Position numbers and translations under genes: made by a program
Part shown: in pieces, positions 1-64,000 of the stretch
Numbering within the stretch: the first letter of the stretch is position 1
Layout: each line of letters begins with the position of its first letter
Assembly (NCBI GenBank): GCA_030247885.1
Contig: JAPDRO010000006.1
Coordinates: forward strand, 1,240,001-1,304,000
DNA length: 64,000 nt
Source: Taxawa tesnikishii (nom. ined.)
Lineage: Eukaryota; Ascomycota; Dothideomycetes; Dothideales
Reading direction: 5' to 3'
The notes under the pieces: model-generated
Database searches by the model: none
Told to the model about the DNA's origin: nothing
What the model saw: the letters and a program-made list of their open reading frames with translations, nothing else

Positions 1-2403
1 ACGATTGTGCCAGCAGGAATCTCTGCAACTTCAGTTAATTCTGTTTCAGTTTCGCCATTTGTACCGTTGCCGGTCTGCGTGGGATCCATCGATTGACTTC
101 GCGTGATCGGATTCGTTGGACCGGCATGTTTCGACGACTGGGCAAAACCTTTTCGTAGCTGCTTGACGTGTATATCCAGTAGGGTAGTGTACCGATTAGC
201 AAGATGCATATCATCTAGCACGCTAGATCTCAACGCGTTGATGCTCCTGTCAAGGATGTTGAGAGCAGCACGTAACTGATTGTTGCGGACACCGATGCTC
301 AGGGCCTTGAGCAAGAATACCGATGCAGTCGTTATCCTTAGGAAGATTCTGATGGGTGCGAAACGCAGAGTGTCCTTTTCGGCCAGATCCACGACCTTTG
401 TCAGTAGGTCGCAGCTGCCTTGAATGACTTCCTGTATATGGGAATAATCGATGCCTTCGATGGACATGACGAGGCGCTCGGTTGGATTATCCTCATTTCC
501 AGATTCCGTTAGGGCCCGCTCACATACGGCCTGCATTCCCACGGAGCTGTGGTAGATGCGAGCGTACTGATACTCGATGAACAGGATGTCTTGTAGGGAA
601 TCACGATGGTCTGTATGATTGTGTCAGATAAGTGCAATACATTGAGGTATAGGTTAGCGAGTGGGATAAATACCTTGCCTCTCCAGGTGTCGCGTCCGCC
701 AGCTCTCGAGTAGCGGTTGAAAGTGCTCCAAGATGCTCATGTAGCGACCACTCCTCAATAGCTGCTGGGTAAAGCTCTTGGAGGGAAACACCATCTCCGA
801 GAAGGACTTGTTGAGTTTTGTCAATTCAGCCCAGGCACTCATGAGTTCGTTCCAGCGATCGCTGTGTCCAGGACCGGTCTTCAGATCTTTGCTGGTAGAT
901 TGCATCACCGCCTGCGGTAGCATTGAAGTCATTCCAAGCCTGGATGCTAGCTGGTTGACGAAGACATACAGTAGCTTCCTGACCCGGCTTTTGGGCACTG
1001 ACATGCATCGCGCGTCCGTACGGCTTACGCTTGGCTGTGGATCGTCTTCAAACACATTAAGTTCATGAGCAAGTGATAACGCACATCCAAGCAGCATCCA
1101 CGACATGCGATCGGATCTCCGTGCTGGTTCAATGACGTCTTCCAGCCACCTGTTTGGTGGTCCATTTGCTGGGCGCGGTTCGTTGTCATCAATTGCGGAC
1201 AGGATCAAGTCCGAATCCCACCCATCTGCTTCGGGTGGAAAATGTAAAGACCGAGGATGCCATTCTGTAAGTAACATCAGAGCTTCAATCGAGCCTAGCG
1301 TGCGAGTTTTGGCTAACGACCCTTTTTCCTGCCCACAAATTAGACGCATGATGAGGTGCTGACAGTGTTTCCAGAATCTGTCGTGGATATAGTAACCTCG
1401 AGATGCGCCTTCAGCACCGGGTAGAACGTGAGATCTGGATGAGATCATGAGGATGGTGCAGCACAGAAGAGGTTCCTTTGTAACGAGTTGATGATGATGA
1501 GCGTGATCTGCGTAGTACCCGGTAATTGTAGGAGACAATGGCTGTATATTTCGAAAGAAGCAAAGGGAACGTTAGCTTATTCCGACGGGCATACGCATAG
1601 TATGGGCTGCTCACAGGTCAAGATAGGTTATGGCTTCCTCAGCTGAGAGCCAGCCCATCTTCACAAACCTGCTTGATCTCCAAAGCCTATACACATCTGT
1701 AGTGGCTGGTGAAATAGCAACCGGTCCAGGTCTAGTCTCTGCACTTGCAGGGAAGCCTGTTCTGGGCGTTGCTTGGTGTTCCTCAATAACTCGTTGTTCG
1801 GATGGGTTCTCCTGCGGTGACTGCTGCGTCGCGGCTTGGAAGAGCATGTTCAACGCATCGTTGCCGTTAGAGACGACGGTTCTGATCATGGAATTGGCCA
1901 AATCTGGAATTTGGTTTTGGTTATCTTGAGGAGGAGATGTCTCCGCGTTCGAACCATTAGCAGCAATGTTACCGACAGTAGTCCCAGGCTGACGATCTGA
2001 AGCATTGCGAGGCGCATTTCGGTGCGCATTCACAGACTGAGGTCGATCACTTGTGGCAACGCTCGATCGCCGACGTGTAGCTACACTCTCGGCATGGACA
2101 GTATCACCACCTCGGCCGGATCAGCGTTGTGTACATGTTGCAAGAGACGTGTGAGGCATTACTCTGGTCAGAGTCAAGCTTTCGCTTCTTCGTCCACGCT
2201 CGTTCAGCAGTGAAAACGCATTCTCTGAGTTCGCGGCGACAGCGAATGCAGGGTGGACCATCCCTGCCGGCAAGATCGCATCTCGCTTTCCGGTTACGGC
2301 ATGGGATGCATGCCTTGTATGCTCGCTGGTGCTCGGTCGGTGGTTTTGAGCGAGCTGGCCGGGACGTGCCAGCAGTCGCAGCAGGAGCATCAGGTGATGC
2401 CAT
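1..2403 (-). CDS. ARO80: ARO80-like Zn2Cys6 transcription factor (3' part off the window)
   Basis: Nuclear fungal zinc-cluster regulator; the yeast family member activates aromatic amino acid catabolism genes. The start at 2403 precedes about 25 basic/polar residues and a Zn2Cys6 cluster with core ACIPCRNRKARCD, then PPCIRCRRELREC, a layout I associate with ARO80. Exon 1 is 2403-2163; a 52-nt intron (2162-2111, GTAATG donor, GAG acceptor) joins exon 2 in frame (2110-1615). That exon ends in GWLSAEEAITYLDL; the following region gives FFRNIQPLSP and then LLTEWHPRSLHFPPE, both seen in the family's regulatory domain. A third intron (673-611, ATACAG acceptor) is clear, and exon 4 stays open to base 1, so the C-terminus is missing. 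The second intron is odd: GTGAGC at 1614 and a branch-like GCTAAC are present, but the frame-correct join near 1560 lacks an AG. Family assignment is firm; the target pathway is inferred. Confidence 0.8.
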
Positions 2404-2656
2404 GGGTTTTTTTGTTAGATCAAAACATGGAGTGTGCGGATAGCATAGGGATGAAAGCGGCAAGCAGAGGTAGTGAAGACTGGAGATGGAATCCCGCCCG
2501 GAAATCATCGGTGGTGCCGAAACCCCTCACGCCAAGCCTGGCGACGCGTCCGGGTGAACTGCCAGCGTGCATCTTCAACACGAAGCGACGCGACAAGTCT
2601 CATGCACAAACACAAGGTAGTGCTAAAGATATGGTTACTACATATATTCACCGCAG

Positions 2657-3340
2657 ACACTAACACGTCGCTCGCGAAATGACATCCGCACACATCCCGT
2701 GTTCCCTCGGGTCAGATAGTGGAAGTTGGCTTTTTTTGTCTCTGCCATCAGTCACATCCAGCCGGATACTTTTGTCCGCCGAGTCGCACGGGCACTCGCC
2801 CTTCCTGTTCTCCCATTTGGGGACAGTGTGGATGCCCAGCAACAGGATAGCAACACAGAATGTGAGGGCGGATCCGACGGCGCAGCCCGTGACGTAGAAC
2901 GATTTGCAGTATATGGTCAGCTCTACGCAAAACAGATGCTCACAAAGCAGGTTGTGGTTCATACTCACGCATCAGATTTTGGGAACAAAAGACTGCTAAT
3001 GAGCGAACGGCATTGACCGAAGGTGGCGAGCAGGTCCAAGCTAATGTTTTCAAGGCAGGATGCGGTCATATGAAGGGGAAAGCAGTCGTCTCCCGCGGGG
3101 AGGCTTTTGTCGGAGCCTAAGCAACGTGCGATGCATGAGATGAATGCGAAGAATCAAGGAGAGAAGTATAAGCACGATGCGGACTGCACCGTGAATGGAA
3201 CGTCGAACAGCACCAACATGGCCAACAGCTTCTGATGGTCAGCCCAGGATTTGTGAAAAGATTCGTTAATCACGAAATTCAAGAGAACGTCCCAGATCAG
3301 CACATCCCTGCGTCCACATTTATGCCCCGAACTTCAACGG
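2657..3340 (-). other. possible remnant of a membrane-protein gene
   Basis: Reverse-strand open stretches read as hydrophobic segments: one near 3300-3160 (core LLAMLVLFDVPFTVQSAS) and one near 2900-2800 (core GSALTFCVAILLLGIHTV). They lie in different frames and I could not join them with convincing introns. No family is recognised. It may be a decayed or mis-assembled gene, or chance. Confidence 0.2.
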
Positions 3341-3348
3341 TTACATAC

Positions 3349-3954
3349 CGCCCAACGTCGTCTGCTTGCCACTGAAATGCCACACATCATCTCGACCCAC
3401 GGCGCAAAGCTCATGTTCCTCAAATGCCAAAGCAATAACCACATCCTCTCCGCCGCCAACCCTTATGAATTCCAGTGCGATTCCAGAATCCGGGTAGCCC
3501 GGTTTGCTGTCTGTGAGGTAGAAGTTGCCTGTCAGATCGATATCGAGATCGTTGAAGTTTGCAGAGGACTTTTCGTAGTAGTTGTTAAGTAGTTTCGTCC
3601 GCTTCCAGGACTTGGGATCAATCTTGGCTAGATAGCCTGTCTGGCTGGGACTGCCGGCCGCGACCGTATACAAGGCCCCGTTGCGGGCGACATAACCGCG
3701 CACGTTGACGGTTGGACGGTCCGTCGTAAGCTTGTGCAGCTGGTTGCTGTCTGTATCTAAAACATACTGCCATGAATGCACGCCGTTGTCGCCTGCTGGT
3801 GGGCCCTGTTGGACGAAGAGGAGATTCCTTGTGCCGGGAATCAGGCAGGTGAATTCGTGCGGTTGATATGCCAGTTTCTGTACGTATTCAACCATGACGT
3901 TTCGGCCAATGAGATCGAAGAATCTCTCGTCATACGCAACGAAGATTATGGCAT
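3349..3954 (-). CDS. SMP-30/gluconolactonase-like beta-propeller protein, partial
   Basis: About 200 residues of a fungal SMP-30/gluconolactonase-type protein (sugar lactone or ester hydrolase family). Recognisable pieces are FFDLIGRN, VEYVQKLAYQ, LLFVQQGPPAGDN, HSWQYVLDTD and, in the middle, NDLDIDLTGNFYLTDS, the Asn/Asp-rich blade expected near the metal site. The best start is the ATG at 3954, which needs one extra base just after it to enter the frame; ATG 3895 is an unbroken but short alternative. The exon ends at a strong GTATGT donor (3348), but no in-frame continuation was found in the next 700 bases. Family members are usually about 350-400 aa, so roughly half is missing. No signal peptide is visible. 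It could be truncated, decayed, or simply poorly assembled. Confidence 0.5.
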
Positions 3955-6087
3955 TGAGTTACTCGTTGCTGGAACCATCGTATTCATGACTTATCCCGTT
4001 GCAGCTTGCCTAACGAATTGATACGCACGCGGCGGTCAGTAATGAGTCTGACGTCTCGGTGCCGGGCGGAGCATCGAACGCTGAGCGATCCAGTGCTCCA
4101 GGCAAGTCAACAAGAGATGGCACGTCGTAAGACAACTAAGCCCTCGCCGTCCTTTGCTTGGACGCAGATGTTTTCCTGCTCCTCCAAATACATGAAGGGA
4201 ACATGCGGAAACGGCGTTGATGACCTTGTAAGACGGCTGTATGCCATCAATGCCCAAAGAGCCTGCGAACGGATGCACACACGCGTAGTCGCTCAAGATG
4301 ACATGGTGCACGGAGGCGGACCGTAAACCAAGGTGCGAATGACAAACGTAGATGAAGGATCAGAGCCTGCAGTTGGGGATAAGAGGCGATCCAGGTCGGT
4401 TGCAGATCTAATGGGATGCCTTCCCGGCGCCTGGCGCTCCATCGAGTCTTGGTTCATGTCTTCCAGCCAGCCAGTTCATGGAAAGCATATGTGCACTCGA
4501 CAGGTTCATCTACTCCATTGTCGTCCCTGATGCTCGAGGTTTGCCACGAAAAGTAGGGCGCGCCGAACGAAGCTCAAAGCCTGACCAAGAGCGAACGCAA
4601 AAATGGGCCCGGAGTGATGACCAGGCATCACGAAGTGCACCGGCATAACCATCACTGATAGCCAATTGCGTAGACCGAGAAGTTAGCGTCAAGATGGTAG
4701 GGCGATGTGTCTGGTGCAGGACGCCCTTGTGCAGCGCGCTTCGCCTCGCTTTGATGCACAGCGCCCCGATGGTCAGCCGTGCCGGAAAGGCAATTAAGGC
4801 AGCTTGGTGTCATTGGGTCAGCCTCACGTCTCGTTCATGTGAGCCAACGTGACCCAGGCTGCTCTGTCCTATGGTGCCGACACCTGCAGCCTCACTGAAC
4901 GGTACTGCCGCAGCTCAGTTTGACCGGTGAACATCGCTCACCGGTCGTGCCAGGTGGAGGCCTGATAAAGCGCACAGGAGGGATGGAACCGGTAAAGTCT
5001 TTTCGGAAGAAACAGTATATATGACTCCGTTGTTTGGATCTCTCTCACACTCCTCGCACTCTGCTTTCAGATCGAACAATCTGATACTTCGACGTTGTCA
5101 TCTGAGTATCAGCGTGGTTTGTGTTGAAAGGCACGTCGACCTCGCGATCCTCTTGGCGAGGTTCGTACCCAGACGTCGTTGCTGTTTCGTTCGTCGCTCA
5201 GCTCAGCCTTTAGCCTCCAGGGCCGGCCTTCCCATTGGGAATGCACACGCTCATCCATGAATCTCAACCTTCAACATCCTCCCTCAGGCACACAGACCTT
5301 ATCTCAGTCCTACAATATGGAACAATACACACCAGCTCAAAGACCCTGCCGAGTTTGATCAAGGCAAACATGCTTGGAGCTGCGACGGATTGTGGGTCTG
5401 GAGCGGGTCATGATGGCCTGGGGCGAGAGGCGCCCCTCATACAACTACTGCAACGCCCTCCACTAGCTTGGTCCCCTTCACTTGGAGATCGGCCTGGGCG
5501 GCCTTTCAGCCATTGACACATCAACATGGAGATCCCGGGGCTGGTGCGGGTCACATTTCATAAGGCAAATGCTTTCTGGCATTTGGCTGTGTGAGATGTC
5601 TGAACGGCAGCAGGCTTCCCCAAGGCAAACTCTTCGCCCAGACATCTCTGCTGCAGGACGCCCGGTCTAACTCAGAACCTTTCCGCCTGGATTGTGTCCT
5701 TGAGCACTTCTATTGGCTTCTTACGACTTACCTCTCAACGCATGCTGGCCGCCCTTCCAGACCTTGTGACACGGAGGGGCAGACTGGATCTTTCATTCGT
5801 CACACTGAGTGAGGAGACAGCACACAGTGCGATCATCGTGGACGTCAGCGCTGTAGGTCTTCTGGCTGATTACTCCCCGACCGCCCGCGGTGACGACCAG
5901 CTCTTGCATTGACCATCGTGACCAGCACATCCGCGCGTCGCAGCTGATGTTATCCCTTGAAGGGCGTATTACATCCAGTAGCAGCTTCGCCCGCGAGGGC
6001 GCAGAACGAACGGTCGATGCCCACTTAAAAGCGAAACGGGTATCTTCCACTGTTAGACCTATCTTTCTCGGAGCAACCTCTCACAGT
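3955..6087. other. gene-free stretch
   Basis: Open frames here are short, uncharacteristic and mostly overlapping on both strands. Apart from the inverted repeat at 4922 I see no gene, RNA or repeat. The right part presumably holds the upstream region of the C2H2 gene. Confidence 0.5.
4922..4946. repeat. perfect 9-bp inverted repeat with 7-nt loop
   Basis: GACCGGTGA at 4922-4930 and TCACCGGTC at 4938-4946 are exact reverse complements separated by ACATCGC. It lies in a gene-free stretch about 1.1 kb upstream of the C2H2 gene. It could be a dimeric factor site or chance. Confidence 0.5.
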
Positions 6088-7235
6088 ATGCAGTACCACT
6101 CAACCTACCCTTTTCCTGATCACCTTGCCATGCCATACTGGCCGCCCAACTGCGAGCATCCATCTCATCACCCGAGTTCCCTCGCATTCGAACATCTTGA
6201 GCATCCTATACCGGGCAATCCGAGCCTTCGGAACCTGGAGTGAGTGGAGCAGAATGTCTCATGTCAGGAAACGTTGACATTCTCAGTAGTGTTTACGATC
6301 ATGCCGAAAATGCGTTCGTGCCCGAAGAGCACCAACAGCTGCAGTCTCGAGACGTCGCAGCATCTGCTTCAGTCTCATCTGACAGACATCTTGAAAGAGA
6401 GCCAGGCACATCGATTCATTCCGATGCCAGCAGCTTCATCCTGTCTCCCGGACATAGGGGCTCCACATCTCCCGAGCGCGCCCGTCGTTCCATACACCTT
6501 GAACGACAGCAGTCTTGGTCAGGCTCAACCTCGGGTAACTCTTCCGACAGCACCAAGGGTGACTGTAAGCTGACATGCTCTAGGATCCGGGTACATAACC
6601 TCGCAAACGCTGCCGAATGAAAATAGCATTTATGTGGACGACCCCTATTGTGGCTCTCCGCACACGTTGCTTCCCTCGATATGTCTCGGGACGCAGCAAG
6701 CCTGTGGTGGCCAATTGAACCTTGTCAACCTCAGCCACAAGGATCCCAAGCGCCCCAAGTAGCATCAACTCATGCTGCAGTGCCTAGTAGTGTTCAATAC
6801 CACGCGAAAAGGACTACCGCTGGACAGCGAACTGCGACAGTAGATATCCAATGTCCCAACGATAGCAAGCGTACCAAGAGTCGGAAGCAGCAGTACAAGT
6901 GTAACGAGCCCGACTGCACCACCACTTGCACGCGCCGGGACGATCTCGATCGTCATAAAAGAAGCAAGCATAAACCACCCGTCAAACGCTTCCAGTGCCT
7001 CTTCCCCGGTTGTACGTTTGGTTTCGACAACGACGCCTCAGGAGTTGTCCGTCCAAAGGGCAACGCAGGAAGACGTGGCACTCTCCAAGCAGTAGATGAG
7101 AGGCGCGCGTCGTTTGTCCATATCCGAAGAGATAAAGTGCTCCAACACTGCAAGAAGGATCAGGGACTCAATGATCATGAGGACCGTAAAAATATATCGG
7201 CGAGATATTTCGAGAAGATTGGCGACGGTGTCTGA
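6088..7235 (+). CDS. C2H2 zinc-finger protein
   Basis: Putative nuclear regulator with one clear C2H2 finger near the C-terminus: CNEPDC, then TRRDDLDRHKRSKH, a spacing typical of fungal fingers. A second CLFPGC follows without an obvious His pair, so it may be degenerate. The start is ATG 6088. Exon 1 (6088-6239) ends at GTGAGT; the 47-nt intron to 6286 (branch GTTGACA) joins exon 2 in frame. A second intron is proposed at 6565-6626 (GTAAGC...ATAG). The last exon matches the finger frame only if one C is restored in CCCC at 6642-6645 and one in CCC at 6745-6747; the CDS is then exactly 347 codons (346 aa). The N-terminal half is Ser/Pro/His-rich and probably disordered. Homologue and targets are not recognised. 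Confidence 0.6.
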
Positions 7236-8718
7236 ATGAAAAACGACGAGAACACATCAAGTAGATAGCTTTGAGTACAAACCAATACCTTTTGTTAGTT
7301 TATTGTCGTTGATAACACCGCGTCTCATCATCGTCTTCCGCTGCTTCTCCACCAAACGCGCTCGCGCCATTGAGTTCACCATCCTCACTCGTTGCTGTCG
7401 CCATTTACCAAATCATGAACGGTGCAAACAACGCCGGACTTCACGACACTGGTCGTCTAGAACAATCAACACGTGATGCTAACGAAGCTTGATCTAGTCT
7501 GCGCGGTCCGCAAGCTCTCTTGTAATTGATCTACGGAGGAGCCAAGGCTCACACATGTTGAATCCCAATGGTTCAGCAATCTTTACAACTGCCTCCAGAT
7601 CTATCTCGTCCGTTCGATCACCTGAGGCCTCGACCAAAAGCGTAACGAACGTGTAGGCCATCGCCTAGCAAGACGAAACTGTCACCTGCCTTTTGTGCGG
7701 CGGATCGTGAACGGTCAAGGTGTGCCAGTGGAATAACAGACCTCGTCGCCTGCTCGAATGCTCTCCGGCAACCCACGTCAGATCCGTGCTGCGTGCAGAC
7801 GCGAAGTAAGCAATGTCTCTTCCGCTTTGCCAGCGGGCAATCAGTCAAAGTCCCGACAACCAGCAACAAGGACTCCCCATCCATCTCTTCGTATGAGCCG
7901 TTGCTCTATACAACCCGTGGTTGTCGAAGGAAGTGTAGGACAAGAACGTCATGTAGGTCAAAAAGCCAGCTCCATGACATTTCTTGTCCAACCAACACGC
8001 ATGGCACCGCAATAACCTCACGTACACCAGACGATGAGCTCGGGGTAGCAAGGGGACAAAGCATCCTCCAGCAGAGTCACAGGAAGCTCTCGTCAATGAT
8101 GTGTAAAGTGTTATGACTATCCGGAATGCCTCTCTGTAACGATAGACCAATGAAGGCAGGCTGCAGCAACATGATCTCCCAACTTCTTTAGTCTCTTCCT
8201 CTGCGTCAGACCACTGGCGCGAACGCTCGATTCTCGATCGGAAGCATAACCGCTGTCTCCAGCGAGCAGCGCATGACGATTGGCAGGCTTTGTGCCAGTC
8301 ACAGAGACCCTGCACCTGCCACCCATTCCCCGACTTCCTTTCAAGCTCCATATATGTCGACCCCGTTGGTCCACGGTCTTTTGTGAGGATCCGCTTCACA
8401 CAATGAGTCCAACGGCTGCTCACAACTCCTGGGTGATGTCGTCTGAGCTGTGAGGGAACGGAGATTGAACCAAGCGTTGGCTTTCTTGGGTCAATATATC
8501 ATCTCAATACTGCATCATCTCCATACGCCGCAGAAGTGTCTCATCCGCCCACCCATATAACCTGCGGCCTTCCAAGCGGTCCACTCCGAGAACACCATTC
8601 CCCGTCTTCATTGGCTCCAATACAACGCCGTTCCCCAAATCCCAGTAGCCAGTCCGATGGTTTTTCTTTTCAATTCCGTACGCCGTGCGATGCCATGCAA
8701 TGCGTTCGTGCAAATGTT
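7236..8718. other. gene-free stretch
   Basis: Between the C2H2 and NSA2 stops I find no supported gene. A 192-codon reverse frame at 7845-8423 has unnatural Cys/Arg/Trp-rich composition and no family signature. Confidence 0.5.
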
Positions 8719-9625
8719 CTAAACAAGCAAAACAGCGTTGAGACAGCCATCCGTCTCGGGGTTATTCTGTAAGACTCGTTAGTCAGGGACGATGCTAAAA
8801 CACGCCATCGATTCACAAACGTACCGTTATCTGTGCCCAGCGACCCCAAACGACTTTTCCTCCCGCAGTGACCAGACCCAGTTCACTGACGTTCACCTCG
8901 ATGATGGTTCCCTTGGTCAGGACTCCCAGTTGGGTGTAGAGAGGGTTCTGCGGGTTCTTCTTGACGCCCAGGATGGGCAGTTGCACGGTGACGCCGAGCT
9001 CAGGGTGTGTGACATTGGCCTTCTTGTAACGCAGACCCATCGGCCGGATGAAACGCTCGTACTTGACGGGACGGCGCGCTGCAAGTCTGTCAGCACAAGA
9101 CAACCCTTTCTCAAAACCCGGAACTCTTCAGGGAAACGTACTGAAATCAGGACCGACGAACGTGGGCTTGGTGATCATCCGCTTCCACGACTTCTTGTGC
9201 GTCTTCTTGCCCGTGTTGACGACCTTGAACATCTCCTCCTCACTGATACCCTTCACCTTGGGCAGCGGTACGGAAAACTTTGCCGCCTTCTCGTTCCGCT
9301 TGTTCTTGATCGCCGAACTGAGCGCCTTGGCGTTCTGCGTGTTGCTACGGTCGAGCAGATATGGCGGCAGAGGCGTATCCGAGGGCGCGGCGGGCTCGGA
9401 GCTCTTGACGTTCTTCTCCTCGTGAGCCTTAATCTGCTTCTTCATCTGGATCTTCTCCTTGCGCCGCTTCTCCTGGTACATCTTGGCCGCATGGCCGCGC
9501 AGGTTTTGCGCCTTCTCGGATGCATTGTGGCCTTCTCTCGCTATCCTCTTGCGCTTGCGCTCCTCATAGTCGAGCCTGCGACCATGCTGCTTGGTGAAGC
9601 GCTCGATGTACTCGTTCTGAGGCAT
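8719..9625 (-). CDS. NSA2: Ribosome biogenesis protein NSA2
   Basis: Conserved nucleolar factor (eS8-like fold) needed for 60S pre-ribosome maturation and 27S rRNA processing. It starts [20 protein letters not shown], as in yeast Nsa2. Three exons: 9625-9142, 9078-8825 and 8766-8719, with introns 9141-9079 (GTACGT...GCAG) and 8824-8767 (GTACGT...CTAAC...ACAG). The spliced CDS is 262 codons, giving 261 aa, the length I recall for yeast Nsa2. Hallmarks are [30 protein letters not shown], the block [18 protein letters not shown], and the end [10 protein letters not shown]. No frame breaks. It is divergent from the mitochondrial bL21 gene with only 203 bp between starts. Confidence 0.95.
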
Positions 9626-9828
9626 GGCGACGGCGTTGTCCTGTGTGAAGTCGAAGAATTGGAAAAACGAGTGGAGGAGGAAATGCGCTGCGATGCGGCA
9701 AAGTCTCCAAGGACCCCTCAAGAAATCCAGGCCTTGGCGCCTTGGCGTTTCCGTCCGTCGACTTTCCAATCCTCGAGAAATCCAATCCCATTGATGGCTT
9801 GTATTCGACACCATTGCAAAGAACAGCG
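9626..9828. promoter_or_regulatory. short bidirectional promoter NSA2 / bL21m
   Basis: Only 203 bp separate the start codons of the divergent NSA2 and mitochondrial bL21 genes, so both must be driven from here. No TATA box or named factor site was recognised. Bidirectional activity is inferred from geometry. Confidence 0.5.
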
Positions 9829-10699
9829 ATGCTTTCACGACAGATCAAGCGCGCCTGCCTGGACTCGCGGTGGGCGCTGCCGCCGCCCTTCCTGCTCCCC
9901 TTCACCGCCAACATAACCACCGTCTCCCACACGACCTCTCCCAATCCCTCCCCGATGTTCTCACCAACTCCTCCGCAGCCCGTCACCCGGCAGACAAATC
10001 AACCAGCATCAAGTCGCCCAAGGCGCCACAACCAGAAGTCGACACCCAGACCCCCAAGCTCCCCCTCCGACATCCCATTCGCCCGGCTCCTCCACTACTC
10101 CGCTCTCCGACTCGGTGAAGGAGCTGCTCCCGCTCCTCCGCGCCCAGGGCCCACACTACATCACCGCACACATCTACGACCGGCCGTACCTGCTGACCCA
10201 GGGCGACACGCTGCGTCTGCCCTTCCTGATGCACGGCGTGCAGCCGGGCGACGTGCTGCGCCTGAACCGGGCCACGAATCTCGGAAGCCGGGACTTCACG
10301 CTCAAAGCCGGGGCCGCTGCTGCACCCGCACTGCGGAGTTCCACGACCGCCACGATGCCCGTCACGGAGGACCCGACGACTGGATCTCTGGCCTCCGAGA
10401 CGAGGGTTGTGCCGACTGGTCAGGCCGTCGGTGGACGCGTCGTGGCGCCGCATTTCATCCCGCATATCGCAAAGGGGAGGACGGCGTATCTGGACGAGAG
10501 GCTGTTCGTGTGCAGGGCAGTGGTCATGGGCGTGGAGAGCGAACCGATGAGGATCAAGGAGAAGACGAAGAGGAGGCAGAGGAGGGTCAAGACGGTCAAG
10601 AGCAAGCATCGCTTCACGATTTTGAAGATTAAGGAGGTCAGGGTGAGAGGAGCGGAGGAGATTGAGTCCGGTGTTGAGGAACGAAGCAACGAGTCGTGA
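9829..10699 (+). CDS. MRPL49: Mitochondrial ribosomal protein bL21m
   Basis: Structural protein of the mitochondrial large ribosomal subunit. The start [15 protein letters not shown] is a basic, acid-free presequence. The bL21 domain has [39 protein letters not shown], a loop insertion, and the basic C-terminal core [19 protein letters not shown] typical of the family. Presequence and domain are in different frames; they connect if one C is restored in CCCC at 9950-9953 and one in CCCCC at 10061-10065, making exactly 291 codons (290 aa). No intron was seen. It is head-to-head with NSA2. Confidence 0.85.
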
Positions 10700-11266
10700 G
10701 TCTGCATGGTCCCTTTGGACGGAAGGAAGGAGCATCTGTGAGCAAGACGGTTCTACGACTTTTGGCAAGGCGGTTCGGAGAAGACCGTTCTCGGGGAAAG
10801 CCATCGTCGACTTGTGCATCTGTACGAAGCGGGCCGCATAAGGACTGCGTCGGGTATTGTATGGGCGCAGGCGGAAAAGGATATGTACCATATGTGCAAC
10901 GGTAGTGATATCTGTAAGATAAGAGGTTCTACTGCCCTGTTCAATTCGAGGTTGAAAGTTCAAAGTGGCCAGTTGCCGGCAAGCGTTTCACTTACCAACT
11001 GGCTGTTATGTCCTAGGAACTTGCTCCTGTTGGGGAAACCGTTCGTTCCTTTCAATCTTTTGCCTTCTTTTATACACTATACAGTAAAAGACGTCTCCGG
11101 CCGATACCGTGAAACGGCGACAGAAGGAGGCTGCGCAAAAGGCACCGACGGAAACAAGCAGAGATCAGAACCCCAACTTCCCACCAGCATCCGCATTTGC
11201 CGCCTGGAAATCCCGAACGCCTTCCCCAGAAACCAATGCATTAAACTCGACGGAAATCTCTCCGCC
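10700..11266. other. convergent intergenic region bL21m / YTP1-like
   Basis: The 3' flanks of two convergent genes. GTAAGG just before the YTP1-like stop could be a donor into a short extra exon, so that gene's last few dozen codons are uncertain. No other feature seen. Confidence 0.4.
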
Positions 11267-12849
11267 TTACCTTCCCGGGTGCCTCGCTTTAGCGGCATCG
11301 GGCTCCTCGTCATCGCTCATGAGGCCTTCTAGCTCGAACTCTTCGGCATCCCTGACCTGCATGTCGGCCTGGTTAGGGATCCTGGCGTGACCGTTGGGCA
11401 CATGACCAGCAACGCCGTTCATGTGTCCGTCGACGCGCGCATAAGAGGCGTCCGGGGCTTTCTTTGCATCGGCGGGGAATGCGTGGACGGTGTAGAGACG
11501 GAGAAGCATGTTGACGACTGCGGAGTTCGTTAGCATCAGACCAAACAGGTTCCCGCTCGGAGAAAGAGAAGGACGAGGGGAGGCCTTACACAGAAACATC
11601 AAGAAAGCAACGCTGTAGAGGATCAGGATATACGAAACGTGCGTCACGCCCGCATCGGACAGCAGCTGCATCTGCTCCTCCGTCGCGCCCATGAAGAGGA
11701 AACCGCTCGCATAGAGCAAGAACGGCGGCAGATATTGCCAGCTGTTCGTCTCCTCTCCATCTTCACTGAGCGCATTCGCATCCCTGAGCACGAAGCTGAT
11801 CTCGATAATCCTTGTCAGTCCCGCGCCCATGAGCGTATACCCGAAAACCGCATGCACCATCGTGCTCAACGGCAGCGTTTGTGGATGCGCACTCATCGCC
11901 CATCCCGTCAACAGAATCACGATTCCAGGGATGAGGTTGCGCTTTGGCCGTCCGTGGCGGTCTCTGCTCAGCCACATGCCCACCAGCCCTGCGCTCCACC
12001 AGATCACGCCCATGGTCGTGTGCTGCAGATCATTGTGTACCCATGGTCCTCCCCAACGATGCTCCGTAAAGGTGTTGACGCATCCCCAGGCCGCGATGAC
12101 CAGGGAGTCGAAGAACTCTTGACTGCGGCCGGTGCGGCGCAACCAGTACTGACCAACGAGCAGCAGGATAGTAAGCATGATACCATAGGCAATGAACGCA
12201 CTGCCCATGATGAAATGCGCCAGACATTGTCCCGTGTGGTCCCCACGACAGAAGCCTAGTGCTACGATGCCACCGAAGAGCATCTGTACCCATGCCGCGA
12301 CGGGGATGATCTTGCCATTCACTCCGTGCAATGTGACGACCCAGGGCCGTATCTTCCCGTTAATACCACGCTCCAGATGTAGCTTAAGGTATGCACCGAA
12401 GGCTACCTGCACAACGACGAGCAGCATGAGCCAAGGCGCAAAGCTGGCATGCACGTTGGGCGACGCGAACTGGCGGCCCTTGTGTGAGTGTCCGAGAATG
12501 TATCCTAGGACCGCGAGCGCGGAAGCGAGGGTTTGAACGGGAACGTGCCAACGTGAGCGTACTATTCCGAGCACCATGCCGGTGGGGAAGAGAATGCCCC
12601 ATGCGGTGATCTGAACGAGAATGTGGATCCATAGGATGGTGTCCTGAGAGGGAGTCAGTACGACCGGGTTGACTGGGTTCCAGGATGTTGCAGAGTGCAT
12701 ACGATGGGGTCAGGAGAGACGCCTTCTCCCTCCGCTATCTTGTCCTCATGGTGCTCGTGCGCTGTCGCCGCTGAAAGGAGTATTGCCAGTGTTGCTGCCA
12801 GTCGAAGGCTGCTCTTCCAGCCGGGCAGGCCGGTCCTTGTAGAGGCCAT
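11267..12849 (-). CDS. YTP1-like membrane protein (DUF2427 + Ytp1 domains)
   Basis: Polytopic membrane protein of the fungal Ytp1 family, whose N-terminal half resembles cytochrome b561/ferric reductase transmembrane modules. It has a signal peptide (LRLAATLAILLSAATA) and then HEHHEDKIAEGEGVSPDPI, a typical DUF2427 start. A 59-nt intron (12702-12644, GTATGC...CTCTCAG) joins DTILWIHILVQITAWG. At least nine hydrophobic segments follow, with conserved His such as GHSHKG, LHGVNGK and HNDLQHTT that could bind haem (inference). A second, in-frame intron is 11589-11518 (GTAAGG...GCTAAC...CGCAG). Spliced, it is 484 codons (483 aa) without frame breaks. The tail is acidic (GLMSDDEEPD). Biochemical function in the family is unsettled. 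Confidence 0.85.
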
Positions 12850-13574
12850 GGTGAGGGCGGACTATGTGTTTCGAGAGAGGAATTTTATGGCGACCTCGAC
12901 CCTTTATCTCATAGTATTGCTGAACGAGGATGTAACGAACATGTCTGCCCCCGTTCGAAGATTGGCCTGTCATGCAAGCCGCCGCCTCGAGTTAACTCAT
13001 CCGCCAACGTCCCGCTGGAGGTTTGGTCAGCGGAAGGTCTGCCGAGCATCCGAGATCCGACAATCTAATCTTGAGATCTATCGCATCACGGTTCTTGGGC
13101 TGGATTGTAGAATCAAGATGCGCCGGTTCTTAACATGTCGTCTGTGTAAGAGGAAACCCCTCAGAGACGCGGGCCATCGAACGACAGTCTCTCGAGCGTT
13201 TCTCGATACAAAATTTATAAAGTCGCTGTGAAGACGACGCATCTGGGCAAGTACGCGACATTCAGACGAATGGCCTGCTGGGAACAGGTACTACCTAGCA
13301 GATAGAGGACCCTACTAGAGCGGCCGCTTGTCGAGGGCAGTCCACTCCATAACTGTTGCTTACTACTCTCTACGGCTGCTATGTAAGCATTTGACTCTCT
13401 GCACCGACATTCTAGCACACTGTTGAAAACACTGACATCGGGTATTGTTTTGTGGGCCATATAATAACTCTGTCGCCAATACAGCACGAAGCAAGTGTTC
13501 CAATCTTCAACACTCGCGAATACACTGTGAGCGATCAAGCTACAGATATGCCATCCCCTCTACCCATGGAACGG
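12850..13574. other. gene-free stretch
   Basis: Upstream region of the YTP1-like gene and 3' flank of the next gene. No supported coding region, repeat or RNA seen. Confidence 0.45.
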
Positions 13575-14925
13575 CTACAGCTCTAAAGACGGAGACTTGT
13601 CCCTCGACACCGTGTATGTGTTCGCCAACGTCCAGTAGGGATGGGCATCAGAATCCTCCAGCGATTGGGCAAAACTCCACACCTTAGCCACCGCCTCTTT
13701 GAACGCTTTGTTGTTCTCCTTTCCTGTGCCGAGTATTGGTAGCAGGCTTGCGGCAGTTTCCAAAGCCAGGCCAATGCGCTCAAACTTCCGCTGCGGCTCG
13801 ACGTTCTTCTCCGCTGGCTCCCCTGGCCGTTTCCTTGACGTTGCTAAGCCTGAGTTCTAAAGTCAGTCATAACTGAAGATGAAGAAGACACCAGAGCAGC
13901 CCATCGACGCCCGTGGAAGCCTCACGTACTTTTCTGTGACGCTGTGTGCTTGATCCCAGGACTGCCAACAAATGTTGGGCTGCTCAACATCCACGGCATT
14001 ATGCGCTGGGCTTGACCAGTGAGGCGTTCCAACTCGGGTGTGACGAGGGACAGGGTACGGCTTTCTGGCGGCAGATCTTTCTGTATGGGGCTCTGAGGGA
14101 TGGCGAAGTATTCAAAGTCATCCGGCTCGTCGTCCGAGGACATGGAGTCGCACTGTGTTCTTGATGTTAGTGTTGGGTCACAGGCAGACAGATAGATTGA
14201 CAGTGGTGCAGATCAAGACCCACGTCGCTTTCCCATAGCTCGGCTTCCTCAGAGAGGTCTGCATCCTCCTCTTGAGGATCGAAGAAAGGGCGATTGTGGT
14301 CATCGAGCCCTTGACGGAGGTCATTGATGTAGTTGACCTTATCAGTGACCCAGTCATATCTGCTCCACAGAGCAAGACGAAGTTGCTCGACATGTGGTTC
14401 TGTGAGCAATCTTGTTGGCAAGTTCTGTAAGCGATGGCTATCGTAGACCTCTGTGTCCGGCCCTCTTGCTTCTATACGAGGAATTTCTCTGATGTTGTGA
14501 ACTTCTAGGGTGTAGGCGCCAACACCGTCTTCGGGTGAAAGAGATATGGTCATGTCGGCGAGCTTGATTTCGCCCTCGATGTGATACTGAGCGTCGGTGA
14601 GTTCCAGGGTGAGAAGCTCATGGAGCTTATCCGGACGGATGCGAACTTCTTGGTAAGCAACGGACATGGCAGCCTGAGCTACGAGCTGACCGGAGGGATA
14701 TGGGTAAATCTCTGTACGAACGAGGCCATCAACGAAGTATGAGAGATTGTCACGACGTCTGAGGCAGTCTTTGAGGGCCAGAAACAGCTCGTCTCCAGAT
14801 TCGAAGTCGGAAGGTACCCAGCTTAGGAGACTGGCGACTAGCTTCCGCTCAACGGAAGAGGTACTAGCGGAAGAAGTGCTGCTCATGGTGGAGGGATCGA
14901 CGGGTGTGAGCGAGCGTGATGACAT
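13575..14925 (-). CDS. Conserved-looking hypothetical protein, 399 aa
   Basis: Not recognised. Three exons splice cleanly: 14925-14224, 14152-13930 and 13849-13575, with introns 14223-14153 (GTGGGT...ACTAACA...ACAG) and 13929-13850 (GTACGT...CTGAC...CTCAG), giving exactly 400 codons. The first exon has a Ser-rich start (SSTSSASTSS; ATG 14886 is an alternative start) and then a soluble, acidic-to-neutral region with ELLTLELTDAQYHIEGEI and IPRIEARGPDTEVYDSHRL. The second exon carries an acidic DDEPDDFEYF stretch; the third is helical (KAFKEAVAKVWSFAQSLED). No signal peptide, membrane segment or metal motif. Clean splicing and balanced composition argue that it is real. Confidence 0.65.
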
Positions 14926-15638
14926 GGGAAGTGTATGTGTGTGTGAAGGAGAGAAGAAGAAGTTTGAAATGCAAGTGTGGGAGAAGTTCGAAGGAGACCC
15001 TGTGCTGAGGCGCGCTTTCCTTATTTGGCAGTCGCGTCAGGCATCCAACCATCTATTCATCCATCTATTCATCCATCCACATGTAGACGCTTGACCTCGC
15101 GACCACACGAGCAGAAAAGTCTTCGCTTCCCTCCTTGCAGTCCTCTCTCGACGATTAGCCATTCAAGCTAACAAAGTGCTATTGCTAGGCAAGTCAAGCA
15201 AATGAGAGGGTATTTGAGCCAATATGGCGGCCCTCTTCGCGTAGAGGTTCATCAAAGTCACCTGCGGGAACATTCCCGGAGGTTAGTCGCCATGCATACA
15301 AATGTGCAGCTGAATACGAAAGAGAGGGTCGCTCCCAAGAGTCAATGAGCCTGGCTGAGCGGTTGCTATTGTGATGTACAATCAGATCGTTCTCTTCGAT
15401 CCCTTCATTTCTCTGTCGTGTATGTACGTAACGCACCCCATCGAGCGGGTAGACTTCATTGTCATGGTTTCTTGTTCCGCATCAGCACCAGGCCGCGACG
15501 CCATGCTCCCGTACGCCAAAGCATCTAAAAACCAATCCTCCAAAACACCAACCCATGTTCGATGCCAAGACGAAACAACCCGTGGTGATACAAATAATGC
15601 CCCCTTCAACTGAACACTCGTCGACCAACCTTGCAAGC
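14926..15638. other. gene-free stretch with small CATC-type repeat
   Basis: Upstream region of the 399-aa gene. It contains an imperfect tandem array at about 15050-15082 (units close to ATCCATCTATTC). No supported gene. Confidence 0.5.
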
Positions 15639-18600
15639 TCAATGTCCCGACGCCTCGGTCCAGTTCGCCAACCTATCAATCATAGGAGTGAGATCCGCGA
15701 TCCGGAAGGGCTTACTGATGGAATCATCCATCCCCGCCGCAATCGCTGATTTTGTCTGTTCCACTCTGGCGTTCGCACTGACGGCAATGATCGGAATGTG
15801 TCCTCTGATCTCTCCCTTGCGTTGCATATCTCGTATGTTCTTTGTCGCCTCAATGCCGTTCATGACGGGCATTTCGATATCCATGAGCACAACGCTGAGG
15901 TCTTGTGCAGATGTGGCAGCGGCGTTGGAGGCCCAGTGGCGTGTAGTGCGCAGGAAATCGAGCGCTTGGGATCCGTTGTCGGCCAGGTGTACGCGGTAGC
16001 CGTGTTTGGTCAGCTGTTGCTTTAGCACGCGCTGGTTGAGCAGGTTGTCTTCGACGACCAGCACGCTGACTTGGGAGTCCGCGCCATCCTCTGGCATTGA
16101 TGACGTGGCGCTGCCGGCGCGAGTCAGGATCTTTGTAGAGCTGCTATTGCGTTTGAGTCCACCGTTGACGGTGCGCATAGCGAGTTTAGCGGGCGCAGGT
16201 GCGACGGAATGGCACGTCCTGATAAAGAAGGCGAACGTGGACCCCTGATTTTCTTCGGATGAGACGCCTATCTCGCCTCCTTGCAGTCCTGCTAGTTCGC
16301 GCGAGATGAAAAGTCCAAGACCTGATCCGCCGTATTCGCTGTACGTCTTGGGCGAGGCTTGCGTGAAGCGGGAAAAGATCTTCGCTTTTTCCGTACCACT
16401 CATACCTCGACCTGTATCCTGTACCTTGAACCAGAGGTAGATTGGGTTCGTAGCGAACTCAGGTGCGTCGTAGATGCTGTCTCGCACATTGCGTGCTAGG
16501 GCAAAGTCGACGCCGAGATCATCTTCTGATGGCTTGAGTTTGGAGGCTCCCACAAAGATCGTCACATCCCGTGTTTCCCTGTCTTTGGTAAATTTGATGG
16601 CGTTCGTGACAAGGTTAATGATGATCTGCAGCAGCCGCCCAGGGTCAAGGAACACCCAATCCACAGCGAGTTCTTTGATCGAGCGGTCCATTTCCGTGCG
16701 TAGACTCACGTCGACTTTTTGTGCCTCTGCCTCGAACATCCTCTGCACGTCTGTCAGTATCTTAGGGACTGATACGGAAGATGGTGCAAGCTGAAGAAGA
16801 TTGGAATCCAGCTTCGACAGGACTAGTACGTCGTCCACGATTCTCTTCTGGTGTCCAGTGCAGGAGGTGATTGTGTTGACCGCATCCAGCCCGCTATCAA
16901 TGAGTTCCTGGAGTTTCCGGATCTTGTCCTGCTCTGATGAAGGCTGTAGCGACTTGACAATGTCCGTCATTTCTGAAAAGCCATCCGTTATCCAATCGGC
17001 GCAGTGAACCACGGCGCTCAGCGGATTACGGATCTGTTATTTCGTTAGCAAACCTGCCGGTCGCGAAAGGAACGGTAGACCTGCCTCGTGAGATGTCATA
17101 TCAATGAAGCTAGTGAAGTGCATGTCAGCCGCCTGATCTTACTTCGGATAAGCATTGTGCACAATCATACTTCTCTTGCTGTCTCTTTGCTTCAAGAGCC
17201 TCCTTGACTCTTAGTTTCTGTACACTCTCGGCATATTTTAACCCTGAAATGTCGTTCATCGTTCCCATTATACCCTTGACTGTCCCATCCTCGCGCATTT
17301 CGCATGTAAGTGTTGTCAAGACCCAGATGTGTCCGAGTGATCTGCCTTGGCGGTCATGCCATATGCGGGAGAGCCTGAACTGAGTGGAGATGCTTCCACG
17401 ACTATTGACAGCAGCATCCCACGCCTCGTCGATTGCACGAACATCCCCCTCGTGTACGACTTGCACCCAGTTTATTTCGGCAAGAGGAGTTGTCGGGGGA
17501 CAGCCTGTCAGTTCAAACCAAGCATTGTTGCAATAAGTGACGCGCTTTGAAGGGTGATCGCAAATGTAGATTGGCACGGCTGCATCCTCTGTGAATCGGA
17601 CGAAGCGCAACTCAGAAGCCCTGGCGCGTTCGAGAGCTTCTGCTCGTCTTTGCTGCTCTATTTGAGACCGTTTCTGCGCAGCGATGTCCGTGAGACATCC
17701 GTAAACGGTCGTGACTTTTCCTTGGGCATCCAAAACAGGCATACAGGCCGCAAGCACCCATCGTTCGTGGTCCGCAACACTCGTTTGCGGCAATTGCTTA
17801 AACCTCATTTCAAAATTTGTGGAATTTCCGGCAAGCAGCTTTCCCCATTGTTCTCGGATGAGACTGACATCTTCCTCGTGAGTATGGTGTGTAACTGACT
17901 TCAACGCCGGGTCGACGTCTTTGGGAATTCCACTCAGATTATAGTATGCGTCCTGAACCATGTTAGAACGATGCCACGAATGGAGCAACGGGTGAGACTT
18001 GCATTTGCCTGAATAACCTGACCAATGGAGCTGAACTCAACAACCCCCACGCCTACTTGTTCCATGATCTTCTGCATCCTTTGAAATTTGGCCGAGACAT
18101 GAATTGCTTCTTGTTCGCTGAGGCGTGCCCTTTCGAGCGCTTCCGCTCGCTTGACGGCTTCGTTCTGCAACTTCTTTTGCGGGCGGATGTCTGTTGTGCA
18201 GCAAGAGATAGTGATCACTCTTCCATCCGCATCCGTAACGGGTACGCAAGCAGCTAACACCCACACGCCCTCTGACTTGTTCTCTCCCGGGGCGATTTCC
18301 ACCGCATCTCAAACGTTAGTGCGTGACCTTGGGTAACGAGATTCCACTGAGAGAGAACGAATTTCAAGTCGTCTTCATGGATGTAAGTTGTCCAACTGGA
18401 CTCTGTCCAGGTGGTTGGATCTCTTGGATGGGAAGACAAGCTGAACCACGATTCGTTCGCGTGAATCAGCTTTCCGCCTTTGGTGAACTCGACAATTCCG
18501 ATGTCGACCATAGCCATGACGGAGAGCATTCTATGAACTCGCCCCGTAGCCAGCTCGATTTCCAATTCGCGATCGGCGAGCGCTTTCGCGAGCAGATACT

Positions 18601-19682
18601 GTTCGTGAGCGGCTTGCTTGGCGGCTCGATGTTGCCTCTTGGCTTCCTCCTCGGAAAGTAGGACAGCGGTGACTGCATCCCCAAGCTCTCTAATAATATT
18701 AGCAATCCAGGTTTGGTAGGCATCGTTGTAAGGTCTCTTGTCATGCAATCCTGTGACCAGAAAGCCAATAACCTTCATCGATCTGTTGGATCGTAACGGG
18801 CAGATGACGGCTGCTTTGTGCAACCCTCTATGTTCTTCGAGCGAGTGAGTTGTACTTTTCCAAAAAGGAAGTTCTTCCAGGTCACAGGGAAGCGCGTCTT
18901 TGGAACGTATGGCTTTGCACATGAGCGGAGACTTCTGGAACTCTTTTTGGTCTACCACGCTAAGCAGCGTAGTACCTTTCAGATCCCCGACAAATCCCGC
19001 AAGCGTGTACGAATCATGTTCGTGGCTGCACTCAAGATCCATAGCACGTTCCGATGAGACATCCGAGTTCAGCGAGTATAGGTACGCAAAGGGAAGTCCG
19101 CAGGATGGGAGTGCAGGCAGTTTAGAGCACTTTCCCACAGAGAATGCACATCGACCGAAGCTCTCAGAGTCGCCCTCAAAGTGCGTATGATCATCCGCCT
19201 GATCTCTCCTAAACGGCGCTCGGTAACGTCGTCGAGAGAGATATAGAAGCCATCCAAACCGGCCAATGGAATCACTGTCCAGGTCATCACGACTTCCTCG
19301 ACGAAGCCATTCCTTTCAACGAGAAACGGACTGTCTTCGACGTGATAAGCGCGGCCGGTTGCCCTTGCCGTTCTGGTGGGTATTTCGATAAGCTCCAATG
19401 ACTCAGCCCACGCCTCTCTGACGGGTATTCCAAGAGTGGCGGGATACTTGGAGCCTACCATGGCTGCATAGGCACGATTGTAGAGCATCCATTGCTCGGT
19501 ACCAAGGAGCAAGAGACGCGGCTGGGGGCAAGCATCATGACATGGCACAGCTGCAACAGATCCCGTGGCCAAGAAGGAATGGGTCCAAGAGTAGTTGAAG
19601 ACCAATCGACGTTGTGGACGTGTTTGAGATGCTCATCCATCTCCGGACTGCCGGTGTGTGATAGATTGATGATGAAGTCCAT
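15639..19682 (-). CDS. Multi-PAS hybrid histidine kinase
   Basis: Fungal two-component sensor, probably cytosolic (no membrane segment seen). Order: an N-terminal PAS-like region (PRLLLLGTEQWMLYN), a central sensor region, several PAS modules (VGVVEFSS, YYNLSGIPKD, VTYCNNAWFELTG), HisKA (FIDMTSHE/IRNPLSA), HATPase (N-box NLVTNAIKFT; G-boxes VQDTGRGMSG and GGSGLGLFISREL), and a C-terminal receiver (VLVVEDNLLNQ; Asp in VLMDIEMPVMNG; AVSAN). Introns: 18002-17953 (GC-AG), 17170-17110 (GTATGA...CTAG) and 17084-17034 (GC-AG), leaving a 25-nt exon at 17109-17085 that holds the phospho-acceptor His. Three frame breaks, each fixed by one base, lie at 19524-19528 (G run), 19088-19093 (AAAGGG) and 18296-18298 (T run); the CDS is then exactly 1295 codons. 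These are probably assembly errors; a true pseudogene is the alternative. Signal and pathway are unknown. Confidence 0.85.
17085..17109 (-). other. 25-nt microexon carrying the H-box histidine
   Basis: The sequence codes for FIDMTSHE between a GT-AG intron (17170-17110) and a GC-AG intron (17084-17034). The joined protein reads RQQEN-FIDMTSHE-IRNPLSA, a canonical HisKA H-box. Both phases match, and total CDS length is consistent with its inclusion. Confidence 0.75.
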
Positions 19683-20604
19683 GTCGGTGGCGGAGGCGGA
19701 GGCGAAGGTCCGACACGAACACCAGGGCCAGGGCCGAAAGGAGTTAGCACGGATGATATTGGTTCATTGGAGAAACATGCAGTCGTTCTGGTGCCTAGAT
19801 GAGTGTGCGACAAGTGCCATAGGTATGTTGTTTACAAGCCGTAGAGAGTCCGCGAGGAGTGTGAGGAGTGTAAGGAGTGTTTGTGCCAAGCAACGGTTTC
19901 GCGCAGGCGATTCAGAAGAAGCAAATGTCCATGTTGGCTGGTGGCTGTTGTCCGGAATGCCGAGACCGTGATACGTCCACAGGCTATTCTCCTAATTTCC
20001 TAGCGCAGGGGTCGTGCCACAACGGTAGTTGGGGAAGTGCTCCTCGATCACCTTCGCAGCATGACACGACCCAACAGAAAGCCGTGAGCCTGCAGCATCT
20101 TCCTTTCCCTAGTATCGTACAAAGAAGTTGCAAGCCGTTCAGCGAATTCAAACTGGCGGTCGTGTTGCATAAAAGGAGGGAAGATAAGAGGAGAACTTGA
20201 GCCTTGCGGAGTTGATGCCGAAATCGCTGCATTGTCCGCCAATCGGGACGGTTCTCCGCCGAGCCGCTACACTTAAGCGGACAAGACAGCGGAGCCGCAA
20301 CGCATGACAAACCACAGCAAAGGAACTCCACCTTCTGATCCAAAGGGAGGTGGTGTCTGAATCCAGTAAGTGCAATATTTTATATAATATCATCTCTTGT
20401 ACGGTAGCGAGAAACTCCTATGGAAAGATCGTTCTGCATCGTTGTATTCTGCACAGTACATTTCCTGTGCTCCAGGCTGATTCACTTCCTTGCTACACCG
20501 CTCCGGCATTAGTCTTGTGGGAGATCACTCAGTCTTGCTTCACTACCCATATCAAAACCTCCGTGTTGACCTGTCCTCAACAGCCCTGCCACTCCGTGTC
20601 CGCC
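19683..20604. other. divergent intergenic region, with a 3-copy 9-mer
   Basis: Shared upstream region of the histidine kinase (minus) and ureF (plus). It contains a short tandem repeat at 19854-19880, three units of GAGGAGTGT with one mismatch. A 159-codon forward frame at 19492-19971 overlaps the kinase start and is not supported. Confidence 0.45.
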
Positions 20605-21374
20605 ATGATCACGTCCAACCTGCACACTCTGCTCTTGCTCTCCGACTCCGCCCTGCCCTTGGGTTCCTTCGCCTTCAGCAGCGGATTGGAATCCTACCTC
20701 GCCCACCACAAAGCCTCATCCAACCCACGCTCAGCCAAAGCTTCCTCTTCCGCCGACTTTGACGCCTTCCTTTCCCTCTCGCTCTCAAACCTAGCCTCAA
20801 CAGCCCTGCCCTACGTACTAACCGCCCACGCACACCCATCGCGCCTCGCCTCCCTCGACAACGACCTCGACGCCTCAACCGCCTGCACCGTCGCCCGAAG
20901 GGCGAGCGTGGCGCAGGGACGAGCTCTAATCACCATCTGGGAGCGCTCTCTGCACCCCTTACTGCCCCCTCATCCTCCAACCCCGCCCTCACATCCCTAA
21001 CCACCTTCGTCGCCGCCCTGAAATCCCCTTCTTCGGGCGCTGTCATCTCTCCCTCGTCCGCGCCCGCAAACGCGCATTTTGCGCCCCTTTTCGGCATCGT
21101 CTGCTCCCTCCTCTCCCTCAGCACCGCAGACACCGCGTACCTCTTCCTCCTCAATCACGCAAAGGCGCTTCTTTCGACGGCTGTGCGCGCGAGCGTCATG
21201 GGCCCCTATCAGGCGCAGGCGGTGCTCGCGTCTGCGAGTCTGCAGGACAGGATTCGCGCTTGCGTGGAGAAGGAGCAAGGGAGGGAGGTCGAGGATGCGG
21301 GCATCACGGTGCCGGCGATGGAGATTTGGGCGGGGAGGCATGAGCTTCTTTACTCGAGGATTTTCAATTCGTGA
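20605..21374 (+). CDS. ureF: Urease accessory protein UreF
   Basis: Chaperone that helps deliver nickel to apo-urease with UreD and UreG in the cytosol. The N-terminal motif LLLLSDSALPLGSFAFSSGL is diagnostic of UreF, as is the C-terminal block VMGPYQAQAVLAS with AGITVPAMEIWAGRHELLYS and terminal SRIFNS. The start is ATG 20605, directly before the conserved motif. N- and C-terminal halves are in different frames; restoring one C in CCCC at 20955-20958 connects them and gives exactly 257 codons (256 aa). No intron is needed. Convergent with the SANT protein, 259 bp apart. Implies that the fungus uses urea through nickel urease. Confidence 0.88.
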
Positions 21375-21633
21375 GAGGGTGTTCTGGGAGATGAGGGAGG
21401 GAGGTAGGTAGGTGGAAGGTGGGAAGGAAGCGGAAGGCGATCCGGCCGGTTGACTCGTTGATAGCAAAAGGAGAAGCGTCATGGGTCGGTCGATGGTGTG
21501 GAGGATGAGATGAGAGGGCACGTGGATGTTTATGTTTACGACAGGTTTGTCTGGGGGCTTTTGCATGATTTCCTGTTGATGTTTAAACGCTGCCTACTCT
21601 CTGTCCATAGTCTGAGATGATATATCTGAGCGC

Positions 21634-24600
21634 TCATCGGCCCCTGGAGGAATGGAACTCGCGACGGCGCATGTCCAACATGCCCTGTCTTCCCTTTGGC
21701 ACCTCCTTCCGTTTTGTTTGCACATGGACCGCCGCTTTTCGGCTTTTCTTTGAAGCAGCCGAGAGAGCCAGTTCCTCGTCCGCATCCGCGCCCTCTCCGC
21801 CGTTCCTCTTTCGTTTGCCGGTCTCTCCGGCGTAGCTGGGAGAATCAAGAGCAACCCTCCTTGCCGATTCGCGCTGATGTTGCTCAAACGTGTAAATGTT
21901 CTCAAGACCCTTGGGCTCGAGTGCCGTTTCGGTTTCCAACCCAAACTGCCGAACGGTCCTCCAAAACCCATCGGTGTTCTCACACCTGCCAGAGCCGGTC
22001 CACAAGGGATATTGCAGACAGCTTTTCAGCTTGCTGGGTGTGACTTGCAGTTGTCTCCCTTCCTGGGTCTTTACAAGGCAGAATAAGACACAGCCAAAGT
22101 TGCCCTTACTGTCCTTCCTGTAAACTTGAAGCCGACCGTTCGCTCTATGGAGATAAGAGTTCAGGTCCGACAGATCGGGCCTAGAGCCGGATGGCATGAG
22201 ATAGATGACACACAAGACCGGTCCCTTCCACTGCTCCCTTTTCTGCGACTTGGACCTTTTCCTCCGAGCTAGCCTTGATTCGACTCTGCCAACATGGATA
22301 GCAGAAGCTTCTTCAGTGTCTTCGTCATGTTGCGCTGCACATGTGGATTTCTGTTTGTGTTGGGAGCCAGCCGGTCCATGTTGCGTGGTCTCCTTTGCCT
22401 TTGTCTCGGACGACAGAGTGTCTCTGTTCAAACGTGGCAGTGGTACTATTGCTGCGTTTTTGGCCGACCTCTGCGGAAGGGCCTCAGCCATCTTGCTTGT
22501 ACGTGACCGAGCTACGCCTATATTTGACTCGGGTGATCTTGTCGTTACTGGCTGTTTCAAAATATTGGACGCTTTTGCTCGCTCTGTTGGCTTCGGTACG
22601 CGCGTAGATCGACGCGGCAGCGGAGAAGGATTGGGTGAGGAGCTGCTGTCGCTTTCGCCTCCATACTCCTGGGCATCTATTCGCCGTTGAACTTTCTCAT
22701 GCTGTCTCTCCTCAGATTGTTCGTTTCCTTGCTGCTCGTCGCCATGCCGTTCCCCAACCCTACCTCTCTTGAAACTCTCCGCATCGCATTGATTTCTCTC
22801 TTGTTGTTGTTGTTCTTCTTGGTTCATATCCTCCCCGCTGTGCCACCACCATTCGATGCCCGTTCTGAGTGATCGTACAAAGAACGTGAAGACTCAGAAA
22901 AGAAGCTGTCCTGGGGTTCCTCTGCAAGGTCTTCTTCTGTGTTGTCGACCGCAGTGTACCCATTCGGTGTGCTCGCTTCGTAGCGGCCAAAATTTGAATG
23001 CGGAGAGCTAAAGCCATTACCAAACTGTCGCAGGAGCTCGAAGGCGGCCTTTGAAGCTATCCGGGTTTCTGTGTCTAAGGGGAACAGAGAGTCCTCCGCA
23101 TGTGGAAACGGCGTAGCGAATTGCTGTTCTTCCCAGTGGTCCGGCTCCTCATCCTGGTCGTTATGCTGGTCTTCACCCATGCAGTCCGCCATTGTGCCTT
23201 CATGGGCCCATGCCATCCTCAAGCCCGGCGCTTGGCTCTCATCTGCCTCAGAGCCCTCCGGAATGCTGCTGTAGTATGAGTCATGTTCTTGAAGGTGGAT
23301 ATGCTGTGCAAGTGGTGATCGTGCTTCCAACAAGCGCGCTTCTTGGTGAATTTTCTCCGCATCTGCCTTGACCTCTTGTCGTTTTGACTTTCCGGTTCTG
23401 CTTGTTGTTGTGGAAGATGAAACACTGAGTGCCTGCAAGAGCTCATGCGCCATGCTGTTCGAAGTGGAGTCACCTCGATGAAGCCTATGGATCAGAGCAG
23501 ACACGAGTTTGTCTGGAGATGCCGCATGAAGTGAATCATCCGCAGCTCTCTCCTCTGAGTGTCTTCTCCTTAACCTCACACTCTGCTGCCGGCCGAGAAT
23601 CTCTTCCAAGTCATCCACACGCTTGGTGATCCTCCAACGAAAGCAATCAAGATCCTCGATGCCTTGTGTATGGGATTGCGATCGGACTGCCGTTGTGGAT
23701 AAGCCAGACGCGGCGAATGCTGCTACTGCATCCAGCCGTTGATCCAAAGCGCTCCGAACTGCTGGCAGAGTATCAAATTCGAACCTCCTCACGGCGTCTT
23801 CCAACCGCATGATCGTCTCATCATGCATTTGTGTGCCAGACTTCAGAGTCTTGAAGCTGCTCTCCAATGCGCTGAGCCGCTGGTCTGAGGTTCTTTGAGC
23901 TTGGGGAAGGCCTGAATACCTCTCCGCAATGGCCTTGAGTTTACGGATCTCCGCGGTGTTGTTCTGAGTGATACTGCAAAGGTCTTCCGTTAGCGCTCCG
24001 TGAGTCGCTGTATCTGTACGAAATGCACTGATCGCTTTGCGAATCTTGCCTAACTGCCCACAGACCTCCGATTCCAACGACTCGAGTCTGCGTTCATCTA
24101 CAGTCAGTCTTTCGCCACCCTCAGGTCTTTGTGTAGAACTCGACAATTGATCTACTCGCTGATGCGTGGCCGTACTGGAATCGGACAACGTCTTCGATGT
24201 TTCCTCACTTTGCCGTTGTGTGGCGCTTTTCAAATCAACCAAAGACTGCGATATCTCTGCAACCCGCCGTTGTAGGTTCTCCAAAGAGCGCTCAAATGCA
24301 TTTAGAGCGATCGACAATTCGCGAACGGTGCCATTTCGGTTTCGCGTTTCATTCATCAATAGCTTGATATCTCTGTCGTATGTTGCCTCCTTTTGAAAGC
24401 GGCCTGTATTGATTGATGCTTGAACATGCAGGAAGTCAGGAGGGATTCCGGCTATCCAATGGTAATAGTTTTGCTCCAGTTGTGCAAGTCTCCCCTCTAG
24501 AGTTTGTTGAGTTTTTACACCCGGCAGGACTCCAAAGACCGTCGCTTCCCGTGGATCCGGGGTGCTGTTAGAGAAGGATAAGGAGAAACATAGGTGGAGG

Positions 24601-25721
24601 ACTGGGCCGAGCTCTGAGATACTGGAAATGAGCCCTCACTGCCTTGGATTTTGGTAGATTCTAATGCCGCAAGTCTCTGATCCAACTGCCGCAGATGTGA
24701 CTGCGTAGTCCGATCCCTCTCGGCCAACCCTTCGAGAAGGCGGTCGAGTTCTGCAGTCTGACTCGGCACACATCGCGTCTGCAACTCCTCGCGCTGTGTT
24801 CTGCAAGCCTCTATAGCATCGAGGCGACCCTCAATCAGTTCAAGCTCCTTAGGACGACGAACGGCATATGATTTTCGGAGGGTTTTTCGGTACCGTTGCT
24901 GGCAACCTGACTCAGTCCGACCGGGCAGGTTTTTAGAGATATCTTCCCAGTTCATGCCACTACCGCGGAGCTCGAGGATGGTCGCATCCTCTTCCACGCT
25001 CCATCTGGCGTTTTTGCTGATGGCTGATTAGGGTGGGGGTTTGAGTAGCAAACCCTTCGTTCTTTGAATTCGATACGATTGATGTCTCAGATATCGGCGT
25101 CCTCCGTAGGTGATGATTGCTAGCGCTGGGACTCACAGGTGGCAGCTCTACACACGCAGAGGGCGCTTCCGACATGCAGCTGCCATCTATTCCCTCGTTC
25201 CTCCCTTCGTCCTCCTCGGTCGCCTTCTCACCATCCGCGTTCTCGGCTGCAGTCGTAGCTTCGTCGTGATTCTCCTCATCCTCATCCTCAACAGCGGTAA
25301 CCAGGACGGATTCCGCATCGCAGCGCTCCTGTTCTCTTGCTATGCATAAACCACAGATCCTGTGGCGGCCGCCCTCAGCAGAACGAAAGACACGGCAACG
25401 AACGCCCCAACGAAGACATTCCTGGCAGTCCTTGATGGCATCCATGCCCTCTTCTGTCTCCATGATGCGGCCAATTGAGTCCAGCTGCTTTTTCTTTGTC
25501 ACGGGACATTCGTTCCACTCGTCCGGCGGACAGAACCAGAAGCTGTTCTCATTCGTGGTCATAGGACGACGCAAGGACTGCTCACGACCTTGTTTGGTTA
25601 CAAGCCCAGTGTCTTCATGCTGTGCTTTCTCAGCCTCGGAAATATCCCGTCGACTCCCGGTCAGAATATATTCCAGATCCTTGAAGCAATCCCCGTCGCT
25701 GTTTGTATCGGGCCCGTCCAT
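21634..25721 (-). CDS. Large protein with Cys cluster, SANT/Myb-like domain and coiled coils
   Basis: Not recognised as a named gene. Four reading-frame blocks lie end to end. Block 1 starts [13 protein letters not shown] (ATG 25721) and carries a Cys cluster, CQEC, a further Cys seven residues on, then CGLC and a last Cys: two C-x2-C-x6/7-C half-clusters. Block 2 has a SANT/Myb-like helix set, [20 protein letters not shown] with [13 protein letters not shown]. Block 3 is a long coiled-coil region with repeated heptads. Block 4 is Gln/Arg/Glu-rich, basic near its end ([10 protein letters not shown]). Breaks: near 25011-25015 (T run; net frame change equals one extra or two missing bases), CCCC on the coding strand at 24562-24559, and GGGG on the coding strand at 22836-22833. 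With these the CDS is 1364 codons. A nuclear DNA-binding or chromatin role is inferred. Two adjacent genes remain possible. Confidence 0.55.
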
Positions 25722-26798
25722 GATCGGCGTATTGGCTTGCTGTGGAAGGCTGGCATGCCGTCTTTTACAAGCGACATTCAGTGTATCTGTGTACACTGTA
25801 GTCGGTAAGGGGAGATATCAGATTGTACAGGGATCCGCACGCGATTCCGGAAACTAAGAAAAAGCCGAAATTAGACACTTAGAATCAACCGCCACTCTCA
25901 ACATACAACCAAAGAAGGCCGGACTCCGCGTAACATGCCATACAAGAAGAAGAGGAGGAGGAGGAGGAGGAGGAAGAAGAAAAAGAGGAAGGGAGGAAGT
26001 TGCACGTCGCTCTTTGGCTGTCCTTCCCACCAGGATAATTCGTCCGCGAGAGGGGATAGCGAAGGCGAACGGAACCCCACAAAGGGTCTTACCTAGCATG
26101 AAACGACGATCCAAACAGTGGGAAACTCTCAGCGAAAGTCCATCCCTTACACCTTCTTGCAAAAGCAGTATCGATTGCGGTCGATTTAGGCTTTGTGTCG
26201 TGGTGGAGGATTAACGTTCGTCTTGATGGAGAAAAGGTTCGCTGGCACGCCTGGCGCAGGAGTCAAGGCTTGCTCGGCGACACTAAAATCAAGATAAGCA
26301 TTGTATGCTATGTGAGTTTATGAAGAGATTTCTCCGGCAAGAGCCCATTTATTGGCATCAGTAAGGACCGCGAACCGCAACGGCCAGCTTTACTTCATCC
26401 TGTAGGACCAGCTGCGAAAAGCCGTTATTGGAGAACTGCATGGCAAACCCCACCACATACACAGGCAGTCGTGATCGGTGCTCTCCAACAGGGCAAGCAA
26501 AGGCAAGGTGAATGGTGAGTCAATGTCTTTTCTATACGGTAGATTCACTACGAATGAGCAAGTCTTGCAACAGAATGAAACCACATGCGCCGTCCAAGCC
26601 ACGTCTTTGCACATTACAGACGGTCATGCATGGAATGAAACTCCTCGCCCATTGTGGGTCGCATGACCATCATGCAACCCAACCAATCCGTGTGCTCACA
26701 AAAATCGGGATATCGTCCTCCGCAAAGCTACCATGACAAAAGAGTCGTCCCCAGAGAAGAAGTAAAGGTGGGGAGTGTGAGATGGTGTTCTCATCCGC
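25722..26798. other. gene-free stretch
   Basis: Upstream region of the SANT protein and 3' flank of the wall-protein gene. Apart from the purine microsatellite, nothing supported was found. Confidence 0.45.
25944..26000. repeat. purine-rich (GGA/GAA)n microsatellite
   Basis: Continuous AAG/AGG trinucleotides with strict purine bias, in the intergenic region upstream of the SANT protein. Reverse frames across it give only homopolymeric Ser/Phe/Leu tracts. Confidence 0.85.
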
Positions 26799-27457
26799 TT
26801 ACAGGAAGAAAGCGGCGAAGGCACCGGCACCGGCGAGGGTGAGGCCGGCGGCGAGGTGAGAGGCAGCGCCAGTGGAGACTGCGGGGGTGGCGCTGGAGCT
26901 GGAAGAACCGGAGCTGGAGCCTGAAGAGGTCTGAGCGGCACCAGCGGTGGAGGTGAGGAGGGTGGAGACACGGCTGCTGAATGGAGCAACGGTGGAGTTA
27001 CCGGCAACTGCGGCAGAGGAAACACCAGCAGAGACGGCGGAGGTGACGGCGGAGGTGACTGGGACGACGGTAGCGAGGGTGGCGGTCGAGTTCACTGGGA
27101 CCGGGACTACAACGCTGACGCTGGAGGATGAGAGGGGATGACAGCGCTGACGCTGGAGACGGCAGTCACAGCGGTGGTGTAGGCGGAGAGAACCGATGAG
27201 GTCTCAACTGGAGAGACAACGGCGCTGGAGGCGACCTCGCTGGAAGCCGAAGAGCTGGCAACGACAGCAGAGGAAGCTGCAGCGCTAGAGGCAACGACAA
27301 CGGCGGTGGTCGTGACGGCAGCGGCAGAGGAAGATGCTGCGACAGCGGAGGTGGCAGGGGAGGCTGGAGCCTGGATCTGACCGTCGGAGATCTGAGTGAC
27401 GACCTGGGCGTAGGCAGAGCCGGCGAGGGCGGCAACGAAGACGGCAGCGGAACGCAT
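26799..27457 (-). CDS. Ser/Ala-rich cell wall protein with PIR-like motif and GPI-type tail
   Basis: Secreted wall protein. A signal peptide (MRSAAVFVAALAGSAYA) is followed at once by QVVTQISDGQIQAP, which fits the PIR repeat core (QIxDGQIQ) used for alkali-labile linkage to beta-1,3-glucan. Then come about 150 residues of Ser/Ala/Val/Thr, a likely O-mannosylated stalk, with an N-glycosylation site NST. The C-terminus (HLAAGLTLAGAGAFAAFFL after a small-residue Ser/Gly tract) looks like a GPI-anchor signal. Two frames connect if one base is restored in the G run at 27134-27137, giving exactly 220 codons (219 aa). No intron is needed. Having both a single PIR motif and a GPI tail means either linkage is possible. 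Confidence 0.75.
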
Positions 27458-28775
27458 CTTGATGGTTGTTGGAGAGATTGTTTAGGTGTTTATTAGTGTG
27501 GTTGTTTGGTGTATTAGGAGTAGTTGTACAGAAGACGGAGGAGCAAGCGGATGACTTTAGTTAACGAAAGTTGGTGGATGTGCGTGGAGAGGTTGGTCGT
27601 GGACTGGAATGAAGGAAGGCTTTTGTAGGCGCGCGTCCTGTCTTCCCCTGCGAGCCAGAGCAGTTGACGACCACGGATGCTTGCGAAGCCAGTCTAGCGA
27701 CTCAATGCGCTAGAACTCAATCCCTGCTTGTTGCGAGTTTCACTAAAATGTGCTAAGGCGGGTACCTGACCCCAAGCTGCAACGGTTGGCCGTCAACCCC
27801 TGTTCCAGAGTTGGCGAACCTAGTGGTGCGGTCGCTAGCAGCAGCATGTCCATAGCGTGCTGGGTTATCGCGACAACAAATCAAGATCTCTGCGCCGCGA
27901 GACGTCACTTAATATACGTCTTTTATTAATTCGTGATGCAATTGGGGGTTGTATGCTAAGATGCTCGCTTCAATAGAGGAATCCCGCGGTCGTCGCGGAA
28001 TGCCAACGGCAGAGACAAAGCTCACCAAGGGAGAACGAACGGGCGCAAAGTGTGGGTATTCGGGACGCGTATGGCGTCTCGAACGTCGACCCATGCTTCA
28101 TGCCTGCCTCCGGGTCAAAGTGGAGAAGGCCGAAGAACTGCTTCAGGCTCTCCCCAACGCACACGCGGAGAACGATGCCACTAAATCTCCGTTCTACAGG
28201 GATCGCCCATGCCCAACAATCTCGCACTTGGGGGTTGGTACTACTGTCCATGCATCCCAAGGGAAACTCTCGCCGCAATAGAAAACAGCCTACTTGCGCA
28301 GAAATTACCCTCCGCTTGTTGAGGCTGTCGTGTATAATCATTGTTGACATGGGTCACGGTATTCTGTATTACCATCGCTGCAAACACTGCTCGATTCAAC
28401 CAAATATCTCTTAACGTGCGTCCACGTACGACTATCCCTCATACTACTGCAGCCGTTGCTGGTCGCGCCCAAAGCCAAAACTTTACAAGCCCTCGGGCTC
28501 GCCTTCCCTGCCCGCTCAGGTGCTTGCGTGACTGTTATGGCGGCCTTTAACGGCCATTCATGCGCAGTCGTCGATGCTCAATGCAACATGCCCGTTCGTT
28601 GCTGTCCGATCCCCCTCAACGCTCACAGCAACCGCCTTCAATTCCGCCCGTTCGCCCAGGGTCGCCGGAGAGATCCTCGTTGTCCTGCCAAATTTTCCGC
28701 CAAAGCTCTCTACATTACCGGCGATCCTTTCCATACCCGTGCCACATGTCCGCTCATTCATGCAAGATGTTGCAG
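27458..28775. other. gene-free stretch
   Basis: Upstream region of the wall-protein gene, which may be long because such genes are heavily regulated, and 3' flank of the RRM gene. Several overlapping frames of 60-200 codons on both strands have no family signature. No repeat recognised. Confidence 0.4.
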
Positions 28776-29601
28776 TCACTCCATACGGAGAATGCCCCAC
28801 ATGGTAGTAGGTCCTGTCGTTGCGTCGTCGAAGTCGTTGGTGTTGCCCTGGACAGGGTTTCCATGCATGGTCTGCTGTGTCCCGATCACTTTGCGTGCTC
28901 CACCAGCCCAGTTGTCTTCAACACCGGTCTGCTTGTATGTCTCCTTCCACCTTTGCGACGTGATGCCGCCAAAGGGCCGGGAGCTGGTCGAGCTGGCCGC
29001 CATGCGGTCTGGCGATGGCGTACGCGTCGTGATCTCCGCCGCGTCAGCTGTGCGCGTCTCGCGAAAGAAACGTTAGTACAATGGACTGGTTAACTATCGG
29101 GAAAAAATTTTACATTGTGTTCCGCCTCAATGGCTTTGATCGTGGCCTGCGCGGCATACTGAGCCCATGCAGAACGTCCTGTGGTCTGTACCCTGGCTTG
29201 CGTTGGGGAGTCGCCCTGGCTGCTGGTGTTGGACTTGATGTCCTCGCTGCTGCCAGCACGGAGAATCCCCACAAGGTGGCAGGTCCTGCTGTTGCGTTGT
29301 TGCTGTCGGTACGGGACTTCGTGTTATCATCCTCGGTGTCGCTCTTGTTCCGAGCAGCTTTGGCGAAGTCGACGAACATCATACGACCGTCCAACTTGGT
29401 CTTGTTCTTCGCATGTAGTGCTCTCGTGGCACTGCCGACGTCGGCAAACTCGATGAAGGCGAAACCTTTGGCTCTGCCGTCCGGGCGCGTGACAACCCTC
29501 ACGCTGCGCAGGTTGAATCCATCGAACGCCCGGCGCAGCTGGGCTTCGCGCACCCTGTACTCAAGGTTTCCGACATACAGCTTATGGAAAGGTTCCTTCA
29601 T
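28776..29601 (-). CDS. Single-RRM RNA-binding protein with internal repeat
   Basis: The N-terminal RRM has RNP2 LYVGNL and RNP1 KGFAFIEF in the right order and spacing, with DGRMMFVDFAKA as the last strand, so RNA binding is expected. The rest is polar. A repeated motif, ATAGPATLWG in the first exon and ATTGPTTMWGILR in the last, is also visible as a DNA repeat (29258-29300 versus 28786-28826). Exon 1 is 29601-29114; the 56-nt intron 29113-29058 has GTAAAA, a perfect ACTAAC branch and a GAG acceptor. A frame break at CCCC 29277-29280 is fixed by one base, giving exactly 257 codons (256 aa). The second repeat copy carries one more base at that same spot, independent support for a missing base. 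ATG 29601 lies just before the RRM. Specific target unknown. Confidence 0.7.
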
Positions 29602-29714
29602 CTTTGAGGTAGTTTCACTGATCGGACGATATTGGCTGGTGTGAGGCGTAGAACAAGAAGTGCAGCTTCATCTTGGTTAGTCGAGTCAGGTTCGTATGCA
29701 CGATGCACGATTCT

Positions 29715-29932
29715 CATGACTGACTGACCAAATGCTGTCACAAGGCAGCAGCGTTACTACTATGTCCCGCGTGTAGATAACACGTGCGGATATAGGCCAT
29801 GCTACGCTTGACCTTACTACTTAGCCGCAGCTTTGGAAACAAGTAATGCTTAGTACTACGGCCTCGATAATGCCGCTACAGCTGCGGCATCACATTGCGA
29901 CAGCAATCAGTCAGTCAGTCGAAATGACTGGT
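29715..29932. mobile_element. candidate MITE, about 218 bp with imperfect terminal inverted repeats
   Basis: The left end reads CATGACTGACTGACC, then TGCTGTCACAAGGCAGCAG; the right end, on the reverse strand, reads CGACTGACTGACTGA, then TGCTGTCGCAATG. The termini share the GACTGACTGACT block and a TGCTGTCRCAA core. The interior has no open frame. Similar termini occur near 46150-46340, 56115-56345 and 56465. A target-site duplication could not be fixed. Confidence 0.5.
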
Positions 29933-31460
29933 GACATCACTGCTCTCATATGCCTGTCACATGCGGGCCTGTCCAAAGTGATGCCACCTCGTGCTCTCGG
30001 CGCGACTGATTCCGAGCCGAACAGTTGTCTATTGTAAGGCAAATATGACTTTACGAGGCTACCAGAGACAACTATAGATCCAGCAATCGCGTTCGTTCTA
30101 TTGCTATGTTTGCCAGAAGGGCGTTAACTATGAAGCAGGCTAGAGACCCTACGCAGCAATGATCTCGATTTGCAATAGTAACTTACCATCGTTGTATACG
30201 CCACCCGCGCGGTTGTGATCTTGCGCATTGTGCTCAAACGGTACTTCACTGTGAAGCACGCTTCCTTCTTCACGGCTGTTGTATGTGACTGCAGTGATCT
30301 CACATAGTGTATTCAACTTGAGTGCTACTAGAGCTGTACTAACTGTAACTATCTGAACCGGGCCACTGTTCAGTAGCATGTGATGTGCTGTCGATGAAGT
30401 TGCATACAGGCAAGCGGATTGTAGAAAGTCAATGGAGCAGCCCACCCTGGAGGATGAGCACTGTTTACCCAATCGACTTCAAGACATTAGGCAAACCTTG
30501 CACAGGACAACACAATCACGCAACATTCGGAGATCCCGGTAAGGCGCTGCCGTGAACATGGATCAATGAGAGCTTGGAACACGAAGCTACGCGAAGTGAA
30601 CCGGTCCATTCTGCTCTCCTCACGAACAACCACTTCTCATCCAGCCAGGCACTTCCAAATACGCTTTGGCAAGAAGTAAAACCCATCTGAAGACCAGCTC
30701 TCTCACGGGCTGATACGTTGAACGGGGATCGTTTCTGCCGATCCGTCTTCCCGGCGGGATAGCTGTCTCCCTCGTCACGGTAATTGTTAGCTATGTCCAC
30801 TTAGCATGTCGTTGCGAAGAGACGAAGAAGGCAGAAGGGGGCGTCGAATATACGTCCTGTCGAACCACGCTAGTGTAGGCGGCCAGACTGTAGTGTGCGA
30901 TGGCATTCGGGCCCTGACAGCTTGCACTACCTTTTTCCAGTAGTAAATAGGAGCACACATCACCAACGATTGCTGTCCTTCGCAGTCTCGATGGAAGAGG
31001 GTACATGGCATGCCAACAAGAGTCAATAGCCCAAGGTGGATTGAGGTGAAGTGATAAGCCCGCGCCTGCGCCTTCCTTCATTGTCGGTTCGCCTGGTCCA
31101 CAGTTCCGCCTTGGCATTTGAGGTTATCATGGTCAGTTGTTCCATCAACTGCTCACAAAATCACACATTCCGCGAAACAAGAGGGTTGAGACCATTATTT
31201 TATTCCATGCTATTGTTCATGCTATGTTTGTCGTAGAACAGCAACGAAGACCTCTGATTCTGGTTCTCGATGCCTTACAGTTCCTGAGCGCCAAAAACGC
31301 TGAGCGTGACGCCATTATGCGGCTGTGCATCCCTGAGCTGCTTGAGATCCTGTCTTGCTGCGCCCCGCACCTGACAGCCTACAACTACTGAGTACTTGCC
31401 AATCGTCTTTCAAACATCGATCCCTCACAGCAGCATCAGACCTCCTACCAGGAAGAAAGC
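29933..31460. other. gene-free stretch
   Basis: No supported gene. A forward frame near 31225-31391 has ordinary composition (RPLILVLDALQFLSA) but no start context or partner exon that I can justify. Confidence 0.4.
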
Positions 31461-32684
31461 ATGCTCGAAGACAACATCGAGGTCACCGGCTGGCGCGCCC
31501 AGTGGCTGGAGCGCAAGCTGCCCGCCCTGCAATGGTACGTAGTGCCTGTCAAAACACAACCAGACGCCGGTGTTCTCCAGCGGCCGTTGGCACTACGTTA
31601 AATGCTTGCCGCAATGCTAGTCCACGACAATTGTGTTAGGCATGAAGCAGGCGTCCGTCTGACGGAGTGCCCGTCTATGGAGCGCACCTTCAGGCGGCTC
31701 TCTTCCCGCGCAGACGGCCTTCGAAGAACCGACGCATCCCGATTCAATGAAACACGTCAAGGATTGTGATGATAGTATTCTGACCTCTGCCAGGTACTTC
31801 GCCGGCGAGACGTCTCTCCACGCGCTCTTGATCTGGGTTATCATCGTTTTTCAATCATCACCAGCGTCAAGTTCAACAAGCTCACCAAGGCTGCTCGCGC
31901 AAATGGCGAGACCGTCGACCGCGATACTCTGCTTGACTACGCAGGGCGCTATGCGCGCATCGATCGTTCCTATTTCGTCCTTGCCCTCATAACAATGATC
32001 CACGCAATGACTCTTATGTCAGTCGATGGTTACGTCGCTTTCACTACTCTTATCGACAACTCACCAGCAATTGAGTGGAACAAGAAGGCTGTGCTGGAGC
32101 TGGGCTGGTCCGCTGTGTTGATGTTTGCGATTTACGTTGTCTGTCACTGGCTTGTTCCCATGGCACAAATCGCGTTGGCCTCCTACGTGCTCACCCACGC
32201 TGCCGCCAAAGCCCATCGACAGACCCTACAGGCATTCATCGCTCCAGCACGTTCTTTCTCAAGCAGCATGTGCCTCTTTTGGTGCATGATCTCGCTGTTC
32301 GTAACACTGAACTGGAGCCCGGTCGGTGAAACATTGTCTAGGGCTTGGGGGCTTTTTCGGTAAGTGGCAGCAGCCATGGGACCCTTGAATTGTGATAGCG
32401 TACTGATGCACAACAGCTACAGCATTGTTCTCGTGGCATATGGAAGCGCTCTCGTGTGGCTGGAAGCTGCCTTCGCCTTTAACTTCCGCGCCAAGAGGCT
32501 TGCCGACAAGAATCTTCAATTTACCTACAACGGCCTCGGGGAGCTTCTGGTTATGGTCGGCGAAACGGTTGTGGATGTCCACACTGCGGACTCGAAGAAG
32601 CCTCTCTTGCCAATTCGCCAAGATCTGCCCGCCCCTTTCCCATCTGCCACAGACGAGAAGGAGGCTTTGAAGGTCAGCTTCTGA
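31461..32684 (+). CDS. Polytopic membrane protein, function unknown
   Basis: Three exons: 31461-31534, 31794-32359 and 32417-32684. Intron 1 (31535-31793, 259 nt, GTACGT...CTCTGCCAG) is unusually long for this window; intron 2 is 32360-32416 (GTAAGT...CAACAG). ATG 31461 gives EDNIEVTGWRAQWLERKLPA. About five hydrophobic segments follow, including HALLIWVIIVF, YFVLALITMIHAMTLMS, AVLMFAIYVVCHWLVPMAQI, SMCLFWCMISLFVTL and IVLVAYGSALVWLEAAFAF. The frame changes at TTTTT 31847-31851; one extra T restores it and yields exactly 303 codons (302 aa). The C-terminal soluble tail is charged. No catalytic motif was recognised. The intron 1 and start assignments are less certain than the rest. Confidence 0.55.
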
Positions 32685-33351
32685 ATGATGTTCTCGGTAG
32701 TTGATTGCTCAGGCCGAGTGGCCGCTATCGCACGGCAACGGCAACAGTAGTGCTAGCATCTCTGCATGCACGAAGGGTACCGCGAGACAAAGGATACAGT
32801 GCTTGCCGTTGGAATTTAGCTGTAGCTAACAAAGTATGCCGAGTCTAGTGCTTAGACGCCTACATACTCCTGTGGTAATTCTCGCGACTTGCAAAACTCT
32901 GCAATTGACTGACACCATCAATGATCGAGATCATCACCGCCGTGAGAACTATGCTCCCCGAATACTTTCCCGGTCGCTTAACTACCAAAGGCTCTTCTCC
33001 GACCTCGAGGGGAGTTCCAAGTGCTTTTCCGACGCTCCGAGTAACCTGAAGCTTGCCGCTTCAGGTTGTCAACCATGCCCGTGTTCCAGCATGCCATAGC
33101 GACCAGGAAACTTTCGTCCTGTGCCTTCCACAAACGTGCTTTTGATTCAAAGGATCTCAATGGTGTGGCCGTACAGCATTCTCTAGCCCAAATTCCTTTG
33201 TTCTGTAGACTTCTTGGCGAGAACAAATGACCCGCCCCACTTCTCCATTCGTGCGGTGCATCAAGAACCTGCATTGTACATCTGACTCATACACTGCCCT
33301 TCTGTAGCAGACTATCTGGTGTGTAGCTGGCCATGAATTTCACCGCTTACA
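32685..33351. other. gene-free stretch
   Basis: 3' flank of the membrane-protein gene and upstream region of the MFS gene. Nothing supported was found. Confidence 0.4.
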
Positions 33352-35062
33352 ATGGCTCCCGAAGCATCCTCTTCATCTGGGCAGACTGATACAAGGGAAG
33401 AACAGCCTATCAAAGCCCAGCACCATGTGGAGCAGACCTATGATCATGATGATACACGAAGCGAGACACCACTCGATGGAGAGGACAACATTGGCCAGGA
33501 AATCATTGAACGCCGTCTCCGTCTCAAGGTAGACCTTCGACTTTGCACCATCGCCGGTCTCCTCTGCAGCCTTAATCTGTTAGACTCTGGCGTTATATCA
33601 TCTGCTTCGGTAACCTCCATGCTCAGCGACCTGGATCTGACAGGCAACCGTTACTCCGTGTCAATCTTCATCTTCACTATTGCCAGCATAGCATTCCAGC
33701 TACCCTCAACCATCGCCGTCAGGACGTTTGGCCCACGGATTTGGCTCAGCTTCATCACGTTCTGTTTCGGTCTCATCACCCTGTGCACTGCTTTCGTCCA
33801 CTCATGGAGGGAAATGATTGCGTTGAGAGTGCTGCTCGGAACGGCGATGTCGGGCATTTATCCGGGCCTGACCTACCTGATCAGCACATGGTACACCCGC
33901 AAGGAGCAACAGCTCCGCTTTGCGTACTTGCAGAGCGGCGAGGTCATCATTCTTGCCACTGGCGGCATTGTCAACTACGGTCTCAACCAACTAGACGGGA
34001 AGGGCGGCCTGGCAGGTTGGAGATGGATGTTCCTTGTCCAAGGGCTCATCACCTGTGTCCTTGGCATTATCACCTACTGGTGGATCGTGGACTTTCCCGA
34101 GAACAGCCGGAACAGCTTCATGTTCCTGACGCAAATGGAGCAAGAAATTGCCGTCGCGCGCATACAGAGAGATCGTGGGGACGTCTCGCCGGAGAAGTTC
34201 ACGCTCGGCAAGGTCCTGAAGCATGCGGGCGACGTCCAGATCTACGGGTTTTGCTGGTATGTAGTGTCCCCATCCTGCATGTTCTACAAACATGGGGCTG
34301 ATTTGTGTGTCAGTATGTTTTTCCTCTTGAACCTCGTCTCCACCTCCTTGTCCTATTTCTTGCCCATCATCCTCCAGAGCGGCATGGGCTTTAGCGAAAA
34401 CCAATCCATCTTATTGTCCGCGCCGCCGTATTACTACGCCGTCGTTCCCGTCATCATCTCCTCCGTTGTCGGAGACAGATTTCGGCTCAGAGGCCCCGTC
34501 ATCGTCTTCAACTGCTTGTGCTTGGTGGTGGGCTTCTGTATGCTCGGCTTCGCGGACCAGGTCACCGTTCGCTATGTTGGCACATACCTGGCAACGGGAG
34601 CATATGTCAGTAACTGGGCAGCGCTCAACGCGTACCAAGCCAACAACATCGTCGGGTACGGCATCTTGACAGCGCCCCAGCACGGTACTGAGTAGGACTG
34701 ATCCCTGAGCAGGCAATGGAAGCGAGCATTCACGGCGGCCGCTATCACGGCTTGTAACGGTGCAGGCGGTATAGTCGGTAGTTTCATCGTGCGCCAGAAC
34801 GAGGCGCCACGGTACCCCACGGCCGTATGGATCTCCATCGGGTGAGTTCAGGAGTCTCACGTGTACGTATGCGGAAGCTGACGGGCCGAAAGCTCGCACG
34901 TTTTGATCGTCGGCTTTGTGGCAGCATTCTCGGTGTATTTTTACATTGCAAACAGGAGCCTTGCTAGAGGCCGGGTCCTCGAAGCTACGGTATATGCTCT
35001 CCGCCACATCCAAAGCATCCACGCTGATACATTGATAGGAAGGTTTTCGATATACGTTCTAG
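33352..35062 (+). CDS. MFS transporter, anion:cation symporter (Dal5/allantoate permease type)
   Basis: Plasma-membrane proton symporter for organic anions or vitamins; DHA/ACS subfamily by pattern. Five exons: 33352-34256, 34314-34655, 34713-34841, 34893-34989 and 35039-35062, all GT-AG introns of 49-57 nt, making exactly 499 codons (498 aa) with no frame break. A polar N-terminus precedes TM1 (LCTIAGLLCSLNLLDSG, matching the family's LxxxDR/N context). Typical blocks are RVLLGTAMSGIYPGLTYLIS with TWYTRKEQ, WRWMFLVQGLIT, VDFPENSRN, WAALNAYQANN and the final LARGRVLEATEGFRYTF, a hallmark C-terminus of this subfamily that appears only after splicing the last intron. Substrate cannot be read from sequence. 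Convergent with the mitochondrial carrier. Confidence 0.88.
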
Positions 35063-35446
35063 ACGTGGGCAGACGGTGTGTCGAGTTTTCTCAATTGCTC
35101 TGTATCGGCACTTATTCCAGACGTTGCAAGCTCAAGCGAAGTTCAAGTGAGGCTTGGCTTCGTACAGTGTCAGTCCGAAGACCTCGTTGATTCTAAAGAA
35201 CATCGAGACATCCAGAACCTCTTGTCCTCCCGACGCTGCGGACCGTAAAAGTGAGATCGTGTCCGACTACCACCTCTGTCTCCTACCGACGCAATAACAC
35301 CTCTACCTTGATACAGCTGCGGGTTTGAAAAAACCGACCAAGGTCTGGCATAGTGAGTGATGTATGGTGACGAGGTCATAAACGTGAGGCTGCTCTCAGA
35401 ATTCACGAGAGGTACAGGAATTCTGTTTACATGTATACGTTTAACT
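35063..35446. other. convergent intergenic region
   Basis: The 384 bp between the ends of the MFS gene and the mitochondrial carrier gene. Only 3' flanks are expected; nothing else seen. Confidence 0.4.
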
Positions 35447-36573
35447 TCAATCCGTGACTTCTGTTGCGGCTTCCGCCGCATCGTGGACGTCGTAGAGTCG
35501 CGGGAGGTAGTACTTGGTGTTTTCGTACACCAGAAACGTGACGCAAGTCGAGGGTAGCACGCGGATGATGTTAGGGCCCAGCCTGTAAACGTCAGTACCT
35601 GCTGTTTGACCATGAACCGTGTGTTGTCTTACCCCTTGTAGAATCCTGAGATGCCCTCCCTTTTGAACACTTGCTTGACCACATCCCTTGCATTCTGGTA
35701 TTTGTTCTTCGCGTCATATATTTGCAGCCTTGCCCTCACTACCTGATATGGGTACGTGATACTGCCAGCGAACATCTTGCTTACTGCACTTAGCAGTAGG
35801 TAGTCCATGTTTGTTAACTTATCCTTGCCCCTCTGCTTGGCGCCCAGTGGTTCTTCAGCTGCTCGTACGCCATGAATTGAATTGCTCCGTGACTGACGCC
35901 AAGCAGGGATGGGACCAGACCACGATAGAAGCCTCTCACACCCTCAGAGTTCCAGATGTGCTTTGCCCCTTCCACAGTTGTCTTGTATGCGCCGGGGTGT
36001 TGCGCCCCGTCGACAGCATGCGAGTCTTGATCACCCATATCGGGTTCGTGAAGATAGCGGTCAGAATCCCGGAAGCGCCGGACGCGAGGAAGTAATCGGA
36101 GGACGTAAGTGATCCAACACCCGTTCCGGTGTCGCGATAGGATCGTATCAAGTCTTTAATGTTGCCGTACCTGGAACGGCTTAGACACGCTTCTTACACG
36201 GCCAGGACAGAGCTGCTACAAACCAGAGGAAATATAGAGCCCAGCTCACAGAATTGCCGAGCATGTTGGGCATGAGGCCTCTGTAGAATGCCAGGTAGGA
36301 GCCTTCATTGCGCGCGATCTGGCGGATTATCCGCACCGAGTCACCAATGTGTGAACGGGAGTCCTGGGCAACTGTCGAAGTGGATCGTCAGCTCATGAGA
36401 CCGGCTGCTGGACAAAGCAATCCCGAACCTTGCAGACGCGTCTTCACCACGTCGAAAGGGTGTACAACGAGTGTCGAGATGATTCCTGCACTGAAGCCGG
36501 CAATACTTTCAACTAAGGAGGGTGAGAGGCCAGGGTTGTGTTTGCCCTCGATGGGAGGGTAGACACGAGGCAT
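35447..36573 (-). CDS. FLX1: Mitochondrial carrier, FAD/folate type (FLX1/SLC25A32-like)
   Basis: Inner-membrane carrier; the closest family by motif moves FAD or folates between cytosol and matrix. Three repeats are visible: HPFDVVKTRLQ, NPIWVIKTRML and YPYQVVRARLQ (P-x-D/W/Y-x-x-K/R signatures). GVSHGAIQFMAYEQLK is characteristic of the FLX1/SLC25A32 branch, as is the Trp of the second signature. Exons: 36573-36429, 36371-36224, 36170-35633 and 35582-35447, all GT-AG. Two breaks in exon 3, at GGGG 35994-35997 and CCC 35843-35845, each need one base; the CDS is then exactly 323 codons (322 aa). ATG 36573 (MPRVYPPIEGK) precedes the first helix; an upstream ATG at 36597 is possible. An NAD+ or pyrimidine carrier is a less likely alternative. 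Confidence 0.8.
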
Positions 36574-37452
36574 GGTAGCTGTTGGTATTCCGAACACTGC
36601 AAACTCATGCTGAACACATCAGGCTGTTAGCGACTGCGGAAAAAGGCAGTACGGTAGAGGTGCAATCAGTTACCACAGTTCGCAGAGAGGGAGATGATGC
36701 GTGTGGAGATAGCGGAGGTTTCCGTTGTGATACGTACACTCGGCCGTGCCGAGACCGGACTTCTTCACTTCGCTATACGCTAAACGGCGTCGTCGGGAGT
36801 TTGTTATAGCGAAACAGGTTAGGTTTGTAGAGAAAGAAAATACGCCTCTATGTCAGAAACATTATTGATGAACTATTCGTGAACTATTGCGTCATTGTTA
36901 GTAGGATATTAGCGTTAGTGCGGATACCTATTAGGGAAAGTTGGGGAAAGATAGAGTGAACATAAGCAGCTTAGCTTCACTCTTGTAGAGATAGCAGACA
37001 GTTCACTCGTTTTCTCATCTGCCTTCGAGAGACGCAAGCGCTGTTGTGTACTACTTCTGTGCTGGGCTATTTCTATGCTAAGAGAGACGCAACAAAAAAT
37101 ACAGCAAATGTTGATAGGGGTAACAGCTGGTACTACGATAGAAGCTAGCCTGTCGGCAAACCTAAGCTGAGGAACAAAGGTCTAGCTGTGGTCAGGCATC
37201 GTGGAGTATATTGCAAACGCTGAGGTGAACGTGGAAATGAACTCCACGAGAAACCTGGTGAATGCCAGGGAAGCTTATATTCAGCTCTGGCTTGTCGCTT
37301 GCCGCAAGCTATCTGTACATCCGTCCGTAGTCCCGTACGGTGTTTGGGACAATGGCTGGTGAGCGGTTCCAACCGCTGCTTTGCTGCTAGATCATCTTTC
37401 CCGAAGATACCCATAACGCCAACACATGCAATTCCCACGACTCTTCTTGTCT
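36574..37452. other. gene-free, fairly AT-rich stretch
   Basis: Upstream region of the carrier and 3' flank of the complex I gene. The part at about 36800-37140 is AT-rich with no long open frame. It might be degraded repeat DNA, but I see no clear structure. Confidence 0.4.
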
Positions 37453-37785
37453 TTACAAAGCCTGAGTGTGGTGGTCCTTTCCATGTCCAATCTCGCCGTG
37501 TCCATGCTCGTCCTTGACGAAGACTGCCTCGTATGCAAGATACACGCCGAATGCGACTGTTGCGATGCCCAGGCCGGGGAAAGAGCCCTTGAAGCGGTTC
37601 CACCTCGAGAACGGTCCGGTGTATCGCCACGCCTCACTGTGTAACGTACTTGTCAGCCTCCTGCCCGCCGTGTTCGTCTACACGTTCTCTACGTACGCTC
37701 TTCTCCATGGGTCTTTTGCTGGTTGACCAGAAGCCGCGGCGAACTTTTGGGGATCGAAGCCCGTGAGGTTTGGTCGGGGAGCCAT
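37453..37785 (-). CDS. NADH:ubiquinone oxidoreductase B12 subunit (NDUFB3-like)
   Basis: Accessory subunit of the membrane arm of mitochondrial complex I. Exon 1 (37785-37697) starts MAPRPNLTGFDPQKFAAASG and reaches KDPWRRA; the 60-nt intron 37696-37637 (GTACGT...CGTTACACAG) joins EAWRYTGPFSRWNRFKGSFP, the family signature. Then comes one hydrophobic helix (GLGIATVAFGVYLAYEAVFV) and a His-rich tail (KDEHGHGEIGHGKDHH). It is exactly 91 codons (90 aa), the usual size for fungal B12. No presequence, which is normal for this subunit. Divergent from CAF1, 440 bp between starts. Confidence 0.9.
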
Positions 37786-38225
37786 TGCGAAGCTGCCACT
37801 TGTACTCAGATATTGTATACGTCTTCCCGCATGCATATACTCACTGCTTAGTTGGCGAACTTGGCGCAATTGATATGAGGTGTACGATGAACGGTCAAGC
37901 ACCCAGCTTCGACGTCGCTGCTCGGCTAACGGAATTTGCCGCAGCCGCATACTCGGCCCACGTCTTGCGATGAACTGTGGACGCCTGCAAGCTACCTAAT
38001 CACCCCCACCATTGTGCATCACGTTCCCGAGACCCTACGAGTACTAAGTCTTTAACCAAGCATTGACTCGCCGCTGCGGAAAATCAATATCTTGTGTGGT
38101 GCGGTTTACTGGGTCGGCTTGCACCTTCCAAACAACGCGAATCGGAAACGTGGAACCTCCAAGGATAGCGCTTTCTCGATCCATACACAGCGCTGAAGCG
38201 GTGCAATCCGCTCCCAACCGTCAAG
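37786..38225. promoter_or_regulatory. bidirectional upstream region B12 / CAF1
   Basis: The 440 bp between the divergent starts of the complex I B12 subunit and CAF1 genes must hold both promoters. No recognisable factor site was identified. Confidence 0.4.
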
Positions 38226-39743
38226 ATGCCTCCAGCCGTGGGAAGAATGCATCCGAGCCACATGTCCAATCCTTTCGCACACCTGAATCCTCAACACTCA
38301 ATACCCACACCCTCGCACTACCAGCAACAAAATCAGCACATGCCACAAGGGATAGGCGGACACTCTGCTTTTGCATCGAATCTGAACGGCGGTATGAGCC
38401 CGTTTGCTCCGGCAGGAGGAGGCATGGGTTACGGAGGAGGACTGGGAGGTGGTGGACAAGGCCTTGCGAGCGAGGCAGCATACAGAGGCTTTGAACGTGG
38501 TGCAGCACTTCAACAACAGCAAGCAAACGTTGCGGAAGCTAGTCAAATGAGCATGAAGGCAGGTGTTGGCGGAAGGATACGAGAAGTCTGGAGGGAAAAC
38601 CTGGAGTCTGAGATGGAGATCTTGCGACACCTCATCCAGAAGTACCCATACGTCAGCATGGTGAGCTTAGACTGCATTTGCAATCTTGCGTGATCTGGTT
38701 CTGCTAACGCTAGATACACAGGACGCTGAATTCCCAGGCATAATCGCTCGACCGATAGGAAACTTCGAGAATAAAGCTTCATATCACTACCAAACGCTGC
38801 GCTGCAACGTCGATCTTCTCAAGCCGATACAGCTCGGTATAACCCTATGGAGCGCTGAGGGCGAGCTGCCACCACCGCAGATCGATCCTTCGATTCTCAG
38901 GTCGGGTCACCACAACAACCTGATGGTGTGCCCTTGCACATGGTCGTTCAACTTCCAGTTCTCTCTAGAAGACGACATGTACGCAGAAGGTTCCGTGGAG
39001 ATGCTCAAGAAAGCAGGACTTGACTTCGTGAAGCACCAGGAGCACGGCATCGAGCTGGACAAATTCGGTTCTCTGCTTACCACTTCCGGACTGACCTTTT
39101 CGAGAATGTCAACTGGTTGTCGTTCCATTCTGGCTACGACTTTGGCTACCTTGTGAAGCTGCTTACGGCAGACTCGCTCCCGAGTGACGAGGTGGAGTTC
39201 AGGGAACTCGTGAAGACATACTTCCCAAAGCTGTGGGATATCAAGTTCCTGCTTCGACATGCACAGAGATCCATGGGCCCGCAGAACAGGCTCACACCCG
39301 CTGCAGCTGCGATACTGGGGACTCTTGGGCAAAAATCCGGATTGCAGGACTTGGCCGACGAACTCGGCTGCTCTCGTGTTGGCGCAGCGCATACAGGTGG
39401 TTCGGATGCCCGGCTTACCGGCCAGGTTTTCTGGGCGATGCGTAACAAGGTTTTTGATGGCCATATCCCAGAAGATCTTGCAGATCAAATCTATGGTTTG
39501 CACGGCGTGGGTCCACCAGCGAGCGCTCAAGTCCGGGACGAGTACCTGCAAAGTCAAGGACAGCAGACACCACAGACGAACGGCGCGAGCATGAATTTCC
39601 ACACAGGCCATACACCTACAACACATCAAGCACCAAGCACGCCCACAACAAACAATGCCAGCATCTCAGGAACACCAGGACCGAATCACTACGGGTATGG
39701 AGGACTGACGCCTGCCCAAGGCGTGTATCAATATGGGAAATAG
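38226..39743 (+). CDS. POP2: CCR4-NOT deadenylase subunit CAF1/POP2
   Basis: DEDD-family poly(A) exonuclease of the CCR4-NOT complex; shortens mRNA tails in the cytoplasm. A long Gln/Gly/Met-rich N-terminal region is followed by IREVWRENLESEMEILRHLI and, after a 61-nt intron (38661-38721, GTGAGC...GCTAACGC...CACAG), the first motif DAEFPG (Asp, Glu). SFHSGYDFGYLVKLL gives the third acidic residue, and AAHTGGSDARLTGQVFW the last His/Asp. The frame breaks at TTTT 39097-39100; one T restores ENVNWLSFHSGYDFGYL and exactly 486 codons (485 aa) to TAG 39741. All catalytic positions are present. The frame reopens downstream (see the next feature), so the true end may be 40528. Confidence 0.9.
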
Positions 39744-39788
39744 GGTTTCCAGTTGAATGAGACAGGGGTTCGGACCGGTACTGGGTAG

Positions 39789-40528
39789 GGCCCAAACGCC
39801 CAGAACCCATCAAACCAACCTCCAAATGGTCCAGTCCAGCAAGCTCCCATCCAGCGGAGTTCTGCTCACCAGCGTACATTAATGCAACAGATTGGTCCAA
39901 AGGCTCAGAACGCATCAAATCAACCGCTAAATGATAATGTTCAGGAAATTCCTGCTCAATGGAACTCTGCTTATCAGGATCGTTTGGTGCAACAGACTCT
40001 TTTCGATTTCCAACCCCTACCAACTACCAAACTGCCCCCTTCAGCTTCAATCGTCAACCTCCTGGCTATCACGGACCTCCTTCCTATCTAGGCTCCAACG
40101 GACCCATTCCTCCCAGTTTCCAGGAACCTCATCAACACAATCGTCCCTTTCACAATCCCGAGCACAGCAACACCCCTTCGCCTGCAAGACAATCTCTTCC
40201 ACACACGAGCACCGACTCCGATCAACCTCCACCTCTTTTCCAACAGCATTACTTGCACTCTAACCGACTGATGCAAACCCCTCCAGGACCCTGGTCTGAG
40301 CAGTCCATGCAGTTTAGATCCAACGGTGGCCTAATCCCAGGATCTTGGCCCCGGCCTGACGCCTCACTGCGGCAAAGATTCCTAAACCGGACCCGCGAGC
40401 CACCCTCTCCGAATGATCGGCATCACCGATCCGATACGGAGACCGTTCGTCGAGCTCCTGATCCCCAATCCTCTGGCGATGGTCGGAGGGTTGCTAGTTC
40501 GCCCTTGCATCATTCGAGTTCTGGATGA
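39789..40528 (+). CDS. Pro/Gln/Asn-rich open region, possible C-terminal extension of CAF1
   Basis: Starts in the CAF1 frame right after a second TAG: GPNAQNPSNQPPNGPVQQ, with a related copy IGPKAQNASNQPLNDNVQ about 105 bases on. It then continues as a Pro/Ser/His-rich region to TGA 40528 if one T is restored in TTTT 40000-40003. An intron 39723-39788 (GTGTAT...GGTAG, 66 nt) would remove both stops and keep frame, giving CAF1 of exactly 726 codons. The branch point is weak. Alternatively a separate short gene from ATG 39882, or noncoding DNA. Confidence 0.4.
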
Positions 40529-41247
40529 AAGGATAGATGGACAGTGTACCTGGGCGTTCATGGCGTACGGGAACAGAAACTCATTGATTGTTAGCGTTGG
40601 CAACGGGAGGTCGTTTGAGCTTTGTTCTTTTCAACGAGTGGTACTCCTTATCCCTGTATTCAAAACACGTTCAAAATTTCACGATGAGCCCCTCCCGCGA
40701 AATTCCTGCAAGTTGCATGTGATTCACGGACACTTGTCCACCAGTTTGTTATTCGGCGCAGTCGTGGTCGTGGCGGAGAGTCATTGTAAGTCACCGCTCA
40801 CCGTTCTCCTTCGCGTAGGCTTGGAAAGCATGTATGTAGCCCGCCTTTCCCCTCATTGTGTTTCTTCAGCAAGGTGGTGGGAAGGGGAATCACAAGAACT
40901 CCCGGGACGAACCCTAGACGCCTCACTGTGCGTTACTAGGAGAGTGCTCGGCTAGTCCTTGAAAAGGGTATCCATCGCCGCCGTTGCAATACTCCATCAA
41001 GTGGTCGCTGCTTCACTGCTAGACTTGGGTTAAAGGAAGAGCGCTTCCATTATATCGATTATCGGGTCAGCGTAGTCTGCAAATCCCCATTTTTCGTTTT
41101 TTCTTTTTCCGCAAATCTGCCAACATGACATTCAGTGATCATGATAATCCGCCTTTCCCCACCCGTTCCCATCTCAGACCCATATCCTATCCTTGGACGT
41201 ATCGTGCCACGAACCCATCAACCCCGGTTTTCAGCAAACAATGGCGA

Positions 41248-41335
<88 letters not shown>

Positions 41336-41423
41336 AAAATCGCCGTATCATCGGAGAAACAGCCCTAACCACCACCACCCAGGACAAGAAAAGAAAGAAA
41401 GAGAGAGAGAGAGAGCAAGTTCA
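40529..41423. other. convergent intergenic region with microsatellites
   Basis: Between CAF1 and LSG1 3' ends. No supported gene; the GAAA array and a following GA-rich tract (about 41386-41415) lie just beyond the LSG1 stop. Confidence 0.5.
41246..41336. repeat. (GAAA)n tetranucleotide microsatellite, about 22 units
   Basis: Uninterrupted GAAA units over about 91 bases, in the 3' flank of LSG1. Frames through it give only Lys/Glu/Arg or Phe/Leu/Ser repeats and are not genes. Confidence 0.97.
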
Positions 41424-43477
41424 TCACTCGTACTCACTCCTCACCTTCTTCATCGCCCTCTTGTTCCCCTTAAAGTGCTTCTTACTCCCCGCCTCCATCG
41501 CGGTCCTGACATCCTCGGGGTCGACGTCCTTCTCCAAAGCGACCATCAACCGCGCCTTGCGCCCGCTCAGCTGCTTGCCGCCCGTCCTGTCCGCCTCGGC
41601 CTGCCCTTGCTGGCTGTACTTGTGGTGGAAGGGCATGTTCAGGGTTCCGCTGCCCTGGCCCGGCGCGAAGAAGCGCTTGTCGAGGTTGCGGCTCTTGGGG
41701 CCTTGGGCCGGGAGCGCGAGCACATCGGCCTCGGGGTCCATGAGGCTGGGGTGCTCGGATCCGGTGGTGACGGAGGCCTGGGCTGCGGCGGCGAGGTGGG
41801 CGCGCCGCTTTTCGGGCAGGTGTGCGGCGTCGTAGAGGTCGCGGTTGAAGAGCTTTTCGTCGATGGGAGGGTCTGCTGGCGGCGGGTGGCAGAACAGCAG
41901 CTTGCCCTTGACGTAGTCCTTGAGCACGGTGCGTGCGGCGCGGCTCTCGTCCGGCTGGCCGAGGCCCTGGGTCATGAAGCCGCGTGCGGTTGCGTATGCG
42001 CGGAGCATTTCTTCGCCCGTGGGGAGGCCGGTGCCGCCTTCTTCGATTGGACGGGTGTGGATCTTCATGCCGTACACGGCCTCCAGGAAAGGTTGCGGGA
42101 TGCGCTGCGCTACGAGTGCGGCGGGTCCGGTGTACTCGCGCTGCTGGTCGATGGGGAGGACGCCGTTGCAGACGAGCTCGGCCTTCGTGAAGGCGAAGTT
42201 GGGGAAGACGAGACCGGGACAATCGCACAGAATGACGCGGTCTGAGAGGTGGATGGTTTGGAAGTGCTTGGTTTTGCCGGGAGTGGCGGAGACAGACACC
42301 TTCTTCGCTCCAAGGAGGGCGTTGATGGTACTGGACTTGCCTACGTTGGGGTAACCGACCAGACCGATCTGTGTCTTTCGCGGCTTTCCATCCGGGTCGG
42401 TCTTGATCACCTTGGGAGAGTGGGCTAGGAAGAGCGCTTCCAGGTCGTCTGTTGTGAGGATGCGCGTTTGCTCCTCCGGAGAAAGCGGGACGCCCTCATC
42501 TGCATCCGGGGCTTCACCGTCGACGGATTCCTCGTCCACCCATTTGTCATCTTCTTCCTCCTCGTCCTGGATGTCAACCTTCTTAGCTTCCCTTGCTAGA
42601 AGATCCTCGTCTTCATCAATCTCCTCCTCAATGTCATCCTCGTCCAATGTGTCGTCTTCCTCGTCTTCCCCGTCGACAAGTCCACGTGCCTCGTTCATCT
42701 CGCGAGCCAGCTCTGCTGAGAAGAAACGGAAGGCAATCTTGTTCCTCGAGAAGTAGTCGGCCCATGTTCGCCTTTGCTCCAGGGTCATCATATCCGCCTT
42801 GTTGACCAGCAACAAGTTCCGCTTCCTCTTGTCGACCTCCTTCACGTATGCTTCCAGGTCCTCACTTCGGAACATGAGCGGGTTCCTCGCGTCGACAATC
42901 TGGACCACGAGGTCACTTCTCTCGATGACTCGCCATAACTGTCTCCAGACTTCCAAATTCCTCTCGAACGGTGTCAGGAGAAGGTCCTGATTCTCTACCA
43001 AGTCGGCCAACGACCTCCGCCATTGAAGCAGACTCTCTCTTTCCCGCTCGTCCAATTGCTGTCTTGTTGTGGTCTCGTCCCACTGCGGCCTCCGCGGCAC
43101 CGTCAAGCGCTCGCGGTTCTGTTGGTGCTTCTTCACCTTGGCGCGCTCCTCGGCTGCGGAGAGCAGGTATGGGTTCTTCTGATCCTTATGGATAATCTTG
43201 ACGTTGTTCATCTTCTCCGCTGTGAAATCGGTGCCGGCCAGTTCGGCAGTCGAGAGGAACTCGTCCAGAGCTGCTTGCTCGGTAACGGAGCGCATCTTCA
43301 TGTAGGCGGCATCCTTCTTGTTGTTCGTGACGTAGGTGTTTCCTTGTTGGTCGGTTCGCATGATGCCCCCTGCTGGGCATTGCCTCTGCGCATGTCTGAG
43401 CCCTTGCCCTTGCCAAAGCGGTCGTTCATCAGACTGTTGCCGAGTCCGACGGCATTCTTGGACTTTGGAAGCACCAT
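41424..43477 (-). CDS. LSG1: Large ribosomal subunit GTPase LSG1
   Basis: Circularly permuted cytosolic GTPase that releases the export adaptor Nmd3 from pre-60S subunits. G motifs come in permuted order: G5-like DARNPL, G4 NKAD, a long acidic insertion (EDEEDDTLDEDDIEEEIDED), then G1 GYPNVGKSS, G2 SATPGKTKH and G3 DCPG. The C-terminus is basic (KKHFKGNKRAMKKVRSEYE). ATG 43477 gives MVLPKSKNAVGLGNSLMNDR, the conserved Lsg1 start, but sits in another frame; one base restored in the C run at 43376-43380 joins it and gives exactly 685 codons (684 aa). No introns. Divergent from MTO1 with 407 bp between starts. Confidence 0.93.
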
Positions 43478-43884
43478 ATTGGCGGTGTTCTACCAGGAAC
43501 GCTGTTGATAACGGTGCGATGTCTCGCCCTGAAAGGGGGTGAGAAATGGGGGAGAAAGATAGATAGTGTGTGGGAAGATATGGCGTGTGGTTGTAGGTTC
43601 TAAGTTGTGGGTTGTAGGTTGCAGATATCGGTAGAAGGCGATTGGAAATCTAAAAGTGACCGATGAAGCAAATGGAGGGGCACAGAAAAACGTCACGCTA
43701 GCTTCGGCGACTGGCTCAGCCCTACGAGATCCCTGCATGCTCTGTCTCTGCAACGGGACTGGGCCTCTCGGCTGCAGATCTCCCGTCGCCGATATGATAC
43801 AGTCGGGTCAGCCCTTTTGGGTTCCATGGCACAAGTTCGCTGCGTGACAGCAGTTGTTCCCGTCGCCCTCGTTGCATACCCGAC
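43478..43884. promoter_or_regulatory. bidirectional upstream region LSG1 / MTO1
   Basis: The 407 bp between the divergent starts of LSG1 and MTO1. Must contain both promoters; no specific site was recognised. Confidence 0.4.
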
Positions 43885-45989
43885 ATGTCGTTAGCGCTGT
43901 CAGCCAGAGCGCGCACTCTGTGGACACGCGCGCCTCGAGTGCGCTCCGCTGCCCTGATCCGGCGCCGTTTCGCCACTGTTTCCGACACCAGCGCTCAGTA
44001 CGATACTCCCTCGCCGCAGCGATGAACACGGCCAACTAACCTTCCCGCGCAGGCCTTACGATGTTGTAGTCATTGGCGGTGGCCATGCAGGATGCGAGGC
44101 CTCGGCGGCGTCCGCGCGGACGGGCGCACGCACAGCGCTCGTCACCCCTCTCTGGAGAATCTCGGAGTATGCTCGTGCAATCCTTCCTTCGGCGGTATCG
44201 GCAAGGGAACCATGTTGCGCGAAGTAGATGCGCTGGATGGAGTGGTGGGCAGGATCGTCGACAAGGCGGGCATACAGTTTCGGGTGCTCAACAGGAAGAA
44301 GGGACCGGCTGTATGGGGCCCGAGGGCGCAGATCGACAGATCGTTGTACAAGAAGCACATGCGGGAGGAGATGACAAACTATCCGGGATTGAGCGTGTTG
44401 GAAGGCAAGGTCGCGGATATCGTGGTGCAGAGAGAAGGCATGGAGGGGGCAGCCATGGCAAGATCACGGGCGTGCGGTTGGAGAGCGGGCAGGTCATACC
44501 CACCAACAACGTCGTAATCACCACAGGCACCTTTCTTGGAGGAGAGATCCATATTGGACTGGAGGCCTATCCGTCGGGAAGAATGGGCGAGGCCGCAACG
44601 ACCGGGTTAAGCAGATCCCTCCGCGAAGCAGGCTTCACCCTCGGACGGCTCAAGACTGGAACACCTCCGCGCCTTGATCGCAAGACGATAGATTTCGCTC
44701 CTCTCGAGGTGCAACCCGGAGACGAACCACCGATGCCCTTTAGTTATTTGCACGAGACAGTTACCGTCAAGGACCAGCTGAACTGCTGGAGCACTCACAC
44801 AAATCCAGCTACACACGATATCATCCGCGCAAACCTGCACAACTCTATCCACATCCGGGAAACAGTCAAGGGTCCGCGTTACTGTCCGTCCTTGGAATCC
44901 AAGATCATCCGCTTTACGGACAAGACAGCACACATTGTCTGGCTGGAACCGGAGGGCTTCGATACAGACGTCATCTATCCCAACGGCATTTCCATGACCG
45001 TACCGGCAGATGCGCAGGAAGCCATGCTGAAGACGATCCGCGGTCTCGAGAACGTGAAGATGCTCCAGCCCGGCTACGGCGTCGAGTACGATTATGTGGA
45101 TCCACGCTCATTACGGGCTACTCTGGAGACAAAAGCCATCCAAGGTCTGTTCCTGGCCGGCCAGATCAACGGCACCACGGGTTACGAAGAAGCAGCCGCG
45201 CAGGGTATCATTGCGGGCATCAACGCCGGCAACTCCTCCCTCGGCAAACCGCAATTGGTCGTCAGCCGCGCAGACGGCTACATCGGCATCATGATCGACG
45301 ACCTCGTCACCAAAGGCGTCAGCGAGCCCTACCGCATGTTCACCAGCCGCAGCGAGTACAGGATGTCCGCGCGCGCGGACAACGCCGATCTACGCCTCAC
45401 GGCCAAGGGGCGCGACGTCGGCGTCGTGGGCGACAAGCGGTGGGCTGCCTTCCGGGACGAGACGGCACAGATGGCAGAGCTGCAACTGCTGCTCGAGAGC
45501 AAGAGAATGAGCTCGAGCAAGTGGCTCGAGGCCGGCTTCGGCGTGCGCACGGACTCGGTCAAGCGGTCCGCCTTCGACCTGCTGCGCCTGGCCAACGTGA
45601 CAACGGACACGCTGGCCGAGCACGTGCCGGAGCTCCTGTCGTACCCCGAACGCATCAGGACGAGGATCGAGATCGAGGGCGTCTACGCACCCTACGTCGC
45701 TCAACAGGAGGCTGCCATGAGAGTGTTCCAGAAGGACGAGCAGCTGCGCTTGCCTACCGATCTGGATTACGCTAGAGTGCACGGTCTAAGCTTCGAGGAG
45801 AAGAAGGCCCTTGCAGAGACGAGACCGGAGAGCGTCGGCCAAGCCAGACGGATCGAGGGCGTCACTCCCACCGGTGCCTTGAGGTTGCTCGCTTACGTGA
45901 AGGGAGAGAAGCGGAAGGCTGTCAGCCAGGCCATGGGCAAGGACATACCGAGTCCTGATGCGAAAGTGAGAGAGGCGGCGACTTTGTAA
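43885..45989 (+). CDS. MTO1: Mitochondrial tRNA uridine modification enzyme MTO1 (MnmG family)
   Basis: FAD enzyme that, with MSS1, adds the 5-carboxymethylaminomethyl-type group to wobble U34 of mitochondrial tRNAs. Exon 1 (43885-43997) codes an Arg/Ala-rich presequence ([20 protein letters not shown]). A 55-nt intron (43998-44052, GTACGA...CTAAC...GCGCAG) leads to [16 protein letters not shown], the FAD Rossmann motif. Further MnmG blocks: [70 protein letters not shown] and TSRSEYR. Two breaks need one base each: CCCC 44145-44148 and GGGGG 44455-44459; the CDS is then exactly 684 codons (683 aa). C-terminal helical domain present. Confidence 0.93.
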
Positions 45990-46642
45990 GACTGGTGGAA
46001 AGTGTACTATATGTGTGAACTTTTAGCGGCTGCATTGGGCGGAGTTTGTGTTTGGGGGAAAAAGGGTGGCGTCTGGTATCCATATCTGGTCAGGATCCTG
46101 GACGACATATCCCGTACACACTCAGTGTTCTCAACAGCTAATTTAATCGTCTCTGACCGACTGTCGTTGCAAGGCAGCGAGATTGCTACGTGGGTACGAG
46201 AAGGGTCCAGATCCGGGCTCCCTTGAGCTCCAACAGCGGCCGCCGAGGTTTGAAGGCCCGCGTGGCCCACCTTGAAGAGGTAGACCTCGTTCGCGCCAGT
46301 CAACTGACTGACTGAGTGTTGTTGTGAGGCAGTGAGCTCATCTGGTCGATGCTGCATAAAACGATTATCGAATGAGAACGCCCTATTCCTCCCCAGTCAC
46401 TGCGCCTCTAAGCCGGCCCTGCAGCACCAGCATCAGCCTAGGCGACTGACACTTGAGAGATGCACACGCAATGCATTTTGCCGTCCATACCACCATCGGT
46501 ACGCCTATGCTTGCACCAAAGTACAGTTGTGGAGTAGCCCTACCAGCCGTAACGCCACGCTTCTGAATTCATCTGATCAATGCCGCTTAGAATGATTGTG
46601 TAATGAGAACGCCCCCTGACTCCCTGTTCCTTCTGCTCCGAC
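45990..46642. repeat. convergent intergenic region with diverged repeats
   Basis: Two copies of a roughly 50-bp segment (about 46333-46385 and 46566-46614) share CATCTGRTCRATGC and TRATGAGAACGCC, about three quarters identical by eye. Two segments with GTTGCAAGGCAGCGAG (46153-46168) and GTTGTGAGGCAGTGAG (46319-46334), the latter just after CAACTGACTGACTGA, match termini of the elements at 29.7 and 56.1 kb. No gene. Confidence 0.5.
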
Positions 46643-48966
46643 CTAACCTTCCTCCGCGTCCTCTTGTTCCTCAACCTGCTCGCGATCTTCCTCGCTGGGC
46701 GAGCGACCAGCTGCACGGGGGTAGAGGGAAGCAGTCGTTGTGGATTTCTCTGCCAACTCCGATCCGCCTCCTAGGTGAGATTGTTTGGTTGAAAGTCGTA
46801 CGCGGGGGTTCGCCATCACCGTAGTTGTTGGCCGTGCTGTCAATTGAAACGCGGCGCTCGACCGTGATCCCATGGGGCGAGTCGTTGGCGAGCTCGGTGG
46901 CGAATGCGGCGTTGTCTGATTCGACGAACTTCTGTAATGGTTCTGATAACGCTGCGGATTGTGGATAGTCAAGAGCTTTGTCGCTGGCGTAGACCAGCAA
47001 GACCCGGCTGTGTTCTTCGTCGAGAGGTGCTTGGAGGACCGTGGCTTGGTCGGCCTCGGAGACGTGGAACGTTGCATCACCGTTGTGGTAATCGTACTGT
47101 ATGCGCCACCACTGCATGCCTTCAGGTGTCTCCTCGTCGGTGATACTAGTGTTGGTCTCTGCTCTCGGAAGCAATACGTAAGTGACGTTGGGTTTGGTGG
47201 AGAAGCCGCGAAGGTGATAGCGGTGCTGGGGAGGGTGACCAAGTTGTTCGTACTTGTCGTCGGCTGAGAGACGAGAGAGCGTCTCACGGGCTTCCTGCTT
47301 CTCCGTCTCAATTTGTTCGAGCTTGATTTTGATGCTCTGGAGAACAGCCTCCAGTTTCTTCGCAATCGCGGTATGGTGTTCAGCATCCGGAGGCGGCTTC
47401 AGTTCAACGTCAATGGCTCTGTCATCTTTCTCCTTCTTGACCCTTTCCCGGTTGGCACCAGAGAAGTGGTCAATTGAGTACTGAAGCAGCGCCATCGAGT
47501 TCATAGGCTTACCCTGTGGGTCCTTGGCAGTTTTCAACCTGGCTTCAAGCTCATCAAGTGTATCAATGCGCTTCTTGGCTTGGATCATCTCCTCACGCAC
47601 CGGCCGTAGAACGTCGACGTTTTCCCTGAGGTATTTATCCGCATAGATAATCATAGGCACGTCCAGTCTGGCTTTTTGAGCGCCCGGGAAAGTGTTCTCG
47701 AAGTGGATAGGAAGGATATCAGCACAGCGCTCCATATAAGTATCACTGGGATCCTGCCAGTCAGTATCCCATAGTAGGTCATCCAAGGCCACCTTTAGGC
47801 TAAGGCTTTCTGACTCGTTAACGTTTGTCTGCGAGGAGTTAGCGGTGTTGTAAATCGTAGTACCATAACACATCACTTACCGCGACTGGCAGACACCGCA
47901 TATCAGGTTCGCAGCCGGCTTCGTCGCTTGTGCCGACCAGGGAATGAAAGATCTTCCCCAGTCCTGGCTGGCCACCAATCTTCTCCATGGCAGTCTCCCA
48001 GGCTGCCAGTACACTGTCAAGGGCTGATGCGGGGTGTTGGTGCTAGGCGAGGTGCCTGTACTGGCGAGTGAATCTGCGCTGCCATAGGCGCGGTGGCTTG
48101 CATCCAGGAAGGACATCAACCGCTGCATTTCCGCCAAAACCTCCTCATGCTCAGTAACAGCGGGCTCCGCAGGCGTGAAGCTCTCGTCAATGTGCACAAT
48201 CTTGGGCATCTTGATCTCATGACCCTTCCACCACTCATCGTTGAACCCGTAGTCTGGCCTGGTGAAGCCTCTTGCTAGTAGAGCCTCCCGTGCAAGCGGT
48301 ATGGAACGAACAATGGTAAGGAAGCCGGGTAAGTAGACCGCCATGCCGGACGCCAGTGGTTTCAAGAATCTGGGATTGCCGACCTTGTATTTTCTGTCTT
48401 CCGGATCCGGGTCTGGTATAACCTCGTTAGCCTGATGTGTGTCTGCAGAGCGACTGGAGGGCACCATGGCCCAGTTGGCCGGATCGTAGTATCCACCTGA
48501 AGCAGGGCGCAAGCTAGACAGGGTTTGTCCATTTGATCCAATTGTGCCCGTCTCTTGTCCTTGGTATGGGTCGTCGCCGCGTGACAAAGCAAACGCTCGC
48601 TCCAGGTCGGCATCTTCCTCTGCTTTGGACGTGGGTTGTTTGAGAGAAGGTACAGGTGAGTTGCCTCTGGTTGGAGCGGCGCTGTAACCCAGTGGGCGTA
48701 GGTTGGCGTTGTAGTCCACTGCAAAACACGTTGGTTGGTTAATGGTTATGGCTTGAATTGGAAGCAGACACACAGTTTCCTTCTCGGTCGACGCTTGTGA
48801 AAGCTGAATCGTCCCAAGTGTTGGCGGCCTCAAGATCGGAGAGCTGAGTCCCATCCAACCAGGCGTTCACAACAGCGGCGGAATCATTGTTCTTCACCTT
48901 GAGCCATCGCCGCGCTGTCTCGGCGTCACAGCCCACGATGTCGCAGATGTACGCAATCTCTGCCAT
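46643..48966 (-). CDS. UIM-containing ubiquitin-pathway protein
   Basis: Starts MAEIAYICDIVGCDAETARR (ATG 48966), a helical module resembling a UBA domain. A ubiquitin-interacting motif follows: EEDADLERAFALSRGD (acidic block, central Ala, Ser). The middle has ordered blocks (WWKGHEIKMPKIVHID) and a coiled region; the end is acidic (SPSEEDREQVEEQEDAEEG). Introns: 48773-48719 (GTGTGT...TTTGCAG), 47880-47829 (GTAAGT...GCTAAC...CGCAG) and 46819-46771 (GTGATG...CACCTAG, less sure). One break at GGGG 48031-48034 needs one base; the CDS is then exactly 723 codons (722 aa). I associate this layout with a fungal protein annotated by its ubiquitin-interaction domain; a peptidase-like core is possible, but I see no Cys/His box. 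Convergent with MTO1. Confidence 0.65.
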
Positions 48967-50466
48967 GCTAGCCTGTGATGTGATGTGATGTGGCAGTAGA
49001 AAAGAAGGGTATGCGGTGGTTTGTGCTTGTACAGACAAGCTGGCTGCGGAGCTATGGAAAACCGCAGTTGCTTCCGTGAGTGTCTCACTTGCTATGTTAT
49101 AAACCTGTCTATGGATGCTGAGAGGCCGCTATTGAATCGAGGGCAGCAAAGCACGCTTCACTTCTGCAATTACGATACCCCTCAGAGTCCTGCGAGGTTG
49201 TTGTTCTTGCCTTACAACAAATATCCATTTGGCCATAAAGTCCATAGGAGCGCAAGTTACCAGCATGTCAATCGGGGCCCGCTGCGGAAGACGCGATCGC
49301 GGCCCGCGAAACGTCACCGTGCATATTAGGTGCGTTTTTAATCGTTTTAATGATAAGTTACTATCAAGAGTTCAAGTTGTTTCTACCTAGAGTATAGTCA
49401 ATCTGGCTTGCCGCATGTACTACGGCCTTAGAGGTCCTTCCTAGCATAAAGGGCAGTAGAACAAGGCCTAGTTCTAAAAGCATACTATGTATGTTAGGTC
49501 TTGTAGTATTGTGCTTACCTTATAATAGGAAATCCGGGCATAAAATCCGTCCCTTAAGAGCGCCAATAACCATCGGCTCCTAGAGGCCCCTCTAGCATAA
49601 TAGGCAATTGATTACGATCTATGTTTACCTTCAATTTTGGCATAAAAAGATTGTAGTAAAGTTCTTGCCTTATGATAGCACCTTATCGACTCGGCGAAAT
49701 ACTCTTTAAGAACGCAAAACATCGTTTTGAGAGGTCTACTGCACATGTAGCTATGGTCATGGCAGGATGGTTCTGTTCCAATTACCGCTCACCGCCCTCA
49801 CTGTTGTGGTTGACACTTGGTGCATTTCACTTGTGCTTCAGTCCAGCTTCAGTTTAGCTTAGGCCTCACTCTAGCTCCATCGATGCTTCATGCGAACTGT
49901 TCGCTTCCGATTGACTAGTGGAGAAGGATTATACTATTGTCGGTGCACTACGAGGTGTCCACCTAAATTTGACCTGTGATGCGCATGGCTGTTGCCCTCG
50001 TTGGCTTCAAAGGTGATCGCGTCGCTTCTCCCCCTCCTTTGCCTTGATGCTTCACTTGCGCCCCTTGATTTCAGCCTATTGCAGCATTGTTTTGCCTTCA
50101 CCGAAAGCTCTTTTGAACTATTCCCTCTCTGATCACCAGTAGTGAAGAGTGGTATGAAATCCGTATTGCATGCTGTCCTATGCTATCTCCCGACGTGGAA
50201 AATGAATGAGGCGTATAACCTGTTGAAGGCCAGAAGCGCCAGTAGAACTCCAGGCCGAGGCAAGTAAATCAGCAAACTCCCCATGACATGAAATCGCCTC
50301 CTCCGTTCCCCTGACGCCACGCTAATTTGATATCCGTATGTGTGCAACCGTCTCCATAGTCCATGGCATGCGTCAATGTGTGGCAGTCCAGCAAGGGTGA
50401 TCGAGTGCAACGTAAACACATCGTCTCCACATGGCGCACGTCAACCCATTCTCGATAGTGGACTGC
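48967..50466. other. gene-free region with degenerate AT-rich repeats
   Basis: At about 49320-49700 the DNA is AT-rich and contains imperfect copies of a phrase like CCTAGAGGYCCYTCTAGCATAA (49427-49455 and 49579-49602) and of GGCATAAAA (around 49537 and 49638). This looks like a decayed repeat, possibly RIP-affected. No gene. Confidence 0.4.
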
Positions 50467-51236
50467 TCATTCGTCACTGTCGCTCCCCGCATCTCCCTCC
50501 TCCATTTCCTCGTCCTCGTCCTCGAATCCCATCTCCTCGTCCGTGTCGCTGCCAAAGTCGTCTTCAGCCTCCGAATCGCTCCAGCTGAATCCGTGTTCCT
50601 CGGCCTCCTTTTTCTGGGTGACCTGGGCGCTGGGCATGACGAAGTCCGCCGGGATGTCTCTCTTGCTCGCTTCCGTCTCCTGCCTGGCTCTTTCCTTGTA
50701 CTTGTCGAAGTTGTTCCGCAGCATGACACCGGCATCGACATTGGCTGGCGAGGAAGGCTCGGCATCGTCGAGGAGGGAGAGGATGCTGATCAAGACGGAC
50801 TCGACGCGCTGTGCTGGAGACCAACGCTCCGAGGCGAGCTCGCCGGACATCTCGTCTTCTCCTGGCGGGTGGAGGATGGAGATACACAGCCGGCCATCGG
50901 GGTAAACGTTCGGGTGGAAGAGCGGACGGAGGAACTTGAAGTCTGTGTTACAGTCAGATACCGTGGAATAATCGTCAGCGAGAAGGGAGGCTTGCCAGGT
51001 GGACTGTACGGGTAGTTCTTGGGGAAAGTCATCTTGGCCTTGAAGTAGCCGCCGTTGTAGATCGAATCGGAGTTTGTGACAACGAGTGCGACGATCCACT
51101 CGAAGATGTTCTCGTTGACGAGCTGCACCTATTAGCGGAGGGCACGGTCCGACAGAAGGGGTGAGTGTACCTCGATGTTTGTCCACGGCTCCTTGGACAG
51201 GGCCTTGTATTCCGACATCAAGATCTTTTCCGCCAT
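50467..51236 (-). CDS. CDC34: E2 ubiquitin-conjugating enzyme, CDC34/UBC3 type
   Basis: E2 working with SCF ligases in cell-cycle proteolysis. Exons 51236-51171, 51128-50996 and 50942-50467 give exactly 225 codons (224 aa) with no break. The core has FHPN, the active-site Cys in YPDGRLCISIL, and the acidic-loop insertion HPPGEDEMSGELASERWSPA that marks the Cdc34/Ubc7 group; SPANVDAGVMLR, KRDIPADFVMP and a long Asp/Glu tail point to Cdc34. Intron 1 is only 42 nt (GTACAC...CTAATAG). Intron 2 (50995-50943) has a GC donor (GCAAGC...ACACAG) and is needed to read YPYSPP-DFKFLRPLFHPN. Confidence 0.9.
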
Positions 51237-52095
51237 GGTGAGGTGGGGTGAGATAGGCCAAGCGAGAGACTAGCACGAGCGAGGGTTGTTGTCGTGGGTC
51301 GGCGGATACGTGTCTGGCTTGTCCGAGAAGTGAGGCGGCTGAGAGGTGTACAGGCAGATGGGTTGTTTGAGAGATGTGTTCCTAGATAGAAAAGGAAAAG
51401 GAAGGAGCGAGCGGTCAGGAAGTGTCACTCGTTAGCGCGGGAGGGTTCCGGTTTTGGAAGGCGGGTCGGCGGTAATGCTGCCTTTGATGCTGCGGAAGCC
51501 TATCGAGGCAGGTGTGAATACGACGGGTGAAGTGCAGATATATCAAGGTTTACGAGGCAAATTCGAGCAGGATCTTTGCACAGTGAGAGAGGAAGAGGTG
51601 AAGAGAATTGTGGTCACAAGCGCTCAACAGGTCACATTGGCGACGATGTGGTCATACAGATGACCCTGACACGCCCGGAAGCGTGTGCCCTAGCCCGAGG
51701 ATGCGGTTCTCGGCCCGCGATTCTGGGTTTCGGTGCCACCGGAGCTTACCGGTTCACATTCCTCGCACCAATTGCAGCGCTTGTACCAGCCTCCTCGGTT
51801 ACCGATTCGAGACTTCACGAAGATGCTATTCAAACACAATGCAACTGAACATGGATGAGCAATTCTTATGGATATGAATTCATCACGCAACAGGCTAAAG
51901 CGATGCAAACATATTCCTGTGCGAGATCTGAATGTCCCCGTTCTCGTGGCTATGGCTGATGAGTCCTGTATTGCCGGTTGATGCAGATTGTTCTGTTCAC
52001 TGTGTATCAACAACTGAATTACGTTCCTCATCAGGTTTGTCCGCAGCAGTTGCTGTCCGTTCAGTCTGAGGCCAGCCGTAAGTCTCTACCTCCAG
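51237..52095. other. gene-free stretch
   Basis: Upstream region of CDC34 and 3' flank of the transporter pseudogene. No supported gene or repeat. Confidence 0.4.
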
Positions 52096-53190
52096 CTATC
52101 CAATGCATATATCACGCTCTCCGCTTTCAACGAAATCCAGACCGCCGAACAGCTTGTCCATGCGTTCGAGTTATACCCCTTTAGTCTCGGGCAGAATGAA
52201 AACTACGGAAAGCTGTAACAGTCAGCATCGTGGGATACCTCCTGCCATGCCAATCTCTTCCACCTACCAATGCGATCACATTGAGGGCAAACAGTAACCA
52301 ATAGCTCTTACCGTCAACCTTCTCACTAAACCTTGGCCAAGGCTGTGAAATGATGAGCAGACAAGCTGTCTGTCCGAGAGCAGAGAGACCGAATGTTTTG
52401 TCGCGAACGTGCTAAGGAAATATTTCCGTTGCGATTGTTGGAGTGACGGGCCCATTCGATCAACAATAGGTCAGTCCAACAGCGAAGAACATGGCCACGT
52501 CAACCACTGCACCAGGTCTGTTCCTGTTTTCTGGAAATGCTGTGGTGAACGAAGATACGATCAGAAGGGCAAGCGCCTGGATTGCAATTCCTGCAATGAG
52601 TATTGACTTGCGTCCGAACCGATCAACAGTCAATGTATTAACCTGGACAATCAAAAGCTGAAGGACCGATTGAATTCCGTTCATGGCGAGAGCTTGGCTG
52701 CCATCGTTCCACCCCAGTGATTCGTATATCAACGTCACATAGATGGTAATCGTCGCAATGCCACCAAAATGCCGTAGAGCCATGACATAAAACCCGTAGC
52801 ACAACCTCTTGCGCGACGCGGATGAGTTGAACAGACCCATGTACCCTGGATCATAGCGACGACGGCACTCGCGAGAGGTTGCAAGCTCGTGGCGATGTAA
52901 ATGCATCTGAAGCCCAGCCCGGTGATCAAACGGCCGAAAATGAGCACCGCATATGTGTTGTGCACGCCTGGATAACCACCCCAATGATCATGATAATCAC
53001 GCTAATTCTCAGCGCCCACAGTCGGCCGACAGCCCGGGCAGCCAGAGTACCACCAAGGAACAACTGAGAAACGCCTGTAGTTGCCCGCAGTATTGTGGCA
53101 ACAACACCACTTCGGTTGGCATCGAGGTTGTAGTATTGAACGGTTTGTTTGCCCGCCAGAATTACTGTGAGGTTCTGTAATTGATTGCAG
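52096..53190 (-). pseudogene. Decayed MFS sugar transporter
   Basis: Remnant of a sugar porter family permease. Recognisable pieces in order: IIMIIGVVIQAC, AVLIFGRLITGLG (TM2-3 region), GLFNSSAS, LIYESLGWNDGSQ, VDRFGRKSILIAG, SNGPVTPTIATEIFP, FGLSALGQTACLL, SYWLLFALNVIAL and LPETKG...LERMDKLFGGLDFV. The span between GLFNSSAS and RKRLC lacks the usual helices 5-6 and central loop, so an internal deletion is likely. Stops interrupt conserved positions: TGA 52462-52460 where Trp is expected, TAG 52414-52412 where Gln is expected, and TAA 52173-52171 inside the PETKG-E motif; all fit C-to-T or G-to-A changes. An intron (GTAGGT...CTGACTGTTACAG) still precedes the last block. Divergent from the GH127 gene. 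Confidence 0.8.
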
Positions 53191-53659
53191 TTGAAAGGTA
53201 CGTGCACAAGCTCCGCTCCGGTGGTCTCGTCCGGTGGAAATCTTGGCGTGAGCCTACCCCACCAAAAGATTGATCCCTCTCCACACTCCTCCGGCCTATC
53301 TGAGGCCGTCCGTTTCTGCCGGTCCCGAGTCATTGAGAGAGAGGAAACGATGGGGAAATAGCTCTCTCCGCCTATCGCCGGCGGGGGCGGGATCACAGAA
53401 ACAGCATGGTGCAAGCTGGCTAAAGCAGAAGCTGTCCCTATCCCTAGTGACCCTAGCGGAGCCAGGGCGGCGACCATGTCTTTCTTCCGTACGCGAATGG
53501 AGAGCGATCCCCGAGAAAAGCGTCTGGAGAAACTTGATAAAGACCAGCTGCGCGCATCGTAGGGCTCTCACTGTTCCGACTCGCCCCCTTCCTCTGTACT
53601 TTTGTCGTGTGCGTCTGTCTTCTAGTGCCTTTGCGTGTTCTCGTTATACCCCTTCCACC

Positions 53660-55850
53660 ATGGCTTACCCGCAACAATCATTCCTGCACACCCAGTTCAT
53701 ACCAGACTCTTTCTTCGCCAGGAAACGAAACGTTGTCTTCGAAAATACACTGCTGTACCAACTCGACGTGCTGAAGAAGACAGGCCGCTTTGACGCATTC
53801 AGGCTGAAGTGGCATGATAGCTATAACGACGATCCTGATCACTGGCCAGTCCCGAACCACCTTTTCTGGGACTCAGACGTGGCGAAATGGATCGAAGGCG
53901 CCTGCTACCTGCTCGAAGAACGGAAGAACGAGACTATTGAGGCGGCTATCCACGAATTGGTGGAGATGATAAGGTCTGCTCAGCAGCCAGACGGTTATCT
54001 CAACATTCACTTTACTGTTGTTGCCCCTGAGCAGCGGTTCACCAACCTCCGAGATCTCCATGAACTGTACAACGCCGGGCATCTCATTGAAGCGGCGTTG
54101 GCACACCACCGATTGTACAAGAATGACCACCTGCTGGAGCCGCTGTTGAAGTACGTCGATCTTTTCTGCCAAACTTTTGGACCGAACCCGGAACAAAAAC
54201 ACGGTTATCCCGGTCATCCCGAGATCGAGCTTGCATTGCTCAGGCTGTATGAAGTCACCAAAGATCCGAAACATCTGGCTCTTGCACGATACTTTATCGA
54301 TGAACGAGGCAACCCCACCGGAGCGAACGGACGGCACTACTACGACGTTGAGGCCGAGGAACGAGGAGAGCGACCCTACGAGAGACCCAACCATTATCCA
54401 ATGAGGAAAGCTCACTGGTACAACCAAGCGCACAAGCCAATCGTTGAGCAGGAGACCATCGAAGGCCACAGTGTCCGCGCCATGTATCTGCTTACCGCTG
54501 TCGCCGACCTTGTCCGGAGCGATAAGCAGTGTAATCGTGAGGCCTACACAGAGGCTCTGCACAGGCTGTGGGGCAACATGGTTGGCAAGAAGATGTACCT
54601 GACAGGCGGCATTGGAGCGATGAAGCAGTACGAAGGCTTCGGTGGCGACTACTTTCTTCCACAGGGAACAGACGAGGGCGGATGCTACTCGGAGACCTGT
54701 GCAGCCATCGGCGTGATGATGCTTGCGGAGAGGTTGTTGCAGGTGAGTACACTGTGCATGACGGATGTCGCCACATTTGTTGACAGCGCAACAGCTCGAG
54801 CTCGACGGACGCTATGGAGATGTGATGGAGCTCTGCCTTCTGAACTCCGTGTTGACAGGCATGTCATGCAATGGAAAGCAGTTCACATACGTCAATCAGC
54901 TGGCATCAAGCGATAGCGATCTATCGAAACGAGCAGAGTGGTTTACCTGCGCTTGCTGCCCGCCCAACGTGACAAGAACGCTTGGCTATCTTGGCGGCTA
55001 CTTCTGGTCCTTCGAAGCGAACGAGGCGGCTAGTTCAGCAAACATCAACGTGCACCTCTTTGGCTCCGCCAGTCTGGCTTTTCCGGTGGGCGACAAAGAG
55101 GTCCGTCTTACGCAGTCATCAAACTTCCCGTGGGACGGCGCAATCGAGTTCGAGCTGCAGGGCGCCGAGGAGATTTCCACATCGATCAGCATCAGAATAC
55201 CGGGTTGGGTGCCTTTCGCACAGTGGAAGGTAGGGAGTTTCGATGCCCACTCGCAGCGATCACCAGAACCCGCTGACAATCACACGCAGATCTCGCCCGA
55301 GCTGCCAGACGCGAAAGAACACAAAGGCTACCTGCACTTGCCCCCAGCATGGCTGCAAGCTCATCCAAAGTTCACCCTCAGCCTACCCATGATCCCGCGC
55401 CTCATGTCTCCGCACCCGTACACCAACCAAGACGTCGTCGCCGTGCGGAAGGGTCCGTTAATCTACTGCATCGAAGACGTCGACAACCCGTGGGTCAAGG
55501 ATCACTTCAAGGTTTGCATACCTCGTCTCGCCGTTACACGTTACTGAGACTGACCATCGTCCTTCCGCTTCCAGTCTCTACTCTTTGATACCTCCAGCAC
55601 GATCTCCGAATCCCGCAGCACGGACGCCGAGACCGGCGAGACCTTCACCATGCTTACAGCGCAGGGCTCGCACGCCTTTATCGATGAAGATGCTGCTGCA
55701 GCGTGGGCAAACCCAGGAATCTACGCTGCCGAGAGCGTGGATGTGACGAGGAAGGCTGATGTGGACAAGCTGCTGTTCGTGCCATACTACTTCCGTGCCA
55801 ACAGAGACGGTAGAGGTCATATGCGCGTAGGATTGAGGAGGAAGCGGTGA
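53660..55850 (+). CDS. GH127 beta-L-arabinofuranosidase (DUF1680)
   Basis: Glycoside hydrolase that removes beta-L-arabinofuranose from plant-derived glycans or glycopeptides. It has no signal peptide, so is probably cytosolic. Three exons: 53660-54742, 54795-55511 and 55575-55850; introns GTGAGT...CAACAG and GTTTGC...TTCCAG; exactly 692 codons (691 aa), no frame break. The (alpha/alpha)6 part has YNAGHLIEAALAHH, YLTGGIGAM and GCYSETCAAIG; this Glu-x-Cys and the later CACCPPNVTRTLGYLG supply the Glu and three Cys used for zinc and catalysis in GH127. C-terminal beta domains follow (VRKGPLIYCIEDVDNP). ATG 53660 precedes the conserved SFLHTQFIPDSFF; upstream in-frame codons lack support. Intact, unlike the neighbouring transporter. 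Confidence 0.9.
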
Positions 55851-56114
55851 GTGGGGGAAACGTGTTGGTGATTGTGGATCGCTGGCGCATTGGTGCTGTT
55901 GATCGGTTGCTCACTTACTCACGTAGAATGGATACCCTTTCTAGAGGCACGGAATACTGGTAGACATAGATCACAGTGTTGCAGGCTCTCGAACTTGTTT
56001 GTATGCACGCTGTTCTCATCTCTCGTCTGCTACACCTCTGCGGCTGTATGCTTCACGGATTCTAATGCAGACTCTAATTGTATACTGTCGATGTGTGGTC
56101 CGGCATCGGTAGTG

Positions 56115-56345
56115 TTCTCAGCAGTCAGTCCAACTGACTCACTAACTGCCATTGCAAGGCAGCGGCATCGCTGCGCAAGCACGAGGAGAGCTAGACGCCG
56201 AGTTCTCGATGCTCGCGCCGCCTAGGGCTAGAGGCAAGCATAACGTGTTCAGACTCCGTAGAATGAGGTAAGTATACAGAGGAGCTGGCGACAGGTTTGC
56301 TTTGCAATAGCGGTCAGTCGATTGGTTGGATTGACTGTTGAAAAC
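56115..56345. mobile_element. candidate MITE, about 220 bp with imperfect inverted termini
   Basis: The left end CAGTCAGTCCAACTGACT, then GCCATTGCAAGGCAG, is matched on the reverse strand at the right end by CAGTCAATCCAACCAATC, then GCTATTGCAAAGCA. Size and termini resemble the element at 29.7 kb. The left flank AGTGTTCTCA also occurs beside the related segment at about 46128, so the true boundary may lie further out. No coding capacity. Confidence 0.5.
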
Positions 56346-56463
56346 AATGGGTATGGTACTTGATTAGCACACGTAAGAGTACGATGACATATTGCTGGGG
56401 AGAACAACAAAGACCAGACACGCAAACCACAATACGACAACGGTGCGCGTAAACAGAATGTAA

Positions 56464-56500
56464 TTAGTTCAACTGACTGACTGACTGCTATCGCAAGGCA
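56464..56500 (+). repeat. solo terminus of the same short element
   Basis: Reads AGTTCAACTGACTGACTGAC, then TGCTATCGCAAGGCA, matching the left end of the 56.1 and 29.7 kb elements. No right end found within the expected 220 bp, so probably truncated. Confidence 0.45.
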
Positions 56501-57620
56501 CGACCATGAATATTGTCGACGCCAGAAACACGGAAGCCAATCTCAAGGAGAAAGAACATTGAACAGATGACCTCCTGCATTACCATCCCCATCTCAATCG
56601 CAACCACAACCACGAGCCCCTCATCGTTCGGATATGCGCTGGAGGATGCGCAGGTGTGGCCATATCCTGGAATCGCTTCACATCGGGTTGGCACGGTATG
56701 GATCCGGATGTCAGAGCCCTGAAGGAGACTTCAAATAAGACCTCAAATGGCCGGTTGTAATCACTGGAGCGGCCGCGAGGAAGGGGCTGAGGATGCAAGT
56801 CAGCGAACTCTGTCTGATGTTGCACGAGCGATGGTAGACTGCCAGATGATGAATACCTTGCAGTGACGCCCTGCTTCTCTTCTTTTGAACTCTCCCGCAA
56901 GGGACTCAGCATGGTTTCACTATGGAAGCTTGTAAGTACGAGGGGGACACTATGGCCCTTGATTGCGAACAATCCTGTGAGAGGTATCGTTAGTAGATGT
57001 AAGACGATTGCTGACGGAAAGCGAGTGGAAGTTGATATGGAGGGTGATTGATGATTGATGATTGGTAGAGTCGGCTGAGAGGCGGCACTGCGATAGACAA
57101 GTGCAGAAGAGGAGCGACGGACACTGCCGGTGATTGTCAATGGTGGGAGATGGTGAAGAGTGATAGAGATGACGGACAGTGATGCAATGTTTAAAGGTGA
57201 TGAGGAAGATGAGTGATAGATGAACAACGAAGGACGAAGGGTTGTGGTGGAGGTGAGGGAAGTCGTGCTGATAGGAGGGAGTTCCGCGTTCGTAGTCGCC
57301 TGGAACTTCTTGCAGTAGAGGAGGGTTGCTGCTGAGGATGGGGATCCAGTGTGGTGATGATGGCGGTATGGAACGACCAATCATGATGGGCGGTTGATGC
57401 ATGTTGTGTTGTATTGTTGCTGCGAGAAAAGAGAGAGAAGAAGCAGAAGAGACGGAGGAACAGATTCTGTAGGCTCTGCTGATGTTGTTTGGTGACGACG
57501 AGGGCAGGGGGCCATGTGCCCTCCTTCTCTTCCCTCACTACGATGACGGCAGTGAACCCATGCTCATCCAATGCAGCCTCTGCTGCCTTGCAATACGTGC
57601 CACTACCCTCTTTGTGCTGA
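56501..57620. other. gene-free, pyrimidine-biased region
   Basis: Reverse frames of up to 266 codons are dominated by Ser, Thr, His and Pro from low-complexity sequence and have no family signature. A reverse-strand TTGCAAGGCAGCAGAGG near 57580-57600 matches the inner terminus of the short elements. Confidence 0.45.
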
Positions 57621-58055
57621 TTATTCGGACACGTTCCTCTCTCCCTTGATATGATTCAAGCCTTCAATTCGATCCGAGGACGTCTTCCACCGCCGAGCGG
57701 ATGTGTATCGTTGTTGTGTTGCGGCGGCGAGCTCATCGCAGCCCGACACTCCTTTCGAAGGCCCTCTGCATGCTGCATTAGCACCCTGCTCTCCTCCTTG
57801 CAAAAAGCCGCTCTCCATGCTACAGCACAATACCTCTTCCAATCTGCAGAACAACATCAGCGCCGCGTAGGGGAGCAAGAGCTCCTTGCGTACAGCGGCT
57901 GCAACCAAGCAGAGCCCGAACTCTAACAGCACGTACTCCAGACAGGTCGTGGTCCAGTACAGCTTCGCATCGGCATGAATGACGATCTGCATTGCTAGGA
58001 TCTTGACCGCGTATGCGAGAAGAGCGAACAGTAGGGACAGGAGGAGAGTGTCCAT
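57621..58055 (-). CDS. Small hydrophobic protein, uncertain
   Basis: ATG 58055 gives a 144-aa frame with two or three hydrophobic helices (LLLSLLFALLAYAVKILAMQ; EYVLLEFGLCLVAAAV; LLLPYAALMLFC) and a polar tail. Family not recognised, no neighbour context, and it lies in the gene-poor tail of the window. It could be a young or spurious gene. Confidence 0.35.
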   Translation of the reverse strand: MDTLLLSLLFALLAYAVKILAMQIVIHADAKLYWTTTCLEYVLLEFGLCLVAAAVRKELLLPYAALMLFCRLEEVLCCSMESGFLQGGEQGANAACRGPSKGVSGCDELAAATQQRYTSARRWKTSSDRIEGLNHIKGERNVSE

Positions 58056-59525
58056 AGCTCGAAGACAACGAGCGGCGGAGAAGAAGCGGGAGACAAAGGG
58101 GCTGCTGCGTTCTGCTGTAGAAACGCGAAACGGAATGGACGCTTCTGTGATGGCTCTGTACAAGGACAAGATCTGTTTGCTAGTGAGTGTATTGCATGCT
58201 TCTGATTGCTGCGGACTGCGAGCGAGCTGGCTGGGGGAGTGGCTATGTAGTACTCCCATCGCCCTACGACAGCGCAATTATCTGTATTCGTGCAAATTCT
58301 TCATGACTCTTGTGTCAGAGACTGCAGGCGCTTCTCTTGGAGATCGTACCGCCATTATTGAGTGTTGGAGTCGTGCTGTTGGCTGCTTGACGCATATGAC
58401 AGCTTTGAGAATGCAAAAGGGGGCCTGCGGAGGTCCTCCATATGGACTCGAACACTCACCCTTTGCACGCCGACGACAACATGCATGCCAATTTGAGCAG
58501 TATCCAAGGTTAGCTTGCAAGGCGTAGCCGAGCGTTACAACGCGTGTGGTAACAAAACAAATGTTACAGAGTCTTGCCTGAACACACCGCGCACAGGGTG
58601 AAGGGAACAGGCCTGGACACGCCAGGCGCTTCACCCAGTCTTCCACGCAAATGATGGCCGCGCTCGAGCATACCCAAACGTTCATGCCCACACTATCTGT
58701 CCACACGGGTCATACTAGGCAAAAACAGTATGAGTAGAACCCAAGAAGGAGCGCCAGCCGTTCACAGACACCAGCAAAAGAATGGTTCTGTGAAGGGCTT
58801 CTGCATTCAGCTGATGAGCTGAAGGGCAGATGCCCTGCTCTCACCGGATATGAGAGGAGGGGGCGTTGGGTACCCTCCGAGCTAGGCGTAGTGTTAGCAG
58901 GGCGTTCTTGTAATATACGTCGTCTGTGGCGCGGAATTGTGAGACAGGCCGCGCCGCCCTGCCCTACCCCGATCTATAAATATTAGCATTAACAACTGCG
59001 CCATCACGCCGAAGACCTGTTGCCGGAATAGACCACAACAGGTGCTAGGAACCGCAACTTGTGCGTGTTAAATAGTTTAGCCAGACGTACCCACATCCTT
59101 GTGCACTCTGCCATTCCGTCCTGCCCCGACGCCTTACACCGCACCACTCGTTAGCACTGCACTGCACCACCCATAATCGGGGGCACAGAGTATCTCTTCA
59201 GCGCTGAAAGGAGGCCTGGATCTTGAAAATGAACAGGATAGCTGAAAGATCCCTACCTGTATGCTATGCAGTTATGCACGTACCTTGGCATGTACATACG
59301 CCGTGTTATGCCCCCTCAAGGGTAGTAGACACAACGCAACGCAGCACAGCGCAGTCGGATGCAATGTTGATAGGCTTCTTCACCGACCAACTCACAAACA
59401 GACAACGCGTTTGACCATCCACTCTTATTATTGATCAAAGAGACACAGCCAGCGATATGCCAGCAATCATCCTCTTTCAACCAGCCTCTGAGACGTCCAC
59501 ACTTTACGAACGCAAGCCTACCACG
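58056..59525. other. gene-free stretch
   Basis: No supported gene. Several reverse or forward frames under 190 codons without signature. No clear repeat. Confidence 0.4.
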
Positions 59526-59834
59526 ATGGCCATTGCAGAGAAGGTCGTGCCTCCGGTCGCCGTCACTGCGTTGGTCGTCACCTTCATCCTCCTCTCCGGT
59601 TATTACTGGAGAAAGTACCACAGTCGCAAGGTGCGCGAGCATGAGCACCCCGATACCAGCAACGTGTCCAGAGACAACACCATCGGCATACAGGCGCAGA
59701 CCGGCGTGGTGGACAACGAAGATGAGGTATCGATCAACGCCGAAGCGCAAGCAGCGATCGAGCTGGACACAATTGTTGTATCCGCCCAGGCGGAGATCCA
59801 ATTCAGATCGACCACGACCCCATACATAAGCTAG
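59526..59834 (+). CDS. Small single-pass membrane protein, uncertain
   Basis: ATG 59526 (context ACGATGG) gives 102 aa: a short N-terminus, one hydrophobic helix (VAVTALVVTFILLSGYYW), a basic stop-transfer stretch (RKYHSRKVREHEH) and an acidic/polar tail. ATG 59457 would add 23 residues. The layout is that of a plausible type III/I membrane peptide. No homologue is recognised. Confidence 0.4.
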   Translation: MAIAEKVVPPVAVTALVVTFILLSGYYWRKYHSRKVREHEHPDTSNVSRDNTIGIQAQTGVVDNEDEVSINAEAQAAIELDTIVVSAQAEIQFRSTTTPYIS

Positions 59835-62800
59835 GGGAACAACGCTAGGCAGGGCGCAGGCGGGCCAACATCGTCCCTGCTTCGAGGTTTCTTCTAACCC
59901 AGCCAAGCACCGCTCGGCACGCTTACACCGATGCGTACGCACAAGACGGCCAGGAAGAAGGCAAAGCAGCCGGACACGGTGCGCTTCCGCATGGTGTGCT
60001 TAGGTGAGAAGCGCCCGGAGACAGCCGAAAGTCTACCGCGCTCCCAGACCAGCATGGGAGGATCAAGGGTCTGACAACACAAGATGGAAAGGCTGTCGGA
60101 CGGGACAAAGAGCAGGCGTGGAGACGGTATCGTGCTTTCAAGAAGCGTACCAGACTTGAGACAGCCCAAGAATGTACCGGCAACCACTGCCATTCCAAAA
60201 GCCTTGCCTGGGACGAGCGGAGACATCAAAAGGCCAATTGGTTGCAGCGCCGTGAGCGAGGAGGGGACGCAAGGTTGTTCTTGCTGCTGCACGCGAACCA
60301 CAACACGGTCGGGACTCCCAGGGTCAAAGCATGGTGCTTCCTGACGAAGATTGGATGGTAATAAGACTGTTTCGTGTCCAGGCAAACAGCATACAGACTT
60401 GCATCGTATAGCATGACAACTGTGTCGTTCTCCAATGCATGGAAGGCCGGCACCCAAGTGGAACACAAGCACAGGTCAACCTTCCGTCCCAATGATGCTA
60501 GGCAAGCATCACCGACAAGCTATTGCAAGGCCAGCAACTCATACCGAGACGACGACCGACTCTGGTTCTCATCTGAAAGTCGTGGCCTATCGTTCCGGTT
60601 GCCTGGTGAGGATCCCCGAGACGCAATGCGCGAGGCTTCTTGATGACAACTCCGTAGTAGGGATAGTGTCTGATCTACAGGCGACCGGCGTGCGCAGCTG
60701 GCTCGTATATCATAGCGATCGCAGCTTCTTTAATTTTAAAGGGAGACCAGAGCCTAGACGGAAGAGCAAGCTCAGACACAACTCTCATCCCGGCAATGCT
60801 AAACCAATGTCGCCGACAAGCTGTTGCAAGGCAGCTACCCTATTCAGGAATGATGGCAAAGCCTGCATGCATTCTAGCAGTCATGGTTTAGGCGTCCAGA
60901 TGCTTGGTGTCCGGGCAAAAACACGATGCCCGCGCTTGGATTGCTAGACGAATGGCGTTTACGACCAGCAATATGCGTCGTGCCAGCCTCCATTAGGATA
61001 TCAGAGGCAAAGCGCATGAGGACTCGGCACGAATGACTACCCCTGACCGGCAGCTGAACCAGCAACTTCGACCTCCCATTGATGGGACGTCAGACAGAGC
61101 CAGTTGACCAAGAGCAATATGACCGAACCACGAGAGGCCCTGTACAAAGCAAACAGCTCTCGATTGCTGGAAGCCGATTGAGTTTTCGGCGAACATCCAG
61201 CGGACTGGGGCCACAAAACCTGGCAGTTGAATCGCTGACATGGTATTCCCGCAACAAGCTGCATCGAGCTGACTCTTCTTCCCATGAAAAAGGTGTGGAA
61301 GGACAGCTCGCAGCTCATGCAGCGCCAGACATAATGGAGAGGCAAGATTGAGACACGCAAGCAAACTACTCGAAGTCGAAGATCCCAAAGAGTCCGTAAT
61401 CGAGTTCCGGAGCCGGGGTCTCTCCCAGACCACGCGGACATGGCACGTTGAAGCTCCGAAGCTTAGACTAACCAGTATTACTATCACAACTGCGGTCTTG
61501 CATCGAGACTAAGGAGGAATCCCTTCATTCTGTTCTCTTCTCTAAGCGAATGGATGTCGGCAACACTTTGGTAGCTGTCAACCATCGGGCCATGCTTCGA
61601 CTCGGTGCTGGCAGAACAAGCGATCCAGCCAGTGTCCATTCCAGGCACACGGCCGTCATCTTGGTCCGATAGTGTGCTCTTCGTGTCCTCGACAAGCATC
61701 GCTAGTCAAGCATCTCTTTCGTTCATGTGTTGTGCATCCAAGCTATGTTTCTCTGCGACATCACCCCAAGTGTATCTCCGGAACCAAGGGGTGTGACCGT
61801 TCTGAGCACGGCACTGCAGATCAACCGGTTCGAGATCGAGAATGAGGACGTTTTTCTGGGACTGTATTGGACTCTGTGCGACTGAGGCAAGTCTGGAAAG
61901 ACTGAAGACAGTTCAATGCCGCAGGGAAGGTAGCAGGTCGAGGGTCTTGAGGTTTGGCTGTACCGCAAGTCTTGGAGAACAGAGTCCCGCAAAAGCCTTG
62001 CATATCGTCACCCAGGGTGCCTGCACTGTCTGCAGTAACTGGATGTCGATGTTCTCCGCTCTGTTGAAGGAGCTAAAGGGCCATGAGGGTGTAGTAAACA
62101 TGCACCGAAACCGTACTGAACGCCTCAAAGCAACGATGGCTATATCCGGCAGTTGCGCAGCAGGGGCGCCCTCAACTCGCGTCCCAAGGAGCTGCTGTTT
62201 CCAAGGAAGCGACTGTGCCGCCGTCGCAGTAGTGGAGTAACACGCTGGTGTTCCTTCCGTGCTTCAGGATCGTGACCCGATGTCGCTGAACGTTCTTTCC
62301 TGACTCGCTGGTGTTGAAAGGAACCTCTTGTTCCAACCAAGCTCCGCTCTCTCCTGTTGCTCGTCTCTTTGAAGATGACCAGATGATCGGCCGATCAGGC
62401 TGTGTCGGGTGGAGGCACGGTGGCTATCGGAGGAACCAAGACTGTCGAGGGAATGCATGAAGGGAATCGTCCGAGGTGCATCGTTCGTCAACCATCTCTC
62501 TGATGGCGATCGCACCGGTATCGTGAGAGCCGTTCTGCGAGCTCACTGACTTTATGTACAGCACAAAATCAAACGGAGCAGCACGCTCTTGGAGCATTCC
62601 GGCGATGCATAGCAGGGAGCCGGTTACGCAGTCGCAGTCGTGCTGTTTGTGAAACGTGGTGCAATTGAGTGTGCACGAGTATTGGGCGTTTGCTTCCGTT
62701 GTCAACGCTGGCCTGGTCATGTCGGGCGCGCTGCATGAGCCTCCGGAATGGCAACCGAATTGCGAGGGCGAAGGTTGGGCTCGGGATATTATATTCAGAC

Positions 62801-64000
62801 TGTGCTACCTTGATGAAGGGACGCTCAAAGAGAGTTGCCTCGTGCTGCTGCATCGAATACAGCGCATCCAAGCAGACCCGAGAAAAAAGCGGGCGAAACG
62901 CGCGCGAAGCCGGGAGTGAAATCAAAAGAATCCGTTTCGCAAGGCGTCTATACAACGCTGCGGAACTGTCTGACTATATGCTGCGCGTACCATGTGGTTA
63001 TCAATCGTTGTACAAGCACGTCACGCGAAATTGGGCAAGCAGCGGTGCGAGGACGGGGCAGGAACAGACACGAAGCAATTGCAGCCGACCCGAACAGCCA
63101 GTCAGGGGCGACCCAAGGATTATTAACGGATCCTTCCAAAGTGTCTCAGACGCTTATCTGAACCTCGTCGAGTCTTCTCTCGTGTCCTCGTACATTGGAA
63201 TATCTACACGGGTATTTGTACCTGATCCGCCTGCCTGAAATGACGCCGAATCATCCCAGATGCCCCTGATGCGCTTCGCCGCTGGCCTGGGTAGCTCCTT
63301 CCACCAAGAGCTCGACAATGCATCCTGGCTATCTTGTAGACACTGCATAGCCTATGTACAGTACATGTGCGCTGCTGGAACAGCCCAGCTCTTGCAGCAG
63401 CATAGCTGTCGAGACCCACCTCTATGTTGAGCCCGCTGTCGGTCCGGTCCTTGATATCCACTTCAACAAACGCCGGTAGGACAACGTAGCTCGCCTCTTC
63501 GACAAAGGCTTGCCTTTGTGATTGTAGCTTCAAGGCGCTGGGCTGAAAACAAGGAGATTGGACGGCGTTTGTGCCTGCGTACAGCCAGCATGCCTCTTGT
63601 TCCGAGCGAGTGCTCGAAGAGCAGTGTCAAAGACGCGAGTGAGCAGCGATTGGAGCAAGCATGCTGCCTTTTGATAAAGATCCTGGGCCGTTTGTTGCGT
63701 GAAAGCAGGATACGAAAGGCAACTGTCACTGGCATGAGAGAAGCGGTGGCACAGGCAGCAAAAGTCAAGCCCCTTGAGCTATATTATGTGTGGTGTAGTA
63801 CATGCGATTCCTCTCCTGTCTCCTTCTACTTCTCCTTCTCTTCCTTTGGTGGACGTGGTGGAGACGGTGGTGGTGCCATGGGCTTTAAGAGGCCCGACTG
63901 GTCGTAGGCTCCGCGAGCCATGTTGATGTCTGCTGCACCTACGCGTCAGTGTTCCAACGCATGATGGGCATACGCGTAGTTACAACTGACTTTGCTTGTA
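59835..64000. other. gene-poor tail with diverged direct repeat
   Basis: No recognised gene in the last 4.2 kb. About 60510-60650 and 60795-60950 are diverged direct copies: both contain a ACCGACAAGCTATTGCAAGG / GCCGACAAGCTGTTGCAAGG phrase and, about 70-100 bases on, a GTCRTGG...GTCCG/TTCCGG...ACGCAATGCGCG / ACGATGCCCGCG block. Frames up to 190 codons exist on both strands, with unnatural composition. Probably old repeat or decayed accessory DNA. Confidence 0.4.

What the first reader, a model, noticed from the sequence alone, without database searches (positions are those of the whole stretch)
6088..48966. About twenty single-base losses at homopolymer runs break otherwise conserved genes
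Seen directly: in 13 genes the frame of conserved protein motifs shifts at a short run (CCCC, GGGGG, TTTT etc.), always as if one base were missing. Sites include 6642-6645, 6745-6747, 9950-9953, 10061-10065, 18296-18298, 19088-19093, 19524-19528, 20955-20958, 22833-22836, 24559-24562, 27134-27137, 29277-29280, 31847-31851, 35843-35845, 35994-35997, 39097-39100, 43376-43380, 44145-44148, 44455-44459 and 48031-48034. Adding one base per site makes each spliced CDS a multiple of three. The same polarity in essential genes argues for homopolymer under-calling. Genuine programmed frameshifting would be remarkable but is unlikely. Anyone using this window must not score these genes as pseudogenes.
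Basis: partly seen in the sequence, partly recalled or inferred. Interest (0 to 1): 0.8.

Follow-up and report, generated by a model that had tools for sequence, protein, structure and literature searches.

The report
Assembly drops bases in homopolymer runs
Several ordinary fungal housekeeping genes look broken here most likely because the genome assembly writes short runs of one letter one base too short, a known kind of sequencing error, so the genes should not be counted as dead.

Summary
The window is C31:1240001-1304000 of a 29.4-Mb, 34-contig assembly, by inference of a filamentous ascomycete. Of 20 sites, 5 are proven by homology with no room for an intron (carrier twice, CAF1, GidA/MnmG gene twice), 1 (UreF) by homology plus codon usage, 6 are favoured by codon usage only (intron possible at 4), 2 are ambiguous and 6 unsupported. 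Four spans are not runs.

The breaks are not special to the window: seven more lie in conserved domains on six other contigs, a chaperonin and an HSP70-family gene included. All 12 homology breaks with gaps of 38 bases or less are 'one base short' (one looser pair steps the other way). Twelve of 13 homology breaks lie at a run of 4 or more (3.2 expected). C/G runs nearly stop at 5: 4 of length 6 or more against 38 expected in 254 kb.

Verdict: homopolymer under-calling, probably in a long-read assembly (platform inferred, no reads seen).

The parts
43958..45989 (+). GidA/MnmG-family gene (MTO1 in fungi, name recalled), read in three frames in turn
   Evidence: GIDA domain in three pieces, model 1-30 at 44060-44149, 31-135 at 44149-44463, 126-390 at 44457-45248; MnmG C-terminal domains
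44149..44149 (+). frame break 1, beside run CCCC 44145-44148; one base short
   Evidence: pieces abut with a 1-base overlap at model 30|31; codon usage is silent here (gain 0)
44441..44465 (+). frame break 2; interval holds run GGGGG 44445-44449; one base short
   Evidence: pieces overlap by 7 bases; codon gain 12.5 nats, range 44441-44465
38169..39743 (+). CAF1 / CCR4-NOT deadenylase gene, pieces in separate frames
   Evidence: Pfam CAF1 pieces; CNOT7-type chains in PDB
39096..39100 (+). frame break beside run TTTT 39097-39100; one base short
   Evidence: upstream piece ends at residue 146 and downstream piece starts at 147 of the same PDB chain, both at base 39096; codon gain 14.1
35447..36618 (-). 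mitochondrial carrier gene, three frames
   Evidence: Mito_carr pieces
35972..36002 (-). frame break 1; interval holds run GGGG 35994-35997; one base short
   Evidence: pieces overlap by 31 bases, model 39-48; codon gain only 1.7
35820..35848 (-). frame break 2, between carrier repeats; one base short
   Evidence: 23-base gap, frame step 2; codon gain 10.6
20604..21374 (+). UreF gene, two frames; break within 20915-21054
   Evidence: UreF model 3-76 and 90-149 in different frames, 104 bases apart; one-short preferred over one-over
41424..43489 (-). LSG1-type GTPase; possible N-terminal stretch in another frame, break within 43338-43392, which holds run CCCCC 43366-43370
   Evidence: LSG1 match E 5.3e-70 for the downstream piece only; codon gain 10.0 v 1.6; a later in-frame ATG would need no break
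26799..27481 (-). Ser/Ala/Val-rich gene with a PIR repeat, break within 27108-27141, which holds run GGGG 27134-27137
   Evidence: codon gain 14.0 v 6.4; PIR repeat
17128..19315 (-). PAS-domain part of a hybrid histidine kinase, possible break within 18282-18309
   Evidence: codon gain 6.7 v 2.6; PAS domains; a 74-nt intron with a good donor is the alternative
31460..32684 (+). gene without a Pfam match in the pieces scanned, possible break within 31829-31862, which holds run TTTTT 31847-31851
   Evidence: codon gain 9.4 v 0; no family; the alternative 53-nt intron has a poor donor
28776..29602 (-). RRM gene, possible break within 29237-29303
   Evidence: codon gain 6.4 v 0, a 112-nt intron is the alternative; RRM_1
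9795..10699 (+). gene with weak L21p match; frame change, number of missing bases undecided
   Evidence: (23.7 bits, cut-off 27)

Best explanation
The assembly reports homopolymer runs too short. Runs of about five or more, C/G runs most strongly, are written one base short (sometimes perhaps more). Where this falls inside an exon the reading frame steps, so single genes look like two or three fragments. Shown: breaks, polarity, location at runs, the run-length cliff, and presence on other contigs. Inferred: that the cause is sequencing/consensus error (most likely nanopore reads without accurate short-read polishing) and not the organism's own DNA.
For:: 12 of 12 homology breaks with a gap of 38 bases or less are one base short, 5 in the window and 7 elsewhere (C1, C3, C9 twice, C18, C30, C33); counting the one looser pair it is 12 to 1. 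The 38-base limit was set after seeing the pairs; 12 of 13 homology breaks (UreF included) have a run of 4 or more within 9 bases, 3.19 expected (0 of 400,000 draws as high); C/G runs of 4 or more at 8 of 13, 1.82 expected (P 7e-5). C/G runs of length 4/5/6+ are 827/159/4 in 254 kb, 37.8 expected for 6+; E. coli K-12 (49 kb) has 8 v 6.4; 747 exact-6 C/G runs genome-wide against about 3,534 extrapolated from the 254 kb (an overestimate in so far as the genome holds AT-rich blocks); codon model with equal costs gave 22 short, 4 over (6 and 2 in the window). Nanopore-only fungal assemblies are reported to show frame-breaking homopolymer errors (PMC7500977, passages).
Against: No reads or platform record were available. 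PMC7500977 (passages) reports errors more often as over-predicted run length, the opposite polarity. Most breaks lie at runs written as 4, shorter than where under-calling is usually worst (recalled). C/G runs of 8 or more exist, and C6 density differs between C1 and C2. One pair (C11, between 368865 and 368918) steps the other way, with about 34 extra bases, and holds GGGGG. A/T runs of 6 or more are only mildly reduced (34 v 51.7 expected). One of 13 homology breaks (C18) has no run of 4 within 9 bases. Many genes are unbroken: 30 of 41 close piece pairs stay in frame, and 6 of 9 sugar-transporter matches scored have no stop inside.
Confidence: 0.95

Rival explanations
1. The frame changes are ordinary short introns overlooked by the reader.
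For: Introns are common and short here: 115 called, median 61 nt. GT-AG introns can replace the break at 18296, 29277, 31847 and 48031.
Against: At 12 homology breaks the gap between pieces is -31 to +38 bases, at or below the shortest intron my model allows (38 nt). Substitute introns at 39097 and 44455 have donor scores of -3.6 and -1.7 (10th percentile of called introns -1.5) and would remove sequence matched to the family.
Confidence: 0.03
2. The organism really carries these single-base deletions: decaying pseudogenes or culture mutations.
For: Deletions at runs are a common mutation type (recalled).
Against: They hit many conserved genes on several contigs, a chaperonin subunit included. 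The GidA/MnmG domain has no second copy: the other 3 of 6 matches are weak and stop by model position 60. The C/G run cliff is assembly-wide, which mutation of a few genes would not cause.
Confidence: 0.02
3. Recoding: -1 frameshifting, or transcripts that gain a base at runs, keep the genes working.
For: Same polarity at short runs in conserved genes.
Against: No X XXY YYZ heptamer at 13 of 13 breaks tested. It would not explain the missing C/G runs of 6 or more in the whole 254 kb, of which the model calls about 103 kb coding; coding and noncoding parts were not counted apart.
Confidence: 0.01

Closest known systems
Homopolymer indel errors in nanopore-only fungal assemblies (Drechmeria coniospora, PMC7500977; passages read)
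   Same: Fungus of the order Hypocreales, long-read contigs, frame changes at homopolymers in conserved genes, accuracy falling with the number of runs of 4 or more.
   Different: That paper found run length over-predicted more often; here all tight breaks are short.
Nanopore systematic homopolymer indels in microbial genomes (PMC8011154, PMC9262707; passages read)
   Same: Residual indels in homopolymers that shift reading frames.
   Different: Those are benchmarks against reference sequences; here there are neither reads nor a reference.

Membership tests
Homopolymer under-calling artefact | Errors have one polarity (short) | tested here: met
   12 of 12 tight homology breaks short, 12 to 1 with the looser C11 pair; 22 short v 4 over in the codon model
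Homopolymer under-calling artefact | Errors sit at homopolymer runs | tested here: met
   12 of 13 v 3.19 expected
Homopolymer under-calling artefact | Long runs are depleted in the assembly | tested here: met
   C/G runs of 6 or more: 4 v 37.8 expected in 254 kb; exact-6 747 v about 3,534 genome-wide; A/T runs only mildly (34 v 51.7)
Homopolymer under-calling artefact | Not confined to one gene or region | tested here: met
   breaks on C1, C3, C9, C18, C30, C33
Homopolymer under-calling artefact | Accurate reads show longer runs | not testable with these tools
   no reads available
Programmed -1 ribosomal frameshifting | In-frame X XXY YYZ slippery heptamer at the break | tested here: not met
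   none at 13 breaks: six outside the window; GidA/MnmG two, carrier two, CAF1, UreF and LSG1 in it. The HSP70 break was not in that test
Pseudogenes | Broken genes dispensable or duplicated | tested here: inconclusive
   no second GidA/MnmG domain; another CAF1-family match lies on C6, which I take for a PARN-like gene without testing it; essentiality is recalled, not tested

The most novel reading that the evidence does not exclude
A filamentous fungus whose nuclear genes really lack single bases at short runs and are read correctly through ribosomal or transcriptional slippage genome-wide.
Probability: 0.01. Interest if true: 0.95.

Novelty: not a real feature. Interest (0 to 1): 0.1.

Why it matters
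It is a quality warning. Gene models and pseudogene counts from this assembly will be wrong in places: a gene caller can split one gene into several or bridge a break with a false intron. Any biological claim from this genome that rests on a frameshift, a stop or a short intron needs accurate reads first.

Tried and rejected
First codon model, one strand at a time: 9 short, 0 over, but one call (41507) is the antisense shadow of LSG1 and one (51004) is probably a GC-AG intron; replaced by the joint two-strand model. Its 4 'over' calls include one at the cut end of a stretch (L020:10000) and one (10102) in the gene where two shorts would look the same.

E. coli K-12 control, 49 kb: with introns allowed, 6 short and 1 over. 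Compared by eye with the annotation, all 7 lie within 31 bases of the junction of adjacent or overlapping genes, or 30 bases from the stretch end. The model therefore errs at overlapping gene ends and leans short there, which weakens the polarity count. With introns off it made 16 calls (10 short, 6 over); those were not checked one by one.

Per-site test with zero penalty was invalid (many shifts per site); redone with exactly one shift allowed.

Idea that hidden breaks are absorbed as false introns: called introns are 54/38/23 for length mod 3 = 2/1/0, but weak and strong donors do not differ (Fisher P 0.71). Not supported.

Rows and pairs left out: I omitted the three weak GIDA matches and one Cpn60-like match (C31:887351-888037), and pairs over 450 bases apart. 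Of the 96 adjacent pairs counted, 41 were close enough to judge: 30 in frame, 10 short, 1 over (C11). The pairs were read by eye: one further abutting short pair (C3); pairs with intron-sized excess were not counted, and a tRNA-synthetase match at C1:572421-574634 with eight stops was too tangled to count. One search (sugar transporters, 9 of 323 candidates scored) gave no adjacent pair to judge; 3 of its 9 matches hold stops, not followed up.

Full report
What the window is. It is C31:1240001-1304000 of an assembly of 29,367,862 bases in 34 contigs. Genes have short introns (median 61 nt among 115 called). One sampled 10-kb block (C1:100001-110000) is 23% GC with (CpA+TpG)/(ApC+GpT) of 0.03, the mark of repeat-induced point mutation, so I infer a filamentous ascomycete. 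The species is unknown, and I restored no gene.

Checking the sites. Homology proves 5 sites. In the GidA/MnmG-family gene one domain is matched in three pieces with model positions 1-30, 31-135 and 126-390, the pieces overlapping by 1 and 7 bases. In CAF1 the upstream piece ends at residue 146 and the downstream piece starts at residue 147 of the same PDB chain, both at base 39096. In the mitochondrial carrier two breaks separate matched pieces that overlap by 31 bases or lie 23 bases apart. UreF changes frame and codon usage prefers one-short, though its pieces are 104 bases apart and the codon gain is inflated by the comparison path. Six more sites are favoured by codon usage alone; only two of them (27134, 43376) survive the full cost of a shift, and an intron is possible at the other four. 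Two sites are ambiguous and 6 have no support. The LSG1 case rests on codon usage; its N-terminal piece had no PDB match.

Polarity. With equal costs for either direction, the codon model called 22 short and 4 over in the window plus 19 other stretches (254 kb; binomial P 0.0005). The E. coli control shows that this model leans short at overlapping gene ends, so homology weighs more. Among homology breaks with gaps of 38 bases or less, 12 of 12 are short: 5 in the window and 7 elsewhere. The single opposite case (C11) has about 34 extra bases and may hold an intron or two missing bases. With UreF and C11 counted it is 13 to 1 (P 0.002).

Location. Of 13 homology breaks, UreF included, 12 have a run of 4 or more within 9 bases, against 3.19 expected for model-called coding positions of the same stretches; for C/G runs it is 8 against 1.82. 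Padding of 6 or 12 bases gives the same picture (11 v 2.80 and 12 v 3.65).

Run lengths. In 254 kb the C/G runs number 827 of length 4, 159 of length 5, 2 of length 6 and 2 longer; 37.8 of length 6 or more were expected by continuing the fall from 4 to 5 (P 3.5e-12). Third-order Markov simulation trained on the same letters expects 10.2 exact-6 runs per 100 kb against 0.8 seen. E. coli K-12 shows no such cliff (8 v 6.4), though it is a bacterium and only 49 kb; no fungal control was at hand. Genome-wide there are 747 exact-6 and 136 exact-7 C/G runs. A/T runs fall more smoothly (34 v 51.7 expected). Runs of 8 or more C do exist, so collapse is not total.

Rivals. Introns do not fit the tight breaks but remain possible at 18296, 29277, 31847 and 48031. 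Real deletions would not remove C/G runs across the assembly. No canonical slippery heptamer lies at the 13 breaks tested for it (this set holds LSG1 and lacks the HSP70 break).

Literature. PMC7500977 (passages) describes a nanopore-only fungal assembly with frame-breaking homopolymer errors in conserved genes, corrected with short reads; it also reports that errors there were more often over-long runs, unlike here. PMC9262707 and PMC8011154 (passages) describe homopolymer indels that shift reading frames as a residual nanopore error. Other papers were seen only as search listings. That the platform here was nanopore is my inference.

Conclusion. The list should be cut to at most 12 sites, 8 of them firm (35843, 35994, 39097, 44145, 44455, 20955, 27134, 43376, the last with the start-codon caveat), and several coordinates lie beside rather than on the run.

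Noticed in passing
L004 (G000:C1:100001-110000): A 10-kb AT-rich block (23% GC) with almost no CpA/TpG (index 0.03), a very strong RIP-like signature.
   Followed up: partly
G000 contigs C1, C2, C3: Exact-6 C/G runs are 24.4, 5.2 and 21.4 per Mb on C1, C2 and C3, the three contigs wholly covered by the capped listing; C2 v C1 P 1e-5. Contigs may differ in consensus quality or composition.
   Followed up: partly
G000:C1: C/G runs of 8 to at least 17 bases exist (at least 24 on C1, counted by eye in the capped listing), more than the scarcity of runs of 6-7 would suggest.
   Followed up: no
window 50943-50995, - strand: The E2 ubiquitin-conjugating gene changes frame at a stretch that I read as a GC-AG intron; splice models without GC donors call a false frameshift there.
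   Followed up: partly
window 41245-41343: A GAAA-type microsatellite just beyond the 3' end of the LSG1 gene gives spurious Lys/Glu-rich ORFs.
   Followed up: no
L001 (G000:C6:129853-134028): Another CAF1-family gene, model 2-283, E 1e-73, open over 460 aa; by its model span I take it for a PARN-like nuclease, untested.
   Followed up: no
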